A stretch of DNA of 64,000 nucleotides from Chlorella sorokiniana (Eukaryota; Chlorophyta; Trebouxiophyceae; Chlorellales; Chlorellaceae), in assembly GCA_025917655.1 (NCBI GenBank), contig CP084616.1:1240001-1304000 (forward strand). Reading direction: 5' to 3'. Of the stretch, positions 1-64,000 are shown piece by piece. The notes under the pieces are model-generated. The model was not told where the DNA came from and did no database searches. It saw only the letters and a list, made by a program, of their open reading frames with translations. The first letter of the stretch is position 1. Each line of letters starts with the position of its first letter. A program made the translations under genes and the position numbers.

Positions 1-2
1 TG

Positions 3-434
3 AGCAGTACAACGGCTTTGTTGGTTGCGCTGGAGGCCGGCGGGGCCGCTGCTTCCCAGCCTGGCACACCGTCGCCAGCAGCGCTAGCGCAGGACGCCCT
101 CCGCTCCGCACTGCTGGGTGCCAGGAAGTTGGCGGATGCCCTGCTGGCCTGGCAGCAGCGACCCGAGCAGCTAGAAGCGGAGCGCCTGGAGCTTGCACAG
201 GCTCAGGCCCTGCGCAGCTGCGCCTACCTGCGCTGCCCAAACGTGGGCGCAGGCGGCGGCATGATGGCGGGGCAGGGCGGCGGCGGCAAGCTGTGCAGCG
301 GCTGCCGTGTGGCCTGGTACTGCGATACCGCATGCTCGCATGCCGACTGGCGGGCTGGCGGGCACAAGCGCGCGTGTGCCGCCCTCGGGGCTGCGCGGCC
401 GCTAGAGCAGCAGCAGGCGCGGAGCTCTGCCTAA
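3..434 (+). CDS. MYND-type zinc-finger protein, 3' end (partial)
   Basis: The frame is open from the left edge of the window to a TAA at 432-434, so this is the C-terminal part of a gene that begins outside. Near the end is a MYND finger: a first Cys pair (CAYLRC), a Gly-rich spacer, then LCSGC, WYC, a further Cys, and a closing H-x4-C (GHKRAC) about 15 residues before the end. MYND fingers bind two zinc ions and usually mediate protein-protein contacts, often in chromatin or signalling proteins. The preceding helix is Glu/Gln/Ala-rich. The Gly/Met insertion between the first and second Cys pairs is long, a common trait of MYND proteins in Chlorella-type algae. The partner domain is unknown because the 5' part is missing. 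The gene converges on the minus-strand gene that follows. Confidence 0.75.
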   Translation, partial: SSTTALLVALEAGGAAASQPGTPSPAALAQDALRSALLGARKLADALLAWQQRPEQLEAERLELAQAQALRSCAYLRCPNVGAGGGMMAGQGGGGKLCSGCRVAWYCDTACSHADWRAGGHKRACAALGAARPLEQQQARSSA

Positions 435-860
435 TTGCCGGTCTTCCTTTGTATGCAACACTCGGCACCACCTTTGGCAAGTGTGCCCTGCGCCTGTGGC
501 ACCTACCTCCTGAATGCCTGCGGCTGCCCTGGGAGCTCTGCGCAGACCTCCCACCTGTGCCGGCCAGCGCAGATTTTCGATGCACACAACCGCCACAGGC
601 GGCACGACCTGTCTGCTTCGAATTCCAACAGCTTGTGCTGAACGAGGCTATGTGGTCGCCGATCTCGTGCTACCTTTTATTGCACGATGAACTTCACGAC
701 TTGTATGTGGATCAGTTTGTTATGTTCATGAGATTCCCAAGTGGCACTCCTTGCTCTTTGCACACATCCTAGAGAAGCTGCTTCCCTCACAGCTCATGCA
801 TTGCAGCACTGCTGCAAGACAGGCAGGCATGGCAGGGGTGCACAGCAGCGGGAGGCCTTG
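435..860. other. convergent 3' intergenic region
   Basis: This is the space between the stop of the MYND gene and the stop of the minus-strand SAND/Tudor gene, presumably two 3' UTRs. The open frames here are short and lack GC3-biased codon usage. No conserved motif was seen. Confidence 0.4.
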
Positions 861-1149
861 CTACCAGGCTGCGCGTTCAGCACCGGATGCAACCTCGAGG
901 TACGCTGCCAGGATAAGGTGGCCCGAGGGCTGCCCCACCAGATCCGCGACGTTGCGGAGGTGCCGCTCCTGCACGGCGGCAGTGCTGCGCCGGAAGGCGG
1001 CCAGGAAGCTGCCCAGAAGCTGCGGACAGAGGCACGCCGCTGCAGCCGGCCTGCCCTGTGGGCAGCAGTGCAGAACGGCCTCCATGCGCTCTGCCAGGCT
1101 GGCCGGAGGCTGCCGCCCTTCCTGCTGCTGCTGTTGCTGTTGCCTGTGT

Positions 1150-1181
<32 letters not shown>

Positions 1182-3151
1182 TTGTTGCCGCTGTCGCGGG
1201 TGCTGCTGCCCTTCTTGTTGTTGCTGCTGCCCTTCTTGTTGCTGCTGCTGCCTCCGCAGCTGCCGACGCTGTTGTCGCTGCTGCCGCTCCATTCCTGCAG
1301 CTGCTCCCGACGCAAATGTTGCAACGTCGCAGCACCTGGCGACAAGTGCTGGCCGCAAACTTGCGACGGCGTGCGCGGCTGGGCGGGGCCTTGCGCCCGG
1401 TCCAGGCCGTGTGGGCTGGCGGGCGCCTTTCGCTTCGTGCTGGGACCCTGGCTCTGAGCGGCCCCGGATACAGGCGCCACCCGCTGCGCCCCAGGCCGCT
1501 CCGTCGCTGGCTGCCCCGCCGCCAGCTGCTGCGCCTGCTCCTGCCAGCCCGGCGGCGGCGACAGGCTGAAGCGCTCCAGCACCAGGTGCAGCTCCTCCTC
1601 GTCACCGTCCTCGTACACCACAGAATGGCGGCACACGTCGCCGCCGCCGCGCGCTGGGCGCACCCTCCCTGCAGGCAGCAGGCACAGCAAGGGGTGCGGG
1701 TTGGGGGCAAGGGGGACAGGCACGTTGCTTGGGCGGGCGGGTTGTGAGCCTCAGGCAGCAGGCCGCCCCTGCCCGCACGCTGCCTGCTGCCCCCTGGGCT
1801 GGGGGAGGCGCACGGCTCCTCCACACAAACGCGGCGTGGCTGAGGCGCGCCTCCCCCTCCCACCTCGAAACCAGCGGTCCTCAGCAGGCCAGAACACGTA
1901 GACGGTGGCCTGCCCCGCCGCCAGGCCGTAGCGCCGCTCCACTTCCCTGCACCAGCAGCGGGGCGGCGGTGTGCTAAGAAGCGGCAGGACACCAAGAAGC
2001 AACGCGGATGCTTCTGCGCCGGGTGCATGCAGAAAGTGGCTGGCGAGCAGCCTGAGAGCACACAGAACGGGGCAGCTGGATTGCCCTGCGCGCCCACAGA
2101 CTGGCGGCCCTGTTCTGGCTGACCTGCCGCAGAGATCCAGCCAGGCGGCGACGGTCATGGTGTGGGCGGGTCGAACCGCGTGCGCCACCACCAGCCCAGG
2201 GTCGGCGCCATGTGAGGCTGGCGCTCCGCTGCCGCCGCCCGCCTCGGCGTTGGGCTCGGCGGGTGCTGCGTCGGCGCTCACGCGCAGGCTGGTCTTCCAC
2301 TTCTTTTGGGTACCGCACAGCGCATGCTTCTCAAACGTGGAGCAGGACAGGATGCAGCCGCCGCCGGTGCGGCGCCAGCGCAGCTGCGCATCCACCTCCC
2401 CCTCGGCCAGCGTCGGCGGCAGGCTGGCGCAGCAGGGCGAGGTGCACTGCACAAAGTGGTCGCCCGGTCGTGGCCGCCCAGCAGCCAGCCTACAAGGGGT
2501 CACCAGTGGATAGGCTTGCATTGTTAGGGGCCAAGGGCAGAGTGTGGGGGCTGGGCGAAGGGCTGAGGGCACATGGAATGCAACACGGGGCGTCGCCACC
2601 TGCTGACGCCGACGTGCAGCAGCAGTTGGGAGGGTTGTTGTTTGCTTGGAGACCAGCCAAGACTTGACAGGGCCCGTTCTAGACAGAGGTTGAGGCCGTA
2701 CAAGCAAACGCCGCACCCTGCGACCCACCAGTCTTCCGGGCATCGCCAGAACCGGCCCATACGCTACACAGACGTCGTCGTATGTAGTGCTGAACACCGC
2801 TCTCCAGCTTGGCGCCCATCCTTGAATTGGTTTGCTGTGGTGGGCTTCCAAGATGTGTTCGGTGCAGGCAGCCCACATCTGCCGTGCAACTAGCGCCTGC
2901 AAAAGGGCTGCCTGCTCTCTTGCCGCCAACCCCTCCAGTCAGCGCGTCCAGGCGCTGAAGGACCTGTCGCCAATGACGGTCGAGGCTGGCTTGCTCCTAG
3001 AAGGGCCATACTTCCGTCCAGGTTTCAGTACTTCCAAGTCGTACCGCTTGCGCGGGGGCGTCGACAACAATTCACGTGCGGACAGGTTTAAGTGGCACTG
3101 CGATCGCACAACAGCGAAGCGATACTTGTCCCGCCGTCTTCCCGGTGCCAT
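861..3151 (-). CDS. ULTRAPETALA/SAND-like and Tudor-like domain protein with polyQ tract
   Basis: This is a multi-exon gene with its TAG stop at 861-863. Going 5' to 3' on the minus strand: an N-terminal helical stretch (about 2930-2760); a SAND-like segment (about 2460-2260) with STFEKHALCGTQKKWKTSLR, resembling the plant ULTRAPETALA core (C..C...FEKH...KWK); a Tudor-like fold split by an intron (VYVFWPAEDRWFRG near 1950-1900, then HSVVYEDGDEEELHLVLERF near 1625-1570), like Tudor modules of plant trithorax and PDS5 proteins; a Ser/Asn- or Gln-rich low-complexity region; and a C-terminal helix ending in AERAAW. A nuclear chromatin or transcription role is inferred from the families. An ATG at 3151 opens a 70-codon stretch ending in an in-frame TGA (2939-2941), so exon 1 and the true start are unsettled. 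The last two exons use different frames, which requires an intron or an indel near 1360-1450. Confidence 0.55.
1117..1254 (-). repeat. CAG/CAA trinucleotide tract coding polyglutamine
   Basis: The minus strand carries dense, interrupted CAG and CAA codons in three blocks, giving runs of up to about 13 Gln separated by EG, RQR and similar residues. It lies inside the SAND/Tudor gene just before its last conserved segment. Read one frame over, the same tract gives Ser/Asn runs, so the frame here decides the C-terminus. Confidence 0.7.
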
Positions 3152-3349
3152 CAGCGCTCATCCAAAAGCCAGGCAGCTCGTAGCGGTGTAATTCTAGGTG
3201 AGGTATGCAATCGTTGTCTTGGAACAAACTGTGTCCACGGACAACGTGGGGAAAGTGGAGATCGTAGGCCATGTTGCGGGGAAACTCCGCTAAAGGTCTT
3301 TCCTTCCTCTGTTTGCAGTTCATTGGGCTAGTGGCAGGCAACAGGTAGC

Positions 3350-4451
3350 ATGGACGTCGACCGGCCTCGCGGCGGTGCCCGCAAGCAGAAGGCAAGGCGT
3401 TGGGAGAAGCGGAGCGTCCTTTACACGCGCTGACTGCCAGCGCACTAACTTTCCCGTCTTTTCACGTTGCCAAGCCGCCCCTGGCAGCAGGGCTGGGGCG
3501 GCAGCTCAGGCGGAGCTAGGCTTGCCGTTTGCTCAAGCCAGCCACCTTCCATCACCATTGCAGGGCCGGGGCTTCCGGGATCCGATGCAGTTGGAGGACA
3601 GGCTGCAGGGCGCGCATTTTGAGGCGCTCCCCTCAGACAAGGGCCCTGGCCCTGCCAAATGTGAGCTGACACTCGGCGACTGCCGCGCTTGCAGGCGGGC
3701 TGGCCTGGCCTCCTGCGCAATCCCGCACTTCGCTTGCTTGCTGAACCTGCCTCCGCGCCTGTTTGTGGGCATGCAGCCGTGGAGGGCTGGGTCCTGCTGG
3801 TGACGGGCGTGCACGAGGAGGCGCAAGAAGAGGATGTGCACGACGCGTTTGCGGGTGCGCCTTGCCCGGCACAGCCTGGCATCAGCAGGCGCACTGCGGA
3901 GGGTGGGGGCGCGCTCCCTGCTTGCAAACAGGGTTGACGGTCTTCCTGCTGCCCCTGGCCTTCTGCCTGGCATGCGCCCGCCTGGCAGCGCGCCGCCGCG
4001 GTCGCCGTCGTCCGCGTGGCCCCTCATCACCCGCCCCCATCCCCTTGTTGGCCCCCCTCCCGGCCCGCAGAGTTTGGCGACGTGAAGAACATCTACATGA
4101 ACCTGGACCGCCGCACCGGCTTTGTCAAGGGCTATGCGCTGGTGGAGTACGCGACGCGGCAGGAGGCGCAGGCCGCCATCGACGAGATGGATGGCAAAGA
4201 GCTGCTCACTCAGGTGTGTGTGTGTGGGGGGCTGGTGGGTGAGGCAGGGAGGTGGCGGCGACACCCGTAGAGCGGGATGCCAGCCCAACGACGGCGCCTG
4301 CTCTGGCGGTGCTGGCACCCGGCAGCGGGCATCCCGGCTGGCGGTCAGGAAGCCTGCTCGCTCCCACGCGCCTACACCCTGCCTCCCCCCGCAGATTGTT
4401 CACGTGACGTGGGCCTTCAGCAGCGGCGCCATCCGCCGCGCCCGGCGGTGA
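3350..4451 (+). CDS. RBM8A: RNA-binding protein Y14/RBM8A, exon junction complex core
   Basis: Five exons encode a single RRM protein. Exons 2-5 are clear: 3567-3660 ([12 protein letters not shown]), 3777-3854 ([20 protein letters not shown]), 4071-4213 ([20 protein letters not shown], then [13 protein letters not shown]) and 4395-4451 ([10 protein letters not shown] ending IRRARR, stop TGA). All introns are GT-AG and the phases join exactly. The Y14 signatures are [19 protein letters not shown] and NLDRRTGF. Y14 pairs with Mago in the nucleus and marks spliced mRNA upstream of exon junctions, for export and nonsense-mediated decay. The ATG at 3350 (MDVDRPRGG...) is the best start, but its exon must end in phase 0 and the donor is not certain. 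The Arg-rich tail matches the family. No frameshift is seen in exons 2-5. Confidence 0.93.
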
Positions 4452-4771
4452 CCCCACCAGCCGCTCAACGGCCTCCTTCCGCCACAGCCCTGACTGCTGC
4501 CACCCCGCCGACTGCCCCCTCCTGTAACTCATGCAAAACGCTTCAGCTTGCAGCTTACAGCAGCTTGTTCAGCCGACAGCAAGCGCACTAGCGGAAAGAG
4601 AGGGGAGGCATCTGAACAGATCAAGAGGTATGTGCTGTAGCGCGACTAGGCTGCGCAAGCACACAGACATGCGACTGGCTTCGCCAGCGGCACGGATCAT
4701 TGTTTGCTGCAGGGACTGGCGGCCAGGGCTGCGCCGCGCCGCCCCGCGGGTTCGGGCCGCGCCTCTGCTTC
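4452..4771. other. convergent 3' intergenic region
   Basis: This separates the stops of RBM8A (+) and CDA1 (-). It holds a TGTAA signal for RBM8A at 4523-4527. Nothing else was recognised. Confidence 0.5.
4523..4527 (+). terminator. TGTAA polyadenylation signal of RBM8A
   Basis: TGTAA lies 72 nt after the RBM8A stop codon. It is the standard green-algal poly(A) signal, and the distance fits. Confidence 0.55.
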
Positions 4772-7700
4772 TCACAGCAGCCTGCGATCGCCCTTAGCGG
4801 CCTGCTCGTTGGCCCTCTTGATGGCGGCGTTGATCACTGCCAGCTCGCCCTGAGCGGTGTTCAGCAGTTGCTGCAGAGGCGGGGGGAGCGGGGTCGGTCC
4901 GAGGCCCGCAGGCCTGCAGCAAGCCACGCCTGTGCCACAGCAAGCGGGCAGCAGCCTGCACACCGAACCACACCCATGCGGGTGCCAGCCTGGCCTGGAG
5001 CCCGGCCCCACCTGCTCCAGCTCCTCCCGGGTGGGCCCCTGCTCGGCGTTGACGCCGTCCACCCCCACACGAGTGTAGTCGGGGCCCCCCCGCTGCCGCC
5101 GCCGGCCTCCTCGTCGCTGGTGGTGGCGAAGCTGCCCTCGCTGCCGCCGCCCGACAGCAGCTGGCTCACCAGGTCGCTGCCCGCCTCCGCGCCGGAGGTG
5201 GCGGTGGGACTGCAGCGCAACGCAGCACGGGGTCGCCGTCAGCCCATCAGCGGCTGCCCCCGCTGGCAGCAACGGCAGCCCCCAGGCAGGTCACACAGGC
5301 AGCCCCCTGGACTGGCCCGCCCTTGCTGCGCGGCCCCACCTGGGGGAGGGGGTGGGCTGGGCGGGGGGGGGGGAGGGCAGGGCGGCGCGGCGGGGACGCC
5401 GCTGACAAACATGTCGCAGATGACCAGGTCCTTGGGGGTGGCCAGCGTGACGCACGACCCCTCCCCAGTGCAGTTCACCGTCACCGCCGTCATGGCCGGC
5501 AGGTCGAGGTTCTGGGGCAGATGAAGGGGGAGGGGGGATGAGAGCGTGGGCGGCAGGCAGGCTGCCATGGCGCAGCTTACGCTGCACCTGGCGTGCAGCG
5601 CGGGCATGCGCTGGGGCCTGTGCCCAGCAGGTCAGCGGGGTGGGGCCCATGCGGATGCCCCCGCCGCACACCCCTCCGCCGCCTCACCATGGCGCACACC
5701 GGGTTGTCCAGGCCGTTGTTGGAGGAGGCGTCGCCCACAAACAAGAAGGCTCCCTCCACCGACTCCCCACCGTCAGCTGCACGCTCGTCACGCTGGAGCG
5801 CTCCTGCACGCACAGAGGCGGGGGAGGGTGCGGGCAGGGGCTCAACGGTCGCCGCGGCAGCGGCATGGATGCCCCTGCCAGCCCCAGCCGGGCTGTCGAG
5901 CAGCACGCCAGCCCAGCTCGGGGGCTGCACCACCCTGCAAGGATGGCGTCAGGCGGGCGCCCGCCTGCAGGCGGCGCAGCGGCGGCGCAGGCGCAGCCCC
6001 AGCTCACCGGCAGCACCAGGCTGAAGTAGTTGCCTGAGGGGTCGCGCGCCTCGGCGCACGTGTCGCACAGGCCGTCCACGGCGCGCAGCGCCTGGCTGTA
6101 CAGCACGGAGTTGTCCTGCGTACCGCTCAGGCCCAGCCCCACAAAGTCCTGCAGCGTGTGGCCGCAGTTGGCGGTGGCGGGGTCCTGCTGGGGGCGGTGT
6201 CGGCGGCCTTGGGGGCTCACGCACGGATGCGCCTGCGTGCAGGGGGTGGCCAGGGGGAGGCGGGGTGGTGGACACGCGCGGGCGGGGACCTGCAGCCCCT
6301 GGTGGGGCCTGCAGCAAGCCAGGCGTGTCAAGAAGGAAGCCGCCGCGGCTGGCCGACACGGCAAGCCCCCCACCCCCTCCACAACAACCCGGGCACTCCT
6401 CCCACCTGGGCAGCCAAAGGTCTTGCTGGTGGTGTCGTAGACCTTGGCCACGGTGCAGGCGCCGGTCTGGGGGTCCGCGCACCAGCCCGGCTGGATGGGG
6501 TTGAACTCGGCGATGCACTCGCAGGCGCAGGCGACATCGGAGAAGTTGCCTGGGGGAGGGGCCGGCGGGAGGGAGAGGGAGGAGGGTGGACAGAAGGAGG
6601 TACGCAATTAGCCGCAGGGGCAGGCCATCGCGTGGACAGGCGGCGCAAGCTGAGCGGCCATCATGTCGGGCTCGGCAGCGCTGCAGGGTCCAGCCGTGGC
6701 CCAGCGTGCGACAGCAGGCTGGCCCCCTCCCCCCCGCTCACCGTTGACGCACCGCACCGCCTGGCAGTACTCGCCAGAGGGGAACCACATGTCAGTGGGG
6801 GCGCAGCCCTTGGCCTGGCGCTGCTGGCGGTACTGCGTGGCCGACACAGGGTCCTTCATCCAGTCGATGACCTGCGGGCCGGGGATCAGGGAAGGGGAGG
6901 CAGGCGTGGGTGGGTGGGTGTGGTTAGCAGCGGGAGGAGCGGGGGCGGGACTGACGAGAAGCGAGGCTGCGCAGCCAACAGCTGCCCGCCAGCATCTGCC
7001 AGCAGGCCGCAAGATGGGGGCAGCCTGGGCCGCGGGCGCACCTCGCTCATGGTGGCAAACCACACATTCTCGTGGCCCAGGGCGTACTGGATGAACTGGT
7101 TCATCTGGGCTGCGGGGTTCAGGGGTGGAGTCGCGCACGCAGGCTGTTGGGGCGGGCACAGATCAAGAGGCTGCACAAGCACAAGAAGCCGTGGCCGAAA
7201 GTCTGGCCTGGAGGGGGCGGTCGGAAAGCAGCCGGCCCAGCCCTCACCATTGCGGGCGGAGTCCATGAGCCAGGCCGCATGGATGTAGACGCCGACGGGG
7301 AGCGGTTGCTGCGGCACGGGGGCGGCGGCCCTCCCGTGAGCAGCCAGGCCAACCCGCACACGGCTGCGGCCCCAGCCCCACTGCCCAGCCTTGCCCCGGG
7401 CCCCGCACCAGCCTCGACCCCCCCGGCTCTGCCGCGCCGCCGCCCTCACCCGCCATAGGAGCGGTCGAACTCGCGCTTGTAGGCCTCGTAGATGTCCCCC
7501 TGGGGGTCCATGTTGGTCAGCACCACGCCGTTGTCGTCCTGCACATCCCACATGGGGAACTCCCACAGCCCCTTGTGCGTCTCGTTGACGGAGCAGGGCC
7601 CTGCAGGCGGGGAGTGTGTATGCGTGTGTCAAGGGGGGTAGATGGAAGAGCTCCGCGGAGCACCGCCACGGCGAGTCAGCGGGGGCAGGCGGGGGCACAA

Positions 7701-9331
7701 AGGGGAGGGCTGTCCTCGGCAAGCAAGTCAACACGGCGAACAGCCTTCGGCAGGTGCCCCTCGGCAGGCCGCCGCCGGCCTCACCGGTGCCCAGGTCGCA
7801 GCGCTGGGGAAGGCCGTAGTCCATGGTGTAGGGCCACAGGCGGTCATCTTCGGCGGGGGAGGTGGCGGTGGGGAAGGGCTCGGGGATGGAAGAATCGTAC
7901 AAGAAGCCTGCGCTCAAGGGGAGGGGACGGCCAGCGGTATGGTGGGAACACGGCCAGCGGCCCTTTCTTCACGCTGCCGCGGAGCGCCGCCATCGGCGGA
8001 GGCAGCTGGGGAGAGGCGGGAGGCGGCCGCGCGGCCCACCGTTCTGCTGCAGGACGGTGCGCTGCTCGGGGCTGTGGATGAGGAAGGGCGCGCGGAAGCC
8101 CTGCAGAGGGAGTGCAGCCAGGGGCAGCGCTCGGCTCGACCATCCGCGCTTGCCAGCGCAAGCCACCCAGCAGATGGAGCAAGCTGACTCAGCAGTGATG
8201 CCCTGCCTGCCACCCTGCTCACCCGGATCTTCTCCAGCGGCACGTGCGCAGTCTGGTTGAGCCACAGCTTCATGCCCACAATCTGGAAGAGGTCTGCAGG
8301 GTGTAGGAGAGGTGGGACACATGTCAGCATGTCGGCGCGGTTTCCGCCCCCTCTTGGTCCCCACGGGAGGGCCCCTCCTGCCGGCTCTGTCGGCTGGCTC
8401 ACGACGCCCTTGGCGGCAGGCGTGCACCCACCCGGGTCTGCCACGTGGTAGAGGGTGTGGGAGGCGATTTCGTGGTTCTTCTGGTAAACGTCCTGCACCA
8501 GGTGGTAGTCGGTGTAGTTCATGGACACAAACCAGCTGCGGGAAGGGGGTGGGGGCAGGCAGGGTGCATGGTTTGTGGGGCAAGGAGGGGTTGCCCCCGG
8601 CCAGCAGCACCGCGAGCGACGGTGAAGGCAGGGAGGAGAGTCGTGCCGCAAGGTGCGGGGGCCAGCCGTCTTCGCAGGCAAGGCTGCCGCAGCGTCGCAC
8701 GTGGCGGGGATTTCGCAGCCCTGCGGGTTGTAATGCTTGCTGGTGATGCCCACGATGACGGGGGCGGTGGTGACGGTGATAGCGTCGTCATTGGTCTGGA
8801 GGGGGGGGATGTTTCAGGGTACCGCAAAAATCAAAAAGCCAGTGGTCCCGTGAATGGGGAGTTGCAGTTGCCGGCCTCCTGCAGGCCACACTGCAACCCC
8901 AGCTTCTCGGCTGTGCTGCCCCGCTGCTTCCAGGAAGCCACGCGCTTGTGGCATGTACCAGCGGCAGCGGTGCTCACCAGCACTACAAACTGGGGGTGTC
9001 TGCCGGGGCAAGGCCACCGGGAATGTCGTGGGAGGCGCAGTGGCAGTTGGGGGCCTTGGTGCACGCTTTGGGGCAGTTGTAGCCTGGCGCCTGCAGAGGT
9101 GGACAGGTGGCGGCAGCCACAGGGCGGATGGCTCGAGGCCACCCAGCACGGGCTCGTGCCCCGCTACTGTTGACCCACGTCGTTTATTCTGAACAGCGCC
9201 CTACAGGTGGACCCCCGCAAAAGGCTGCTCACCTTTACAGGCTCTTGCGCCATGACGCAGGCGCTGCCAAGAAGCAGCACAGCCGCAAGGGCGGCGGCAT
9301 ACGCAGCGCGCTGCATGTCTGGAGACTGCAT
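4772..9331 (-). CDS. chitin deacetylase-like polysaccharide deacetylase (CDA1), secreted
   Basis: The gene has about 15 exons, with ATG at 9329-9331 and TGA at 4772-4774. The protein starts with a signal peptide (about 27 residues, AALAAVLLLGSACVMA), then a Cys-rich stretch (APGYNCPKACTKAPNCHCAS). The CE4/NodB domain follows, metazoan-type: LTNDDAITV (motif 1, both Asp present), HEIASHTLYHV (metal-binding H-x3-H), GFRAPFLIHS (motif 3), LWPYTMDYGLP, GLWEFPMWDVQ and GVYIHAAWL (motif 5 His). It would remove acetyl groups from GlcNAc in chitin at the cell surface. After VIDWMKDP come a Cys-rich module (VACACECIAEFN...CTVAKVYD) and a C-terminal region (HTLQDFVGLGLS, AMTAVTVNCTGEGSCVTLAT, a Pro-rich linker, NAAIKRANEQAAKGDRRLL) that I do not recognise and that CDA2 lacks. 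An apparent missing G near 8992-8996 (+ strand) creates a stop in exon 2 and is probably a sequence error. The gene is divergent from CDA2. Confidence 0.85.
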
Positions 9332-10191
9332 CGCATCAGTGAATGAAAATTAGATTGCAGCAGTGCAAGGGTTCTGCCGGCCGCCGGGACAGTGCGCGCA
9401 ACCACCTTTCAACCGCAGTCGGGTGACGAAGGCCGGCCGCACTGAAAACCCAGTTGATTGATTACGTATACAAGGCAATGTCCGTCTTTTGAGATCCGAC
9501 CTTGCAAGCACTCGAGGGCTGAGTGGGTTGTGCGCGAAGCCGTCTCCGAGAGCGGGCCCTGTTACCAGCCCTGAACTAGCATGTACTGTCGCTGCCGACA
9601 AGTTAAACAATAACGAGGGCGGTAATCACACTTACGGAGGATGAGGCGTGTGGGATGCCAAAAGAAAGGACTTGTCCAACGGCCACTGTGGCAACAGACG
9701 CAACGCGGGCTCGAGCGCGGCCAATGCGCTGTGTGTTAGTTTATCGTGAAAGCATTCCGGTGGTGTGAAACGACCTGTTGGGCATTGCAGGCTGCTAGCT
9801 AGCTGCCGCCGAGACCCCGGCAACCCCCGAACGGTGAGCTCTCCTATCCATTGCGGCAATGGTTGCCAAGCTGCCAGACAATCCTCATAGCGCCAGCGCG
9901 ATGTCCGGCCACCGCTCTTCGTTTTGACAACCGTCCGAGGCGCGAAAAGGCCGGGTCCTGTCATGGGCCCTTACAACTCTCGGCTTGCATGCCGTGCTAC
10001 ATAATCATCGTACAGACGCGGTTGACTCGGTACCCAGCGCAGCGACCCATCGCCCAGGCCGCACCGGGCCAGCTTACCGGCGGTGCTGCAACCGCCAAAA
10101 TGCCGCCAGCTGGTTCACTGCCAGCAGCTGGGGCAGGTTGGGCTTAGCCATATGAAGCCCCAATCCCCCGTCCTTCCTGTAACTTGCAGAC
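9332..10191. promoter_or_regulatory. shared upstream region of the divergent CDA1/CDA2 pair
   Basis: These 860 bp lie between the ATGs of two divergently transcribed chitin deacetylase genes, so both promoters must be here. It is less GC-rich than the flanking exons. The open frames are short and do not resemble known proteins. I see no clear TATA box or named operator. Confidence 0.5.
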
Positions 10192-13100
10192 ATGCGGGCC
10201 TCCAATATCTTGGCATGCGCCACGCTTGCCCTCTTGCTGGGCGTGGCAGCTGCTCAGACGGCAGCCCCAAAGTACTGTGAGTTATTCGGTTTTGCCCATT
10301 GCTGGCGCACGGTTGAACACTGGCACTGATGCTGCCAAGCCCTTGGGCCGCCGCAGCTGCCGCCAGTCAGCAGTGGTGCTCGGTCAGGGGCGCTCACTGC
10401 GATACCCAACATGGAACCTTTCCGCCACCTTCCGTCCCCCCTCCCCCTGCAGCCTGCCCCGCCACGTGCCAGGCCAGCCTGGGCTGCCAGTGCGCCACCA
10501 CTACGCCCCCGGCAGCCTGGCCAACGGCGACGTGCCCCAGTTCATCGTGCTGACCAATGACGACGCCATCACCGTGGTCTCCCAGCCCATCATCCTCAAC
10601 ATCACCGAGAGGCACAGGAACAAGAACGGGTGCAAGATGCCGGCCACCTGGTTTGTCTCCGTGCAGTACACCGACCCCAACCTGGTCAAGCAGGTCTTTG
10701 TGCGCGGCCACGGTGAGCCTGCCGTGGTGAAGCCCATGGGGAGCCCGTGGTGGTGCAGCCGGGCAGCTGCCTGCCCGGGATTCAAGCAGGGAGCGGCAGG
10801 CGCCAGCGCCCGGGGCCCAGGCGAAGGCCCCAACTGTCCTGACGCTGCCCACACGCACCATTTGCACCCACCCCCACTCCCCTGCCTGCCCGCTTTGCAG
10901 AGATTGCCACACACACCATGACGCACGTGGCCAGCCCCAACGCCTCTGAGATCGTGGGTGCGCGCGACTGGCTGAACAAGACTGCAGGCATCCCCAAGGA
11001 AAAGGTGGTGGGCTTCCGCGCCCCCTACCTCATGTTCGACCCGCAGCAGCAGCGAGATCCTCCAAGAGAACGGTGAGTGGGGGTCGGTGCGGGGGGGAGG
11101 GAGGAGGACTGGCTAGGAAAGCTGCGCCTGCATCCGCAACCCAGGCACCCCCTGCCCCGCTTTGCACCCAGTCCTAACACACACCTGTCCCCTGTCGCGC
11201 AGGCTTCTCATTTGACTCCTCCATCAGCGAGCAGTACCCCACCGCCACCTCCCCCTCTGCCGGCCAGCGCCTGTGGCCCTACACCATGGACTACGGCCTG
11301 CCCCAGAACTGCGCCATCAGGTAGTTGACCGAGGCGCACCCCTTGCACCGCGGCGGTGCTGCGCCGGTTGCAGGACTGTGCATCCGGCCCCCCCATTAGC
11401 CCGCCAGCAGCACCGCGAGCACTCCGTGCCCGCCCTGACCCCCGCCTGTGCCCGCTGCACCCCTTGCCGCAGCACCGGCACCTGCTCCGTGGACGAGAGC
11501 CACCCCGGCCTGTGGGAGTTCCCCATGTGGAATGTGCAGGACGCCACCAACGTCACCGTGGCCTCCATGGACCCGCTGGTGGGCTGCTGGCGGGGAGGAA
11601 GGGGGGGGTGGGGGGGCGCTGCTGGCTGTTCGCTGGCAGCAAGAGAGCTTCGCGCTCGGCACGAAGCTGCCCTCGCGCCCCGCTGCCTGGCCCTGCCTGC
11701 TCCTGCGGTGGCAGGCGAGGGCGCTGATCCCGCCCCCGCCGGGCCCCGCACCCGCCTCGCCTGCTCCGTGCTGCAGGGCGACGCCTATGAGCTGTACAAG
11801 CTCCAGTTTGACCAGCGGTACGAGGGCAACCGCGCCCCGCTGGGCATCTTCATCCATGCCGCCTGGATCATCGCCGACCCCAGGTGTGTAGTGGGGGAAG
11901 GGGGGAGAGGAAGGGATCCCTGCCCCCTTTCTATCTGTGCCCGCTGGTCTGCCAACCCCAAGATGCCTGGCAGCCTGCTGGCCTGCCTGCCCGACGCCTC
12001 CCCCGGCGCACCACCACCCCCGCACCGCCGCCGCCCATGCAGCCGCGCCGAGATGGTGAACCGGTTCCTTGAGTACGCGCTGACCAAGGACAACGTCTTC
12101 CTGGTCACAGTCAGCCAGGTGCGGGCGGCTGGCACAAAGCTACCGAGGGCCGCAACCCGCGGCCATGCGGCCGCCATGCGGCGGCGCCCGCCCACCGTTC
12201 TTGCAGCCTCCCACCCATGTTGCCGCCCTCTCCTTTCTTGCAGGTGCTGGACTGGATGAAGAAGCCGGTGCCTGCCTCGGAGTACTCCCCCTCCTGCCCC
12301 AGCCCCCAGGAGCTGATGCAGCTGCTGCCCGAAGGCACCGACCTCTGCATCATGCCCAACCAGGGCTGCGACTACGTGAGCGCCGCGCCGCTCCGCGTTG
12401 CTGTCCGATGGCGGGGGGTGGATGGGATGGGCGCCGCATGCCCCGAGCGTCGCCCCCAGCGTCCCTGCCTCCCTTGACTTGGGCAGGCAGCCCGCCTTTC
12501 CCTCCCTCACCCTAACCCCTGCTGCCGCCGCACCCTTGGTCACCTGCTGGTGCCGCGCGCTTGCCCCCCCCGCAGGGCACCTTTGACTCCGCGGCCTGCA
12601 AGTGCCAGTGCCAGAACGAGAAGATCAACGCCGCGGGGTACTGCCGCGACGCCGAGGGCCGCTGCACGGTGCAGAAGGACTACGACTTTGCGGCCAAGGA
12701 CTACTTCTGCCCCAAGCCGGCCGCCGCCGCCCCCGCCGCCGCCCCCGCCGCCGCCCCCGCCGCGGGCCCCGCCGCCACCCCCGCCACCCCCGCCCAGTCT
12801 GCCGCTCAGCCGGTGACGGTTGAGATGGATGTGGAGGGGGCCACCCCGCCGACTTCACGGAGACGAGGGCGCTGGCGCTGTGCGCGCAGCTGCTGCGCCT
12901 CACCGGGGACCCCACCGCCACCTGCACCGTGGTGTCGGTGCAGGCCACCGCCGGCCGCCGCCTGCTCCAGGTGCGTGCCCGCCCCCTGCCTGCGCACCTC
13001 CAGCATGGTGCCCGCCGCCAGCGTGGACTGACCTCTGGGTGCCTGCGCCTGCCTTCCACCATCACTCCTGGCACCCCCAATCCACCCCACCACCCCGCCC

Positions 13101-14201
13101 TTTGCCCCCTTGAGCTCACCCCTGCTTGCCATCCCGGCTTCTTTCCCCTTCCCACCCCCTGCAGGACAAGGTGCACGTGATCGTGGCCATCTCCACCAGG
13201 AACGCCAATGCCACCGTCGCCGCGCTGCAGACCGACACCGTCTACACCCTGCTCACCCCCGCCGGCATCAACGCCACCCCCGGCACCATCAAGGCCACCC
13301 TGGGCGCACCTGCGGCCCCCGCCCCCGCTGCCGCCCCTACCGACAACGGCTCCAGCGACGGCGGTTCCACCGACGGCGACTCCACCGACGACAGCACCAC
13401 CGACGACGGCGCTCCCGCCGAGGGCGACACGCAGGGCAGCGCCGCCTCGACCGATGACGACAGCAGCGGCAGCTCCAACATCGGCGCCATCGTGGGCGGC
13501 GTGGTTGGCGGCGTGCTCGCCGCCGTGGCCCTTGGCGCCGGCGTCTGGGTGAGGCTGGTGGAGGGCGGGCTGCCGCTCGCTGGGGGCTCGCTCGAGCCGC
13601 GTGTGGCAGCTGGCGGCCGGCAGCGCTTGCGTGTAGCATGGGCACACCCGCCTGGCCCGCCCCCTCTGAACCGCCTCTGAGGCTGCTGTTTTGGCTGCTG
13701 GCTGGGCTCTGCCCTGGCCTGCCCCGCTCCTGTTCACCTTCTTGCTCGCTGCCCCCCCTGCAGTACTGGCGCCGCCGCAAGGCGTCCAGCAAGGCTGACG
13801 CCGCCGTGGAGGCGCGCACCGCGTCCTTCAACCCCACCTTCGCCGGGGTCACGGCCTCGGGTGAGGCGCGGGCGGCTGAGGGCCCCGCCACGCCGCCGCC
13901 GCCGCTGCATCAGGGGGCGGCGAGCCTGGCAGGCGGGCCTGCCTGTCGTGCGGGCCAGGCTCTGCATGCTCACCGACCGCCGCACCCCCTCCACACACAC
14001 ACCCTCCACAACACCCCACACAACACCCCCTCCTCATCCCCCTCACACCATCCCCAGCGCACCAACCCCCCTCCCCGCCCGCCCCCGCCCGTCGCAGTGC
14101 GCTCCACCCGCAGCCCCACCAAGAAGCAGCTGGCGGAGGCGGAGGTGTGCGAGTCGCCGCTGCGCGATTCCATGGCCCGCCTGCCCTCGCAGCAGCAGTA
14201 G
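10192..14201 (+). CDS. chitin deacetylase (CDA2), secreted, type I membrane protein
   Basis: ATG is at 10192-10194 and TAG at 14199-14201. Exons: 10192-10276, 10453-10712, 10901-11072, 11203-11320, 11473-11578, 11777-11883, 12043-12118, 12244-12375, 12576-12970, 13165-13548, 13764-13860, 14098-14201, all GT-AG. A signal peptide (MRASNILACATLALLLGVAA) precedes a metazoan-type CE4 domain: LTNDDAITVV, HEIATHTMTHV, VGFRAPYLMFD, LWPYTMDYGLPQNC, NRAPLGIFIHAAWI, VTVSQVLDWMKKP. Then come a Cys-rich module (AACKCQCQNE...CTVQKDYDF), an Ala/Pro linker, a conserved algal domain (ALALCAQLLRLTGDPTATC), an acidic Ser/Thr/Asp stalk, a membrane span (IGAIVGGVVGGVLAAVALGA) and a basic cytosolic tail (WRRRKASSK...LPSQQQ). 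It is predicted to deacetylate chitin at the plasma membrane or wall. Single-base gaps at 10506-10510 and 12844-12847 and an indel near 11050 break the frame; I treat them as probable errors. Confidence 0.87.
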
Positions 14202-14876
14202 GGCCCCGGCGCCGCCGCACCCACCTACCACGCTGCCCCTGGGCGGCGCCCGGCGCAAGGCGGCACCTGACCGCCGCGCCCCCAACTAATGGCTGTACTG
14301 TTTGCTTGATGCGACTTTGCTCTGGAGCCCTGGATGGGCGTCGCCTTCGGCAGCGCCCGGCCAGAGCTCTTTCAAGGCTGGCTGTTTGGTGGCCGCGACG
14401 CCGGCAGCTGCGACAAGCTGGCCGTGCGAATCGTCCTATTCTTTGTGCCCGGTTGTCCCATTGACAACAGAAATGTCTGCTAGACTCCCTCCTGCCCTGG
14501 TTCTGATGCTGTCGAGGATGCGCACCTGATCTATGTTACATCAACAGCACAGACAAACGACGGCGCAAAAACAGCCCCTATCACAAGGGCTGCAACGGGG
14601 CAGCAGCCTGCTCGAGGGCAGCAGCCCGGTGGGGAAGGCTGGCACAACTGGGCCCAGGAGCGGCAGCTGCTGCTTTGCTTTGTTGGCACAGGCCTGCCGA
14701 GTGCACGAAGGGCTCGGGGCTCCTGCAGCGTGGGCAGCTCAGGGCGGCAGGCCGTCCCTGCGCTGCCGCTTGACACCGGGCGCGGGGGCGCTGCATCCCG
14801 CGACGCCTGGGCCGGCTTCTTGCGCTGCCGATGCGCTGGGCGCGCACTGCCGGGGGAGCGAGGGCTGGCGGCGTCG
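14202..14876. other. convergent 3' intergenic region, CDA2/AP2-A
   Basis: This is the space between the stops of CDA2 (+) and AP2-A (-). A TTACA at 14534-14538 (TGTAA on the minus strand) could serve AP2-A, though it is about 340 nt from the stop. The region is almost identical to 22057-22730. Confidence 0.45.
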
Positions 14877-17800
14877 TCAGCTGCGGGGGGTGGGGCTCCG
14901 CCCAGCTGCGCTCGCATTGAGCTGCAGCAGCGCGGCCGCCTGGTCAAAGGCAGACGCTGTCGAGCCCGTGCGAGTGATGCTGGCTGCGCGGCGGGGCCGG
15001 CCCGCCGGCGCACTGGCAGCTGCCGCAGCAGCAGACTCCTGCTCCTGGGCGGCCTCCGCAGCGGCGATGAGGCTGGGCACCAGGTTGCGCTTTTGCGGGC
15101 GAGCGTTGCGCCCGCACTGGCACCTGAGCGGGCGGCTGCGCGGCGGGCGGCACGCTGTGCGCGCTGCTCTGCCAGGGCGGCCGGGTTGCTTGCCGCCGCC
15201 TCGGCCTCGGGGGACAGCTCAAAGTCGAGGAGGGAGGCGGGGAGGGCGTGGGCGGCCTGCCGCTGCCGCTTGGCGGGCGGGGGGCTCCCCATCGCCCTCC
15301 CCCAGCTTGTGCTGTTGCTGCCTCCTGGCTGCGTGCCTGGTCTGCGCGGCCTGCTGCTGCCGAGCCTGGCGCACCCGGTCCTGCTGCCTCAGCTGCGCCT
15401 GCTGCGCCTGCTGCGCTGGCGGGACCACCAGCACCGGCTGCTGAGGCAGCCACGCGGGCCTCGCTACCAGCGGCGCGCCCAGCTGCACCACCGTGTGCGG
15501 CGCGTCTCTCCACCCCTGCGGCGGCCACTGCGGCGGCGGGGGCCGAGCAGGGGCCGGCGTCCAGCCTGCGGTAACGCCATGACGCGCCACCAGCCCGCCC
15601 GGCGCACCCCCACCGCTCGTCACCGGCAGCGTGTATGCTTGCTGCGGTGGCGGCTGCAGAGGCGGGATGCGTCCTTTGGCGTGGGCTGCCGACAGCGGCA
15701 GGGTGCGTACAGGGGCGGGGGAGGGGCTCGGAGGGCGGCCGGCTCCGGTTGCGTCGGGAGGCCAGCGCCGCCGCCAAGGCGCGCACCGGCCCCGGCAGCT
15801 GCAGCCGCACGTTGGCTGGCGGGGGGCTTGCTGCGAGGGGTGGCTGCCCCGGGTGGCTGGGGCGTGGCGTCAGCGCCCGCGCGGGCAGCAGGCGACGCCG
15901 CATCCGCGGTGGACGAGGCCGTGGATACCGCCTCATCCGAGCTTGGCAGCGCCGCCAGCGGCCGCCGTGTAAGCCCGCCCACGCCCGCTGGAGCTGCGAG
16001 GGAGGGAGCGGCTCCGCGCCGGCCCCCTGTCAGCGCTGCCCCCTTAAGGGCTTGTGCTGCAGCCGCCTCCTTGGCTGGCCGGCCGCCCTGGACAGCTGGA
16101 GCCGCCCTGCTGGCTTGCCTGCCCGCGTCTGAGCCCTTTGCGTCCACCCCTTCAGCCTTGCTGAGCCCGCTGGGCTTGGCAGTCGCCCTGCCGCCCTTGT
16201 TCGCTGCTCCGCCGCCCTTGCCCTCTGCAGAGCGGCGCTTGGCTGCCGCCGCCGCCTCCTTCTCTGCCTTCTTGGCCTCTGCCGCCTTGTGCGCCACCTC
16301 CTTTGCTTGGCGATGAGCGCCTGCCCAGCTAGCGGCTGCGGCAGCGGCTGGTCGTTGTCATCATAGAACAGGCACCAGCCTGGGATGTGTGAGGGGGTGG
16401 GGAGGGGGGGCGGCAGATCGCGCAGATTGCGTTCAAGCATGCGCAGCAACCTTGTTGCACTGCCCGTGGACAGCACAGGGAGGTGCCCGACAGGGGACGG
16501 CTCGACACCCGAGGCCCTCGCCGCACCGCAGCCTGCCCGGGCGCACCTATCGGCTTGTGCTTGAGCCACTCCTGAATCACCGCCTGGGGAACTGGCAGGT
16601 TGATCTTGGTGCCTGCGCCTGCAGGGCACCAAGCGGAGGCAGGCAGAAAGAGTCGGCTGATTCAGCCACAGATCACTGCTGCCGATGGTGCACAGGAGCC
16701 AGGGGCAGGCTGTGTGTGTCGCCGGCACAGGTGTCGCCCCTCCCCACAAACAGGAAAACAACATCGGCGGCATCGCGCCTCGGTACTGGATGGCGGCCTT
16801 GTCCCACGCCCTTGCAGCCTGCGGCATGTGTGAAGGATTCGAGCGACAGGGCGTTTCAGCGTAAGGCATAGGTAGCGTGCTGCCAGCATTGTAGCTCGGG
16901 TATGCGTGGCGGGGACGCATCGGGCTCTGGTCAGTCCCCGCTCCAGCCTCCCAACACGGCCGAGGTGCGCTTTGCAGCTGCTAGCTTCCAACCCCTCCAA
17001 CCGCTGCTCCCAGCCCCCACCCACCTCCTCCTCCGTGTCATACATGCCCACTTGGATGACCTGCGGCAGGCGGGGGATGCATCTTTGCTCAGGCAGGCCG
17101 TGTTCAGGGAGGGCGACGCGTCCACACTCCTGCCTGTGGCAGCGCCCCACCTTGTTACGGTAAGTGAACTGGGCGCGCCAACGGCCCGTGGGCATCCTGC
17201 AACGGCGGCAGTGGGGCGTGGAGGGAGGGTGTGGAGGGTCCACGGCGCAGGCGGGGTGCATGGTTTGATCGCGCAAGGCAGGATGCCGAGCGCTGGAGAC
17301 ATGCCTTTCAAGCAGGAACCGGGGCAGAGCGCGCAAAGCGAGCATGTGCGAGGCACGTGTTGTTCGCATGCGGCTGCCCACCTGTACACCCCTTGTACCG
17401 CATGCTGCGCATGGAGAAGGGCTTGCTGCTGTCGCCCTGCGGCGGCTGCACGTGCAGGAAAGGGGGCAGAGTGGGTGCAGGACAGTGCGTCTGTCGAGGG
17501 CAGGGTGTGGGCAGGCGGTGCACCGAGCTCTTGGTTGTCAACAGCCTACCCTAGACAAGCGGGGTATGAGCCGACGGCTGGTGTCGTAGCACACGTGGTG
17601 CTGCTCACCGGTGTGACGGCAAACGGCGCCACCTCAGCTTGGTTAGCGTCCACCTCGCCCGCAGCGGCCGCTGCGTCGCCTCGCCGCTTGGCCGCCTTTT
17701 GGGGCCGCGAGTGCTTGCCGCCTGCCCTTGCTGCGCGATCTGTGACCCCTGCGGCCGCCGCCGCGGGGAGGCAGGCTGGCCGGGCTCCCCCTCCATCCCC

Positions 17801-19443
17801 TGCTGCACCTTGCAGCGAGCATAGGCCGGGGAGGTGGGAGGGGTGGCGACGCTGGGCGATGAGGCTCCCCCAGCCTCCTCTGGTTGCTCTGCGGGGCGAG
17901 AGGCAGGCCGGGGGCGACTGAGGGGTGATTGCTGGACGCGGCAGGTTTCGCGGGAAGCTGTGCTGTGTGCCATGCTCTTGAAGGGCGGCCAGACTGGTGG
18001 GCACGTGTGATTCCCCCACGTACCGGAAGCCAGCGGGTTGTACTGCAGGTGCTCCCCGAACACGTAACGAAACGGGCGTTGGCCTGCTGCGCAGCAAACA
18101 GCGGCTTCACGACTGAACCAGTCGGGGTAGCCCGCGCCATCAGCACTTTCCGGGCGCAAGGCGTGCGGGGCGGCTCGCTGCCAGCCGGTTGGAGAGGCTG
18201 CAGCGCTGCAGGCGTCCCAAGCGGGCCGGGCCACCGCCACGCCCTGCTGCCCGTCCTGCTGCTGCTGACCTGGCTGATGCTCAAACTGCAGTGGCAGCTG
18301 GTTGACCTGCTCTAGCTCTGCTCTCGGACCAGGCTGTGCTGCTGGTGCTGCCTGTTGCTGCCGCCGCCGCGGCAGGGTGATGTGTGGCTCGGGCTGCTGC
18401 AGCTGCTGGCTGCGCGGATGCCACGAGAGCATTTCCAGCTGCTGTGCCGTCACAATCTGCAGGGGGCTGCTGCTGCAAGGCGTCCCGGCTGCGGAAGGCG
18501 GGGGCGGGGAGGACCCTGACAGCTGTGCAGCCCCTTGCCCTGGGGCAGAGCCTGCTGAGCCTGCTGCCAGTGCCATGGGCAGTGGACCAGTGCCGGGGCT
18601 GTGCGCAGCTGGCTGCCGCCCCTTGGAGCTGGGCCTGCCGGTGGTGACAGTGGCGGCGCGGACGGCTGGGCTTCTGGGGCTGCTGCCAGGGAATGGAGTG
18701 CGGTTGACGGGGAGCAAGTGGGGGGCAGCGGCGGCAGAGCGGCGGGGCGTCGCGGCTGGTGCGACGCTGGCTGCCTGTCCCCGACCCTCTCCTCATTAGC
18801 ACGGCTGCCCAGCAGCTGCAGGGTACGAAGGATTGGCTCTAGGGGTGCAGACCTGGCTGCCTGGGAGGCTGCTGCCGAGGCGTGGGCTGCCGCTGTGTCG
18901 CCCGTGCGACTTGGGGCTCGGCTGGCTCCAGCACTGGTGCTCCTGCCTTGCCATGCTGCATGCTGCCCAGCGGGAGTGGCAGGCGGGGGCCGCAGGCGCA
19001 GAGGGGGCAGGGAGGGCGGGGAAGCAACCAAGGGCTGCAGGGCAGAGCTTGCTGATAGGGCGGCGTGCGGCGCTCGAGCGCCTTGCATGCCAGCAGCGGG
19101 TGCGGCGGTCGTCGGCGGCGCTTCTGGCGAGAGGGTTGGAGCCGTGCCTCCTGTCGGCCCGAAGGGAAAGAAGCTCAGGCTTGCTTGCTCTGGTGACAAC
19201 AGAGGCTTCTGCACGGGTCAGGCGTGCAGGAAGTCAGAGCTGGAAGCCTTGGAGGCGAGGCGGCCGTGTACCACATGCTACTGCCCTCACCATGCTCATC
19301 GGCGTGGCCAGCATGCCAGAGGGCGAGGCTGGCAGGGTGAAGGGCGTGGATGCATGAGGCGTGGAGGTGCCTTGCAGACCCTCGGCTTGCTGCATGCCCC
19401 GAGGCTGGGGCTGGGCAGAAGTCCAGCCTGTGTTCACCCCCAT
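14877..19443 (-). CDS. AP2/ERF-domain transcription factor, copy A
   Basis: ATG is at 19441-19443 (MGVNTGWTSAQPQPRG...); exon 1 ends LATPMSM and joins KPLLSPEQASLSFFPFGPTG. A long Gln/Pro/Ala-rich N-terminal region follows (LQIVTAQQLEMLSW, LPLQFEHQPGQQQQDGQQG). One AP2 DNA-binding domain is split over four exons near 17420-16770: MRYKG, PTGRWRAQFTYRNKV, IQVGMYDTEE and ARAWDKAAIQYRGA. Downstream are INLPVPQAVIQEWLKHKPIG, a Lys/Glu/Ala-rich region (AHKAAEAKKAEKEAAAAAKR) and a low-complexity tail ending AAGRSPTPRS. A nuclear, DNA-binding role is inferred from the AP2 fold. Relative to copy B it lacks one base at 17389-17392 (YKGVYR becomes YKGCTG), near 18070 (FRYVFGEHLQYN changes frame) and at 15111-15113. 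It is convergent with CDA2. The target genes are unknown. Confidence 0.7.
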
Positions 19444-19543
19444 TGGACAAACAAGGCGGCCCACGGTGCCCAGGCAGCAGAAGGCAGGGGTTGGGACTCT
19501 GGCACGCAGTCTGGAGCGGCCCTGGCAATCTCCTTAGTTGCCC

Positions 19544-20277
19544 CACCCTACTATGTATGGGAAAGTTACTGAGGCAGTTTACGGGTGTTTCCGACCTTGT
19601 AACCTAGTTTCTGCGTCGGAAACTGGATTGAGCTCGGAAACTCTGCACAGTTTCCGAGCAAGCCAGAAACTCGAGTTTCTGAGCCTTAGCTTTGTGAAGC
19701 AATCACAGTTGTTTATGCAATTGGACATTAAGCAGAGGTGTCGAGGGGTGTCCTCAACCTTATTTCTTGCCAGAGCGCAGGACCTTGACAATTGGCGGTA
19801 CAGCTGCGGCGACAGCGTTGCGGCCAGCTCTGCAGGCCAGGCTTGCAGAATAGACATGCAAGCAAGGCAACACAGTCAAAATAGTTATGCAAGGCTACAT
19901 AATTCACTGCAGGCACCTCCTGGGCATGCAGCCATGGCTGCGAGTGCAGCTGTCCAGGCTGTCAAGGCACCGCCGTTGCTGCTCGCAGGCAGGACCGTGA
20001 CATGCAATGCGACGCTCTCAGCCATAACCCTCCTCATGCCCTGCGGCTTTGATCCTGTGCTCATGAGGGTCTCACAAGCGATGCTGCGGCAGCTATGCAG
20101 TGGGAAGGTCAAACTGACACTACTGCTATGAAGGGACATCATTTGGGAGGGGGGTGCGCGAGGAGCGGGGGGCCTGGCGGTGCCGCTGGAAACAGAAGAC
20201 TGGATTTAAACACAATGCATGCAGTTTCAAAACCAGCAGACGGATAAGGTTGAAAAAGTCAGTTTGGGAGCCGGGCT
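19544..20277. other. unique spacer between the two duplicon copies
   Basis: This stretch is less GC-rich than its flanks and has no counterpart elsewhere in the window. It contains the inverted-repeat cluster at 19587-19681. A plus-strand frame of about 190 codons (19538-20131) starts from a non-ATG codon and shows no domain or GC3 bias, so I do not call it a gene. Confidence 0.5.
19587..19681. repeat. cluster of GTTTCCGA/TCGGAAAC inverted repeats
   Basis: Within 95 bp: GTTTCCGAC (19587-19595) pairs with GTCGGAAAC (19615-19623); an 11-bp arm GCTCGGAAACT (19632-19642) pairs with AGTTTCCGAGC (19649-19659) across a 6-nt loop; and CAGAAACTCGAGTTTCTG (19664-19681) is a perfect 18-bp palindrome. 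It sits about 45 bp beyond the end of duplicon copy A. Confidence 0.8.
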
Positions 20278-20437
20278 GGGATGGGCGCCCGTGCCCCCAA
20301 GCGTCGCCCCCAGCGTCCCTGCCTCCCTTGACTTGGGCAGGCAGCCCGCCTTTCCCTCCCTCACCCTAACCCCTGCTGCCGTCTCACCCCTTGGTCACCC
20401 GCTCGTGTCGTGCGATTCGCCCCCTATCCCCAGGCAG

Positions 20438-22056
20438 GGCACCTTTGACTCCGCGGCCTGCAAGTGCCAGTGCCAGAACGAGAAAATCAACGCCGCGGGG
20501 TACTGCCGCGACGCCGAGGGCCGCTGCACGGTGCAGAAGGACTACGACTTTGCGGCCAAGGACTCCTTGTGCCCCAAGCCGGCCGCCGCCGCCGCGTCCC
20601 CTGCCGCCGCCCCACGGCTGGCCCCGCCGCCACCTCCGCCACCCCCGCCCAGTCTGCCGCTCAGCCGGTGACGGTTGAGATGGATGTGGAGGGGGCCACC
20701 CCGCCGACTTCACGGAGACGAGGGCGCTGGCGCTGTGTGCGCGCAGCTGCTGCGCCTCACCGGGGACCCCACCGCCACCTGCACTGTTGTCTCGGTGCAG
20801 GCCACCACCGGCCGCCGCCTGCTCCAGGTGCGTGCCCCCCTGCCTGCGCACCTCCAGCATGGTGCCCGCCGCCAGCGTGGACTGACCTCTGGGTGCCTGC
20901 GCCTGCCTTCCACCATCACTCCTGGCACCCCCAATCCACCCCACCACCCCGCCCTTTGCCCCCTTGAGCTCACCCCTGCTTGCCATCCCGGCTTCTTTCC
21001 CCTTCCCACCCCCTGCAGGACAAGGTGCACGTGATCGTGGCCATCTCCACCAGGAACGCCAATGCCACCGTCGCCGCGCTGCAGACCGACACCGTCTACA
21101 CCCTGCTCACCCCCGCCGGCATCAACGCCACCCCGGCACCATCAAGGCCACCCTGGGCGCACCTGCGGCCCCCGCCCCCGCTGCCGCCCCTACCGACAAC
21201 GGCTCCAGCGACGGCGGTTCCACCGACGGCGACTCCACCGACGACAGCACCACCGACGACGGCGCTCCCGCCGAGGGCGACACGCAGGGCAGCGCCGCCT
21301 CGACCGATGACGACAGCAGCGGCAGCTCCAACATCGGCGCCATCGTGGGCGGCGTGGTTGGCGGCGTGCTCGCCGCCGTGGCCCTTGGCGCCGGCGTCTG
21401 GGTGAGGCTGGTGGAGGGCGGGCTGCCGCTCGCTGGGGGCTCGCGCGAGCCGCGTGTGGCAGCTGGCGGCCGGCAGCGCTTCCGTGTAGCATGGGCACAC
21501 CCGCCTGGCCCGCCCCCTCTGAACCGCCTCTGAGGCTGCTGTTTTGGCTGCTGGCTGGGCTCTGCCCTGGCCTGCCCCGCTCCTGTTCACCTTCTTGCTC
21601 GCTGCCCCCCCCTGCAGTACTGGCGCCGCCGCAAGGCGTCCAGCAAGGCTGACGCCGCCGTGGAGGCGCGCACCGCGTCCTTCAACCCCACCTTCGCCGG
21701 GGTCACGGCCTCGGGTGAGGCGCGGGCGGCTGAGGGGCCCCGCCACGCCGCCGCCGCCGCTGCATCAGGGGGCGGCGAGCCTGGCAGGCGGGCCTGCCTG
21801 TCGTGCGGGCCAGGCTCTGCATGCTCACCGACCGCCGCACCCCCTCCACACACACACCCTCCACAACACCCCACACAACACCCCCTCCTCATCCCCCTCA
21901 CACCATCCCCAGCGCACCAACCCCCCTCCCCGCCCGCCCCCGCCCGTCGCAGTGCGCTCCACCCGCAGCCCCACCAAGAAGCAGCTGGCGGAGGCGGAGG
22001 TGTGCGAGTCGCCGCTGCGCGATTCCATGGCCCGCCTGCCCTCGCAGCAGCAGTAG
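20438..22056 (+). pseudogene. 5'-truncated CDA2 copy (non-catalytic 3' half)
   Basis: This copy keeps the CDA2 exons equivalent to 12576-14201: the Cys-rich module (from 20438), linker, algal domain, acidic stalk, membrane span and basic tail, with TAG at 22054-22056. Signal peptide and all CE4 catalytic motifs are absent, because the duplication begins in an intron. It shares the frame break of copy A at 20699-20702 and has an extra one at 21131-21134 (four C instead of five), before the GTIKATLG segment. The linker is Pro-rich instead of Ala/Pro. With no promoter or start codon from the parent it is probably not expressed as a deacetylase. A new upstream start is possible but unsupported. 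Confidence 0.8.
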
Positions 22057-22730
22057 GGCCCCGGCGCCGCCGCACCCACCTACCACGCTGCCCCTGGGCG
22101 GCGCCGGCGCAAGGCGGCACCTGACCGCCGCGCCCCCAACTAATGGCTGTACTGTTTGCTTGATGCGACTTTGCTCTGGAGCCCTGGATGGGCGTCGCCT
22201 TCGGCAGCGCCCGGCCAGAGCTCTTTCAAGGCTGGCTGTTTGGTGGCCGCGACGCCGGCAGCTGCGACAAGCTGGCCGTGCGAATCGTCCTATTCTTTGT
22301 GCCCGGTTGTCCCATTGACAACAGAAATGTCTGCTAGACTCCCTCCTGCCCTGGTTCTGATGCTGTCGAGGATGCGCACCTGATCTATGTTACATCAACA
22401 GCACAGACAAACGACGGCGCAAAAACAGCCCCTATCACAAGGGCTGCAACGGGGCAGCAGCCTGCTCGAGGGCAGCAGCCCGGTGGGGAAGGCTGGCACA
22501 ACTGGGCCCAGGAGCGGCAGCTGCTGCTTTGCTTTGTTGGCACAGGCCTGCCGAGTGCACGAAGGGCTCGGGGCTCCTGCAGCGTGGGCAGCTCAGGGCG
22601 GCAGGCTGCCCCTGCGCTGACGCTTGGCACCGGGCGCGGGGGCGCTGCATCCCGCGACGCCTGGGCCGGCTTCTTGCGCTGCCGATGCGCTGGGCGCGCA
22701 CTGCCGGGGGAGCGAGGGCTGGCGGCGTCG
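22057..22730. other. intergenic region, copy B
   Basis: Near-identical copy of 14202-14876, between the stops of the CDA2 fragment and AP2-B. No gene seen. Confidence 0.45.
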
Positions 22731-25700
22731 TCAGCTGCGGGGGGTGGGGCTCCGCCCAGCTGCGCTCGCATTGAGCTGCAGCAGCGCGGCCGCCTGGTCA
22801 AAGGCAGACGCTGTCGAGCCCGTGCGAGTGATGCTGGCTGCGCGGCGGGGCCGGCCCGCCGGCGCGCTGGCAGCTGCCGCAGCAGCACACTCCTGCTCCT
22901 GGGCGGCCTCCGCAGCGGCGATGAGGCTGGGCACCAGGTTGCGCTTTTGCGGGCGAGCGTTGCGCCCCGCACTGGCACCTGAGCGGGCGGCTGCGCGGCG
23001 GGCGGCACGCTGTGCGCGCTGCTCTGCCAGGGCGGCCGGGTTGCTTGCCGCCGCCTCGGCCTCGGGGACAGCTCAAAGTCGAGGAGGGAGGCGGGGAGGG
23101 CATGGGCGGCCTGCCGCTGCCGCTTGGCGGGCGGGGGGCTCCCCGTCGCCCTCCCCCAGCTTGTGCTGTTGCTGCCTCCTGGCTGTGTGCCTGGTCTGCA
23201 CGGCCTGGTGCTGCCGAGCCTGCCGCACCCGGTCCTGCTGCCTCAGCTGCGCCTGCTGCGCCTGCTGCGCTGGCGGGGGCACCAGCACCGGCTGCTGAGG
23301 CAGCCACGCGGGCCTCACTACCAGCGGCGCGCCCAGCTGCACCACCGTGTGCGGCGCGTCCCTCCACCCCTGCGGCGGCCACTGCGGCGGCAGGGGCCGA
23401 GCAGGGGCCGGCGTCCAGCCAGGCCGGCCTGCGGTAACGCCATGACGCGCCACCAGCCCGCCCGGCGCACCCCCACCGCTCGTCACCGGCAGCGTGTATG
23501 CTTGCTGCGGTGGCGGCTGCAGAGGCGGGATGCGTCCTTTGGCGTGGGCTGCCGACAGCGGCAGGGTGCGTACAGGGGCGGGGGAGGGGCTCGGAGGGCG
23601 GCCGGCTCCGGTTGCGTCGGGAGGCCAGCGCCGCCGCCAAGGCGCGTACCGGCCCCGGCAGCTGCAGCCGCACGTTGGCTGGCGGGGGGCTTGCTGCGAG
23701 GGGTGGCTGCCCCGGGTGGCTGGGGCGTGGCGTCAGCGCCCGCGCGGGCAGCAGGCGACGCCGCATCCGCGGTGGACGAGGCCGTGGATACCGCCTCATC
23801 CGAGCTTGGCAGCGCCGCCAGCGGCCGCCGTGTAAGCCCGCCCACGCCCGCTGGAGCTGCGAGGGAGGGAGCGGCTCCGCGCCGGCCCCCTGTCAGCGCT
23901 GCCCCCTTAAGGGCTTGTGCTGCAGCCGCCTCCTTGGCTGGCCGGCCGCCCTGGACAGCTGGAGCCGCCCTGCTGGCTTGCCTGCCCGCGTCTGAGCCCT
24001 TTGTGTCCACCCCTTCAGCCTTGCTGAGCCCGCTGGGCTTGGCAGTCACCCTGCCGCCCTTGTTCGCTGCTCCGCCGCCCTTGCCCTCTGCAGAGCGGCG
24101 CTTGGCTGCCGCCGCCGCCTCCTCCTCTGCCTTCTTGGCCTCTGCCGCCTTGTGCGCCACCTCCTTTGCTTGGCGATGAGCGCCTGCCCAGCTAGCGGCT
24201 GCGGCAGCGGCTGGTCGTTGTCATCATAGAACAGGCACCAGCCTGGGATGTGTGTGGGGGGTGGGGGAGGGGGGGGCAGATCGCGCAGATTGCGTTCAAG
24301 CATGCGCAGCAACCTTGTTGCACTGCCCGTGGACAGCACAGGGGAGGTGCCCGACAGGGGACGGCTCGACACCCGAGGCCCTCGCCGCACCGCAGCCTGC
24401 CCGGGCGCACCTATCGGCTTGTGCTTGAGCCACTCCTGAATCACCGCCTGGGGAACTGGCAGGTTGATCTTGGTGCCTGCGCCTGCAGGGCACCAAGCGG
24501 AGGCAGGCAGAAAGAGTCGGCTGATTCAGCCACAGATCACTGCTGCCGATGGTGCACAGGAGCCAGGGGCAGGCTGTGTGTCGCCGGCACAGGTGTCCCC
24601 TCCCCACAAACAGGAAAACAACATCGGCGGCATCGCGCCTCGGTACTGGATGGCGGCCTTGTCCCACGCCCTTGCAGCCTGCGGCATGTGTGAAGGATTC
24701 GAGCGACAGGGCGTTTCAGCGTGAGGCATAGGTAGGGTGCTGCCAGCATTGAAGCTCGGGTATGCGTGGCGGGGACGCATCCGGCTCTGGTCAGGCCCCG
24801 CTCCAGCCTCCCAACACGGCCGAGGTACGCTTTGCAGCCGCTAGCTTCAAGCCCCTCCAACCGCTGCTCCCAGCCCCCACCCACCTCCTCCTCCGTGTCA
24901 TACATGCCCACTTGGATGACCTGCGGCAGGCGGGGGATGCATCTTTGCTCAGGCAGGCCGTGTTCAGGGAGGGCGGCGCGTCCACACTCATGCCTGTGGC
25001 AGCGCCCCACCTTGTTTCGGTGTGTGAACTGGGCGCGCCAGCGGCCCGTGGGCATCCTGCAGCGGCGGCAGTGGGGCGTGGGGGGGGTGGAGGGCACACG
25101 GCGCAGGCTGGATGCATGGTTTGATCGCGCAAGGCAGGATGCCGATCGATGCAGGCATGCCTCTTACGCAGGAACCGGTGCAGAGCGCGCACAGCGAGCA
25201 TGCGGGAGGCACGTGTGTTGCGCATGCGGCTGCCCACCTGTACACCCCCTTGTACCGCATGCTGCGCATGGAGAAGGGCCTGCTGCTGTCGCCCTGTGGC
25301 GGCTGCATGTGCAGGAAAGGGGGCAGAGTGGGCGCAGGACGCTGCGTTTGCCGAGGGCAGGGTGTGGGCGGTGCACCGAGCTCTTGGCAGTCCATAGCCC
25401 GCCCTAGACAAGCGGGGCATGCGCCGGCGGCTGGCGGCATGACACAGGTGGTGCTGCTCACCGGTGTGACGGCAAACGGCGCCACCTCAGCTTGGTTAGC
25501 GCCCGCCTCGCCCGCAGCGGCCGTTGCGTCGCCTCGCCGCTCGGCCGCCTTTGGGGCCGCGAGCGCTTGCCGCCCGCCCTCGCTGCACGATCTGTGACCC
25601 CTGCGGCCGCCGCCGCCGGGGGAGGCAGGCTGGCCGGGCTCCCCCTCCATCCCCTGCTGCACCTTGCAGCGAGCATAGGCCGGGGAGGTGGGAGGGGTGG

Positions 25701-27321
25701 CGACGCTGGGCGATGAGGCTCCCCCAGCCTCCTCTGGTTGCTCTGCGGGGCGAGAGGCAGGCCGGGGGCGACTGAGGGGTGATTGCTGGACGCGGCAGGT
25801 TTCGCGGGAAGCTGTGCTGTGTGCCATGCTCTTGAAGGGCGGCCAGGCTGGTGGGCATGTGTGATCGCTCCCTCGTACCTGAAGCCAGCGGGTTGTACTG
25901 CAGGTGCTCCCCGAACACGTAACGAAAAGGGGCGTTGGCCTGCTGCGCGGCAAACAGCGGCTTCACGACTGAACCATTCGGGGTTGCCCGCGCCATCAGC
26001 ACTTTCCGGGCGCAAGGCGTGCGGGGCGGCTCGCTGCCAGCCGGTTGGAGAGGCTGCAGCGCTGCAGGCGTCCCAAGCGGGCCGGGCCACCGCCGCGCCC
26101 TGCTGCCCGTCCTGCTGCTGCTGACCTGGCTGATGCCCAAACTGCAGTGGCAGCTGGTTGGCCTGCTCTAGCTCTGCTCTTGGACCAGGCTGTGCTGCTG
26201 GTGCTGCCTGCTGCTGCCGTCGCGCAGGCTGCCGCCGCTGCGGCGGGGTGCTGTGTGGCTGGGGCTGCTGCAGCTGCTGGCTGTGCGGCTGCCACGGGAG
26301 CACTCGCAGCTGCTGCGCCGTCACAATCTGCAGGGGGCGGCTGCTGCAAGGCGTACCGGCAGGGGAGGGGCGGGGGCGGGGAGGACCCCGACGGCTCTGC
26401 ACCCCTTGCCCTGGGGCAGAGCCTGCTGAGCCTGCTGCCAGTGCCATGGGCAGTGGACCAGTGCCGGGGCTGTGCGCAGCTGGCTGCCGCCCCATGGAGC
26501 TGGGCCTGCCGGTGGTGACAGTGGCGGTGCAGACGGCTGGGCTGCTGGGGCTGCTGCCAGGGAATGGAGTGCGGTTGACGGGGAGCAAGTGGGGGGCAGC
26601 GGCGGCAGAGCGGCGGGCGTCGCGGCTGGTGCGACGCGGGCTGCCTGTCCCCGACCCTCTCCTCATCGGCACGGCTGCCCAGCAGCTGCAGGGCCCGCAG
26701 GATTGGCTCTAGGGGTGCAGACCTGGCTGCCTGGGAGGCTGCTGCCGCGGCGTGGGCTGCCGCTGTGTCGCCCCCTGTGCAGCCTGGGGCTGGGCTGGCT
26801 CCAGCGCTGGTGCTCCTGCCTTGTCATGCTGCATGCTGCCCAGCGCGGGAGTGGCAGGCAGGGGCCGCAGGCGCAGAGGGGGCAGGGAGGGCGGGTAAAC
26901 AACCGCCGGCTGCAAAGAGCTTGCTGATGGGGCGGCGCGCGGCGCTCGAATGCCTTGCATGCCAGCGGCGGGTGCGGCGGTCGGCGGCGGCGCTTCTGGT
27001 AAGAGGGTTGGAGCCGTGCGTCCTGTCGGCCCGAAGGGGCAGAAGCTCAGGCTTGCTTGCTCTGGTGACGGCAGAGGTTTCTGCACAGTTCAGGCGTGCA
27101 GGAGGTCGGAGGCAAGCTGGGAAGCCTTGGAAGCGAGGCTGCCGTGTGCCAGATGCTGCTGCCCTCACCATGCTCAACGGCGTTGCCAGCATGCCAGAGG
27201 GCGAGGCTGGCAGGGTGAAGGGCGCGGGTGCTCGAGGCGTGGAGGTGCCTTGCAGACTCTCGGCTTGCTGCAGGCCCCGAGGCTGGGGCTGGCCAGATGC
27301 CCGGCCTGTGGACGCCTCCAT
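22731..27321 (-). CDS. AP2/ERF-domain transcription factor, copy B
   Basis: Paralogue of the 14877-19443 gene within the duplicon, with ATG at 27319-27321 (MEASTGRASGQPQPRG) and its stop at 22731-22733. The AP2 domain reads better here: MRYKGVYR is intact (five C at 25245-25249 on the + strand), followed by PTGRWRAQFTHRNKV, IQVGMYDTEE and ARAWDKAAIQYRGA. Copy B also keeps SVVKPLFAAQQANAPFRYVF in frame, where copy A is shifted, and GASAGRNARPQKRNLVPSL near the C-terminus. It is itself shifted at 23064-23067 (four G against five in copy A), where ELSPEAEAAASNP is lost. Both copies share an apparent missing base after IQYRGA. The N-terminal half has diverged from copy A by several percent, the C-terminal half hardly at all. 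Function is inferred from the AP2 domain only. Confidence 0.72.
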
Positions 27322-27420
27322 TGGACAAACAAGGCCGGCCAAGGGTGCCTAGGCAGAATAAGGCTTGGGGGTACGACTCTGGCAAGCGGCTCTGGCTGAG
27401 GCAATCTGCTTGGCTGCCCT

Positions 27421-27929
27421 ATTGCTCACTGAAGGCCACAGGCTGCTCTGATTCAATCAAATCCTGTGAACGAGCCCCAAACAGCGAGCTTTCCAGCCAT
27501 GCATAGGACTGAAGAAGCCGTGGTGCAGCCACCCTGTAGGACTGATCAACCCAGGGTCCTGTTGCTCCCAGGTCACCAGCCTGATGTGATGCAGCTGTAC
27601 TGCATGCAGGGAACTGTCTGGCAGCGCGAGAGAGGGTGTGCGCGTGTTGCAGTACCACTCGCCTTCCGGTAGCCTGATCCCCAGCTGACGGCGGTTCCAC
27701 ACGCACCTGCTGCTCAACTGAACCTCAATCCGCATGCGCCGCGCCCAATGTCTGCCTCGCACACAAAGCCCACACTTTCCAGAAGCGCATAGTTACACCG
27801 GCGGCCGCGCCTGCCAGCACGCCCAGCATGCCTAGTTGAGGGAGGGGTGCTGCTGCTGCGCGGGGTGGCCTTCAGGCGAGGAGCGTCATCCCGCTGAGCA
27901 GCCGCCGCCGCCGCCGCTGCATGGCGCGC
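27421..27929. other. intergenic region downstream of RPS11
   Basis: From the end of duplicon copy B to the RPS11 stop codon. It contains the likely RPS11 3' UTR and nothing else recognisable. Confidence 0.45.
27793..27797 (-). terminator. TGTAA polyadenylation signal, probable, RPS11
   Basis: TTACA on the plus strand (TGTAA on the minus) lies 133 nt after the RPS11 stop codon. The motif fits green algae; the spacing is somewhat long. Confidence 0.4.
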
Positions 27930-29445
27930 TCAGAAGGAGCCAAAGCCCTTCTTGCTGCCAGCGCCCGCGGGGATCACGCGCAGCACGTTGAAGCGCACCG
28001 TCTTGGACAGCGGCCTGCAGGGAAACCAAGGGGGCCACGAGCACGGCGGCGTGCAGGGTTGGCAGGCAGCACAAGGGCAAGCAGCCAACCGGCGGCCGAG
28101 GCTCCAGCTTTCCCTCGACAGCTGTCCTGCTCGCAGCCCACGCAGCGTAAGCCGGCCTGCCTCAAAGCTGCTCTCTCTAAAGCCGCTCTGCGCCCTGGAG
28201 CCCCTCCCCCTCTTTCTCACCGGCACTGGCCGATCACCACGATGTCGCCCTCATTGCAACGGAAGCAGGGGGAGATGTGGGCGGAGATGTTGGTGTGGCG
28301 CTTCTCGTACCGCTGGTACTTCTTGATGTAGTGCAGGTAGTCGCGGCGCACCACGATGGTGCGGTTCATCTTGGTGCTCTTCACCCGCCCCGTCAGGATG
28401 CGGCCGCGGATGGACACATTGCCGGTGAAGGGGCACTTGTGGTCGATGTAGTTGCCTGGAGAGGGGGGGGGTCGGGGAGGGAAATGGTGGGGAGCGGTGG
28501 TAGCGGACAGCTAGCGTGGTCTGGCCTTGGGGTGAAGCCACTGTGATCGAATGCTGCGCGGCAGCCAGAACATGATGGTGTGGCTGAGGCTGTGGCTGGG
28601 CCGGCAGGCTGGCTGACGCCGCTCCCCTCCACCAAGGCCACGCGGTGCAGCCCGCTCAGCGTGCATATGACCCCCCGACTGGCCGCAGCTGCTGCCCTAG
28701 TAAGCGGTGCGCGAGCAATAAGGGCGCCATGAGGGATCGCATGCTGTCAGCTGCCGCTACAATCCATGCTGCTGTGCCCCAGGAGTCCAGTGTCCTTGCT
28801 GCCGCCAGGCAGATCAATCAATCGGGTGCTCCTCACGCTTCGTATCCAAGGGTCTCATTTGCTGCTGCGTGCGGTCTGCTGCTGCAGGTGCTGCCTTGGT
28901 ACAACTTCGCACTTCTTCAGATGCTGGCTGGACCCTTTGCCAGCTGACAACCGCAGCAAAGGGCGAGCCGCAAAAAACGCGCAGCGCTCACCCTCAATAG
29001 CCTCCTTGGGAGTGCGGAAGCCCAGGCCAATGTTCTTGTACCACCGCAGACCACCCTTGCCCACAATCTTCTTCGCGGTCTTGTTGTAACTGCATCAATA
29101 TGGTACCACATGAAAGGTTAGGCCAAACTGCTGCGCCCTGCTCAACCAACGCTGCGGTCGCCCCGAGGCGGCAGCGACGAGAGGCACTTCCTCGGCTGGA
29201 GCAGCTGGCGAGGCGGCCGCCGCGCGCGTCCTATGAACAGTTGAAGGTCTCACCCGCGCTGCACGCTCAGCTGGCGCTGGAATGCCCTCTCGGTCTGCAT
29301 GGCAGCGGGGCAGCATGTGAGTGGGTTGGGCGGCCCCAGTGCCCATGACAGCCTATGTATTACAGTGCACGGTCCAAGAGCCAGCGAGCGAGCCTCGGCG
29401 GCGCCCTCCGGCCGCGCCACCAGTGATGCACACCTGGTCAGCCAT
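27930..29445 (-). CDS. RPS11: 40S ribosomal protein S11 (uS17), cytosolic
   Basis: All five exons are intact and join in phase: 29434-29445 (MADQ), 29254-29294 ([14 protein letters not shown]), 28992-29089 ([14 protein letters not shown], then [18 protein letters not shown]), 28221-28455 ([20 protein letters not shown], then [20 protein letters not shown] and [17 protein letters not shown]) and 27930-28014 ([20 protein letters not shown], ending KKGFGSF, TGA). Length (about 156 aa) and sequence are typical of eukaryotic uS17, a primary 18S rRNA-binding protein of the small subunit. The Met exon is only four codons long, a frequent pattern in algal ribosomal genes. There are no frame breaks, so this gene is a quality control for the region. 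It is divergent from the gene at 29702. Confidence 0.97.
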
Positions 29446-29701
29446 CTTTGCGGCTGCTGCTGTGGTGCCAACCGGGCAATCGTCCAGCACCACGGAAAGA
29501 GGCAGAGGCAGGCCTGGGAGCCCACTTGGCCGGCGGACCCAGGCGCGAGCACGCCACGCATTTCATGCGCGGCAGTTTGAGCATACGGCACGCTTTGAAC
29601 ATCTTAATATGATGAATTTGCGATTTTGGTCTGACGACACGTTTCCTTGCATGCTACCAAACCTGGCGGGGTCGCCACTTTGGCTCGTTTCTTAAGGAGC
29701 T

Positions 29702-31008
29702 ATGCCCAGGGCAGATCAGCGGCTGTACGCGGCCTTTTTGCGCTTGGGCAGGCGTTTCGAGGGCGAATCGTTGCCATTGTGGGGAGTGGCGGGCACCGAG
29801 GTGGTGTTCCCCTTGCTGGACTGGCGAGGCGCTGTCCGTCACCAGCTGGAGTGCCCTCCTCCTGGTGCAGGCTTCACAGGCAAGTAATGCTGGTCTGTAA
29901 CAGAGATAAGGCTCGCGTCTGCTTGGATTGGCTTTCATCACAGCCTTTCTTGTTCCTTCTGGTTGTCGGGCGTGTGCCCGAATGAGAGCGGCAGGTCTGG
30001 GCGCCGGCGCTTGCACCCGGGAGCCATGCGCTCTTCCACGCTCAGGCCCACGTATGCTGTGCGGCCTGCAGAAGGGGCGCAGATGCTGCAACGGCTGGAG
30101 CAGCAGCTGGCGGCACTGCAGCAAGCGGAGGAGCACACGAGAGAGGTGGGGTTGCTTGTGGGCCCTGCATGGTCCCTGGCATCCTGTGCTGCTGTGCAGC
30201 CGCTCACATCTCAGCGGTGCCCAGAGCACCCAGCCACCTCTCGCAGCGCCTGCACACTCACAGCCCCCGCTGCGCAGGCTCTGGCCGAGTGGGCGGCGCT
30301 GGCAGCCAGCTTTGCACCCCGCCTGCGCGGGCCTGGCGCGCCCCCTGCCGCCGGCGGCAGCTGCATTGGTGGCGGCCGCGGCGGCGGAGGAGGGGCTCGC
30401 TCTGGTGACGCGGCAGTCGCAGCGGCTAGCTGACCCGCTGCAGCTGGAGCTGGAGCAGGCAGCAGTGCAGCAGCAGCAGGAGCACGCCACGGTCACCCTG
30501 GGTGAGCTGGCGGCGGCGGTGCGGCAGCAGCACCCGGGCCTCTTCCTGGCCAGCGGCGGCACGGGCGCAGCGGCCGGCGGCGGCGCCGTTGCCAGCCCCC
30601 AAGAGGCTTGCACGGGCGGGCAGCTGCGCCTGCGCCAGGTGGCGGCGCTGCAAGACGTGCTGTACCGCCAGTACCGCCTCAAGCACGAGCCCTTTGAGTG
30701 GGTGTACGAGGGCCTGGCCCCGCTGCTGCTCCCACCAACCCTGCCGCGCCGCAAGCTGGCGCCGCTGACGCTCGCCACGGTGGCGGCAGGCGTCGCACGC
30801 CGCCTGGGCCTGCCGCTGCTGCCAGCTCCGGCGGAGGGCGGCGAGGGCATCGCAGCAGCGGTGGCCGAAGGCGTGGCGGGCGGCCCTGCAGCGCAGGGCC
30901 AGCTGCCGCTGGGCAGCCTGCGGCCGGATGTCGCGCAGCGGTATGCTGGCAGGGCTCAGGGGATGGCCCCAGCGGCGGCCCCCTGGGCCTTGCTCCTCCC
31001 TGCCGAGC

Positions 31009-31040
<32 letters not shown>

Positions 31041-31770
31041 GGTGCCGGCATCGCCAGCAGCGCCAGTGGCGGCGGCAGCCAGCAGGCATGGACCCACGTT
31101 GTGGATGCATGCACCGGAGAGGTGGTGGACGCGGCGGCGGCGGCGGCGGCGCAGCGCTTCCCTCACCTGCGGCTGGTGGGTGCCGTGACCTGGCGCAAGT
31201 GGCCTGCACCATGGCTGACGCTCCTCGCCTGCAGCCCTCCCTGGCTGCCATGGCCATGCCCCGCGAGGGCCAAAAGCCTTGCCGTCGACCGCTTTCCACC
31301 CGCGCAGGGGGCGGACTGGTGCCAGCGCGCCCCCTGGCGGCCTGGCAGCACATGGTGCGCACCCTGATCCAGGTGGGCTGCCTGTTGTGGGAAGGGGTGG
31401 GTGGTGGGGGGCCCCGGGAACCCCATGTCTCCCACCAGGTTTTCAAGAGGGGGCCACCAGCCAGACCCCCGTGGCCCGTTTCCGTCGCTGGCCCGCGACC
31501 CCGGCCGCGCCAGCCCCGCCCACACCTGCCACGCAGCGGCTGCCGCCCGCGCCTGCACCGCTCGCTTCGGGACGTGCACAATTTGCCCGCTACGATCCTC
31601 ACCCCCCCGACCCTTGGCTGCGCACTGTGCTCCGCGCAGGCGCACCAGCGGCGCGGGAGAGCGACCTGGTGGCGCACTGGGTGTACGTGCTGCTGGCGCT
31701 GGACCCTCAGGCGCCCGAGTGGGGCCACGTGCTGCAGCCTGGGAGAACTGCACAGCAGCTCGCTGGCTAG
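29702..31770 (+). CDS. SirB1/transglutaminase-like domain protein, putative
   Basis: Candidate ATG at 29702 (MPRADQRLYAAFLRLGRRFE), followed by a coiled-coil-prone exon (MLQRLEQQLAALQQAEEHTR, 30086-30145) and a long central exon. That exon holds LRQVAALQDVLYRQYRLKHE, FEWVYEGLAPLLLP and LAPLTLATVAAGVARRLGLP, which resemble the N-terminal transglutaminase-like core of SirB1 and FBXO21 proteins (where R-x-G-x-P-I-x-L...A-R-R-L-G-L-P is typical). After it come a Ser tract, WTHVVDACTGEVVDAAA, PLAAWQHMVRTLIQ and a C-terminal repeat-like helix (ESDLVAHWVYVLLALDPQAP) ending TAQQLAG. The similarity is partial and no catalytic triad could be fixed, so the function is open. The frame changes near 30345 and after 31170 without clear introns, probably indels. 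The first intron appears to use a GC donor (29880-29881). Confidence 0.5.
31011..31039 (+). repeat. AGC trinucleotide run coding polyserine
   Basis: Nine to ten consecutive AGC codons inside the SirB1-like gene give a Ser run before RGAGIASSASGGG. Such runs are common linkers in GC-rich algal proteins. Confidence 0.8.
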
Positions 31771-32397
31771 TCGCCACGCCAGGGTTCCTGGCCCTCAGCA
31801 CGGCCCCCATAAAGCATGCCGTGTCCCCGCCACTGTGCGTGTCTTGCTGGACCCACATTCCTCGTGCACTGGGCCCCCTCCTGCACTGGCGCTGCAGCCT
31901 CCTTCCCTGCCTCCGCAGAACTGCTCATCACTGTCGTTTTTGTTCACGCCTGCCCATTTGCATGCATTCTGCTGGCCCGCCTCCCTTTTGCGACGTCACT
32001 GCAGCCTGTTGCGGATTACACCGTATTCGAGGGGAGAGGGAGGAAGGGGTGGTTTGCTGTGGCGCCAGACGGTCGCGCGTGCAGCGGACGGAGGAGCGGG
32101 GCTTGAAAGGGCGTCGGGCTTCCGTCCGCATCACGCGCCAGCGCTTCGCCGGGGTACAGTGCTGCATTGCTGCTGCTGTCAAGAGAGGCGAGACGCGACG
32201 CCAACGCAACGAATACAAAACCAGATTAAAGCGCAAACGAGAAAGGGGACTGCCTGCGTGGTGACTCTCAGCAACGCCGCGCTCCCGCACCGCCAGCCTG
32301 CCTGCCTGGCCGCAATGCGCCGCCGGCGCAGCAGAGCCCAAGAGTGTCAAGGGGTTCAGGTGCAGCGGGGACGGCTTGGGTTCGCTTGGGCGCCACT
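31771..32397. other. convergent 3' intergenic region
   Basis: Between the stops of the SirB1-like gene (+) and chitin synthase (-). A TTACA near 32015 could be a distant minus-strand poly(A) signal. Long open frames here continue from neighbouring exons and are not real. Confidence 0.4.
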
Positions 32398-35300
32398 TCA
32401 CTTGGCAAACGGCGAATCGCCACGCCGCCTCCGCACCGGGGACGGGCTGGCGTCGCTGCGTGGCGAGTAGCTCTCATCCGTCAAGGGCTCTGCAGGGACG
32501 AGCGAGGGAGGCAGGCAGGGGTGAGGAGCGGCGGAACCACCGCGCCAACATGCGTGGCTGTCGAACGGAGGCAGCGCCCGAGGCAGCCGAGCACGCGCGC
32601 GCGCCAGGCCACCCCCCAGCCCTCACCCGACTGCGGCACGTGCATCTGCCCGCCCGCGTAGCGCGCGCTGCCCGGCTGGATGGCGATCTCCACCTCGCTG
32701 CCCGTGGGGTCGCTGCTGTAGTACGACTTGACCGACCCCAGCGGGTGGCCGCCGCCCACGCCCGCCGCGGCGGCCGCTGCCGCAGCGGCGCGCTCGTCGC
32801 GCGCTTGTCGCGGCCCGTCCAGCGCCGCAGCCAGTAGGCGAAGATGAAGATGATGGAACCACCCACCTGCGGTATTGTGGGGGCGCGCGCATGGCTCGAA
32901 GTCGCGTCAGCTGGTGCTGCTTGCAGGGCAAGGATGCGGGAGGCAGCTGCCAGGCCAGCCGCTGCGCGCCCGCACGCCTCCCAATCCCCCTCCCCCAGCA
33001 CACATGTGCAGCGCCCCACCTGGAACATGACGATGAAACACAGCGTGACGAACATGATCTGCAGGAAGTAGGTGTAGCCGTAGTGTATGGTGCACACCAC
33101 GTTGGCGTCGTAGCCGTTGGTGGTGTTGGAGGGCAGGGGCAGCCAGATGCGGCCGTACTCCTGCGGCAGAACCCGGGGTGGGTGGGTCGGTGGGGAGGGG
33201 TTGTTTTGACAAGAGCAGGGGGAAAGGGGCGCAAGCGCGTCGGCGTGCACTTGAGCACTGGAAACACAGCAGGGTGGGGTGCGCCGCAGGTGAGGTGGTT
33301 GGGCGGGGCGGGGCGGGACCCACCTCGAGCGTGGCGGACGAGTTGATGCCCATGGACTGCTGCAGCCAGTCGGAGAACTTGGGCATGGACTGGTCGATGT
33401 TGGTGAAGAGCTCGGTGGCGTTGGCCAGCACCGTGCAGCTCGCGCCGCGCACGCAGTTGGACTGCGGTGGAGAAGGGTGAAGGGGTGCGGGGGTGGGGGT
33501 GAGCAGAAGCGCACAGCTAGCCGCAGGCACGTCCCCTGCAGAGGTGCGCTCCACGGCGGAGCGATGGGTGGCAATCCTTGAAGCAGCACGCCCCGCCCCC
33601 GCTGCCTGCTCGCCGCGCCCCCTACTTTTCCGGTGCTGCCCCGCAGCCCACCTGCGAGTCGCCGGTGACGAGCATGGGGTAGTTCTGGGGAAAGCCCTGC
33701 AGGCCGTGGAATGGGTAGAGCGCCTCGCCGCGCTGCAGGATGGTCACCGCCGTCTGCATCAGGTCGGCCATGATGAGCGCCTTGTCGCCCTCCTGCGCCT
33801 GGCTCTTCACCGCGTTCACCGCCTGCTCGCTCTCCGTCAGCGCGCACGTCTCCCAGGTGGCGTTGGAGAAGACGGTGGCGGCGATGACGAAGAACACGTT
33901 GGTGGACACCCAGGCGATGAGGAGGTAGGAGGAGAAGGCCTGGGGGGGGGGGGGGGGCGGGGGCAAGGTTTGGCAGCAGAAGGGGCAGGGGGAAGCGCTC
34001 CCAGCCCGCTGGGACGATGTCACAGAGCACGTCGAAGCCGCAAGCCAGCAGGTGTGGGGTGCCCGCGCTGCCCAGCGTGCCGCAGGGCAGCACCCGGGCC
34101 CGCCACCCACCCGCATCTTCTGCTCCTTCTTCTGGTTGTAGGCCGCGATCTTCTTGGCGTCGGTGAGGTGGCTCTGCACCTTGCCCATGGCCTCCCAGAA
34201 GGCCTTGGACGTCTTGCTGGGCCGCACCTGGGGGCATCAAGGGGAGCGGCAGGCAGAGCGTCGGGGAGGCAGCGGGGGGGGACTCCTCACAAGGGAGCAG
34301 CTGGACACAGCGGCTGCATGTGCAGGGCTGCTGGGCGATGCGGTTTTCGAGCTGGACGGGGGCAGCGAGGTGAGCGCGGAGCGCGGCGCGGCGCGGGGGC
34401 GCACCTGGTACGCGAGGGCCTTGAGGCCATCTTGCGCGCGTCGTGGTCGGCGTGCTTGGTGTCCAGGTTCTTGGTGCCCCAGGAGATGTCGTCGGCGTTG
34501 CAGAAGGCGTACATCTGCGGTACAGGTGCGCGTGGGTGGGTGAGGGGGACAGCAGGCCGTGGGAGCAGCAGCCAAGGGGAGCGACCAAGATCCGCAGTGG
34601 CAGAGGGGCCACACACACTTGGTGAGCCAGCTGTCTTTAGGAACCACCAACAGCGGCACCCAGGCCCCCACTACCGTACCATGCCCCCCCACACACACAC
34701 CAACCCACCTGGAGCATGTTGAAGAAGACGGGCTGCATGACCCAGTACTGGAAGCCGGCGCCGATGATGGCCAGCAGCTCGCCGTGCAGCAGGGCGGTGA
34801 GGAGGATGCCGCCGATGGCGGACAGCAGGATGGCCACCAGCAGGCCCAGCTGCTGGGTGGAGATGCCGATGAAGGAGTAGTCCGAGTTGGTGATGAGGAA
34901 GCTGAGGGGATGGGGGGGGGGGGGGAAAAGGGGAAGATGAGGTTGGTTGCGGGGAGACTAACGGAGGCCGAGGCGGGGGGCAGCAGGCGGAGGGGAAGCG
35001 GCGGTAAAACAAGCCCATAGCTGGCGTGGCCGGCAGAGCTAGGCTCTGTTGAAAGATGGAGCCCAGCGGGCACCGCTGTCAAAGAGGCGGCGCTCAGCGC
35101 CACCCTGCAGCCAGCCCCGCCGCACCTGATGGTCACTCCTGTGAAGACGAGCATGTAGAGGCAGAAGTAGATGGCACAGAAGGAGTGCACCTTCTCCACC
35201 GCCTCCGGCTTGTTCTTCATGTTGATGATGAGCTGCACGATGATGAGGAAGAGGTAGAGCACGCCTACCACGCGCCCAATCTCCACCAGCCACGTGGCGC

Positions 35301-38300
35301 CGTCAAACGCCACCTTGAGCAGCATGGTGAGCAGCACGAAGAAGATGCCGATGCCAAACCTGCGCCGCAGCGGCAGGACGCAGGGGGAGGACAGGCAGTC
35401 GGTTGCAGGACAGGCCGGGCACCGAGCAGCCGGAGCCGGATGTCAAGCATACCGCCCAGGTCGGCTCCCTCTCGGCAGCAGCCCGCGCCGACGGCGGCAG
35501 CCACCCAGGCAGCGCGGCGGAGGCGCACCATGTGCCCACTATGAGGTTGACCAGGAGGTAGATGAACTCGAAGGTGAGGAGGAGTTTGCGGGCCACGCTG
35601 TGCGAGCTCTCCGTCCAGATGCGCCCCATGTTGCCCAGCGCGTACAGCATGGCGAAGAAGGTGCCGTTGAGCCAGCGCCGCCTCTGCTTCATCAGCCCCG
35701 TCAGCTTGGTCACCGCGTCGGCCTCCGCCACCGCCTCCTTGATGTACTCCAGGCGGTACTTGGCGCCCTGGGAAGAAGGGGGTGTGTGTGTGGGGGGGCA
35801 TGGGCGTGAGAAGCGGCTGCGGGGCAGGGCAGGCCGCAGCGGCGCCGCTGACATGCGGCCAGCGCAGCCCGCCCCGCCGACCGGCCGGGAGGCGGGCGGG
35901 CCGCTGCTGGCCGCAACCCTGGCCCCACATTGCAGCTGCCCGCTGCGCGCACACCTTCTTGGCCACCACTTCAATGCACAGGATGCGGTCCTCCGCCAGG
36001 AACATGTTGGCCTCAAACGCGTTCAGCTCCGCCTGGCTGTACAGGCCGTAAAAGTACTTGCGCAGCGGCTCGCCCTGCAGCGCAGGAGCAAAGCCAGCGA
36101 GAGGAGGGTGAGGAAACTGGCGTGGCACGCTAACACAGCAGGGCGGGGGGGAGAAGGGGTGAGTGCGATGGCGGCCAGCAGGAACAGCGGTCGGCCCCCT
36201 CGGAACGGCCGCTCACCTCCACAGCGGCCCAGCGGAAGGCGCAGAAGGCGCCGGGCAGCACGGTGAGGAAGCCGCAGATCGACTCCACCGGCTTCTGCAT
36301 CAGGTGCGACACCTTCCACTCGCAAAACTGCACCGCGGTGAGGAAGGTGCGGTACGGGCGTTGCACCGTCAACTCCCCAGTCAGCGCCCGATGGTGGGGT
36401 ACCGCTGGAAGTGGGTCGCCACCGCCTTGAGCGCCGACGGCAGCGGCTTGGTGCCTGCAGGGGCAGGAGGGAGGGGAGGGCGGGGGGGGCATGCAGGTCA
36501 GCCGGGTGCAGCATGCAACCCTGAACCGCTGCCTATTAAACAACCGCCAGGCAGCTCGCACGCCGGCAGTGCTGCTGGGTTGCTACGGGCCACTGCGGCT
36601 ACCGACAGACGCATGTGCGAGGGACGCCTTGCGCGAACCCCTCAACAACCCCACAGCACAGCCCCTGCCCCACCACCCACCCGCGTCGAACAGCACGCAG
36701 TACTCGGGCTGGAGCAGGTAGCAGAAGGCGTCGAAGTACCAGCAGTGCGAGTCCAGCTTGCCCTTGTTCTTGCCCTTGGTGGCAAACATGATCTGCAGCG
36801 GCGGGTAGTTGTCCAGGCCCGCGTACTTCTTGAACCTGCGGGGAAGGCGCCAGGCGGCGGCGAGCGGCGGCGGGGGTGAGGCGCAGCGCAGCCGCACAGC
36901 GAGTACTGTGAGACTGCCGGGTCGTGCTGCTGGCAGGCTGCACAAGGCTGGGCCGCGTGCACTGCTGCGAGCGGCCGCCCGCCCACGCACCGCGCGGTGT
37001 ACTCAAACAGGTGCAGCGTGGTTGGTGCGCCCAGCACGCTGTTCTGCAGCACCACGGGGAGAAGAAGCCGTGCACGGTGGAGGCGGCCAGCACCGACTCG
37101 TTGGCGTTGCCGATGCCGTCCTGCACGATGCACACCGCCACCTCGGTCCAGTCCACGCCGCGCCGACCGTCCTTGGCCACAAACTGGTCGTACATCACCT
37201 CCAGGTTCTGCAGACGTCAGCAGTGCCCAGGAAGCCGTCAGGGCAAAGGAGAGGAGGGTGGGAAAGCCCCACCCCAGCAACACACATAGGGGCGGAGCGG
37301 CCGGGTGGGCTGCTCGGAAAAACACCAGCCAGGGCAAGGGGTTGGAGGCGGTGGGCAGCAATGCAGCTGCAGTCGCGCATGCAGGCATATCGACGTTTCG
37401 GCACGCGGTGAAGCCCACCCCCTCCGCGTGGGCAGTCCCCGCGGCCCCCGTGCCAGGCCGCCACGCACAGCCCCCGCGGCGCTCACGTCGCAGATGCCCA
37501 CGAGCGTCTTGCGCAGCTCGTCGTAGTCCTCGTTGTAGAGGGTGACGCAGATGAAGAGCTTGATCTTGCGGTCCATGCGCTGCAGGCGCAGCGTGTAGCC
37601 GTCCACGCCAAAGTCGCGGGCGTCCTGCGGCGGCAGGCACCCAGGCAGCTCGAGGCAGGCAGGGGAGCGCGTGCGCCAGGGGTAGCGCGGCTGGCAGCGC
37701 GCTGCTGCCCTGCTGGATTGCGGGCTGCACGTGCTGCGTCTTTCCAAGGCAGGGGCAACCACCTCCCATCATGCACAGCAGCACTGGCGTGCGCCCCTCA
37801 CGACACACATACACGCGCACCTCGGTGACGACGGGCGTGTAGCGGCAGTGCGTGAACTCCATGGGGTCGGTGACCTGCACATCCTCCCACTCGTCGCGGT
37901 ACACCTCGTTGGGCACTGGGTAGTAGACCTGTATGCGTAGAGGGGGGCAGCAGAACAGCGCAGTGAGCAACGGCAGGCGCAGGGGCAGGGATCGCAGCGC
38001 AGATGCCAAGTCTGCATGGGGCCAGGCTGCCGGGTGTGAGCCGGGTGCTGTCCCAGCGCCCGCTGAAAGGGGCAGGCCCCCGCCGCACGAGGGCTGAGGG
38101 CCAGCCATGCGCCGCGGGGCACACACGCTGTCACCATCACAGCAGCAGCTGCCATTCAATGTTGTGCAGCAGTAACCCTCCGACTGCAATCGCTTTGGTG
38201 CAGGTGCCAAGCCAGCAGCGTTTACCCAGCCTGTACCAGCCGGCGGCGCCCGCCACCAGCCTGCGCGAGCTGCCGCCGCCGCGCGTGCACCCACCTGTGT

Positions 38301-38955
38301 GTCCGCGCGCAGCAGCTTGAAGTCGTTGTAGTACTCGCGCACGTTGCGCTGCAGGCTGCCCGCCACCTGGTGCTGCCCAGTCATGTACTTCTCGTATGTG
38401 GACGGCATCCAGTCGGCGTCCGACCCCAGCTGGCTCTTTAGCCCCTGCAGCCGCTTGTCCAGCTCCCCATAATAGTCCTCAATCGGCTTCTCCACCGTGA
38501 TGTCATCATTGATCACGAAGATCTCCTGCGGGAGGGGGGCCAGTGCGGCAAGGCGTCAGGGGCATGTGCTGCGCGGGCGAGCTGCGCTTGCAGCGTCAGC
38601 AAGCAGCCAACCACCCCCGCCGCCGTCAGCCGTCTGGAGGCTGCCCCTCCCTCCGCCCCGCGCACCTCCATCTCAGCATCTGCGGAGCAACAATGGGAGG
38701 GCAGTATGAGCAAGCGTGTCCAGAAGGGGTGCACGCAAAAGGGAGCGGGGCAAGCAGGCAGGCAGACAGGGGGTGAGCGGACTGGCGGCGCTCCGCAGCG
38801 ACGCTGATCGCTGATTAAACAGCGATGAGGCGTTTCAGGCGCTGCAGAGGGCCTGAATCACCCCGCCCCGCCCTGTTGCGTCTGCAGCGCGGTGCACCTT
38901 TCAAGGGCTCCACATACTCCGTTCCCTTAAGTTCGCCGGCTGGCAGTCCCGCCAT
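32398..38955 (-). CDS. chitin synthase, family 2 glycosyltransferase, multi-pass membrane protein
   Basis: ATG is at 38953-38955 (MAGLPAGELKGTEYVEPLK); exon 1 joins DAEME and then EIFVINDDITVEKPIEDYYG. TGA is at 32398-32400 after DSPFAK. The gene has about 16-18 exons. Chitin synthase signatures appear in order: MDRKIKLFICVTLYNEDYDE, VAVCIVQDGIGNANESVLAA, KGKNKGKLDSHCWYFDAFCY, the acceptor-site motif LAEDRIL (EDR at 35985-35993), QRRRWLNGTFFA (35672-35686, the processive-synthase motif) and YAFCNADDISWGTK (34470-34493, a fungal-type signature). Hydrophobic spans follow (LLTFEFIYLLVNLIVGTW, AILLSAIGGILLTALLHG, YFLQIMFVTLCFIVMFQ, SIIFIFAYWL). It uses UDP-GlcNAc to make and extrude chitin at the plasma membrane. 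One base is missing at 37056-37059, where FFLPVVLQNSVLG breaks. The order of motifs, with DDISWGTK between membrane spans, fits division-1-like enzymes. The tail is polar. Confidence 0.9.
33942..33957 (-). repeat. 16-nt G run (+ strand) in a chitin synthase intron
   Basis: An uninterrupted run of 16 G lies in the intron after the exon ending KKEQKMR; a 14-G run is at 34912-34925 in another intron. On the transcribed strand they form C-rich polypyrimidine tracts near splice acceptors. Confidence 0.8.
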
Positions 38956-39798
38956 GGCTGCCTGGAGCGCCGGGGCGCGGCTGCCAAGGACTGAGGGCTG
39001 GGGCAATGCCACCAGCTGCAACCGCCACGGCTAGATTGCAAAGCGGCCCACAGCCAGGCCTGCCCAATGCAATACCCACGGACAAGCGTTAGGCAGGAGT
39101 GTTGCAAAGGGCGGCAAGCCTGTGCTGACGGCTGTGTCGTGATGCTGCGCCCTGCTGTGGCTCCCTGATGCCCCCGCGTTGCCCTAACGCGGTTCTGCTG
39201 GCGTTGCATGTCCATGCAGCATTACTATTGTTTTTTCTCTTGGGTCTTTTCGCGATTATATCTCTGCAAGCGGGCCCCCCTCTGGAAGCAAGCCTCACTG
39301 CTGGCAGTGGACACCGCCAAGCGGGTGATGCCAAGCCCCCTGCCCTCCCGGCAATCAACATGTTGCTCGTCATGCCAACATTCTTTCGGCTGTCTTACAT
39401 CATTTGCAGGAGATTGTGGGCACAGCATGCAGTCCAGCAGCCCACAGAACCCTCCGTGACCATTCCTGACAGTGCTGGGCTACATACAGCAAGTTACAGG
39501 CACGGGCCTCTGCTAGTCGATAGAGGCCCAAGAAAGATGAATGAAAAGGAGGTTTAGGTTAGGAATGCTAAGCAGAGAGAAGAGAGTGGCCTCCTGTGCG
39601 GCAGGCAGCATGCGGCAAACAGCCCGCAGACTGAGGAGATCTAGGGGAACTAGAGAGAGTGGGTTGGGAGCAGACATCAAGAAGAGCTCGAATGCCAATA
39701 CGGCAAGCAGGCAAAGGCAAGGCTTTAAACAGCAAACGTGGGGAGGGGCTTGGGTGCAGTGAAGCCGGCGGTGCAAGCGGTGGACGCTCGACTCGGAC
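38956..39798. other. upstream region of chitin synthase and 3' region of LysM protein 1
   Basis: Between the chitin synthase ATG and the stop of the next minus-strand gene. It is less GC-rich than its surroundings. TTACA occurs at about 39394 and 39495 (minus-strand TGTAA, 300-400 nt after the LysM stop). No gene recognised. Confidence 0.4.
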
Positions 39799-41907
39799 TT
39801 AGGACAGCGCCACAGCCGCAGCAGCCAGGGCCAGCATGGTCACCAACAGGCTAGCATAGCTGGTCACGGCAGAGCTGGGAGCGGGGGTGGGCTCAGGGAT
39901 GGGGGACGGGGAAGGGGCAGGGACGGGCGCAGGCACCGGCTGTGCCATGGGCTCTGGTGTGGGGGCAGGGGCCTCCGTGGGCTCTGCAGCCTCAGGGGCG
40001 GCGCGGCCTCGGGTGCAGGAGCAGGGGCGTCGGGAACTATGGGCTCCGGTGGCGGCGGCGGCGGAGAAGCAACCGGGGAGGAGACTCCACAGGCGGGGGG
40101 CTGGGAGGGGACGGGGGCAGAGGCGGGGGCTGCACAGGGGGAGGCAAGACACAACACTCGCACTTCAGCACAAGCCAGCCGCGTTTTACTCGGACACATG
40201 GAACGACAGCGATAGCTGGTGACAGGCACGTGGCAGGCGTGCACCTGGGGGCGCAGGTGGCGGGGGCATGCCCGTCACAATCTCGGGGTTGATGCAGGAC
40301 TCGTCGCTGCATGGAGCAGGCATGGGGGCCCTTGCAAGCCGCAACGGATGATGAATGCAAAGCGCAACAACGGGCTTGAAAAGGCGCAGGGCAATCGACT
40401 GCAAAACCTACGCGGGGGAGCTTGACTTGGGTGCCCGGGGACAGCACGCCGCCAGCAGAGAGCTCGGGGTTGATGGCGGCCAAGTCAGCGGCACTGGTCT
40501 GGAACTGCAAGCGCAACAGCAGGGCAGGCAAGAACGAGTTACTCGAACGAGTTACTCGCCAGAATGGCAAGAGGACACCTGCAGGGGGTCATAAAGAAGT
40601 TCCAAGCAAGCACGACACCAATGCTCCAGCTGCCCAGGGCAACCACAAGCGTGTCAGGCAATGCTGCTGGCGCACCATGGCGGCAATGCTGGCGACGGTG
40701 TCGCCCTCCACAACGAGGTAGGCACGGCAGTTGCTGGGCTTTGAAACTTGCACACCTACACGGATAGTTGAGCACGGCAGCACTGAGCATGCGCAAGGAT
40801 GAGGTGCCCTCGCAGCCACTATTGCAGCGATACAGTGGAGGAAGGGATGTTCCCAAGCGCAGAGCATCTCCTGCCCACCGGCTCCGCAGTTGTCGGGGAA
40901 TGGCGGCAGCTGCACGCGCATGCCAGGCTGCAGCACAGTGGTGCTGTCCACGCCCAGCCCCGTGTTCTGGGCCTGGAGGTCGGCCAGCGGGATGGAGAAG
41001 GCGGTGGCGATGACCGACAGCGAGTCGCCCGTCTCGGCGATGTAGACGCGGCAGGCGGCGGTGTTGCCAGGCTCGGGGCAGACGGAGGGGTCCCAGGGCG
41101 GCAGCTTGACGAAGGAGTTGGGAGCCAGGGCGGCAGGGTTGACGGAGGGGTTGGCTGCCACAATGTCCTGGCGTGGGACGCCAAAATAACCGCCGATTGT
41201 GTCCAGTGTGTCGCCCATCTGAACAGTGTAGTACTGGCAGTCCTGAATGCCGCCTGCGGAAGCAGGGGGTGACACTGACGGCAGGTCAGCTGAAAATGGT
41301 GGGTGCACCTACCCAACAAGCAAGCATGGCAAAGCCTCCCATGTTTATCTGATCAGAATAATTGAAAAATCAGACGTAGGGTGCTCACCTGCAGACTGTA
41401 CATTCAGGCAGGCAGACACCCAGCCCGGCAGGCAGATTCTTTGGCCCGCTTGCAGAAAGTCGCCAGGAGTGTAGCCGGTGACCAGCAGGTCGCAATTTTG
41501 CAGCGCGCTCTCCAGCTCAGCTGCAGCATGACACATATGGCATGGGATCAGCACGCGAGGAGGATGGGATCAACCATTACACAGGCAGTACCGGCCCAAA
41601 GCAGCATGAAGGGGACAGGTGGCAGCGGCAGGCAGGCGGGCGGCAGGCGGGCAGGAGCGGCACCGCCCGCTCACCAACTGTCAGGCGATACTCGCTGGCA
41701 ATGCTGCCAACAGTATCGCCGGCGGCGACTACGTAAGTCTGGCAGACGGCTGCGAGAGAAGAGGGCAGGATCCGATCTAAGTTGCAATGGTTGCAAGCCT
41801 CTGTCGCAACGCCCAAAGCAGCATCCCATGCTCTCACCCTGAGCCTGCACCGACACTGCCGCACATCCGAGTAGTGCAGCGAGCAGCAGAGGCGCCACGC
41901 GCGGCAT
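39799..41907 (-). CDS. secreted LysM-repeat protein 1 with hydrophobic C-terminal tail
   Basis: ATG is at 41905-41907; about eight exons. The signal peptide is MPRVAPLLLAALLGCAAVSV. Four LysM modules follow: CQTYVVAAGDTVGSIASEY (split by an intron, finished by NCDLLVTGYTPGDFLQAGQR), CQYYTVQMGDTLDTIGGYFG, CRVYIAETGDSLSVIATAFS and CRAYLVVEGDTVASIAAMV with NPELSAGGVLSPGTQVKLP. LysM modules bind N-acetylglucosamine polymers such as chitin. A Pro/Ala/Glu-rich stalk leads to SSAVTSYASLLVTMLALAAA and a stop, as expected of a GPI-anchor signal or a membrane anchor. A base is missing in the stalk (39995-39998 on the plus strand), which otherwise joins PAPEAAPPP to EAAEPTEAPAP. It is in tandem with the chitin synthase and the second LysM gene, all on the minus strand, so a wall or surface chitin-binding role is inferred. 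Confidence 0.87.
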
Positions 41908-42719
41908 GATGGTTGAGTTTGAAACGCGGCTGCCCTCCAGAGCCCGGTGTGTGTCTGCAATTAAGCAGCGCCAATACTCAATGGAAAAGGCCCGTTGCTG
42001 CGGCCACACAGCGACCGCCTTCAGCCCCGCAGGAGCCCCCGACAGCCAACTGCCCATTAGTCAGGGCACTCACCTTGAGAGCCGACGGTCGTTGCGGCGG
42101 GACTTTGCAGCAGCACGAAAGGTGCGGGTTCGCGTGCAGAGAGGGCAGATGTATCGCCTTGACGCGGCGCCGCCACAGTGGAATGCCAGGTCAGCATGCC
42201 AACAGCCACTCAACCACCTAGCTGGGACCATACCGCGTCCCTTCACCTACCAGGCACTTAAGAGGCTGACATGCTGGCCTCTTGCCGCGTATGGCAGCCT
42301 CGACAATTTTATCAGTAGAAGTTCGAGTGCTTCTGGACCCCTTGGCCCAACCTGGACTGATGCAAGGGACGACAACCGTCGTGCCAGCGGCACTTAGGTT
42401 GTAAATGTGTTCAAATCCGTGCCACATCCTGCCGACCAGTTGCAGGTTCTGCTGTGTGCCCTCGCATTCCTGGCAGTGTTACAAATACACGCCGCTGCCA
42501 TGCAGCCCTTTGCTGTCAGTCTGCGAGCGGCGTTCGAAGAAAATAGCGAAAATTGGGGAAGGACTCAAGGTAATGCAGCTTGGGCAATATGAGAGGTAGA
42601 AAAGGATTCATGCAGTTGAAAGTCAGGCACCGAGAAGCCGCCGGTGACAAGGCAGCACCGAGCTGGGGCACCGCAACTGCAAAAAACCGTGGCATGCTGC
42701 TGGCTGACCGAGGTCTGCC
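41908..42719. other. intergenic region between the two LysM genes
   Basis: Upstream region of LysM protein 1 and 3' region of LysM protein 2. A TTACA near 42479 (minus-strand TGTAA) could end LysM protein 2. No coding sequence recognised. Confidence 0.4.
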
Positions 42720-45235
42720 TTACAGCAGCGCCGCGCCCACCAGCAGCGCCAGCAACGCGCATAGCAGGCTGCCGACGGCGTTGGGGCGGCAGCGCTGGGA
42801 GGTGTGGCAGTGGGGACAGGGGCAGGGGTGGGGGCACCTCCTCCTCCACGGGGGCGGGGGCGGGGCGGGGGCGGGGGCGGGGGTCTCTGTTGGCTCGGCA
42901 GCAGGGGCCTCGACAGGCGCCTCTGCGTCTGGGGCGGGCGCCGCAGGGGTGGCGGGGGAGGGGAGGGGGCGGCTCCCAGCCCGTTGTAGTCAAAACTGTC
43001 TGGCACGGTGGTCTTGCCGGGCACGCCCACCAGGTTGCCCTTGCCCACGCAGCTCAGCGGGAAGGGCGGCAGGTTGACGTACGTGCCGGGCCTGCAAGGA
43101 ACACACGCAGGGGGCATGCGGCATGAGCGGGGCCGCGTGGGGTCCGCGTGACGGCACTGTCGGTTGGTGAGCAGGAGCATGGGTGTGGCATGCCCTCCAG
43201 GCGGCAGGTGAGAACACCCTCCCCTGCGTCACCCCGGCACTCACTGCAGCACAGTCACGTTCTCCAGGGCGGGGTTGACGTCCTGAATGGCGGTAAAGGA
43301 GGTGGAGTACCTCTCCGCCAGCAGCGCCAGCGACTCGCCCTCGCCCAGCTGCGCCACGCGGCACCTGTCCGGAGCAGGGAAAGGGGGTCTGGGTTAGTGA
43401 AGGGGGGCTGGGGCCTTGGAGCAGCGCGCTTGTGCGGCTGCAGCGGCACACCGGCCCGGCTCGCACAAGGACAGCAGAGGGTGCGGTCAAGCGCAGGCCG
43501 CGAACAAGCGCCGCGGGGCAGCGCTGCTCACGAGACGGTGTCGGCAGGCAGCTGAGCGGGGATGCCCTCGGGCGGGCAGCTCGTTCCACTTGGGCAGCTT
43601 GAGCTGAAGCACGGGGTTCACAAGAGAGGGCGGGCCAGGTGGGGGCCAAATGACGAGGCGGTTGCTGTGGCAGTTGCACAAGGCGACCGATGACTTGGAC
43701 TTGCCAACGCCTCAACCCGCCTGGCCCACAACCCCACCACCTGTAACCCCCTGCTTCCTCACCCTGAAGTTGGGCTGGAGCGGGTCTGAGGCGTTGATGC
43801 TGTTGAGCTCCACCGTCTCGTCCACGCTCACCAAAAACTTCTGGGCAATGACAGCCAGCGAGTCGCCTGGCTGCACGATGTACACGCGGCACATCTCCAT
43901 GTCGTTGTCGTTGAAGTCGCGGCACAGCTCCTGGTTCCTGCGCGGTCAACAAGTCCAGGGTAGCAGCAGGCAGTGACGCAGGGGCGGCGGCAGGGATGCG
44001 GGAGCCTCAAGGCGGGATGCGGGCGGTCACAAGCCTCGAAACGTCAACCAGGAGGCGCGCGGCCAGTGAAATGACAGGCGCCAGGGCTGTGGTAGGCGGC
44101 AAGGAGCAGCTGCGCAGCCATCGTGGAGGAGTGGGCAACAAGGCGGGCAGCGGGCGACGCCTCACCAGCCCGGGATGCGCACATACTGGCCGGCGAAGGG
44201 CAGCTTCCAGCCGTCATCCAGGTAGTCTGCCGAACAGGGACACAGATCAAAAGTGTTCAACAGGGCAGGCAGTTGGAAGGGTAGAGGGGCCCCAGGACTG
44301 CGCACGCATCGATGCCCAGCTTGACCAAATGTTTGAAATCAAGTCAAAATGGCGCTGCAAGGGTTGAGCCTCTCGCAGAAGTGCAGTGCAAAGCTACAAA
44401 CCAGAGTTGAGCTCCACCAGCTGGTCCTCAGTCATGTTGAACAGCTTGGCCACGCTGGCAACAGTGTCGCCCGCCTGCACCTCGTACACCTGGCACCAGG
44501 GCCGGTCGGGGTCTGCAGGGCACGGGGGCGGGACGTGGATGGCAGGGTTGGGCTGGGCTGCCGGCTTGCCTTGCTGCTGTGGAGGCATGGGCAGGAAACG
44601 CGGTGCGGGGCGCGTCCACGGCCGCGGCATGCGCTGCCTAGAGCAAGCTGGGGGCCCATTGTGCATCCAGGCAAGACCGCTCACCCGTCTCCAGCACGTG
44701 CTGGCAGATGTCCTCGATGTAGCCGGGCAGGCAGATCTCGAGATCGATCTGCAGCGGGTCCAGCTTGGCCCCGCAGTCAGTGGCGGCCTTGGTCAGCGCG
44801 TCTGCAATTGGAGCAAACAAGGGGCACCAGCATGCATGACTGGTTGAGCACACACCCCACGCCTGGGTTGCTTTGGGTGGCCAGGCCCTCCTGCCCAGAC
44901 AAGCGGCAGCCGCAGGATGTGAGCAAGCGCAGCAGAGTCACACCCTGGGTGACATTCAGCTCCTGGGCAATCTGAAAGAGGGTGTCGCCCGCCTTGATGG
45001 TGTACTTGGGGCAGAAGCCATACTCTGTATCAAGCAGGGGTGGGTGGAGGCGCATTTGGTCATCGTCACCATGCCAGGCAGCGCGGCGGCTGGCAGTTGA
45101 GCCGCCTGGCGCAGGGACAGAGCCCTGGGGTTTGCAACGCCCCCGCACACAGCTCACCATCGGCAATTTTGTTCGCAGCAGCCGCGTGAAGGCCAAGCAG
45201 CAGGCCAAGCAGCAGCAAAGGCGTTCTCCCTTCAT
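42720..45235 (-). CDS. secreted LysM-repeat protein 2 with hydrophobic C-terminal tail
   Basis: The ATG at 45233-45235 gives MKGER and then needs one extra base to enter a signal-peptide frame (LLLLGLLLGLHAAAANKIAD); I take this as another missing base. Four LysM modules follow: CPKYTIKAGDTLFQIAQELN, WCQVYEVQAGDTVASVAKLF, CRVYIVQPGDSLAVIAQKFL and CRVAQLGEGESLALLAERYS. Each is completed on a downstream exon (for example LQIDLEICLPGY, DDGWKLPFAGQYVRIPGW, PGTYVNLPPFPLSCVG). A Pro-rich stalk ends in NAVGSLLCALLALLVGAALL and a TAA at 42720-42722, again a GPI-type or membrane-anchor tail. Architecture parallels LysM protein 1, although the modules are not close copies. It probably binds chitin or chito-oligosaccharide at the cell surface; a receptor role is not supported because no kinase domain is present. 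Confidence 0.85.
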
Positions 45236-46190
45236 GGCGCTTTGTGCTGGGTCGCACGGTGCCTGCAGCCAGCGCAGCACGTGTTTCAATACGTAAATTG
45301 TGTGCACAGCTCGTATGAATGGCGCTGTGGGCCTGCGAGACACCTCTCCCCACCTGTCGGTGATGGCAGATTCAACGAAAACTGGCTGTCTCCTACCCGT
45401 ACCCAGGATACAGCGCGCGAATAGGACACTAGACCAGTCTGGGAGTCCAACGACGCGCATAACGGCATGGGACGCGGAGGTGCTGAGCTGGAGGTGGAGG
45501 GCTCGCCAGGCAGGCACCGGCATTTGAACTTGAACCTCGGTTCCCATGCAGGGCACTTTCTCAATCCCTTAACAACATTTGGCACTTGTGTGTAATTTAA
45601 GGTTTGGATTGTTGAAGCAGTGGAAGGCTGATGTATGAATCTTAACGCACTCCTTCACGCGCACAGGAGCTTCCAACATGGCGGCAAGGGCGACAGTGCT
45701 GCGGGGGCTGAAGCCCTGATGCTCGGCAAGGTGCGCGGCCCACGTCTCCACACCCGCAGTCACTGAGCCAAGGATAGGAGGAATGCCCGCTTCTTACGGA
45801 AGCAACAGATAGCCAGCAACGATTCTCGAAACTGATGCGGTGAAGGCAAAGCAAACGGGTCAGTTAAGCACAAGAAAGGCCCAACCAACCTTTTCATGCT
45901 TGAAAATCGAAGCCTATCCTGGAAGAGGTTGCTAGTGTTTCCAGTGCCTTGTCTACAAAATTCCTAAAGTAAAGAAGAGGTAGGAAGAACGTCAGGGCCA
46001 GTGTAAGGTTCCTGCTGTCCACTTGGGCACCCCATGCCAGTGATGGTAGGCTGCACTGCAGTGGGGTCCCCGAATTCAGCCTGCACACTGCCAGCAAGCC
46101 TTCCAGAGACTCATACCTGCAGGTCACTTGCTTGAAAGCGCTTTCATCCAATTTCCAGGCAATTTCCAGGCTGGTCCCTGCCGCGGCTGC
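45236..46190. other. intergenic region, LysM protein 2 to AlkB gene
   Basis: Upstream region of LysM protein 2 and 3' region of the AlkB gene. It is AT-richer around 45560-46150. No conserved coding sequence or RNA gene recognised. Confidence 0.4.
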
Positions 46191-47113
46191 TCAGCGCTCT
46201 TGCTCCCGCAGCACGATGCGGCGGAACGTCAGGCTGATGCGCTCGCCCGTCAGCGCGGCGCGCCGCGGCACGCTGTGCATCCAGCCCTCCTGCACGCTGC
46301 CAGACATGACCAGCAGCGCTCCGCCGCCCAAGCGAAAACGATACTTGTTGCCATGGTCGGCATTGCTGCGCAGCAGGAACTCGCGCGGCATGCCCAGCGA
46401 CACCGAGGCTGCAGGCACGCGGGGGAGGAGGTGCGGGACAAGATGCATTCGCCCACCGCATGCATGAAGCAGTGCGCCCGGCCACCAGAACCACTGGCCC
46501 GCGCACACCGTGCATCCCTCTGGCCCCTGCCAATGAGTGCCTCACCGATGGTGGGCCGCGGGCCGTACAGCGGCTCGTTGTCGCTGTGCCAGGCAATGCT
46601 GTCATTGCCGCCGCGGTACAGGTTGAGCAAACAAGTGTTGAAGCCGCCTGGGGGCAGCACAGCGGCGCCCACGGCTGCCTCCACCCGCGCCTTCAGTGCT
46701 GCAACAGCGGGATGCCAGGCGGCAGGCCGCAGCGTGGCGCCAGAGTATGTGTACCGCAGGCCTGGATCATCCGCCTGGTACGCAATCAGGCGCGGCTGCT
46801 GCACGGCGCGGCCCATGACGCGCACGCTGCGCTGCTCCCACGGCAGCTCGCGCCTCAGCGTGTCGAACAGCGCTGCCGCCTCGTCGCCACTTAACAGGTC
46901 AGTGCTGAAGGCGACTCCCGCGCCATCACCCAACTGAATGGTACCAGGGGCCGGCTCCTTGTAAGCTGCTCGCGGCTTTGCACTGCCAGAACCCTGTCTC
47001 CTGCTAGCCCCTCTGGCAGCGGTGGTGCCGCCGTGCGCTGCGCTCGTCGCCACCGTTGCGCTGCAGGACAGGGGCGCTAGCATGCGCTGGCGCTTACTGC
47101 TGGGGGCTGACAT
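46191..47113 (-). CDS. AlkB-family Fe(II)/2-oxoglutarate dioxygenase (ALKBH2/3-like)
   Basis: Two exons: 46546-47113 (ATG at 47111-47113, MSAPSSKRQRMLAPL; an in-frame non-ATG extension upstream is possible) and 46191-46408, stop TGA. The conserved core is present: LPWEQRSVRVMGRAVQQPR, then YTYSGATLRP, NTCLLNLYRGGNDSIAWHSD (the H-x-D iron ligands), SLGMPREFLLR, GALLVMSGSVQEGWMHSVP (second His) and ERISLTFRRI (2-oxoglutarate-binding Arg). ALKBH2/3 enzymes directly reverse 1-methyladenine and 3-methylcytosine in DNA or RNA. The basic N-terminus (KRQR) could be a nuclear signal. No frame breaks were found. The gene is divergent from the plastid-protein gene, with about 300 bp between starts. Confidence 0.9.
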
Positions 47114-47417
47114 CGCGGGATACTGCACCAAGAGCCGGAACAAGCGCCCAAGGGTTCTGCTGCCGCTCGAACAGGCCATTCAAAGTGGCTGACCGCGGCA
47201 GGGCGGGGAGCTTTGCACGATTTGCTATGCTGAGGACGATCCCAGAAAAGCTTGTCTCCGTGTCTTTAAACGACTCCTGCGCCGCATTTCTGATGCCACA
47301 GTGGACACGATGGCGTGCATGGCGAGCAAAGTGGCCCACTGGTGGCGCATTGGCGCCCAACATACATCGACACCATTTCAGACGTCATTGTCACGTCCCT
47401 GCGGCTTTGCAGGCGCC
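47114..47417. promoter_or_regulatory. probable bidirectional promoter, AlkB / plastid protein
   Basis: About 300 bp between two divergent start codons. A pyrimidine tract and CAG just before 47418 could also be a splice acceptor, in which case the plastid gene begins further upstream within this stretch. Confidence 0.35.
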
Positions 47418-48875
47418 ATGGCTGCAGCGTGCATCTCAACCAGCCTCTTGGCAGCCCACAAACCTGGTGCACTACCCCGTAGACACGCATCGGAACAGAC
47501 GGCGGCATGCAACATGCCGATGGTGGAGCCTGCAGCACGCCAGCCAGCCCCGTCGGCGGCGCCACGCTGCCGCCGCCAGCCAGGACGGCGCCGCCTGACA
47601 GCAGCTGGGGCCGGGCTGGTGGATCCCTCGGCACCTGGGAAGCGCCTGGTGGTGGCACCCCAGAAGCTGGACCCCAGCATGCTGGAGGACGTGCGCAAGG
47701 CGGAGGCCTTTGGGCCGCGGGTGAGGCGGCGCCCCGCCAGCGGCTCATCTGTCGGGGTGACCGCACGCCTGCAGCAGTGCCCGCTACCAGCAGAGCCGTA
47801 CACCCACAATCCGGGCGTGAAGCCATGCAGCCTGCTTGTCCGCCTCGCAGGGCGCGCTGCTTATTGGCATGGACGCCGACGACTGCGCAGCGGTGCAGCG
47901 CTGGTTCGATGCTATGGAGCCCGGCCTGGTGGCCTCCTGCTGCCCCGCCGCCCTGCTGGCTGACGGCACGCTGGGGCAGGCGGTTCGCGAGGGCGCGGCC
48001 CTGCCGCGGCGCCCTTGGGAGCGGCAGCCAGCGGGTGCGCCCCCTCGTCTTCCTGAGCGGCATGTCAGGGGGAGCAGGTGGCGCTGATCGAGGCATGGGC
48101 TGAGCACACGGGGCTGCAGGCGCCCGCGTTTGCCGCTGGTGAGCCGAGCCGGGCAGGCTGCATCGCGCGGCTGGGAGCCAGTGCTGGCCGCAGAGACCGG
48201 CTGCTGCTCCTGCCTGGGGCAGGGCGAGGGACGCGGCGCAGCCAGTGCCGCGCGCAGCTTGCAGCCAAGCTCTGGCCTGAGCCGCAGAAGCTCTGTGGCT
48301 GCCCCATGCAGTGACCCCGGGCACCCTGGGCAAGCAGCTGAGCAAGCTGGTGACAGATATTGTGCGGGCGCAGGCGCAGGCGCCACCGCCGGGCTTCGAC
48401 CCGGAGCAGGCACAGCAGCTGCAGGCGGCGGCGCAGCAGGCCGCGGCGGCCGGGGAGGCGGCGCCCGCAGCTGGCGGGGAGGCCGCGCTGCGCGGCAAGC
48501 TGCAGGATTACGTGATGCTGAACGAGCGGGGGCAGGGCGAGACGGCGCCGATGAGCCTGGACCAGCTGAAGGAGCAGGTGCGATGCAGCAGCATGCATGA
48601 GCTTAATCTGAAAAGCTGCGCCGTCATGTGCCTGCGAGCGCCGTCAGCGCACAACCTCCCTTCGATCCCCCTCCCCCCTCCCCCCACATCAGATCCAGGA
48701 GAAGATGCGGCGCAAGAAGGCGGAGCAGGCAGCTGCAGAGCGGCAGGCGCGCAAGGCGGCTAGCAGGGATCAGACGGACGCAGTGCGCGAGGCGCTGCGC
48801 GGCGGCAAGAAGGGCAAGCAGGGCAAGGGCAAGCAGCAGGCGGCGGGCGGCGGCAGGGGCTTTGGCAGCAAGTGA
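47418..48875 (+). CDS. conserved protein of unknown function, probably plastid-targeted
   Basis: The ATG at 47418 opens an Ala/Ser/Arg-rich N-terminus (MAAACISTSLLAAHKPGALP) typical of an algal chloroplast transit peptide. Then come KRLVVAPQKLDPSMLEDVRK, GALLIGMDADDCAAVQRWFD, VRPLVFLSGMSG plus EQVALIEAWAEHTGLQAPAF, VTPGTLGKQLSKLVTDIVRA, a linker, YVMLNERGQGETAPMSLDQL and a Lys/Arg/Ala helix (QEKMRRKKAEQAAAERQARK) ending GRGFGSK, TGA at 48873-48875. The repeat-like layout of two small alpha/beta units faintly recalls the DUF3783 family, from memory only. One G is missing at 48068-48072 (SGMSGGEQVAL breaks) and the frame also changes near 48010. Function unknown. The 3' end converges on the JmjC gene, 120 bp away. 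Confidence 0.6.
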
Positions 48876-48996
48876 CCGTGCTGTACTCTTGCTGCGTGGT
48901 ATGTGACTGCGCATCCCGAGAGCTTGTTGCATGCTTTCAAACAAGCCGAGGCAAATCGACAAAAGGAAGCCAGGCAGGTTGGGGCAGGCAGAGCCT

Positions 48997-52439
<3,443 letters not shown>

Positions 52440-52865
52440 GGCAAAGAACGGCGGTCGCTATGAGCGACAACGTTAAGGTTGTCGACAGGATAATGCTGGG
52501 AGGGGAGGGCGGTCGCGGCATGTGTGTCGCCATCGCATCGCTCCTTTGGCGCCATGCATGAATGTGCCGCCAGCCAGCTGGGCTACCGGTCGAGGGTGCC
52601 GTGAGCCTTGCGGTAATCGCACTGCACACTATTTTACCTAGCAATTGAGCACAGTGCTACAGCCTCCTTCCGCCCAAGTCCAGGCGTCTTGTCGCGCACT
52701 TTTTTGCTGGCCTCGCCTGGCTTCACCCAAAGAATGCTTCCCGCAGAACGTCTGGTCATACTCGAAGCAGGCAAGGGGGTCCCGGGTGCCAAGGGGAGGG
52801 TGCCGCGGGGAGGGGTGGCGCTCGCTGCGGCACGGACGTGAAGTCCGAAGTCATTTGTTGCCCAG
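52440..52865. other. upstream region between divergent NO66-like and TLC genes
   Basis: Holds the NO66-like promoter and probably the first, unidentified exon of the TLC gene. No unambiguous start codon for the latter was found. Confidence 0.4.
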
Positions 52866-54525
52866 GCTTTGTTGCCCTTGCAAGCGGTGCCATCGTATTG
52901 CCTGCGCAAGTACAACACCACTACTGTGCAACATTTCCCGCAGCTGCGGTCGGCTATGCGGCATACATGGCAAGCCTGCGGCTGGCGCAGCGCCTGTCGC
53001 CCTGGTCGGCACACTACCGAGCGCTTGCACCGGCAGACCGGCTAGAGTGGGATGGCAGGCGCGCAGGGAGCAAGAGCAGAGAGAATCCAGTGGGCTTGCT
53101 TGTGTGGCGTGCATTTGATGCGTTCATGACTTGAAGGGGTGTCACCCGTGCTTTGTGCCTGCATCCTCGCTGTGTGCAGGCTGCCTTCCACGCTGCATGC
53201 AGTCGCCATCACCGCCGCCACAGCATACCTCTTCTTTTTGTCACCAGTGTTTTCGGATGATGCGGTGGGTCCAGCGAAAGCACCCTGCCATTGGCAGAGG
53301 CCAGCAGGGTCAAGCCGTCTGTGCGCATGCAGGGCAGCAGCCCGCGCGTCTGCCTCCTCACGCCCGCTTGCTGCGCTGTGCCGCTGTGCCGCGCGCCCTG
53401 CCACCACACCCCCCTCCTGTCGCCCACCCGCAGGGCGGCGCCACCGCCTTTGTGCTGCGCACCTCGCCGCTGTCTGACGCCGCCCTGGGCTTCTCCCTGG
53501 GCTACTTTGCCACCGACCTGCTGCTGCTGCTGCTCTACTACCCCTCCTTTGGCGGCCCAGAGATGGCGGTGCACCACGTCGCGGCGCTCGCCTCGGTGGC
53601 AGCGGCGGCGTTCCAGGTGCGCCGCAAGGCTGCCTGCCCAGCCCGCCAGCGCCCTCCTTTTCCCCACCCACCCACCCCACCCCGCCTTCACCCACCCACC
53701 CACCAACCGCTCGTGGCACCATGCCCCCCTCCCTCCCCCGCAGGGCCAGGCGCACGCGTACACGCTGGCCCTGCTGGCCACCGAGTGCACCACCCCTTTG
53801 TCAACCTGCGCTACCTGCTGGACAAGGGGGCTGGCGCCAGCACCCGGCCTATACCTTCAACGGTGTCGCCCTGCTGGTCAGGTGGGGGCAGCGTGGGGGC
53901 GCACGAACGTTCAGGGTCTAGGGTCAGTGCCTCTCGCGCCGCAGCTGCTCATATTGTGAATAGGAAAGGCTGCAACCTAGGCTCGCGGTCACAGGCAGAG
54001 GCCAGCAGCATGACTGCCGCCCCATGATCCATGCGGAATCGGCGGAGAGTCAGCCGCGCTCGCTGCCTGTCGCCGCTGCAGCTGGGTGCTGGGCCGCATC
54101 GTGCTCTTCCTCTTCTTCTTCCGCCACGTGTGGCGCCACCTGGGGAGTTCCACCTGGTGAGCTGCTGCGACGCCTGTGCTGCGATGCCTGCTCTACCAAC
54201 CTCTTGACCTGCTCTGGGGCCGCGGCCACGCCTGGGGTGCGGCTCTGCAGGTGGATACCTGCCCGCCGTGCTTGCGCCCCCTCCCCTCCCTCGACAATGC
54301 TGCGCCACCTCCGCCTCCGCCTTGCAGATTACGCCACTGTCCCGGTGGCTCATTTACCTGGTGCCGCCAACCTTGTTCGTGCTCAACGTCTTCTGGTTTG
54401 TCAAAATATTGAAAGGGGCGCTGAAGCTGCTGCGTGGCGCGCCGCGGGCGGACAAGGGCAGGCCCAGGGGCGAGGGTGCAGCGGTGCCGCCAGCACCCCA
54501 TAGCGCCGTCAAGAAGGAGAGCTGA
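52866..54525 (+). CDS. TLC-domain (TRAM-LAG1-CLN8) membrane protein, TMEM56/TLCD4-like
   Basis: The first exon seen starts after a CAG at 52865 (GFVALASGAIVLPAQVQHHY...APADRLEWDGR); the initiator exon is missing. Then: LPSTLHAVAITAATAYLFFL, GFSLGYFATDLLLLLLYYPS, MAVHHVAALASVAAAAFQ, AHAYTLALLATE plus FVNLRYLLDKG, HPAYTFNGVALLVS, WVLGRIVLFLFFFRHVWRHL and LSRWLIYLVPPTLFVLNVFW, with a Lys-rich ER-type tail (SAVKKES) and TGA at 54523-54525. The His pair in the HHV motif and the spacing of spans fit TLC proteins, which bind or move lipids in ER and plasma membranes. One base is missing at 53793-53796, 53826-53830 and 54142-54145. The first intron seems to have a GC donor after GGCAG near 53058. Confidence 0.75.
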
Positions 54526-55278
54526 GGGCTCACGCCGGCTCTCTCTTGCCCACAACAAATGAGTATTTCTTTCGACCTGAGCTGCTTATGCTGCCATGCC
54601 CTTCTGCCTACACGCCCTGCTGCTGAGCCGTCCCCTGCAGCACAGGTCGCCACACGCTCCACCACCTCTTGAGCTGCCTGCCTCATCTCAGTTTTCTCTG
54701 AACATAATAATGTTAGTGAACTGCCGTCACTCTGATCCATGGCGGACTGGGTGCTGAACTATCAGGCGGGCTTCAGCACGCCAGCAGGCGGCAGGAAGCG
54801 CGGGACCGCCGCTCCCAACGCTCCACGGGAAGCATCGGCAGGCCCACCGACCCACGCGCTTCTGTGCATACAACATCTCGCTCGGCGATATCCCGGTGGC
54901 AGAACGTCCGCGCACCTCGCCAACCCAGCGCACCATCCACCGGTGGCACCTCAGCACGCCTCTCACCCATTAGGCCTGGCACATGCTCTGGTCGGAATAC
55001 TGCCTGCCTGGGCGCTCCAAACTGTTCAGCACGTCATCATGGTCCCCTGTAGCGTTGAGCGTGGCAGGTGAGCCGGGTGCACGTTTCGGGAGGGGCCCAT
55101 CTGCACGCTGCACCCTACGCCTGTGCCCCTCGTCACCCGCCATCTGTCTTTGTAATGGTGTCGCACTTTTACTGCTGGGGGATCCTGACCTGCGCTTGCC
55201 TGTGCGCGAGAGACTGGACTTTGTGCACAAAGTGGCCGCGCCGCCCCACGTGGGCGGGCCAGCGCAGGCACCAACCCC
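54526..55278. other. intergenic region, TLC gene to multicopper oxidase
   Basis: Contains the TLC 3' region and the multicopper oxidase promoter. A frame at 54739-54974 (MADWVLNYQAG..., then CAYNISLGDIPVAERPRT after a shift) looks slightly protein-like but has no known relative, and its antisense reads equally well, so I do not call a gene. Confidence 0.35.
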
Positions 55279-58200
55279 ATGTGCATCCAGCGCATGGTCA
55301 GCTTCTGCTGCGCATGTCCCCTCACACATTGCAGAGGCAAACAGCCGCCGACCGGTCTGCACCCCCAACCCAGCAGGAAAGGCTCAGCGCTGCTGGCGCT
55401 GGCTGCCGTGCTGCTGTGCCTGATCGGCGGCGTGCGTGCCAAGGACGACGCGCTGTACAGGTGCGCTCAGAGGTGCCCCAAGGCCGACTTTGAGTTTGAC
55501 ATTGAGGTCCAGGTGAAGCCCACCGACATTGGCGGCTCCCCCTCAAGTACTACTCCCGCCAGATCACCGGCGCCGGCTCCCCCGAGGACTGGGTGCTGGG
55601 TGAGCAGCAGGGGGCCTCATTGTGTGGTGGGGGAGGCGGGGGCGGCTGGGTCAGCGCCAATGAGCGGGGGGGGCACAAGAGCCTGAGCTCCGCATGTGTG
55701 CCTGGGGCGCATTCAAGCGCATGCCGGTTCCTAGACACCTGTGGCCGTGCCTGTGGCCAAGGGTGCCTTGCAAGGGTCGGTGCCTCGTCCCCGCCCTGCG
55801 CTGTTTACCAGCTGCTCTCACTACCTGCCCGCAGCACCCACCCTGGAGATTGAAGTTGGCAAGACCTTCACCGTGCGGGTGCGGGGGGTGGGACCATCGT
55901 TGGAGGCTGCCGCCTGAGCGCGCCCGCTTTGCAGCTGGTGTGGCGTGCGACGTGGCTCCTTATCACCTTGCAGCCTGCTGCTGAAGCCCAGATCGCTTTT
56001 CGCTCCTGCTCCTCCCCCTGTTCCCGGCACAGATCAAGAACAACATCGACAAGGAGGCCGCCAAGCTGCTGGGGCCCCCGCCCCCAACCGTACCGACTAC
56101 GTGTGGGAGGCCAACCCCGACATTGGCGGCTACTCCGGAGCCAAGCCCTACGGTAGGCCCGCGCTTCTGTTCTTTTGTTCTGTCCTTGAGGGGGCCGAGG
56201 CCGTGTGATACGTGCCGGTCGCATGAACACATGGGCGCCAAGGCCAGGCAGCCCTTCTTTGGAGCGCCGGGCAGGGCTGCAGCGGATCGGCAGTCCATGA
56301 ACACAGCCACCTGCAGCCTTGTGCTCACGTAGCCGCCTGCTCTGTCGCGCCCCAACCCGCCGTTTTTGTTGCAGGCTTCACGTTTTACGGCACCCAGCCC
56401 GAGAGTGAGTGCTGGCGGCGGCGGGCGGGTCTCTGCAGGGTGCACTGCGCAGGGCATGGCAAGGGCAAGGGCAATGGCCCCATCAACAGCTTGCCTTAAG
56501 CTCCCACCCTGCCCTGAAGTCGCGCCCTTGCTGCGCCCCCACGCAGAGGGCAGCGACATGGACTGGACCGGGGCCACCAAGCAGGGAGCCATTAACATGC
56601 CCCACTCCTTTGACGCCACCAACATCCACTTCCACGGTGACCTTTTGAAGGGAGGGGGCGCATGCCCGCGCGCTTGCTCGCAGTCCAAGCTGTGGTGATG
56701 AGCCTTGCAGAACCACGGCCCTGCCCCTGCTGGGGCTGGCAGAGCATAGCTATCCTGGCTTTGTCGCAACCTGCTTAAGGTTTGTGGCCTCCTTACCCCC
56801 TTCATGCGCATGCAGGCCTGACCATCACCCCCACCTGTTTGAGCCCATCGGCACAGAGGACGCCGACGGTACGGATCCTGCTCCTGCCTGCCTAGCACTC
56901 CTACCGCTTGCATGTGCAAGTGACTGCCACACAGGGCCCACCGCCTCCACAAAGTGGATTCCTCTGCACCCAGCTGGGCTTGCCTTGCCAGGGCAGCCTA
57001 GCCGAGCCCAAAACCCATGCTACCCGCTGCCCCCACCTGCCCCTGCGTCTCCTCCCCCCTCTTGCCATCCCTCAGCCGAGTTCATCAAGATCGAGCCAGG
57101 CGAGTGCTACTGCTACTCCTTCCGCATCCCGCAGAACCACCCCGACGGCACCTTCTGGGTGAGGAGGGCGGCAGCACACATTCCGCGAGCAGCCAGCGCC
57201 AGCTGCCAGGTCACCAGCCCGCGCGACGCAGCCCCCTGCCCCGCCTCCCCTCCATGCGCTGACCAGCCCCCCTCCCCCTCTCGCAGTACCACATCCACCA
57301 CCACGGCTCCTCGGCGCTGCAGTCCTGGAGCGGCATGGCGGGCATGCTCATCATCCACGGCAAGACCGACGCCATCCTGGACGCCTACCCCGAGAGCCAG
57401 ATGCAGGCCAGCGAGCCGTTTGTGATCTGGGACCCCACTACGTGCCCCTGCTCAACGCCTCCAACGACCGCGCCTGGACCCTGGTCGGCTCGAAAAGGGT
57501 GTGCGCGCGGGGTGCGACAAAGGAAGGGGCCGCCTGCTTGCCCTGCCAGGGCTGCGACATGGCTTGCTGCGCATGCCACACACGCTCACCACATTCCCAC
57601 ACCCTCTCCCGCACCCCGCAGCCGCCCGTGCATACATCATCACAGGCGACTTTTTAATGGACCAGAACGACCGCGACGACTCCATGTTCCTGGTCAACAG
57701 CGACCTGGCGCCCAACAAGACGGCCACAGCGGGCCAGACCGTGCGCTACAGGTGCGGGCGCGGCTGTCCAGGCAGGCAGCGGGGCGCATCCGCTGGCCGC
57801 TGCTCCTCGCCGCGGCTCCGTTGCGTGAGGAGGCGCAGCGTGCGGCCCGTGTGCGTCGTGCATGGGGCTGGCGGGACGCTCCCAGGCTCGCCGAGTTCAC
57901 CCATGCCCCTGGCTCCCCCACGCCCCCATGCACACCGCAGGGTGCTCTGCGCCACCACCGAGGCACTGTGCATGATAAAGATCGTGGACCCCCAGGGCAA
58001 CCTGCTGCCGTTCTACGTCTTTGCCTCAGACGGTGGGCCGGGCTGCAGCCTGGAGCGGTGGCGGGCAGGCCTGGGAGGGGTGTGGGGACCTTGCTAGCTG
58101 CCAAGGTACGGGCTTGTGCCCACAGCCGCGTTGTGCTCCCCGCTGTGGCCGCCACTGTCTGCAGGCATCACACAGTCCAAGTCGGTGAAGCGCGACCTCA

Positions 58201-59999
58201 TCATGCTGGCAGGCGGCTACCGGTGAGCGGGCGCCCCGCTGCCGTGCGGCACTGAATGGCCGCGTCTGCATGTCTGCGCCCCGCAGATTGCACTCAAAGC
58301 TGCGGATCCACTAGCATGCACGCGCGTCCCCGTGTCCCTTGCCCTCGTTCTTGCAGCAACGACATCCTGGTGCAGTACCCCGAGGAGGGGCGGTACGAGT
58401 TTGTGCAGGAGGGGCTGTCCCACCTGCAGTTCTTCGGCTTTGGGCCCCCAACGTCACCCTCGCCTACGTCGATGTCACCCCCGCCCCCACCGACTTCCCG
58501 GGCCCCATCAACCTGGAGGGCGAGCTGCTGCCCAAGCTGGAGGCGGTGGCGCCCTACCAGGGCTGGGGCGGCAAGGGTGAGGCACAAACGCAGCCAGCCG
58601 CAGCTGCCGCTCGACCGTCCAGCCTCTGGGCAGCCCCAGCCTTGCCAGCGGCCAGACAACGGGCTGCGTGGCTGTTGATGCCTCGGTGGCAACGAGGCGC
58701 CCCACTTGGTGCGCCCCCGCCTGCCGCAGACAAGAACGTCAAGTCGGACGAGATCAACGTGTGGCGAAAGTGGGACTTTGCGCTGTTTGGCAACATGAGC
58801 CAGGCGCCCTTCCCGCAGTTCATGTGAGGGCTGGCACGGGGCGCGCTGCCTGGAGGGCTTTGCGGGAAGCGCCGTGTGGTGAATGCAGCAATTCCCCCTT
58901 GCTACACGGTCTCCCTGCAGGCAGCGCCTCACACGCCCTGCCGCTGCGCCCGCCACGCAGGATCAACAAGCTGCCCTTCAACCTGAAGCGCATCGTGGTA
59001 TGACCCCATCACACACAGCCTCATTGCCCTGCTGCCTGCTCCAGTGTCTCGCCGCCACCCAGCTGCTGATGGTGCAGTTGGCTGCCGCCGACGCCGACCC
59101 CTTGCACCCCACCTGTGGCCTCCACAGCTGGACCAGTATGCGGGTGTGGCGGAGGAGTGGATTCTGACCAACCCCAACTTCACGGCGCACCCCTTCCACA
59201 TCCACATCTTCCCTTTCCAGGTGGGTGGCGCCCCTTGCTGCAGGGTCGAGCTGGCCGCAGGCAGGTCAAGCGGCAGACAGGCGCTCCAGGGTGCATAGCA
59301 CAGGATGCTGCGACCTTTATGACCACGGCTGGCCTCACCCTGCCCCTCAGATCATGAGCGTGAAGAGCGACCTGCTCACCCTGTACGCCAACGACTCCAC
59401 CATCAATGTGAGGGCAGCCGGGGGGCATGGGGCCCACGCAGACCCCCAACCCCAGCCGCCAAGCGCTGGCAGCTCCTCTGGCGGGCGGCGTTTGCATGTT
59501 CAGCCAAGCAGCGGTTTGGACTTGCATGGCGATCTCAACCACAGTGTTCCCAACCCAAACCCCCCCCCTTTGCAGACCCCCGCCGCCCAGCGCATCATGG
59601 AGGCCCTCACCACCGACGCCTACATGCAGACGCCCGGCGGCGAGCGCTGGGTGCAGTGGCGCGACACGGTGGTGATCCCGCCTACGGCGAGGTGCGCATC
59701 CGCATCCGCTTCGACTACGAGCCCGGCTTCAACCTCAACGGCAAGACCGTCTTCCACGTGAGGCGCCGCCTGCTTTGATGGGGCGGGAAGTGGGGTTGGC
59801 TGTGCGATGGTGGCTTGCTTGCTGACAGCGTAAAGGTGAATGATGGTGGCCGCGGCCCGTGTCCTAACTCAGCCTGCCCCCGTGCTCTGCCTCCCACCCA
59901 CTGCAGTGCCACTTTCTGCCGCATGAGGACACTGGCATGATCACTTCTTGGCGCATGCACGAGGAGCTGAGGCCGTTTGACCCAGAGTCGGAGCCTTGA
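55279..59999 (+). CDS. secreted multicopper oxidase (laccase-like), all four copper motifs
   Basis: Candidate ATG at 55279; TGA at 59997-59999. A hydrophobic signal segment (GSALLALAAVLLCLIGGVRA) precedes YRCAQRCPKADFEFDIEVQ. About 15 exons follow. Copper motifs in order: ATNIHFHG (L1), TFWYHIHHHGSSALQSWSGM (L2), FTAHPFHIHIFPF (L3) and CHFLPHEDTGM (L4, with the His before Cys on the previous exon and the axial Met). Other conserved parts: APTLEIEVGKTFTVRV, EFIKIEPGECYCYSFRIPQN, YIITGDFLMDQND, WILTNPNF. These enzymes oxidise phenols or metals and reduce O2 to water, outside the cell here. One base is missing near 55538-55542, 56071-56085, 56827-56832, 57432-57435, 58444-58449 and 59677-59679, each beside a C/G run; the frame resumes conserved sequence each time. 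The substrate cannot be read from sequence. Confidence 0.88.
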
Positions 60000-60943
60000 G
60001 GGCGGCGGCCCGCTGGCCACCAGGCCGACCATTAGCATGGGCCACAGCCCAGTTGAACGCCTGCCCATCAGCAGCTGCTGTTGATAGCACTCACTGTTGG
60101 CCATTTGGATTGTGACCACCCAGGTTGCCGACCTAATGTCTGATGGCGCCGTACCTCAGGCGCTCCCCAAACTCACCCACCCCTGTGGTCCTTGCAATGC
60201 ACATAGCTAGCAAACTGTCCATTGCAACTGACGGCGCAACCCGAGTGTGATCCGAGCTCAAGGCCTAATGCCTGAGTCCTTTGTTGTTTCTAACTCACCC
60301 TTCAAACTTTCTCTTGTTGCCTCCCTGCACACCCGTTACTCCGTCTATTTCTCACTCCCCCAATCATCAGACCTGGCCTCAAGAAAACCAGAGTCTGTTT
60401 GTTTTGCCTCGTGATGCAGACCGCCCACCTGTCTTCAACTCCCAGAATTGGTTTTTATCCTGCTCCAATTTTCTCAGTCCATGACTGAAGCCGCACCTTG
60501 CAGGACTTTGAGAGCATTGCCGTAGTTTGTTGGAGATTGGCGGGTGATCAACAAGAGCATGCAAATGCAGATTGACAACATCATTATGACAACATTGAAC
60601 GTTTGCAATCTGGTCTCAGTGGTTGACTGACCACTTTGTGACGCTCTGCATCAATGGTTTAAATGCTGCTGAGACTGTGAGCCTCAATGCCTTCGGTGGG
60701 TGCCCTGGATCTGCCTGCTCAGCAACGGGGCCTGGCCTCTGGCCGAGGCGGCATGCCCTGCTGGCAGCCGCCACCCGTGTCGAGTGCGACCCATATGCTC
60801 ACCGCTACACAAGACTCATTCGTATTCAAGTGCTTGCTGCTGCAGCTGGCAACGTCTTGAATCCACGCCTGCGCTTCCCACCTGGCTTCCCACCACCGAA
60901 CCTATCGCCCATCAAGGACAAAAGCAGCGGATAGTACTCCACG
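60000..60943. other. intergenic region, multicopper oxidase to FEN1
   Basis: The stretch 60120-60640 is markedly AT- and pyrimidine-richer than anything nearby and has no GC3-biased frame. No repeat ends, RNA gene or domain recognised. The FEN1 promoter lies in the last few hundred bases. Confidence 0.45.
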
Positions 60944-63629
60944 ATGGGCATCCAGGTGAGTACGTAGACGAGACCGTTCGGGCGGTGCTCCCCGTTTTCG
61001 AGGATCACTTTTGTTTAGGCAAAGGGCTGTGGCTTCACCGCCCCCTCGCTCCCCGGCTACAGTTTCAGTGAAACTACTTTGCGCGCTGATGAGCCCGCAG
61101 GCAGCCCTGTCGCCGACGCTGGTTACAGACCGCTGCGGCGCTGGGTTGCTGCCACCACTGCGGTGCCCCTCTGCAGGGCCTTACCAAACTTCTGGGCGAT
61201 GCGGCTCCTGGTTGCATGAAGGAGCAGAAGTTCGAGAATTATTTTGGGCGCAAGATTGCAGTGGACGCCTCGATGCACATCTACTCCTTCCTGGTATGCT
61301 GCCCTTGCAACGGCGAAACCGATGGGGCAATGCACTGGAGCGTTGCTGCTCTTGTTACTATTGCTGTGGGCTGCAGGTGGTGGTGGGCCGTGTGGGCGAT
61401 CAGCTGTTGACAAGCGAGGCAGGAGAAGTCACAAGGTGGGGTCACAGCGTTTGTGTTTGGTTTGACATGGGCAGATCCTGAAGGCTTCCTTCTAGCAGGG
61501 CAGCACAAAGTTTCACGGTTGATTATTGCTTAGTGCAGTCACCTGCAAGGCATGTTCTTCCGCACGGCGCGCATGCTGGAAGCGGGCATGAAGCCTGTGT
61601 GAGTTTGCTTGACGGCCTGCTCGTCGCAATACCATTGCCGGATGCTAATCACCCTGTCATGTCAGCCCGCATGCTGCCGGACTGCCATCAAGCCCCCATC
61701 CCGCCCTCCCCGCCCTCAGGTTTGTGTTTGAAGGCAAGCCCCTGAGCTCAAGAAGGAGGAGCTGGCCAAGCGCAGCACTAAGCGCGAGGATGCCACTGCC
61801 GACCTCGAGGCGGCCAAGGAGGTGCGCCCTGCAGCGCTACATCAGCTGCGGGGAAGCTGTGCACTTGGGTGATGGATGGGCAGCCGATGTGTGAAGGCTA
61901 AGGCGGTTTGTGGGGCGGCGCGGGCTGTCGCTTCCATGTCCACGGCCATGTGGCCCGTATCTAGGTCCATAAAGCGCATGCTGTGTCCTGCTGTTGCGTG
62001 AGTTTCTTCTCAATCGCGCCCCCTTTCCCCCCCGCCCACACACACACACCACACCACACACACCACCACACACACACACACACTCCTTCTTGCCCCGCAG
62101 GCCGGCAACGCAGAGGACGTGGAGAAGTACAGCAAACGCACGGTGCGGGTGACGCGAGAGCACAACGAGGATTGCAAGCGGCTGCTGCGCCTCATGGGCG
62201 TGCCTGTGATGGAGGCGCCCTCAGAGGCGGAGGCGCAGTGCGCGCAGCTGTGCAAGGAGGGCCTGGTGGGGGCTGGGGCGGTCTGCTGGGGTGCCTGCTT
62301 AACGCCATCGCCAGGGGGCTCGCTGTGCAGGCATCGGCGCTGGTTTGCTGACTCGACGGCATCCAGGCCCTGACACACGCCGCCTCACGCGCTGCTGGCT
62401 GCCCGCTCGGCGCAGCCGGCGCTCCCTTTGCCACGTGCTGACACCTGGCGCTGCGTACCGCTGCGTACCGCAGGTGTACGGCATCTCCACCGAGGACATG
62501 GACTCCCTCACCTTTGGCACCCCCAGGCTCATCCGCCACCTCATGGCCCCTGTCAGCCAGAAGCAGAACGCAATGGAGTTTGACCACGCCCTGGTGTGTA
62601 TGCTGGGGAGCCTGACGCTGCTGCCCATGCAGGGGAGGCTGGGGCTGGCTGCTGCAGCTTGCTGGGCTGGGCAGGGCGGGAGCAGCCACTGCTTGGTGCT
62701 GCGCCTCGCCTGCCAGGCCCCTTGCTGTGCTGCGGCGCTGCTGCTGCTCCTGCTTCCCCTGGAGCCTCTGCCTCCTCTGCAACCCGTGCCTCTCCGGCTT
62801 CTGCCTGGGTCCAGGTGCTCAAGGAGCTGGAGCTGAGCGAGGAACAGTTTGTCGACCTGTGCATCCTGTGCGGATGCGACTACACGCCCAAGATCGGCGG
62901 TGTGGGCCCCGTGCGCGCGCTGGGCCTCATAAGGAAGCACGGCTGCATGGAACGCGTGCTGGAGGCGCTGCAGGGAGGCAACTACCAGGTCCCCGAGGAC
63001 TTCCCCTACCAAGAGGCGCGGCGCCTGTTCAAGGGTGCGGGGGCGGGCAGGGCAGGGGCTGCCCCCGCTGCTGGCGGCTGGGCGGCTGCCTTTCGCGCCC
63101 ACGCTTGCGCGTGCATGTGAGCGCATGCAAGCCGCCGTGCGGCCCACACACCCGCATGCGCGCACATGCTTTGCTTGCTGCAGAGCCTGAGGTGCTGAAG
63201 GGCGGCGACATCCCGCAGCTCAAGTGGACGGCACCAGACACGGGTGGGCGCGCTTGGGCGAGCCGGCTAGCAGCAGGCGGGCATGCTGGGCTGCCAACCT
63301 GCAGTCCCGCGTGCTGCTTTCACTGGTCGCACGGTCGCACCCACGTCCCCACTGTCGTTCTGCTGCTGCGATACTGTAGAGGGCCTGGTGGACTTCCTTG
63401 TCAAGGAGAAGACGTTTGCCGAGGACCGCGTGCGCAAGGCGATAGAGCGCATTAACGCCGCCAAGAGCAAGGCCAACCAGGGACGCCTGGAAAGCTTTTT
63501 GGGCCCGCCAAGGTGGTCAGCAGCACCATGGGCAAGCGCAAGGAGGCGCCGGTGCCGGGAGGCAAGAAGGGCAGCGGCAGCGCGGCGGCCAAGAAGGGCA
63601 AGCTTGGCGGCATGGGCAAGAAGAAGTAA
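60944..63629 (+). CDS. FEN1: flap endonuclease 1
   Basis: ATG is at 60944 (MGIQ), TAA at 63627-63629. Exons: 60944-60955, 61177-61293, 61377-61435, 61539-61598, 61720-61821, 62101-62265, 62474-62593, 62815-63034, 63184-63243, 63380-63629, all GT-AG. N domain: [34 protein letters not shown] (catalytic Asp), [24 protein letters not shown] domain: [20 protein letters not shown] (catalytic Glu), [20 protein letters not shown] (catalytic Asp pair), [20 protein letters not shown] (helix-hairpin-helix). The C-terminal PCNA-box QGRLESFLG and a Lys-rich nuclear tail are present. FEN1 removes 5' flaps in Okazaki-fragment maturation and base-excision repair. One base is missing at 61739-61742 (before [12 protein letters not shown]) and at 63501-63506 (before [14 protein letters not shown]). 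In an essential gene these are surely sequence errors. Confidence 0.95.
62037..62083 (+). repeat. CA-rich microsatellite in a FEN1 intron
   Basis: An interrupted (CA)n/(CCA)n tract sits just before the 3' splice site at 62100. It is likely polymorphic and has no other apparent role. Confidence 0.85.
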
Positions 63630-64000
63630 TGACGGCTGGGCATCTGGCGCTGGCTGGTACCCAAGTTTTCCCCTGCATTGTGTACGCCCTAGCTGTTCTG
63701 TAACCCGACCATCCGTTTAGCAGTCGTTGGGTTGAGCTTCAAAATGGCTGCAGAAATGCCATAGGATGCATCATGCATGCTGGCCAACTTGCCGATGCAG
63801 CAGCTCCGCAAATGAATGCTGGCGCCCGCTCCTACCGATGTGATGGCGGAGAGTTTTGACTGCAGCCCTGGCTTACATGGCCAGGGTACAGTGTATGTGC
63901 TGCTCGCTAATACTGGGCCCAAGCCCACCCAGTCGTGAGCGAGGGCAGTTGGATAGGTGGAAATGACAGGGATGACACTGCATAGTGCGCGGCGCCACAC
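63630..64000. other. FEN1 3' region and window end
   Basis: Contains the FEN1 poly(A) signal and about 300 bp without recognisable genes. Confidence 0.4.
63699..63703 (+). terminator. TGTAA polyadenylation signal of FEN1
   Basis: TGTAA lies 70 nt after the FEN1 stop codon, the expected green-algal spacing and the same as for RBM8A. Confidence 0.6.

Follow-up and report, generated by a model that had tools for sequence, protein, structure and literature searches.

Clustering of chitin synthase and deacetylase genes has been described in chloroviruses and some fungi, where, in the passages of PMC5122149 that concern them, a synthase of the CV class (division 2) sits in a cluster with UNGD and shares its location with a polysaccharide deacetylase. 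The same passages assign the chitin synthases of Chlorella and Picochlorum to division 1, and these algal enzymes are also named in part of PMC4471660. Glucosamine-rich, chitin-like material is reported for the Chlorella vulgaris wall in an excerpt of PMC12142970, and the relevant section of a review restates a proposed chlorovirus origin of chlorella chitin metabolism (PMC7019647).

The window analyzed here, a 64,000-nucleotide stretch of Chlorella sorokiniana DNA, contains a chitin synthase gene (CHS1), two chitin deacetylase genes (CDA1 and CDA2), and two genes encoding multi-LysM proteins (LysM-A and LysM-B), all within 4.7-45.2 kb of the window and hereafter called the island. Like the CV-class neighborhood, so far as the excerpted text of PMC5122149 describes it, the island places a synthase gene near a deacetylase gene; unlike it, the synthase is by Pfam scoring of division-1 type, LysM genes lie beside it, the deacetylases are insect-type, and the whole is nuclear and intron-rich, extending over 40 kb that also contain unrelated genes. 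CHS1 is of the same family as the Chlorella and Picochlorum synthases covered in those parts of PMC5122149 and PMC4471660, and probably of the same algal group, with two copies in the genome here.

We favor, at a probability of roughly 0.6, the reading that the island is a loose neighborhood whose genes serve a wall layer of chitin/chitosan type in a Chlorella-like green alga. CHS1 at the plasma membrane would polymerize GlcNAc and extrude chitin; outside the cell, membrane-anchored CDA2 and secreted CDA1 would strip acetyl groups from that chitin, which would place chitosan in the wall of this species; and LysM-A and LysM-B, which their C-terminal tails would keep at the surface, would bind GlcNAc-containing chains and retain or organize the layer. 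CHS1, the LysM pair, and a CDA pair grown by local duplication would be three units brought together at this place by chance or by history. The locus offers candidates for making and holding the glucosamine polymer reported for the Chlorella wall, namely CHS1 (one of the genome's two synthases), the divergently arranged CDA pair, and the putative surface proteins LysM-A and LysM-B. The Chlorella wall is relevant to chlorovirus entry, symbiosis, and biomass processing.

Layout of the island

The gene models, which are home-made and intron-rich, are listed in Table 1. CHS1, LysM-A, and LysM-B are contiguous and co-oriented on one strand with gaps of 0.8 kb, while CDA1 and CDA2 are divergent, and the 0.86 kb separating their ATGs is a possible shared promoter. 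A first-pass annotation of this DNA had described a loose cluster interrupted by RPS11 and a SirB1-like gene, which is borne out, and two AP2-like genes and a truncated CDA2 copy join the interrupters. The truncated copy was made by a tandem duplication of 7 kb that splits the island (95.7% identity over 7156 columns by blastn).

Table 1. Features of the island, in window coordinates.
Feature	Position	Strand	Description	Basis
CDA1	4697..9331	-	Secreted-type insect-like chitin deacetylase, Cys-rich C-terminal region	Gene model, 5zns match
CDA1-CDA2 intergenic gap	9332..10191		Possible shared promoter	Start codons of both genes
CDA2	10192..14201	+	Deacetylase, Cys-rich region, hydrophobic transmembrane-like segment (by eye), basic tail	
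Tandem duplication copy 1	12420..19514		CDA2 3' part and AP2-like gene	blastn
Tandem duplication copy 2	20274..27395			blastn
AP2-domain-like gene	14581..19728	-	Island interrupter	PF00847 27.8 bits, below cut-off 33.3
Truncated CDA2 copy	20274..22056	+	Without catalytic domain	Gene model, blastn
Second AP2-like gene	22435..27829	-	Copy of first AP2-like gene (blastn)	Gene model
RPS11	27930..29584	-	Ribosomal protein (S17 family), unrelated, inside island	PF00366 104.8 bits
SirB1/transglutaminase-core-like gene	30083..31770	+	Unrelated, inside island	PF13369 25.6 bits, cut-off 23.5
CHS1	32398..38955	-	Predicted division-1 chitin synthase	PF01644 and 7xs6 (scores in text)
LysM-A	39799..41907	-	Signal-peptide-like start, four Cys-flanked LysM domains, Pro-rich stretch, hydrophobic tail	
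LysM-B	42720..45235	-	As LysM-A	

Several of these models are broken in frame. The catalytic domain of CHS1 contains two frame changes (near 37050 and 36385), CDA2 has one break (near 11050), and the hydrophobic tails of both LysM proteins are out of frame with the Pro-rich exon before them, unless small introns lie between. Some of these genes could therefore be pseudogenes; however, given FEN1, a housekeeping gene of the same window, is also broken (near 61730), assembly errors are probably the cause and likelier than gene death, and a pseudogene island was not our first choice.

Chitin synthase and deacetylases

The first-pass identification of a chitin synthase with EDR, QRRRW, and DDISWGTK motifs is confirmed. 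All three motifs are present (EDR as read in the gene model), the protein scores 117.5 bits against Pfam Chitin_synth_1 (PF01644, cut-off 25) and 59.5 bits against Chitin_synth_2, and 7xs6, 'Chitin synthase 1', which we take to be the yeast enzyme, is the top hit among solved structures (E 1.9e-81). By this Pfam scoring, CHS1 is a predicted GT2 enzyme of the division-1 type and not of the CV class of division 2.

The CHS1 family assignment bears on the proposal, made for other Chlorella chitin genes, of a virus-derived or horizontally acquired chitin island, which we consider highly improbable here. In its favor are the CV-class clustering with UNGD and a deacetylase in the passages cited from PMC5122149 and the chlorovirus-origin hypothesis as restated in PMC7019647, but the window synthase is mainly Chitin_synth_1, those passages of PMC5122149 separate Chlorella synthases (division 1) from the CV class (division 2), and the gene models are intron-rich. 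Scans of viral_contigs with the CHS, LysM-A, and an alignment of six CDAs returned 3, 1, and 229 pattern stretches, respectively, and confirmed no relatives (a scan with a single protein finds close relatives only), which is weak evidence against a viral origin because the scan also missed chlorovirus CHS genes described in the literature. In genome_contigs, the CDA alignment gave six loci from 36 pattern stretches, all in bacterial MAGs (three of them Treponema) and with a best identity of 32% among the full-length matches, too few for any claim about origin.

The closest solved structures to CDA1 are 5zns, 'chitin deacetylase' (E 1.7e-33; presumably the silkworm enzyme), and 5z34 (E 2.9e-23), matched over nearly the whole domain (residues 9-286 of 294 for 5zns). 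CDA2 exceeds the PF01522 cut-off of 23.1 bits (26.2 bits) and CDA1 falls below it (21 bits), while all NCBIfam matches were far below cut-off (NodB at 37.9 bits of 240 for CDA2). The D-D, H-x3-H, and R-x-P residues are invariant in six aligned CDAs picked for completeness, including CDA1 and CDA2 (with the R-x-P of the latter read upstream of its frame break), and the catalytic residues differ in some paralogues (C2:2317k and one C6 copy). Signal-peptide-like starts were noted by hydropathy scan, not SignalP, at ATG 9331 or 9316 (-) in CDA1 and at 10192 (+) in CDA2. At the level of sequence, CDA1 and CDA2 are predicted chitin deacetylases. Many insect CDAs carry LDL-receptor or chitin-binding domains, whereas a Pfam scan of CDA1 and CDA2 matched neither; two paralogue models in this genome have LysM instead, and CDA2 has a membrane-type tail. 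Of the earlier description of two CE4 deacetylases with signal peptides, the deacetylase similarity (of insect type) and the secretion-type N-termini stand, but CDA1 misses the Pfam cut-off and the CE4 label is itself open for insect-type CDAs, given that, according to part of a review (PMC6415152), insect CDAs are unclassified in CAZy because they do not resemble the other CDA families.

CDA2 is 56% identical to CDA1. In the CDA tree the two are sisters (support 0.998), joined next by a nearby CDA with a LysM domain (CDA3-LysM, 0.876), and this single clade points to local duplication. A check on gene histories proposed in the first-pass annotation thus found common descent among these CDAs, but CHS, CDA, and LysM are unrelated families.

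LysM proteins and predicted CDA-LysM fusions

LysM-A and LysM-B each contain four PF01476 stretches by Pfam, and hydropathy (again not SignalP) gives signal-peptide-like starts at 41907 (-) and 45235 (-), which upholds the earlier view of two multi-LysM proteins with signal peptides. The hydrophobic C-terminal tails of that view, which may be GPI or membrane anchors, are present too but in another frame. The best match of the window LysM profile among 28 distinct PDB sequences was 4b8v, 'Extracellular protein 6' (Ecp6; 82.9 bits), with weaker matches to plant LysM receptors and CEBiP (26.6-28.8 bits). Ecp6 is a chitin-binding, chitin-sequestering fungal effector. The window proteins share the multi-LysM architecture of Ecp6 and the plant receptors and differ from them in their four LysM domains, Pro-rich stretch, and hydrophobic tail, and in adjoining a chitin synthase gene. 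AlphaFold modeling of one LysM-A exon gave a mean pLDDT of 38.

These matches, together with those to the Pfam LYK4/5 LysM models, would also suit sensors or decoys for chitin or chito-oligosaccharides, directed against chytrids, aphelids, bacteria, or viruses in place of wall retention, and LysM genes are among the candidate receptors in infected Graesiella emersonii in the portion of PMC8657485 on that host. We hold this possibility with low confidence, since a kinase domain was unmatched by Pfam in the LysM-A and LysM-B models (both partial) and other gene models of this genome join Cys-flanked LysM modules to CDAs, which points to a polymer of the alga's own wall. The two predicted CDA-LysM fusions, at C1:2297k (LysM 27.7 bits) and C11:1195.9k (hhalign 97%), independently link Cys-flanked LysM modules to deacetylases and are new here; they predict that the LysM modules recognize the same polymer on which the deacetylases act. 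The second, CDA3-LysM (C11:1195-1198k), lies ~44 kb upstream of the window.

Genome-wide distribution and linkage

Exon-wise searches of the 38.8 Mb genome, which can miss split exons, counted two CHS loci, about 18 CDA genes at 14 loci, and several LysM loci. About 16 of the 18 CDA genes are outside the island, as are at least three LysM loci (C1:5136-5138k, C5:2171k, and C4:1318-1324k), and the second synthase, CHS2 on C9, has no CDA or LysM neighbor in the 30 kb read or the genome-wide tables.

Under uniform random placement, with gene categories chosen after the fact, a span as tight as that of the island arose in 2-5 of 10,000 trials (P 2.2e-4 to 5.0e-4), and a cruder first simulation with fixed distances gave a joint P of 1e-4 to 9e-4 (0.4-2.9% for CHS-LysM). 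With 14 CDA loci in the genome, a CDA and a CHS are expected to lie within 26.5 kb of each other in 3.8% of cases. The tight CHS1-LysM spacing is expected in 0.28% under uniform placement, a hint that something beyond accident may be involved. Because the two CDAs are sister duplicates and the two LysM genes are paralogues, the island amounts to three independent units rather than five.

An accidental meeting of the three families, enlarged by tandem duplication and with no functional meaning in their location, is a credible reading, although we place it below even odds; it overlaps with the wall-layer neighborhood we prefer. The 3.8% figure, the three units, and the scatter of the same families elsewhere agree with it, but the joint P of 2-5e-4 and the 0.28% for CHS-LysM adjacency, post hoc though they are, are smaller than pure chance would readily give. 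We regard as unlikely the converse, a selected cluster in which co-regulation or co-inheritance keeps CHS1 together with the LysM and CDA pairs, and perhaps also with CDA3-LysM and a barwin-domain gene. The contiguous, co-oriented CHS1-LysM genes, the divergent CDA pair, the small P of the minimum span, and, upstream, the third member of the CDA clade and the barwin match (C11:1229.7-1231.2k, one of three in the genome) would suit such a cluster. Set against it, the P is post hoc and assumes uniform placement, CHS-CDA proximity alone is a 3.8% event, the series is broken up by four unrelated genes, by the truncated CDA2 copy, and by a recent duplication, and CHS2 is without such neighbors. Upstream k-mers common to the five genes were also not above random: 18 7-mers occurred in at least four of five regions (random mean 41.7) and none at 8, 9, or 10 bases, in a test that is crude because it took its null from random segments of the window, which are richer in GC.

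None of the titles and abstracts surveyed described conserved synteny. Were the linkage conserved, the island would stand out as a wall-gene cluster of an unusual kind for a green alga; otherwise, it would counsel caution in reading pathways from neighborhoods. We mention only as a speculation, and a rather improbable one, a maintained chitosan-wall cluster of ~90 kb on C11, running from CDA3-LysM and the barwin gene through CDA1/CDA2 on a shared promoter to CHS1 and the two surface LysM proteins. The Cys-flanked LysM modules of such a cluster would either be carried by deacetylases or act on their own to anchor the same polymer, and the whole would be a division-1 nuclear counterpart of the chlorovirus CHS-deacetylase neighborhood.

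The 'physically linked pathway' of the first-pass annotation is too strong a term, although its gene identities and its logic of making, deacetylating, and binding a polymer hold, now joined by the CDA-LysM fusions. The island is part, not the whole, of the pathway, given that most CDA genes, the other chitin synthase, further LysM loci, and GH46 and GH19 matches are elsewhere. GH18 was not found in the exon-wise search of the genome though reported across green algae in part of PMC4014436, so these counts are possibly insensitive. The GH46 matches fall at two neighboring places on C3, with a further weak match on C10, and the GH19 match falls at a single place on C4, compatible with chitosan/chitin turnover.

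Gene models and domain content of the neighbourhood

The window (67% G+C) spans C11:1240001-1304000 of a 38.8 Mb genome in 15 contigs, whose gene content suggests a Chlorella-like green alga. Gene models are intron-rich, and gene order in the window was taken from a home-made gene finder. CHS1 scores 117.5 bits against PF01644, indicating a division-1-type chitin synthase, and matches PDB entry 7xs6 (Chitin synthase 1) at E 1.9e-81; the EDR, QRRRW and DDISWGTK motifs read in the first-pass annotation are confirmed. Passages of PMC5122149 place Chlorella chitin synthases in division 1. For CDA1, similarity to 5zns, an insect-type deacetylase, reaches E 1.7e-33, and the Pfam score is 21 bits, below the cut-off of 23.1; CDA2 scores 26.2 bits, above it. 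Given that insect deacetylases are unclassified in CAZy according to passages of one review (PMC6415152), we have termed CDA1 and CDA2 insect-type deacetylases, without formal CE4 assignment. The D-D, H-x3-H and R-x-P motifs are invariant in six family members picked for completeness and are not kept in every paralogue. The paralogue on contig C2 has HDN instead of HDD, lacks the histidines of the second motif, and is possibly inactive. The C-terminus of CDA2, judged by eye, comprises a hydrophobic segment followed by a basic tail.

LysM-A and LysM-B contain four LysM domains each. A profile of these eight domains gave its best score, among 28 distinct PDB sequences, with 4b8v (Ecp6; 82.9 bits), compared to much weaker scores for plant LysM receptors and CEBiP (26.6-28.8 bits). 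Hydropathy indicates signal-peptide-like N-termini in all four proteins other than the synthase. The earlier description of multi-LysM proteins with signal peptides and hydrophobic tails holds for the domains and the starts; the tails are present and hydrophobic, yet lie in another frame. The pair shares 30% overall identity, compared to 34-53% in exon matches to a paralogue on contig C1, which shows that the two are no recent tandem duplicates.

Frame breaks occur in CHS1 (near 37050 and 36385, both inside the catalytic domain; tblastn with the second chitin synthase, CHS2, as query), CDA2 (near 11050, directly past the R-x-P motif), the LysM tails, and FEN1, a housekeeping flap endonuclease gene serving as control (about 61730, in a stretch intact in the best-matching PDB flap endonuclease). 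Given that FEN1 is broken as well, these breaks are probably assembly errors.

Features of the window, in left-to-right order as far as the ALKBH-type gene, and related loci elsewhere (C, contig; k, kb)
Feature	Location	Strand	Basis
RBM8-like gene	leftmost		reading of sequence
CDA1		-	home-made gene model
CDA2		+	home-made gene model
First AP2-like gene		-	home-made gene model, family match
Truncated CDA2 copy		+	home-made gene model
Second AP2-like gene		-	home-made gene model
RPS11		-	family match
SirB1-like gene		+	family match
CHS1		-	family match
LysM-A		-	family match
LysM-B		-	family match
2OG-Fe(II) oxygenase, ALKBH type		-	family match
NO66-like gene	beyond the five genes		reading of sequence
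TLC-type membrane protein	beyond the five genes		reading of sequence
Multicopper oxidase	54983-59999, just beyond the five genes		PF07731, PF07732
FEN1	beyond the five genes		family match
Tandem duplication	12420-19514, 20274-27395
CHS2	C9:452.8-458.5k
CDA loci	C1 (three), C2:2317k, C3, C4, C6:2083-2103k (four genes), C7, C9 (three), C11:1196k, window pair, C11:1633k
CDA3-LysM	C11:1195251-1198000
CDA-LysM model	C1:2297-2298.6k
LysM paralogue	C1:5136-5138k
Single LysM match	C5:2171k
LysM-fasciclin gene	C4:1318-1324k
GH19	C4:1836k
GH46	C3:2614k, C3:2617k
Barwin model	C11:1229673-1231204

Genome-wide distribution and the odds of clustering

Genome searches were run exon by exon, so that gene counts are lower bounds. 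Chitin synthases were found at two loci, and the 45 deacetylase exon matches (E <= 0.1, window counted, several weak) correspond to about 18 genes, spread over 14 loci, plus the truncated copy. Blanc et al. in 2010 reportedly described two chitin synthases and many deacetylases in C. variabilis. Contig C6 holds about four deacetylase genes in tandem, a larger array than the window pair, with no chitin synthase or LysM match on that contig in these searches. Further LysM domains occur in the C1 paralogue (six exon matches), as a single match on C5, in a LysM-fasciclin gene, and fused to deacetylases. GH19 was found in a single place and GH46 in two places on C3, with a sub-cut-off match on C10; GH18 was not found in the exon-wise search. 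The C3 GH46 chitosanase matches adjoin, with two of three exon pairs scoring identically, and are likely a recent duplication.

No deacetylase or LysM gene was recognised in the 30 kb around CHS2 (C9:440-470k), and the genome-wide tables list no such match on C9 400-500k. With most deacetylase loci, CHS2, other LysM genes and GH19/GH46 located elsewhere, the initial reading of a physically linked pathway was too strong. We placed 2 synthase, 4-7 LysM and 14-18 deacetylase units at random (four settings, 2 million trials each, 7 of 15 contigs assigned equal size). A synthase-LysM-deacetylase span of <= 33 kb arose in 2.2e-4 to 5.0e-4 of trials, synthase-LysM within 7 kb in 0.28%, and synthase-deacetylase within 26.5 kb in 3.8%, with 1e-4 to 9e-4 from a cruder simulation with fixed distances; these values overstate the surprise because the gene categories were picked post hoc. 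The genes are real, and the neighbourhood is real and moderately unlikely. The CHS1-LysM-LysM adjacency, the deacetylase-LysM fusion models and the recent duplication stand on their own merits.

According to passages of PMC5122149, CV-class chitin synthases (chloroviruses, some fungi) form a cluster with UNGD and share their location with a polysaccharide deacetylase. Glucosamine-rich, chitin-like material in the C. vulgaris wall is summarised in part of PMC12142970, and chitin in the chlorovirus host wall is discussed in sections of chlorovirus reviews (PMC5408694, PMC7019647). Titles and abstracts returned by literature searches contained no description of a green-algal synthase-LysM-deacetylase neighbourhood or deacetylase-LysM fusion, which does not prove absence.

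Duplication history and deacetylase-LysM fusions

A FastTree tree was built from 16 of the 18 deacetylases (two dropped for poor models, several partial, trimmed by hand). CDA1 and CDA2 pair as sisters with a support of 0.998, and CDA3-LysM joins them next (0.876), several other nodes being weak; this grouping makes local duplication the probable origin of the C11 deacetylases near the window. The tandem duplication (95.7% identical) took in an AP2-like gene together with the 3' portion of CDA2, leaving out the catalytic domain. It is a far younger event and has widened the gap between the deacetylase pair and CHS1.

Both fusions depend on our own gene models. In the C1 model, a LysM domain (27.7 bits) lies downstream of a deacetylase part that scores just 15 bits in Pfam but is matched at 4e-20 by CDA1 in the genome-wide search. 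CDA3-LysM, which lies upstream of the window at a distance of about 44 kb, scores 46.8 bits against PF01522, and its tail, not called LysM by Pfam, is matched at 97% probability by the eight-domain window profile. From these domain fusions, we infer that window-type LysM modules may act on the deacetylases' polymer; they are the best evidence that such modules and deacetylases would share one polymer.

About 14 kb from CDA1, one merged model combines a signal-peptide-like start with a barwin domain; the genome has three barwin matches in all, this one included. The multicopper oxidase has a hydrophobic N-terminus.
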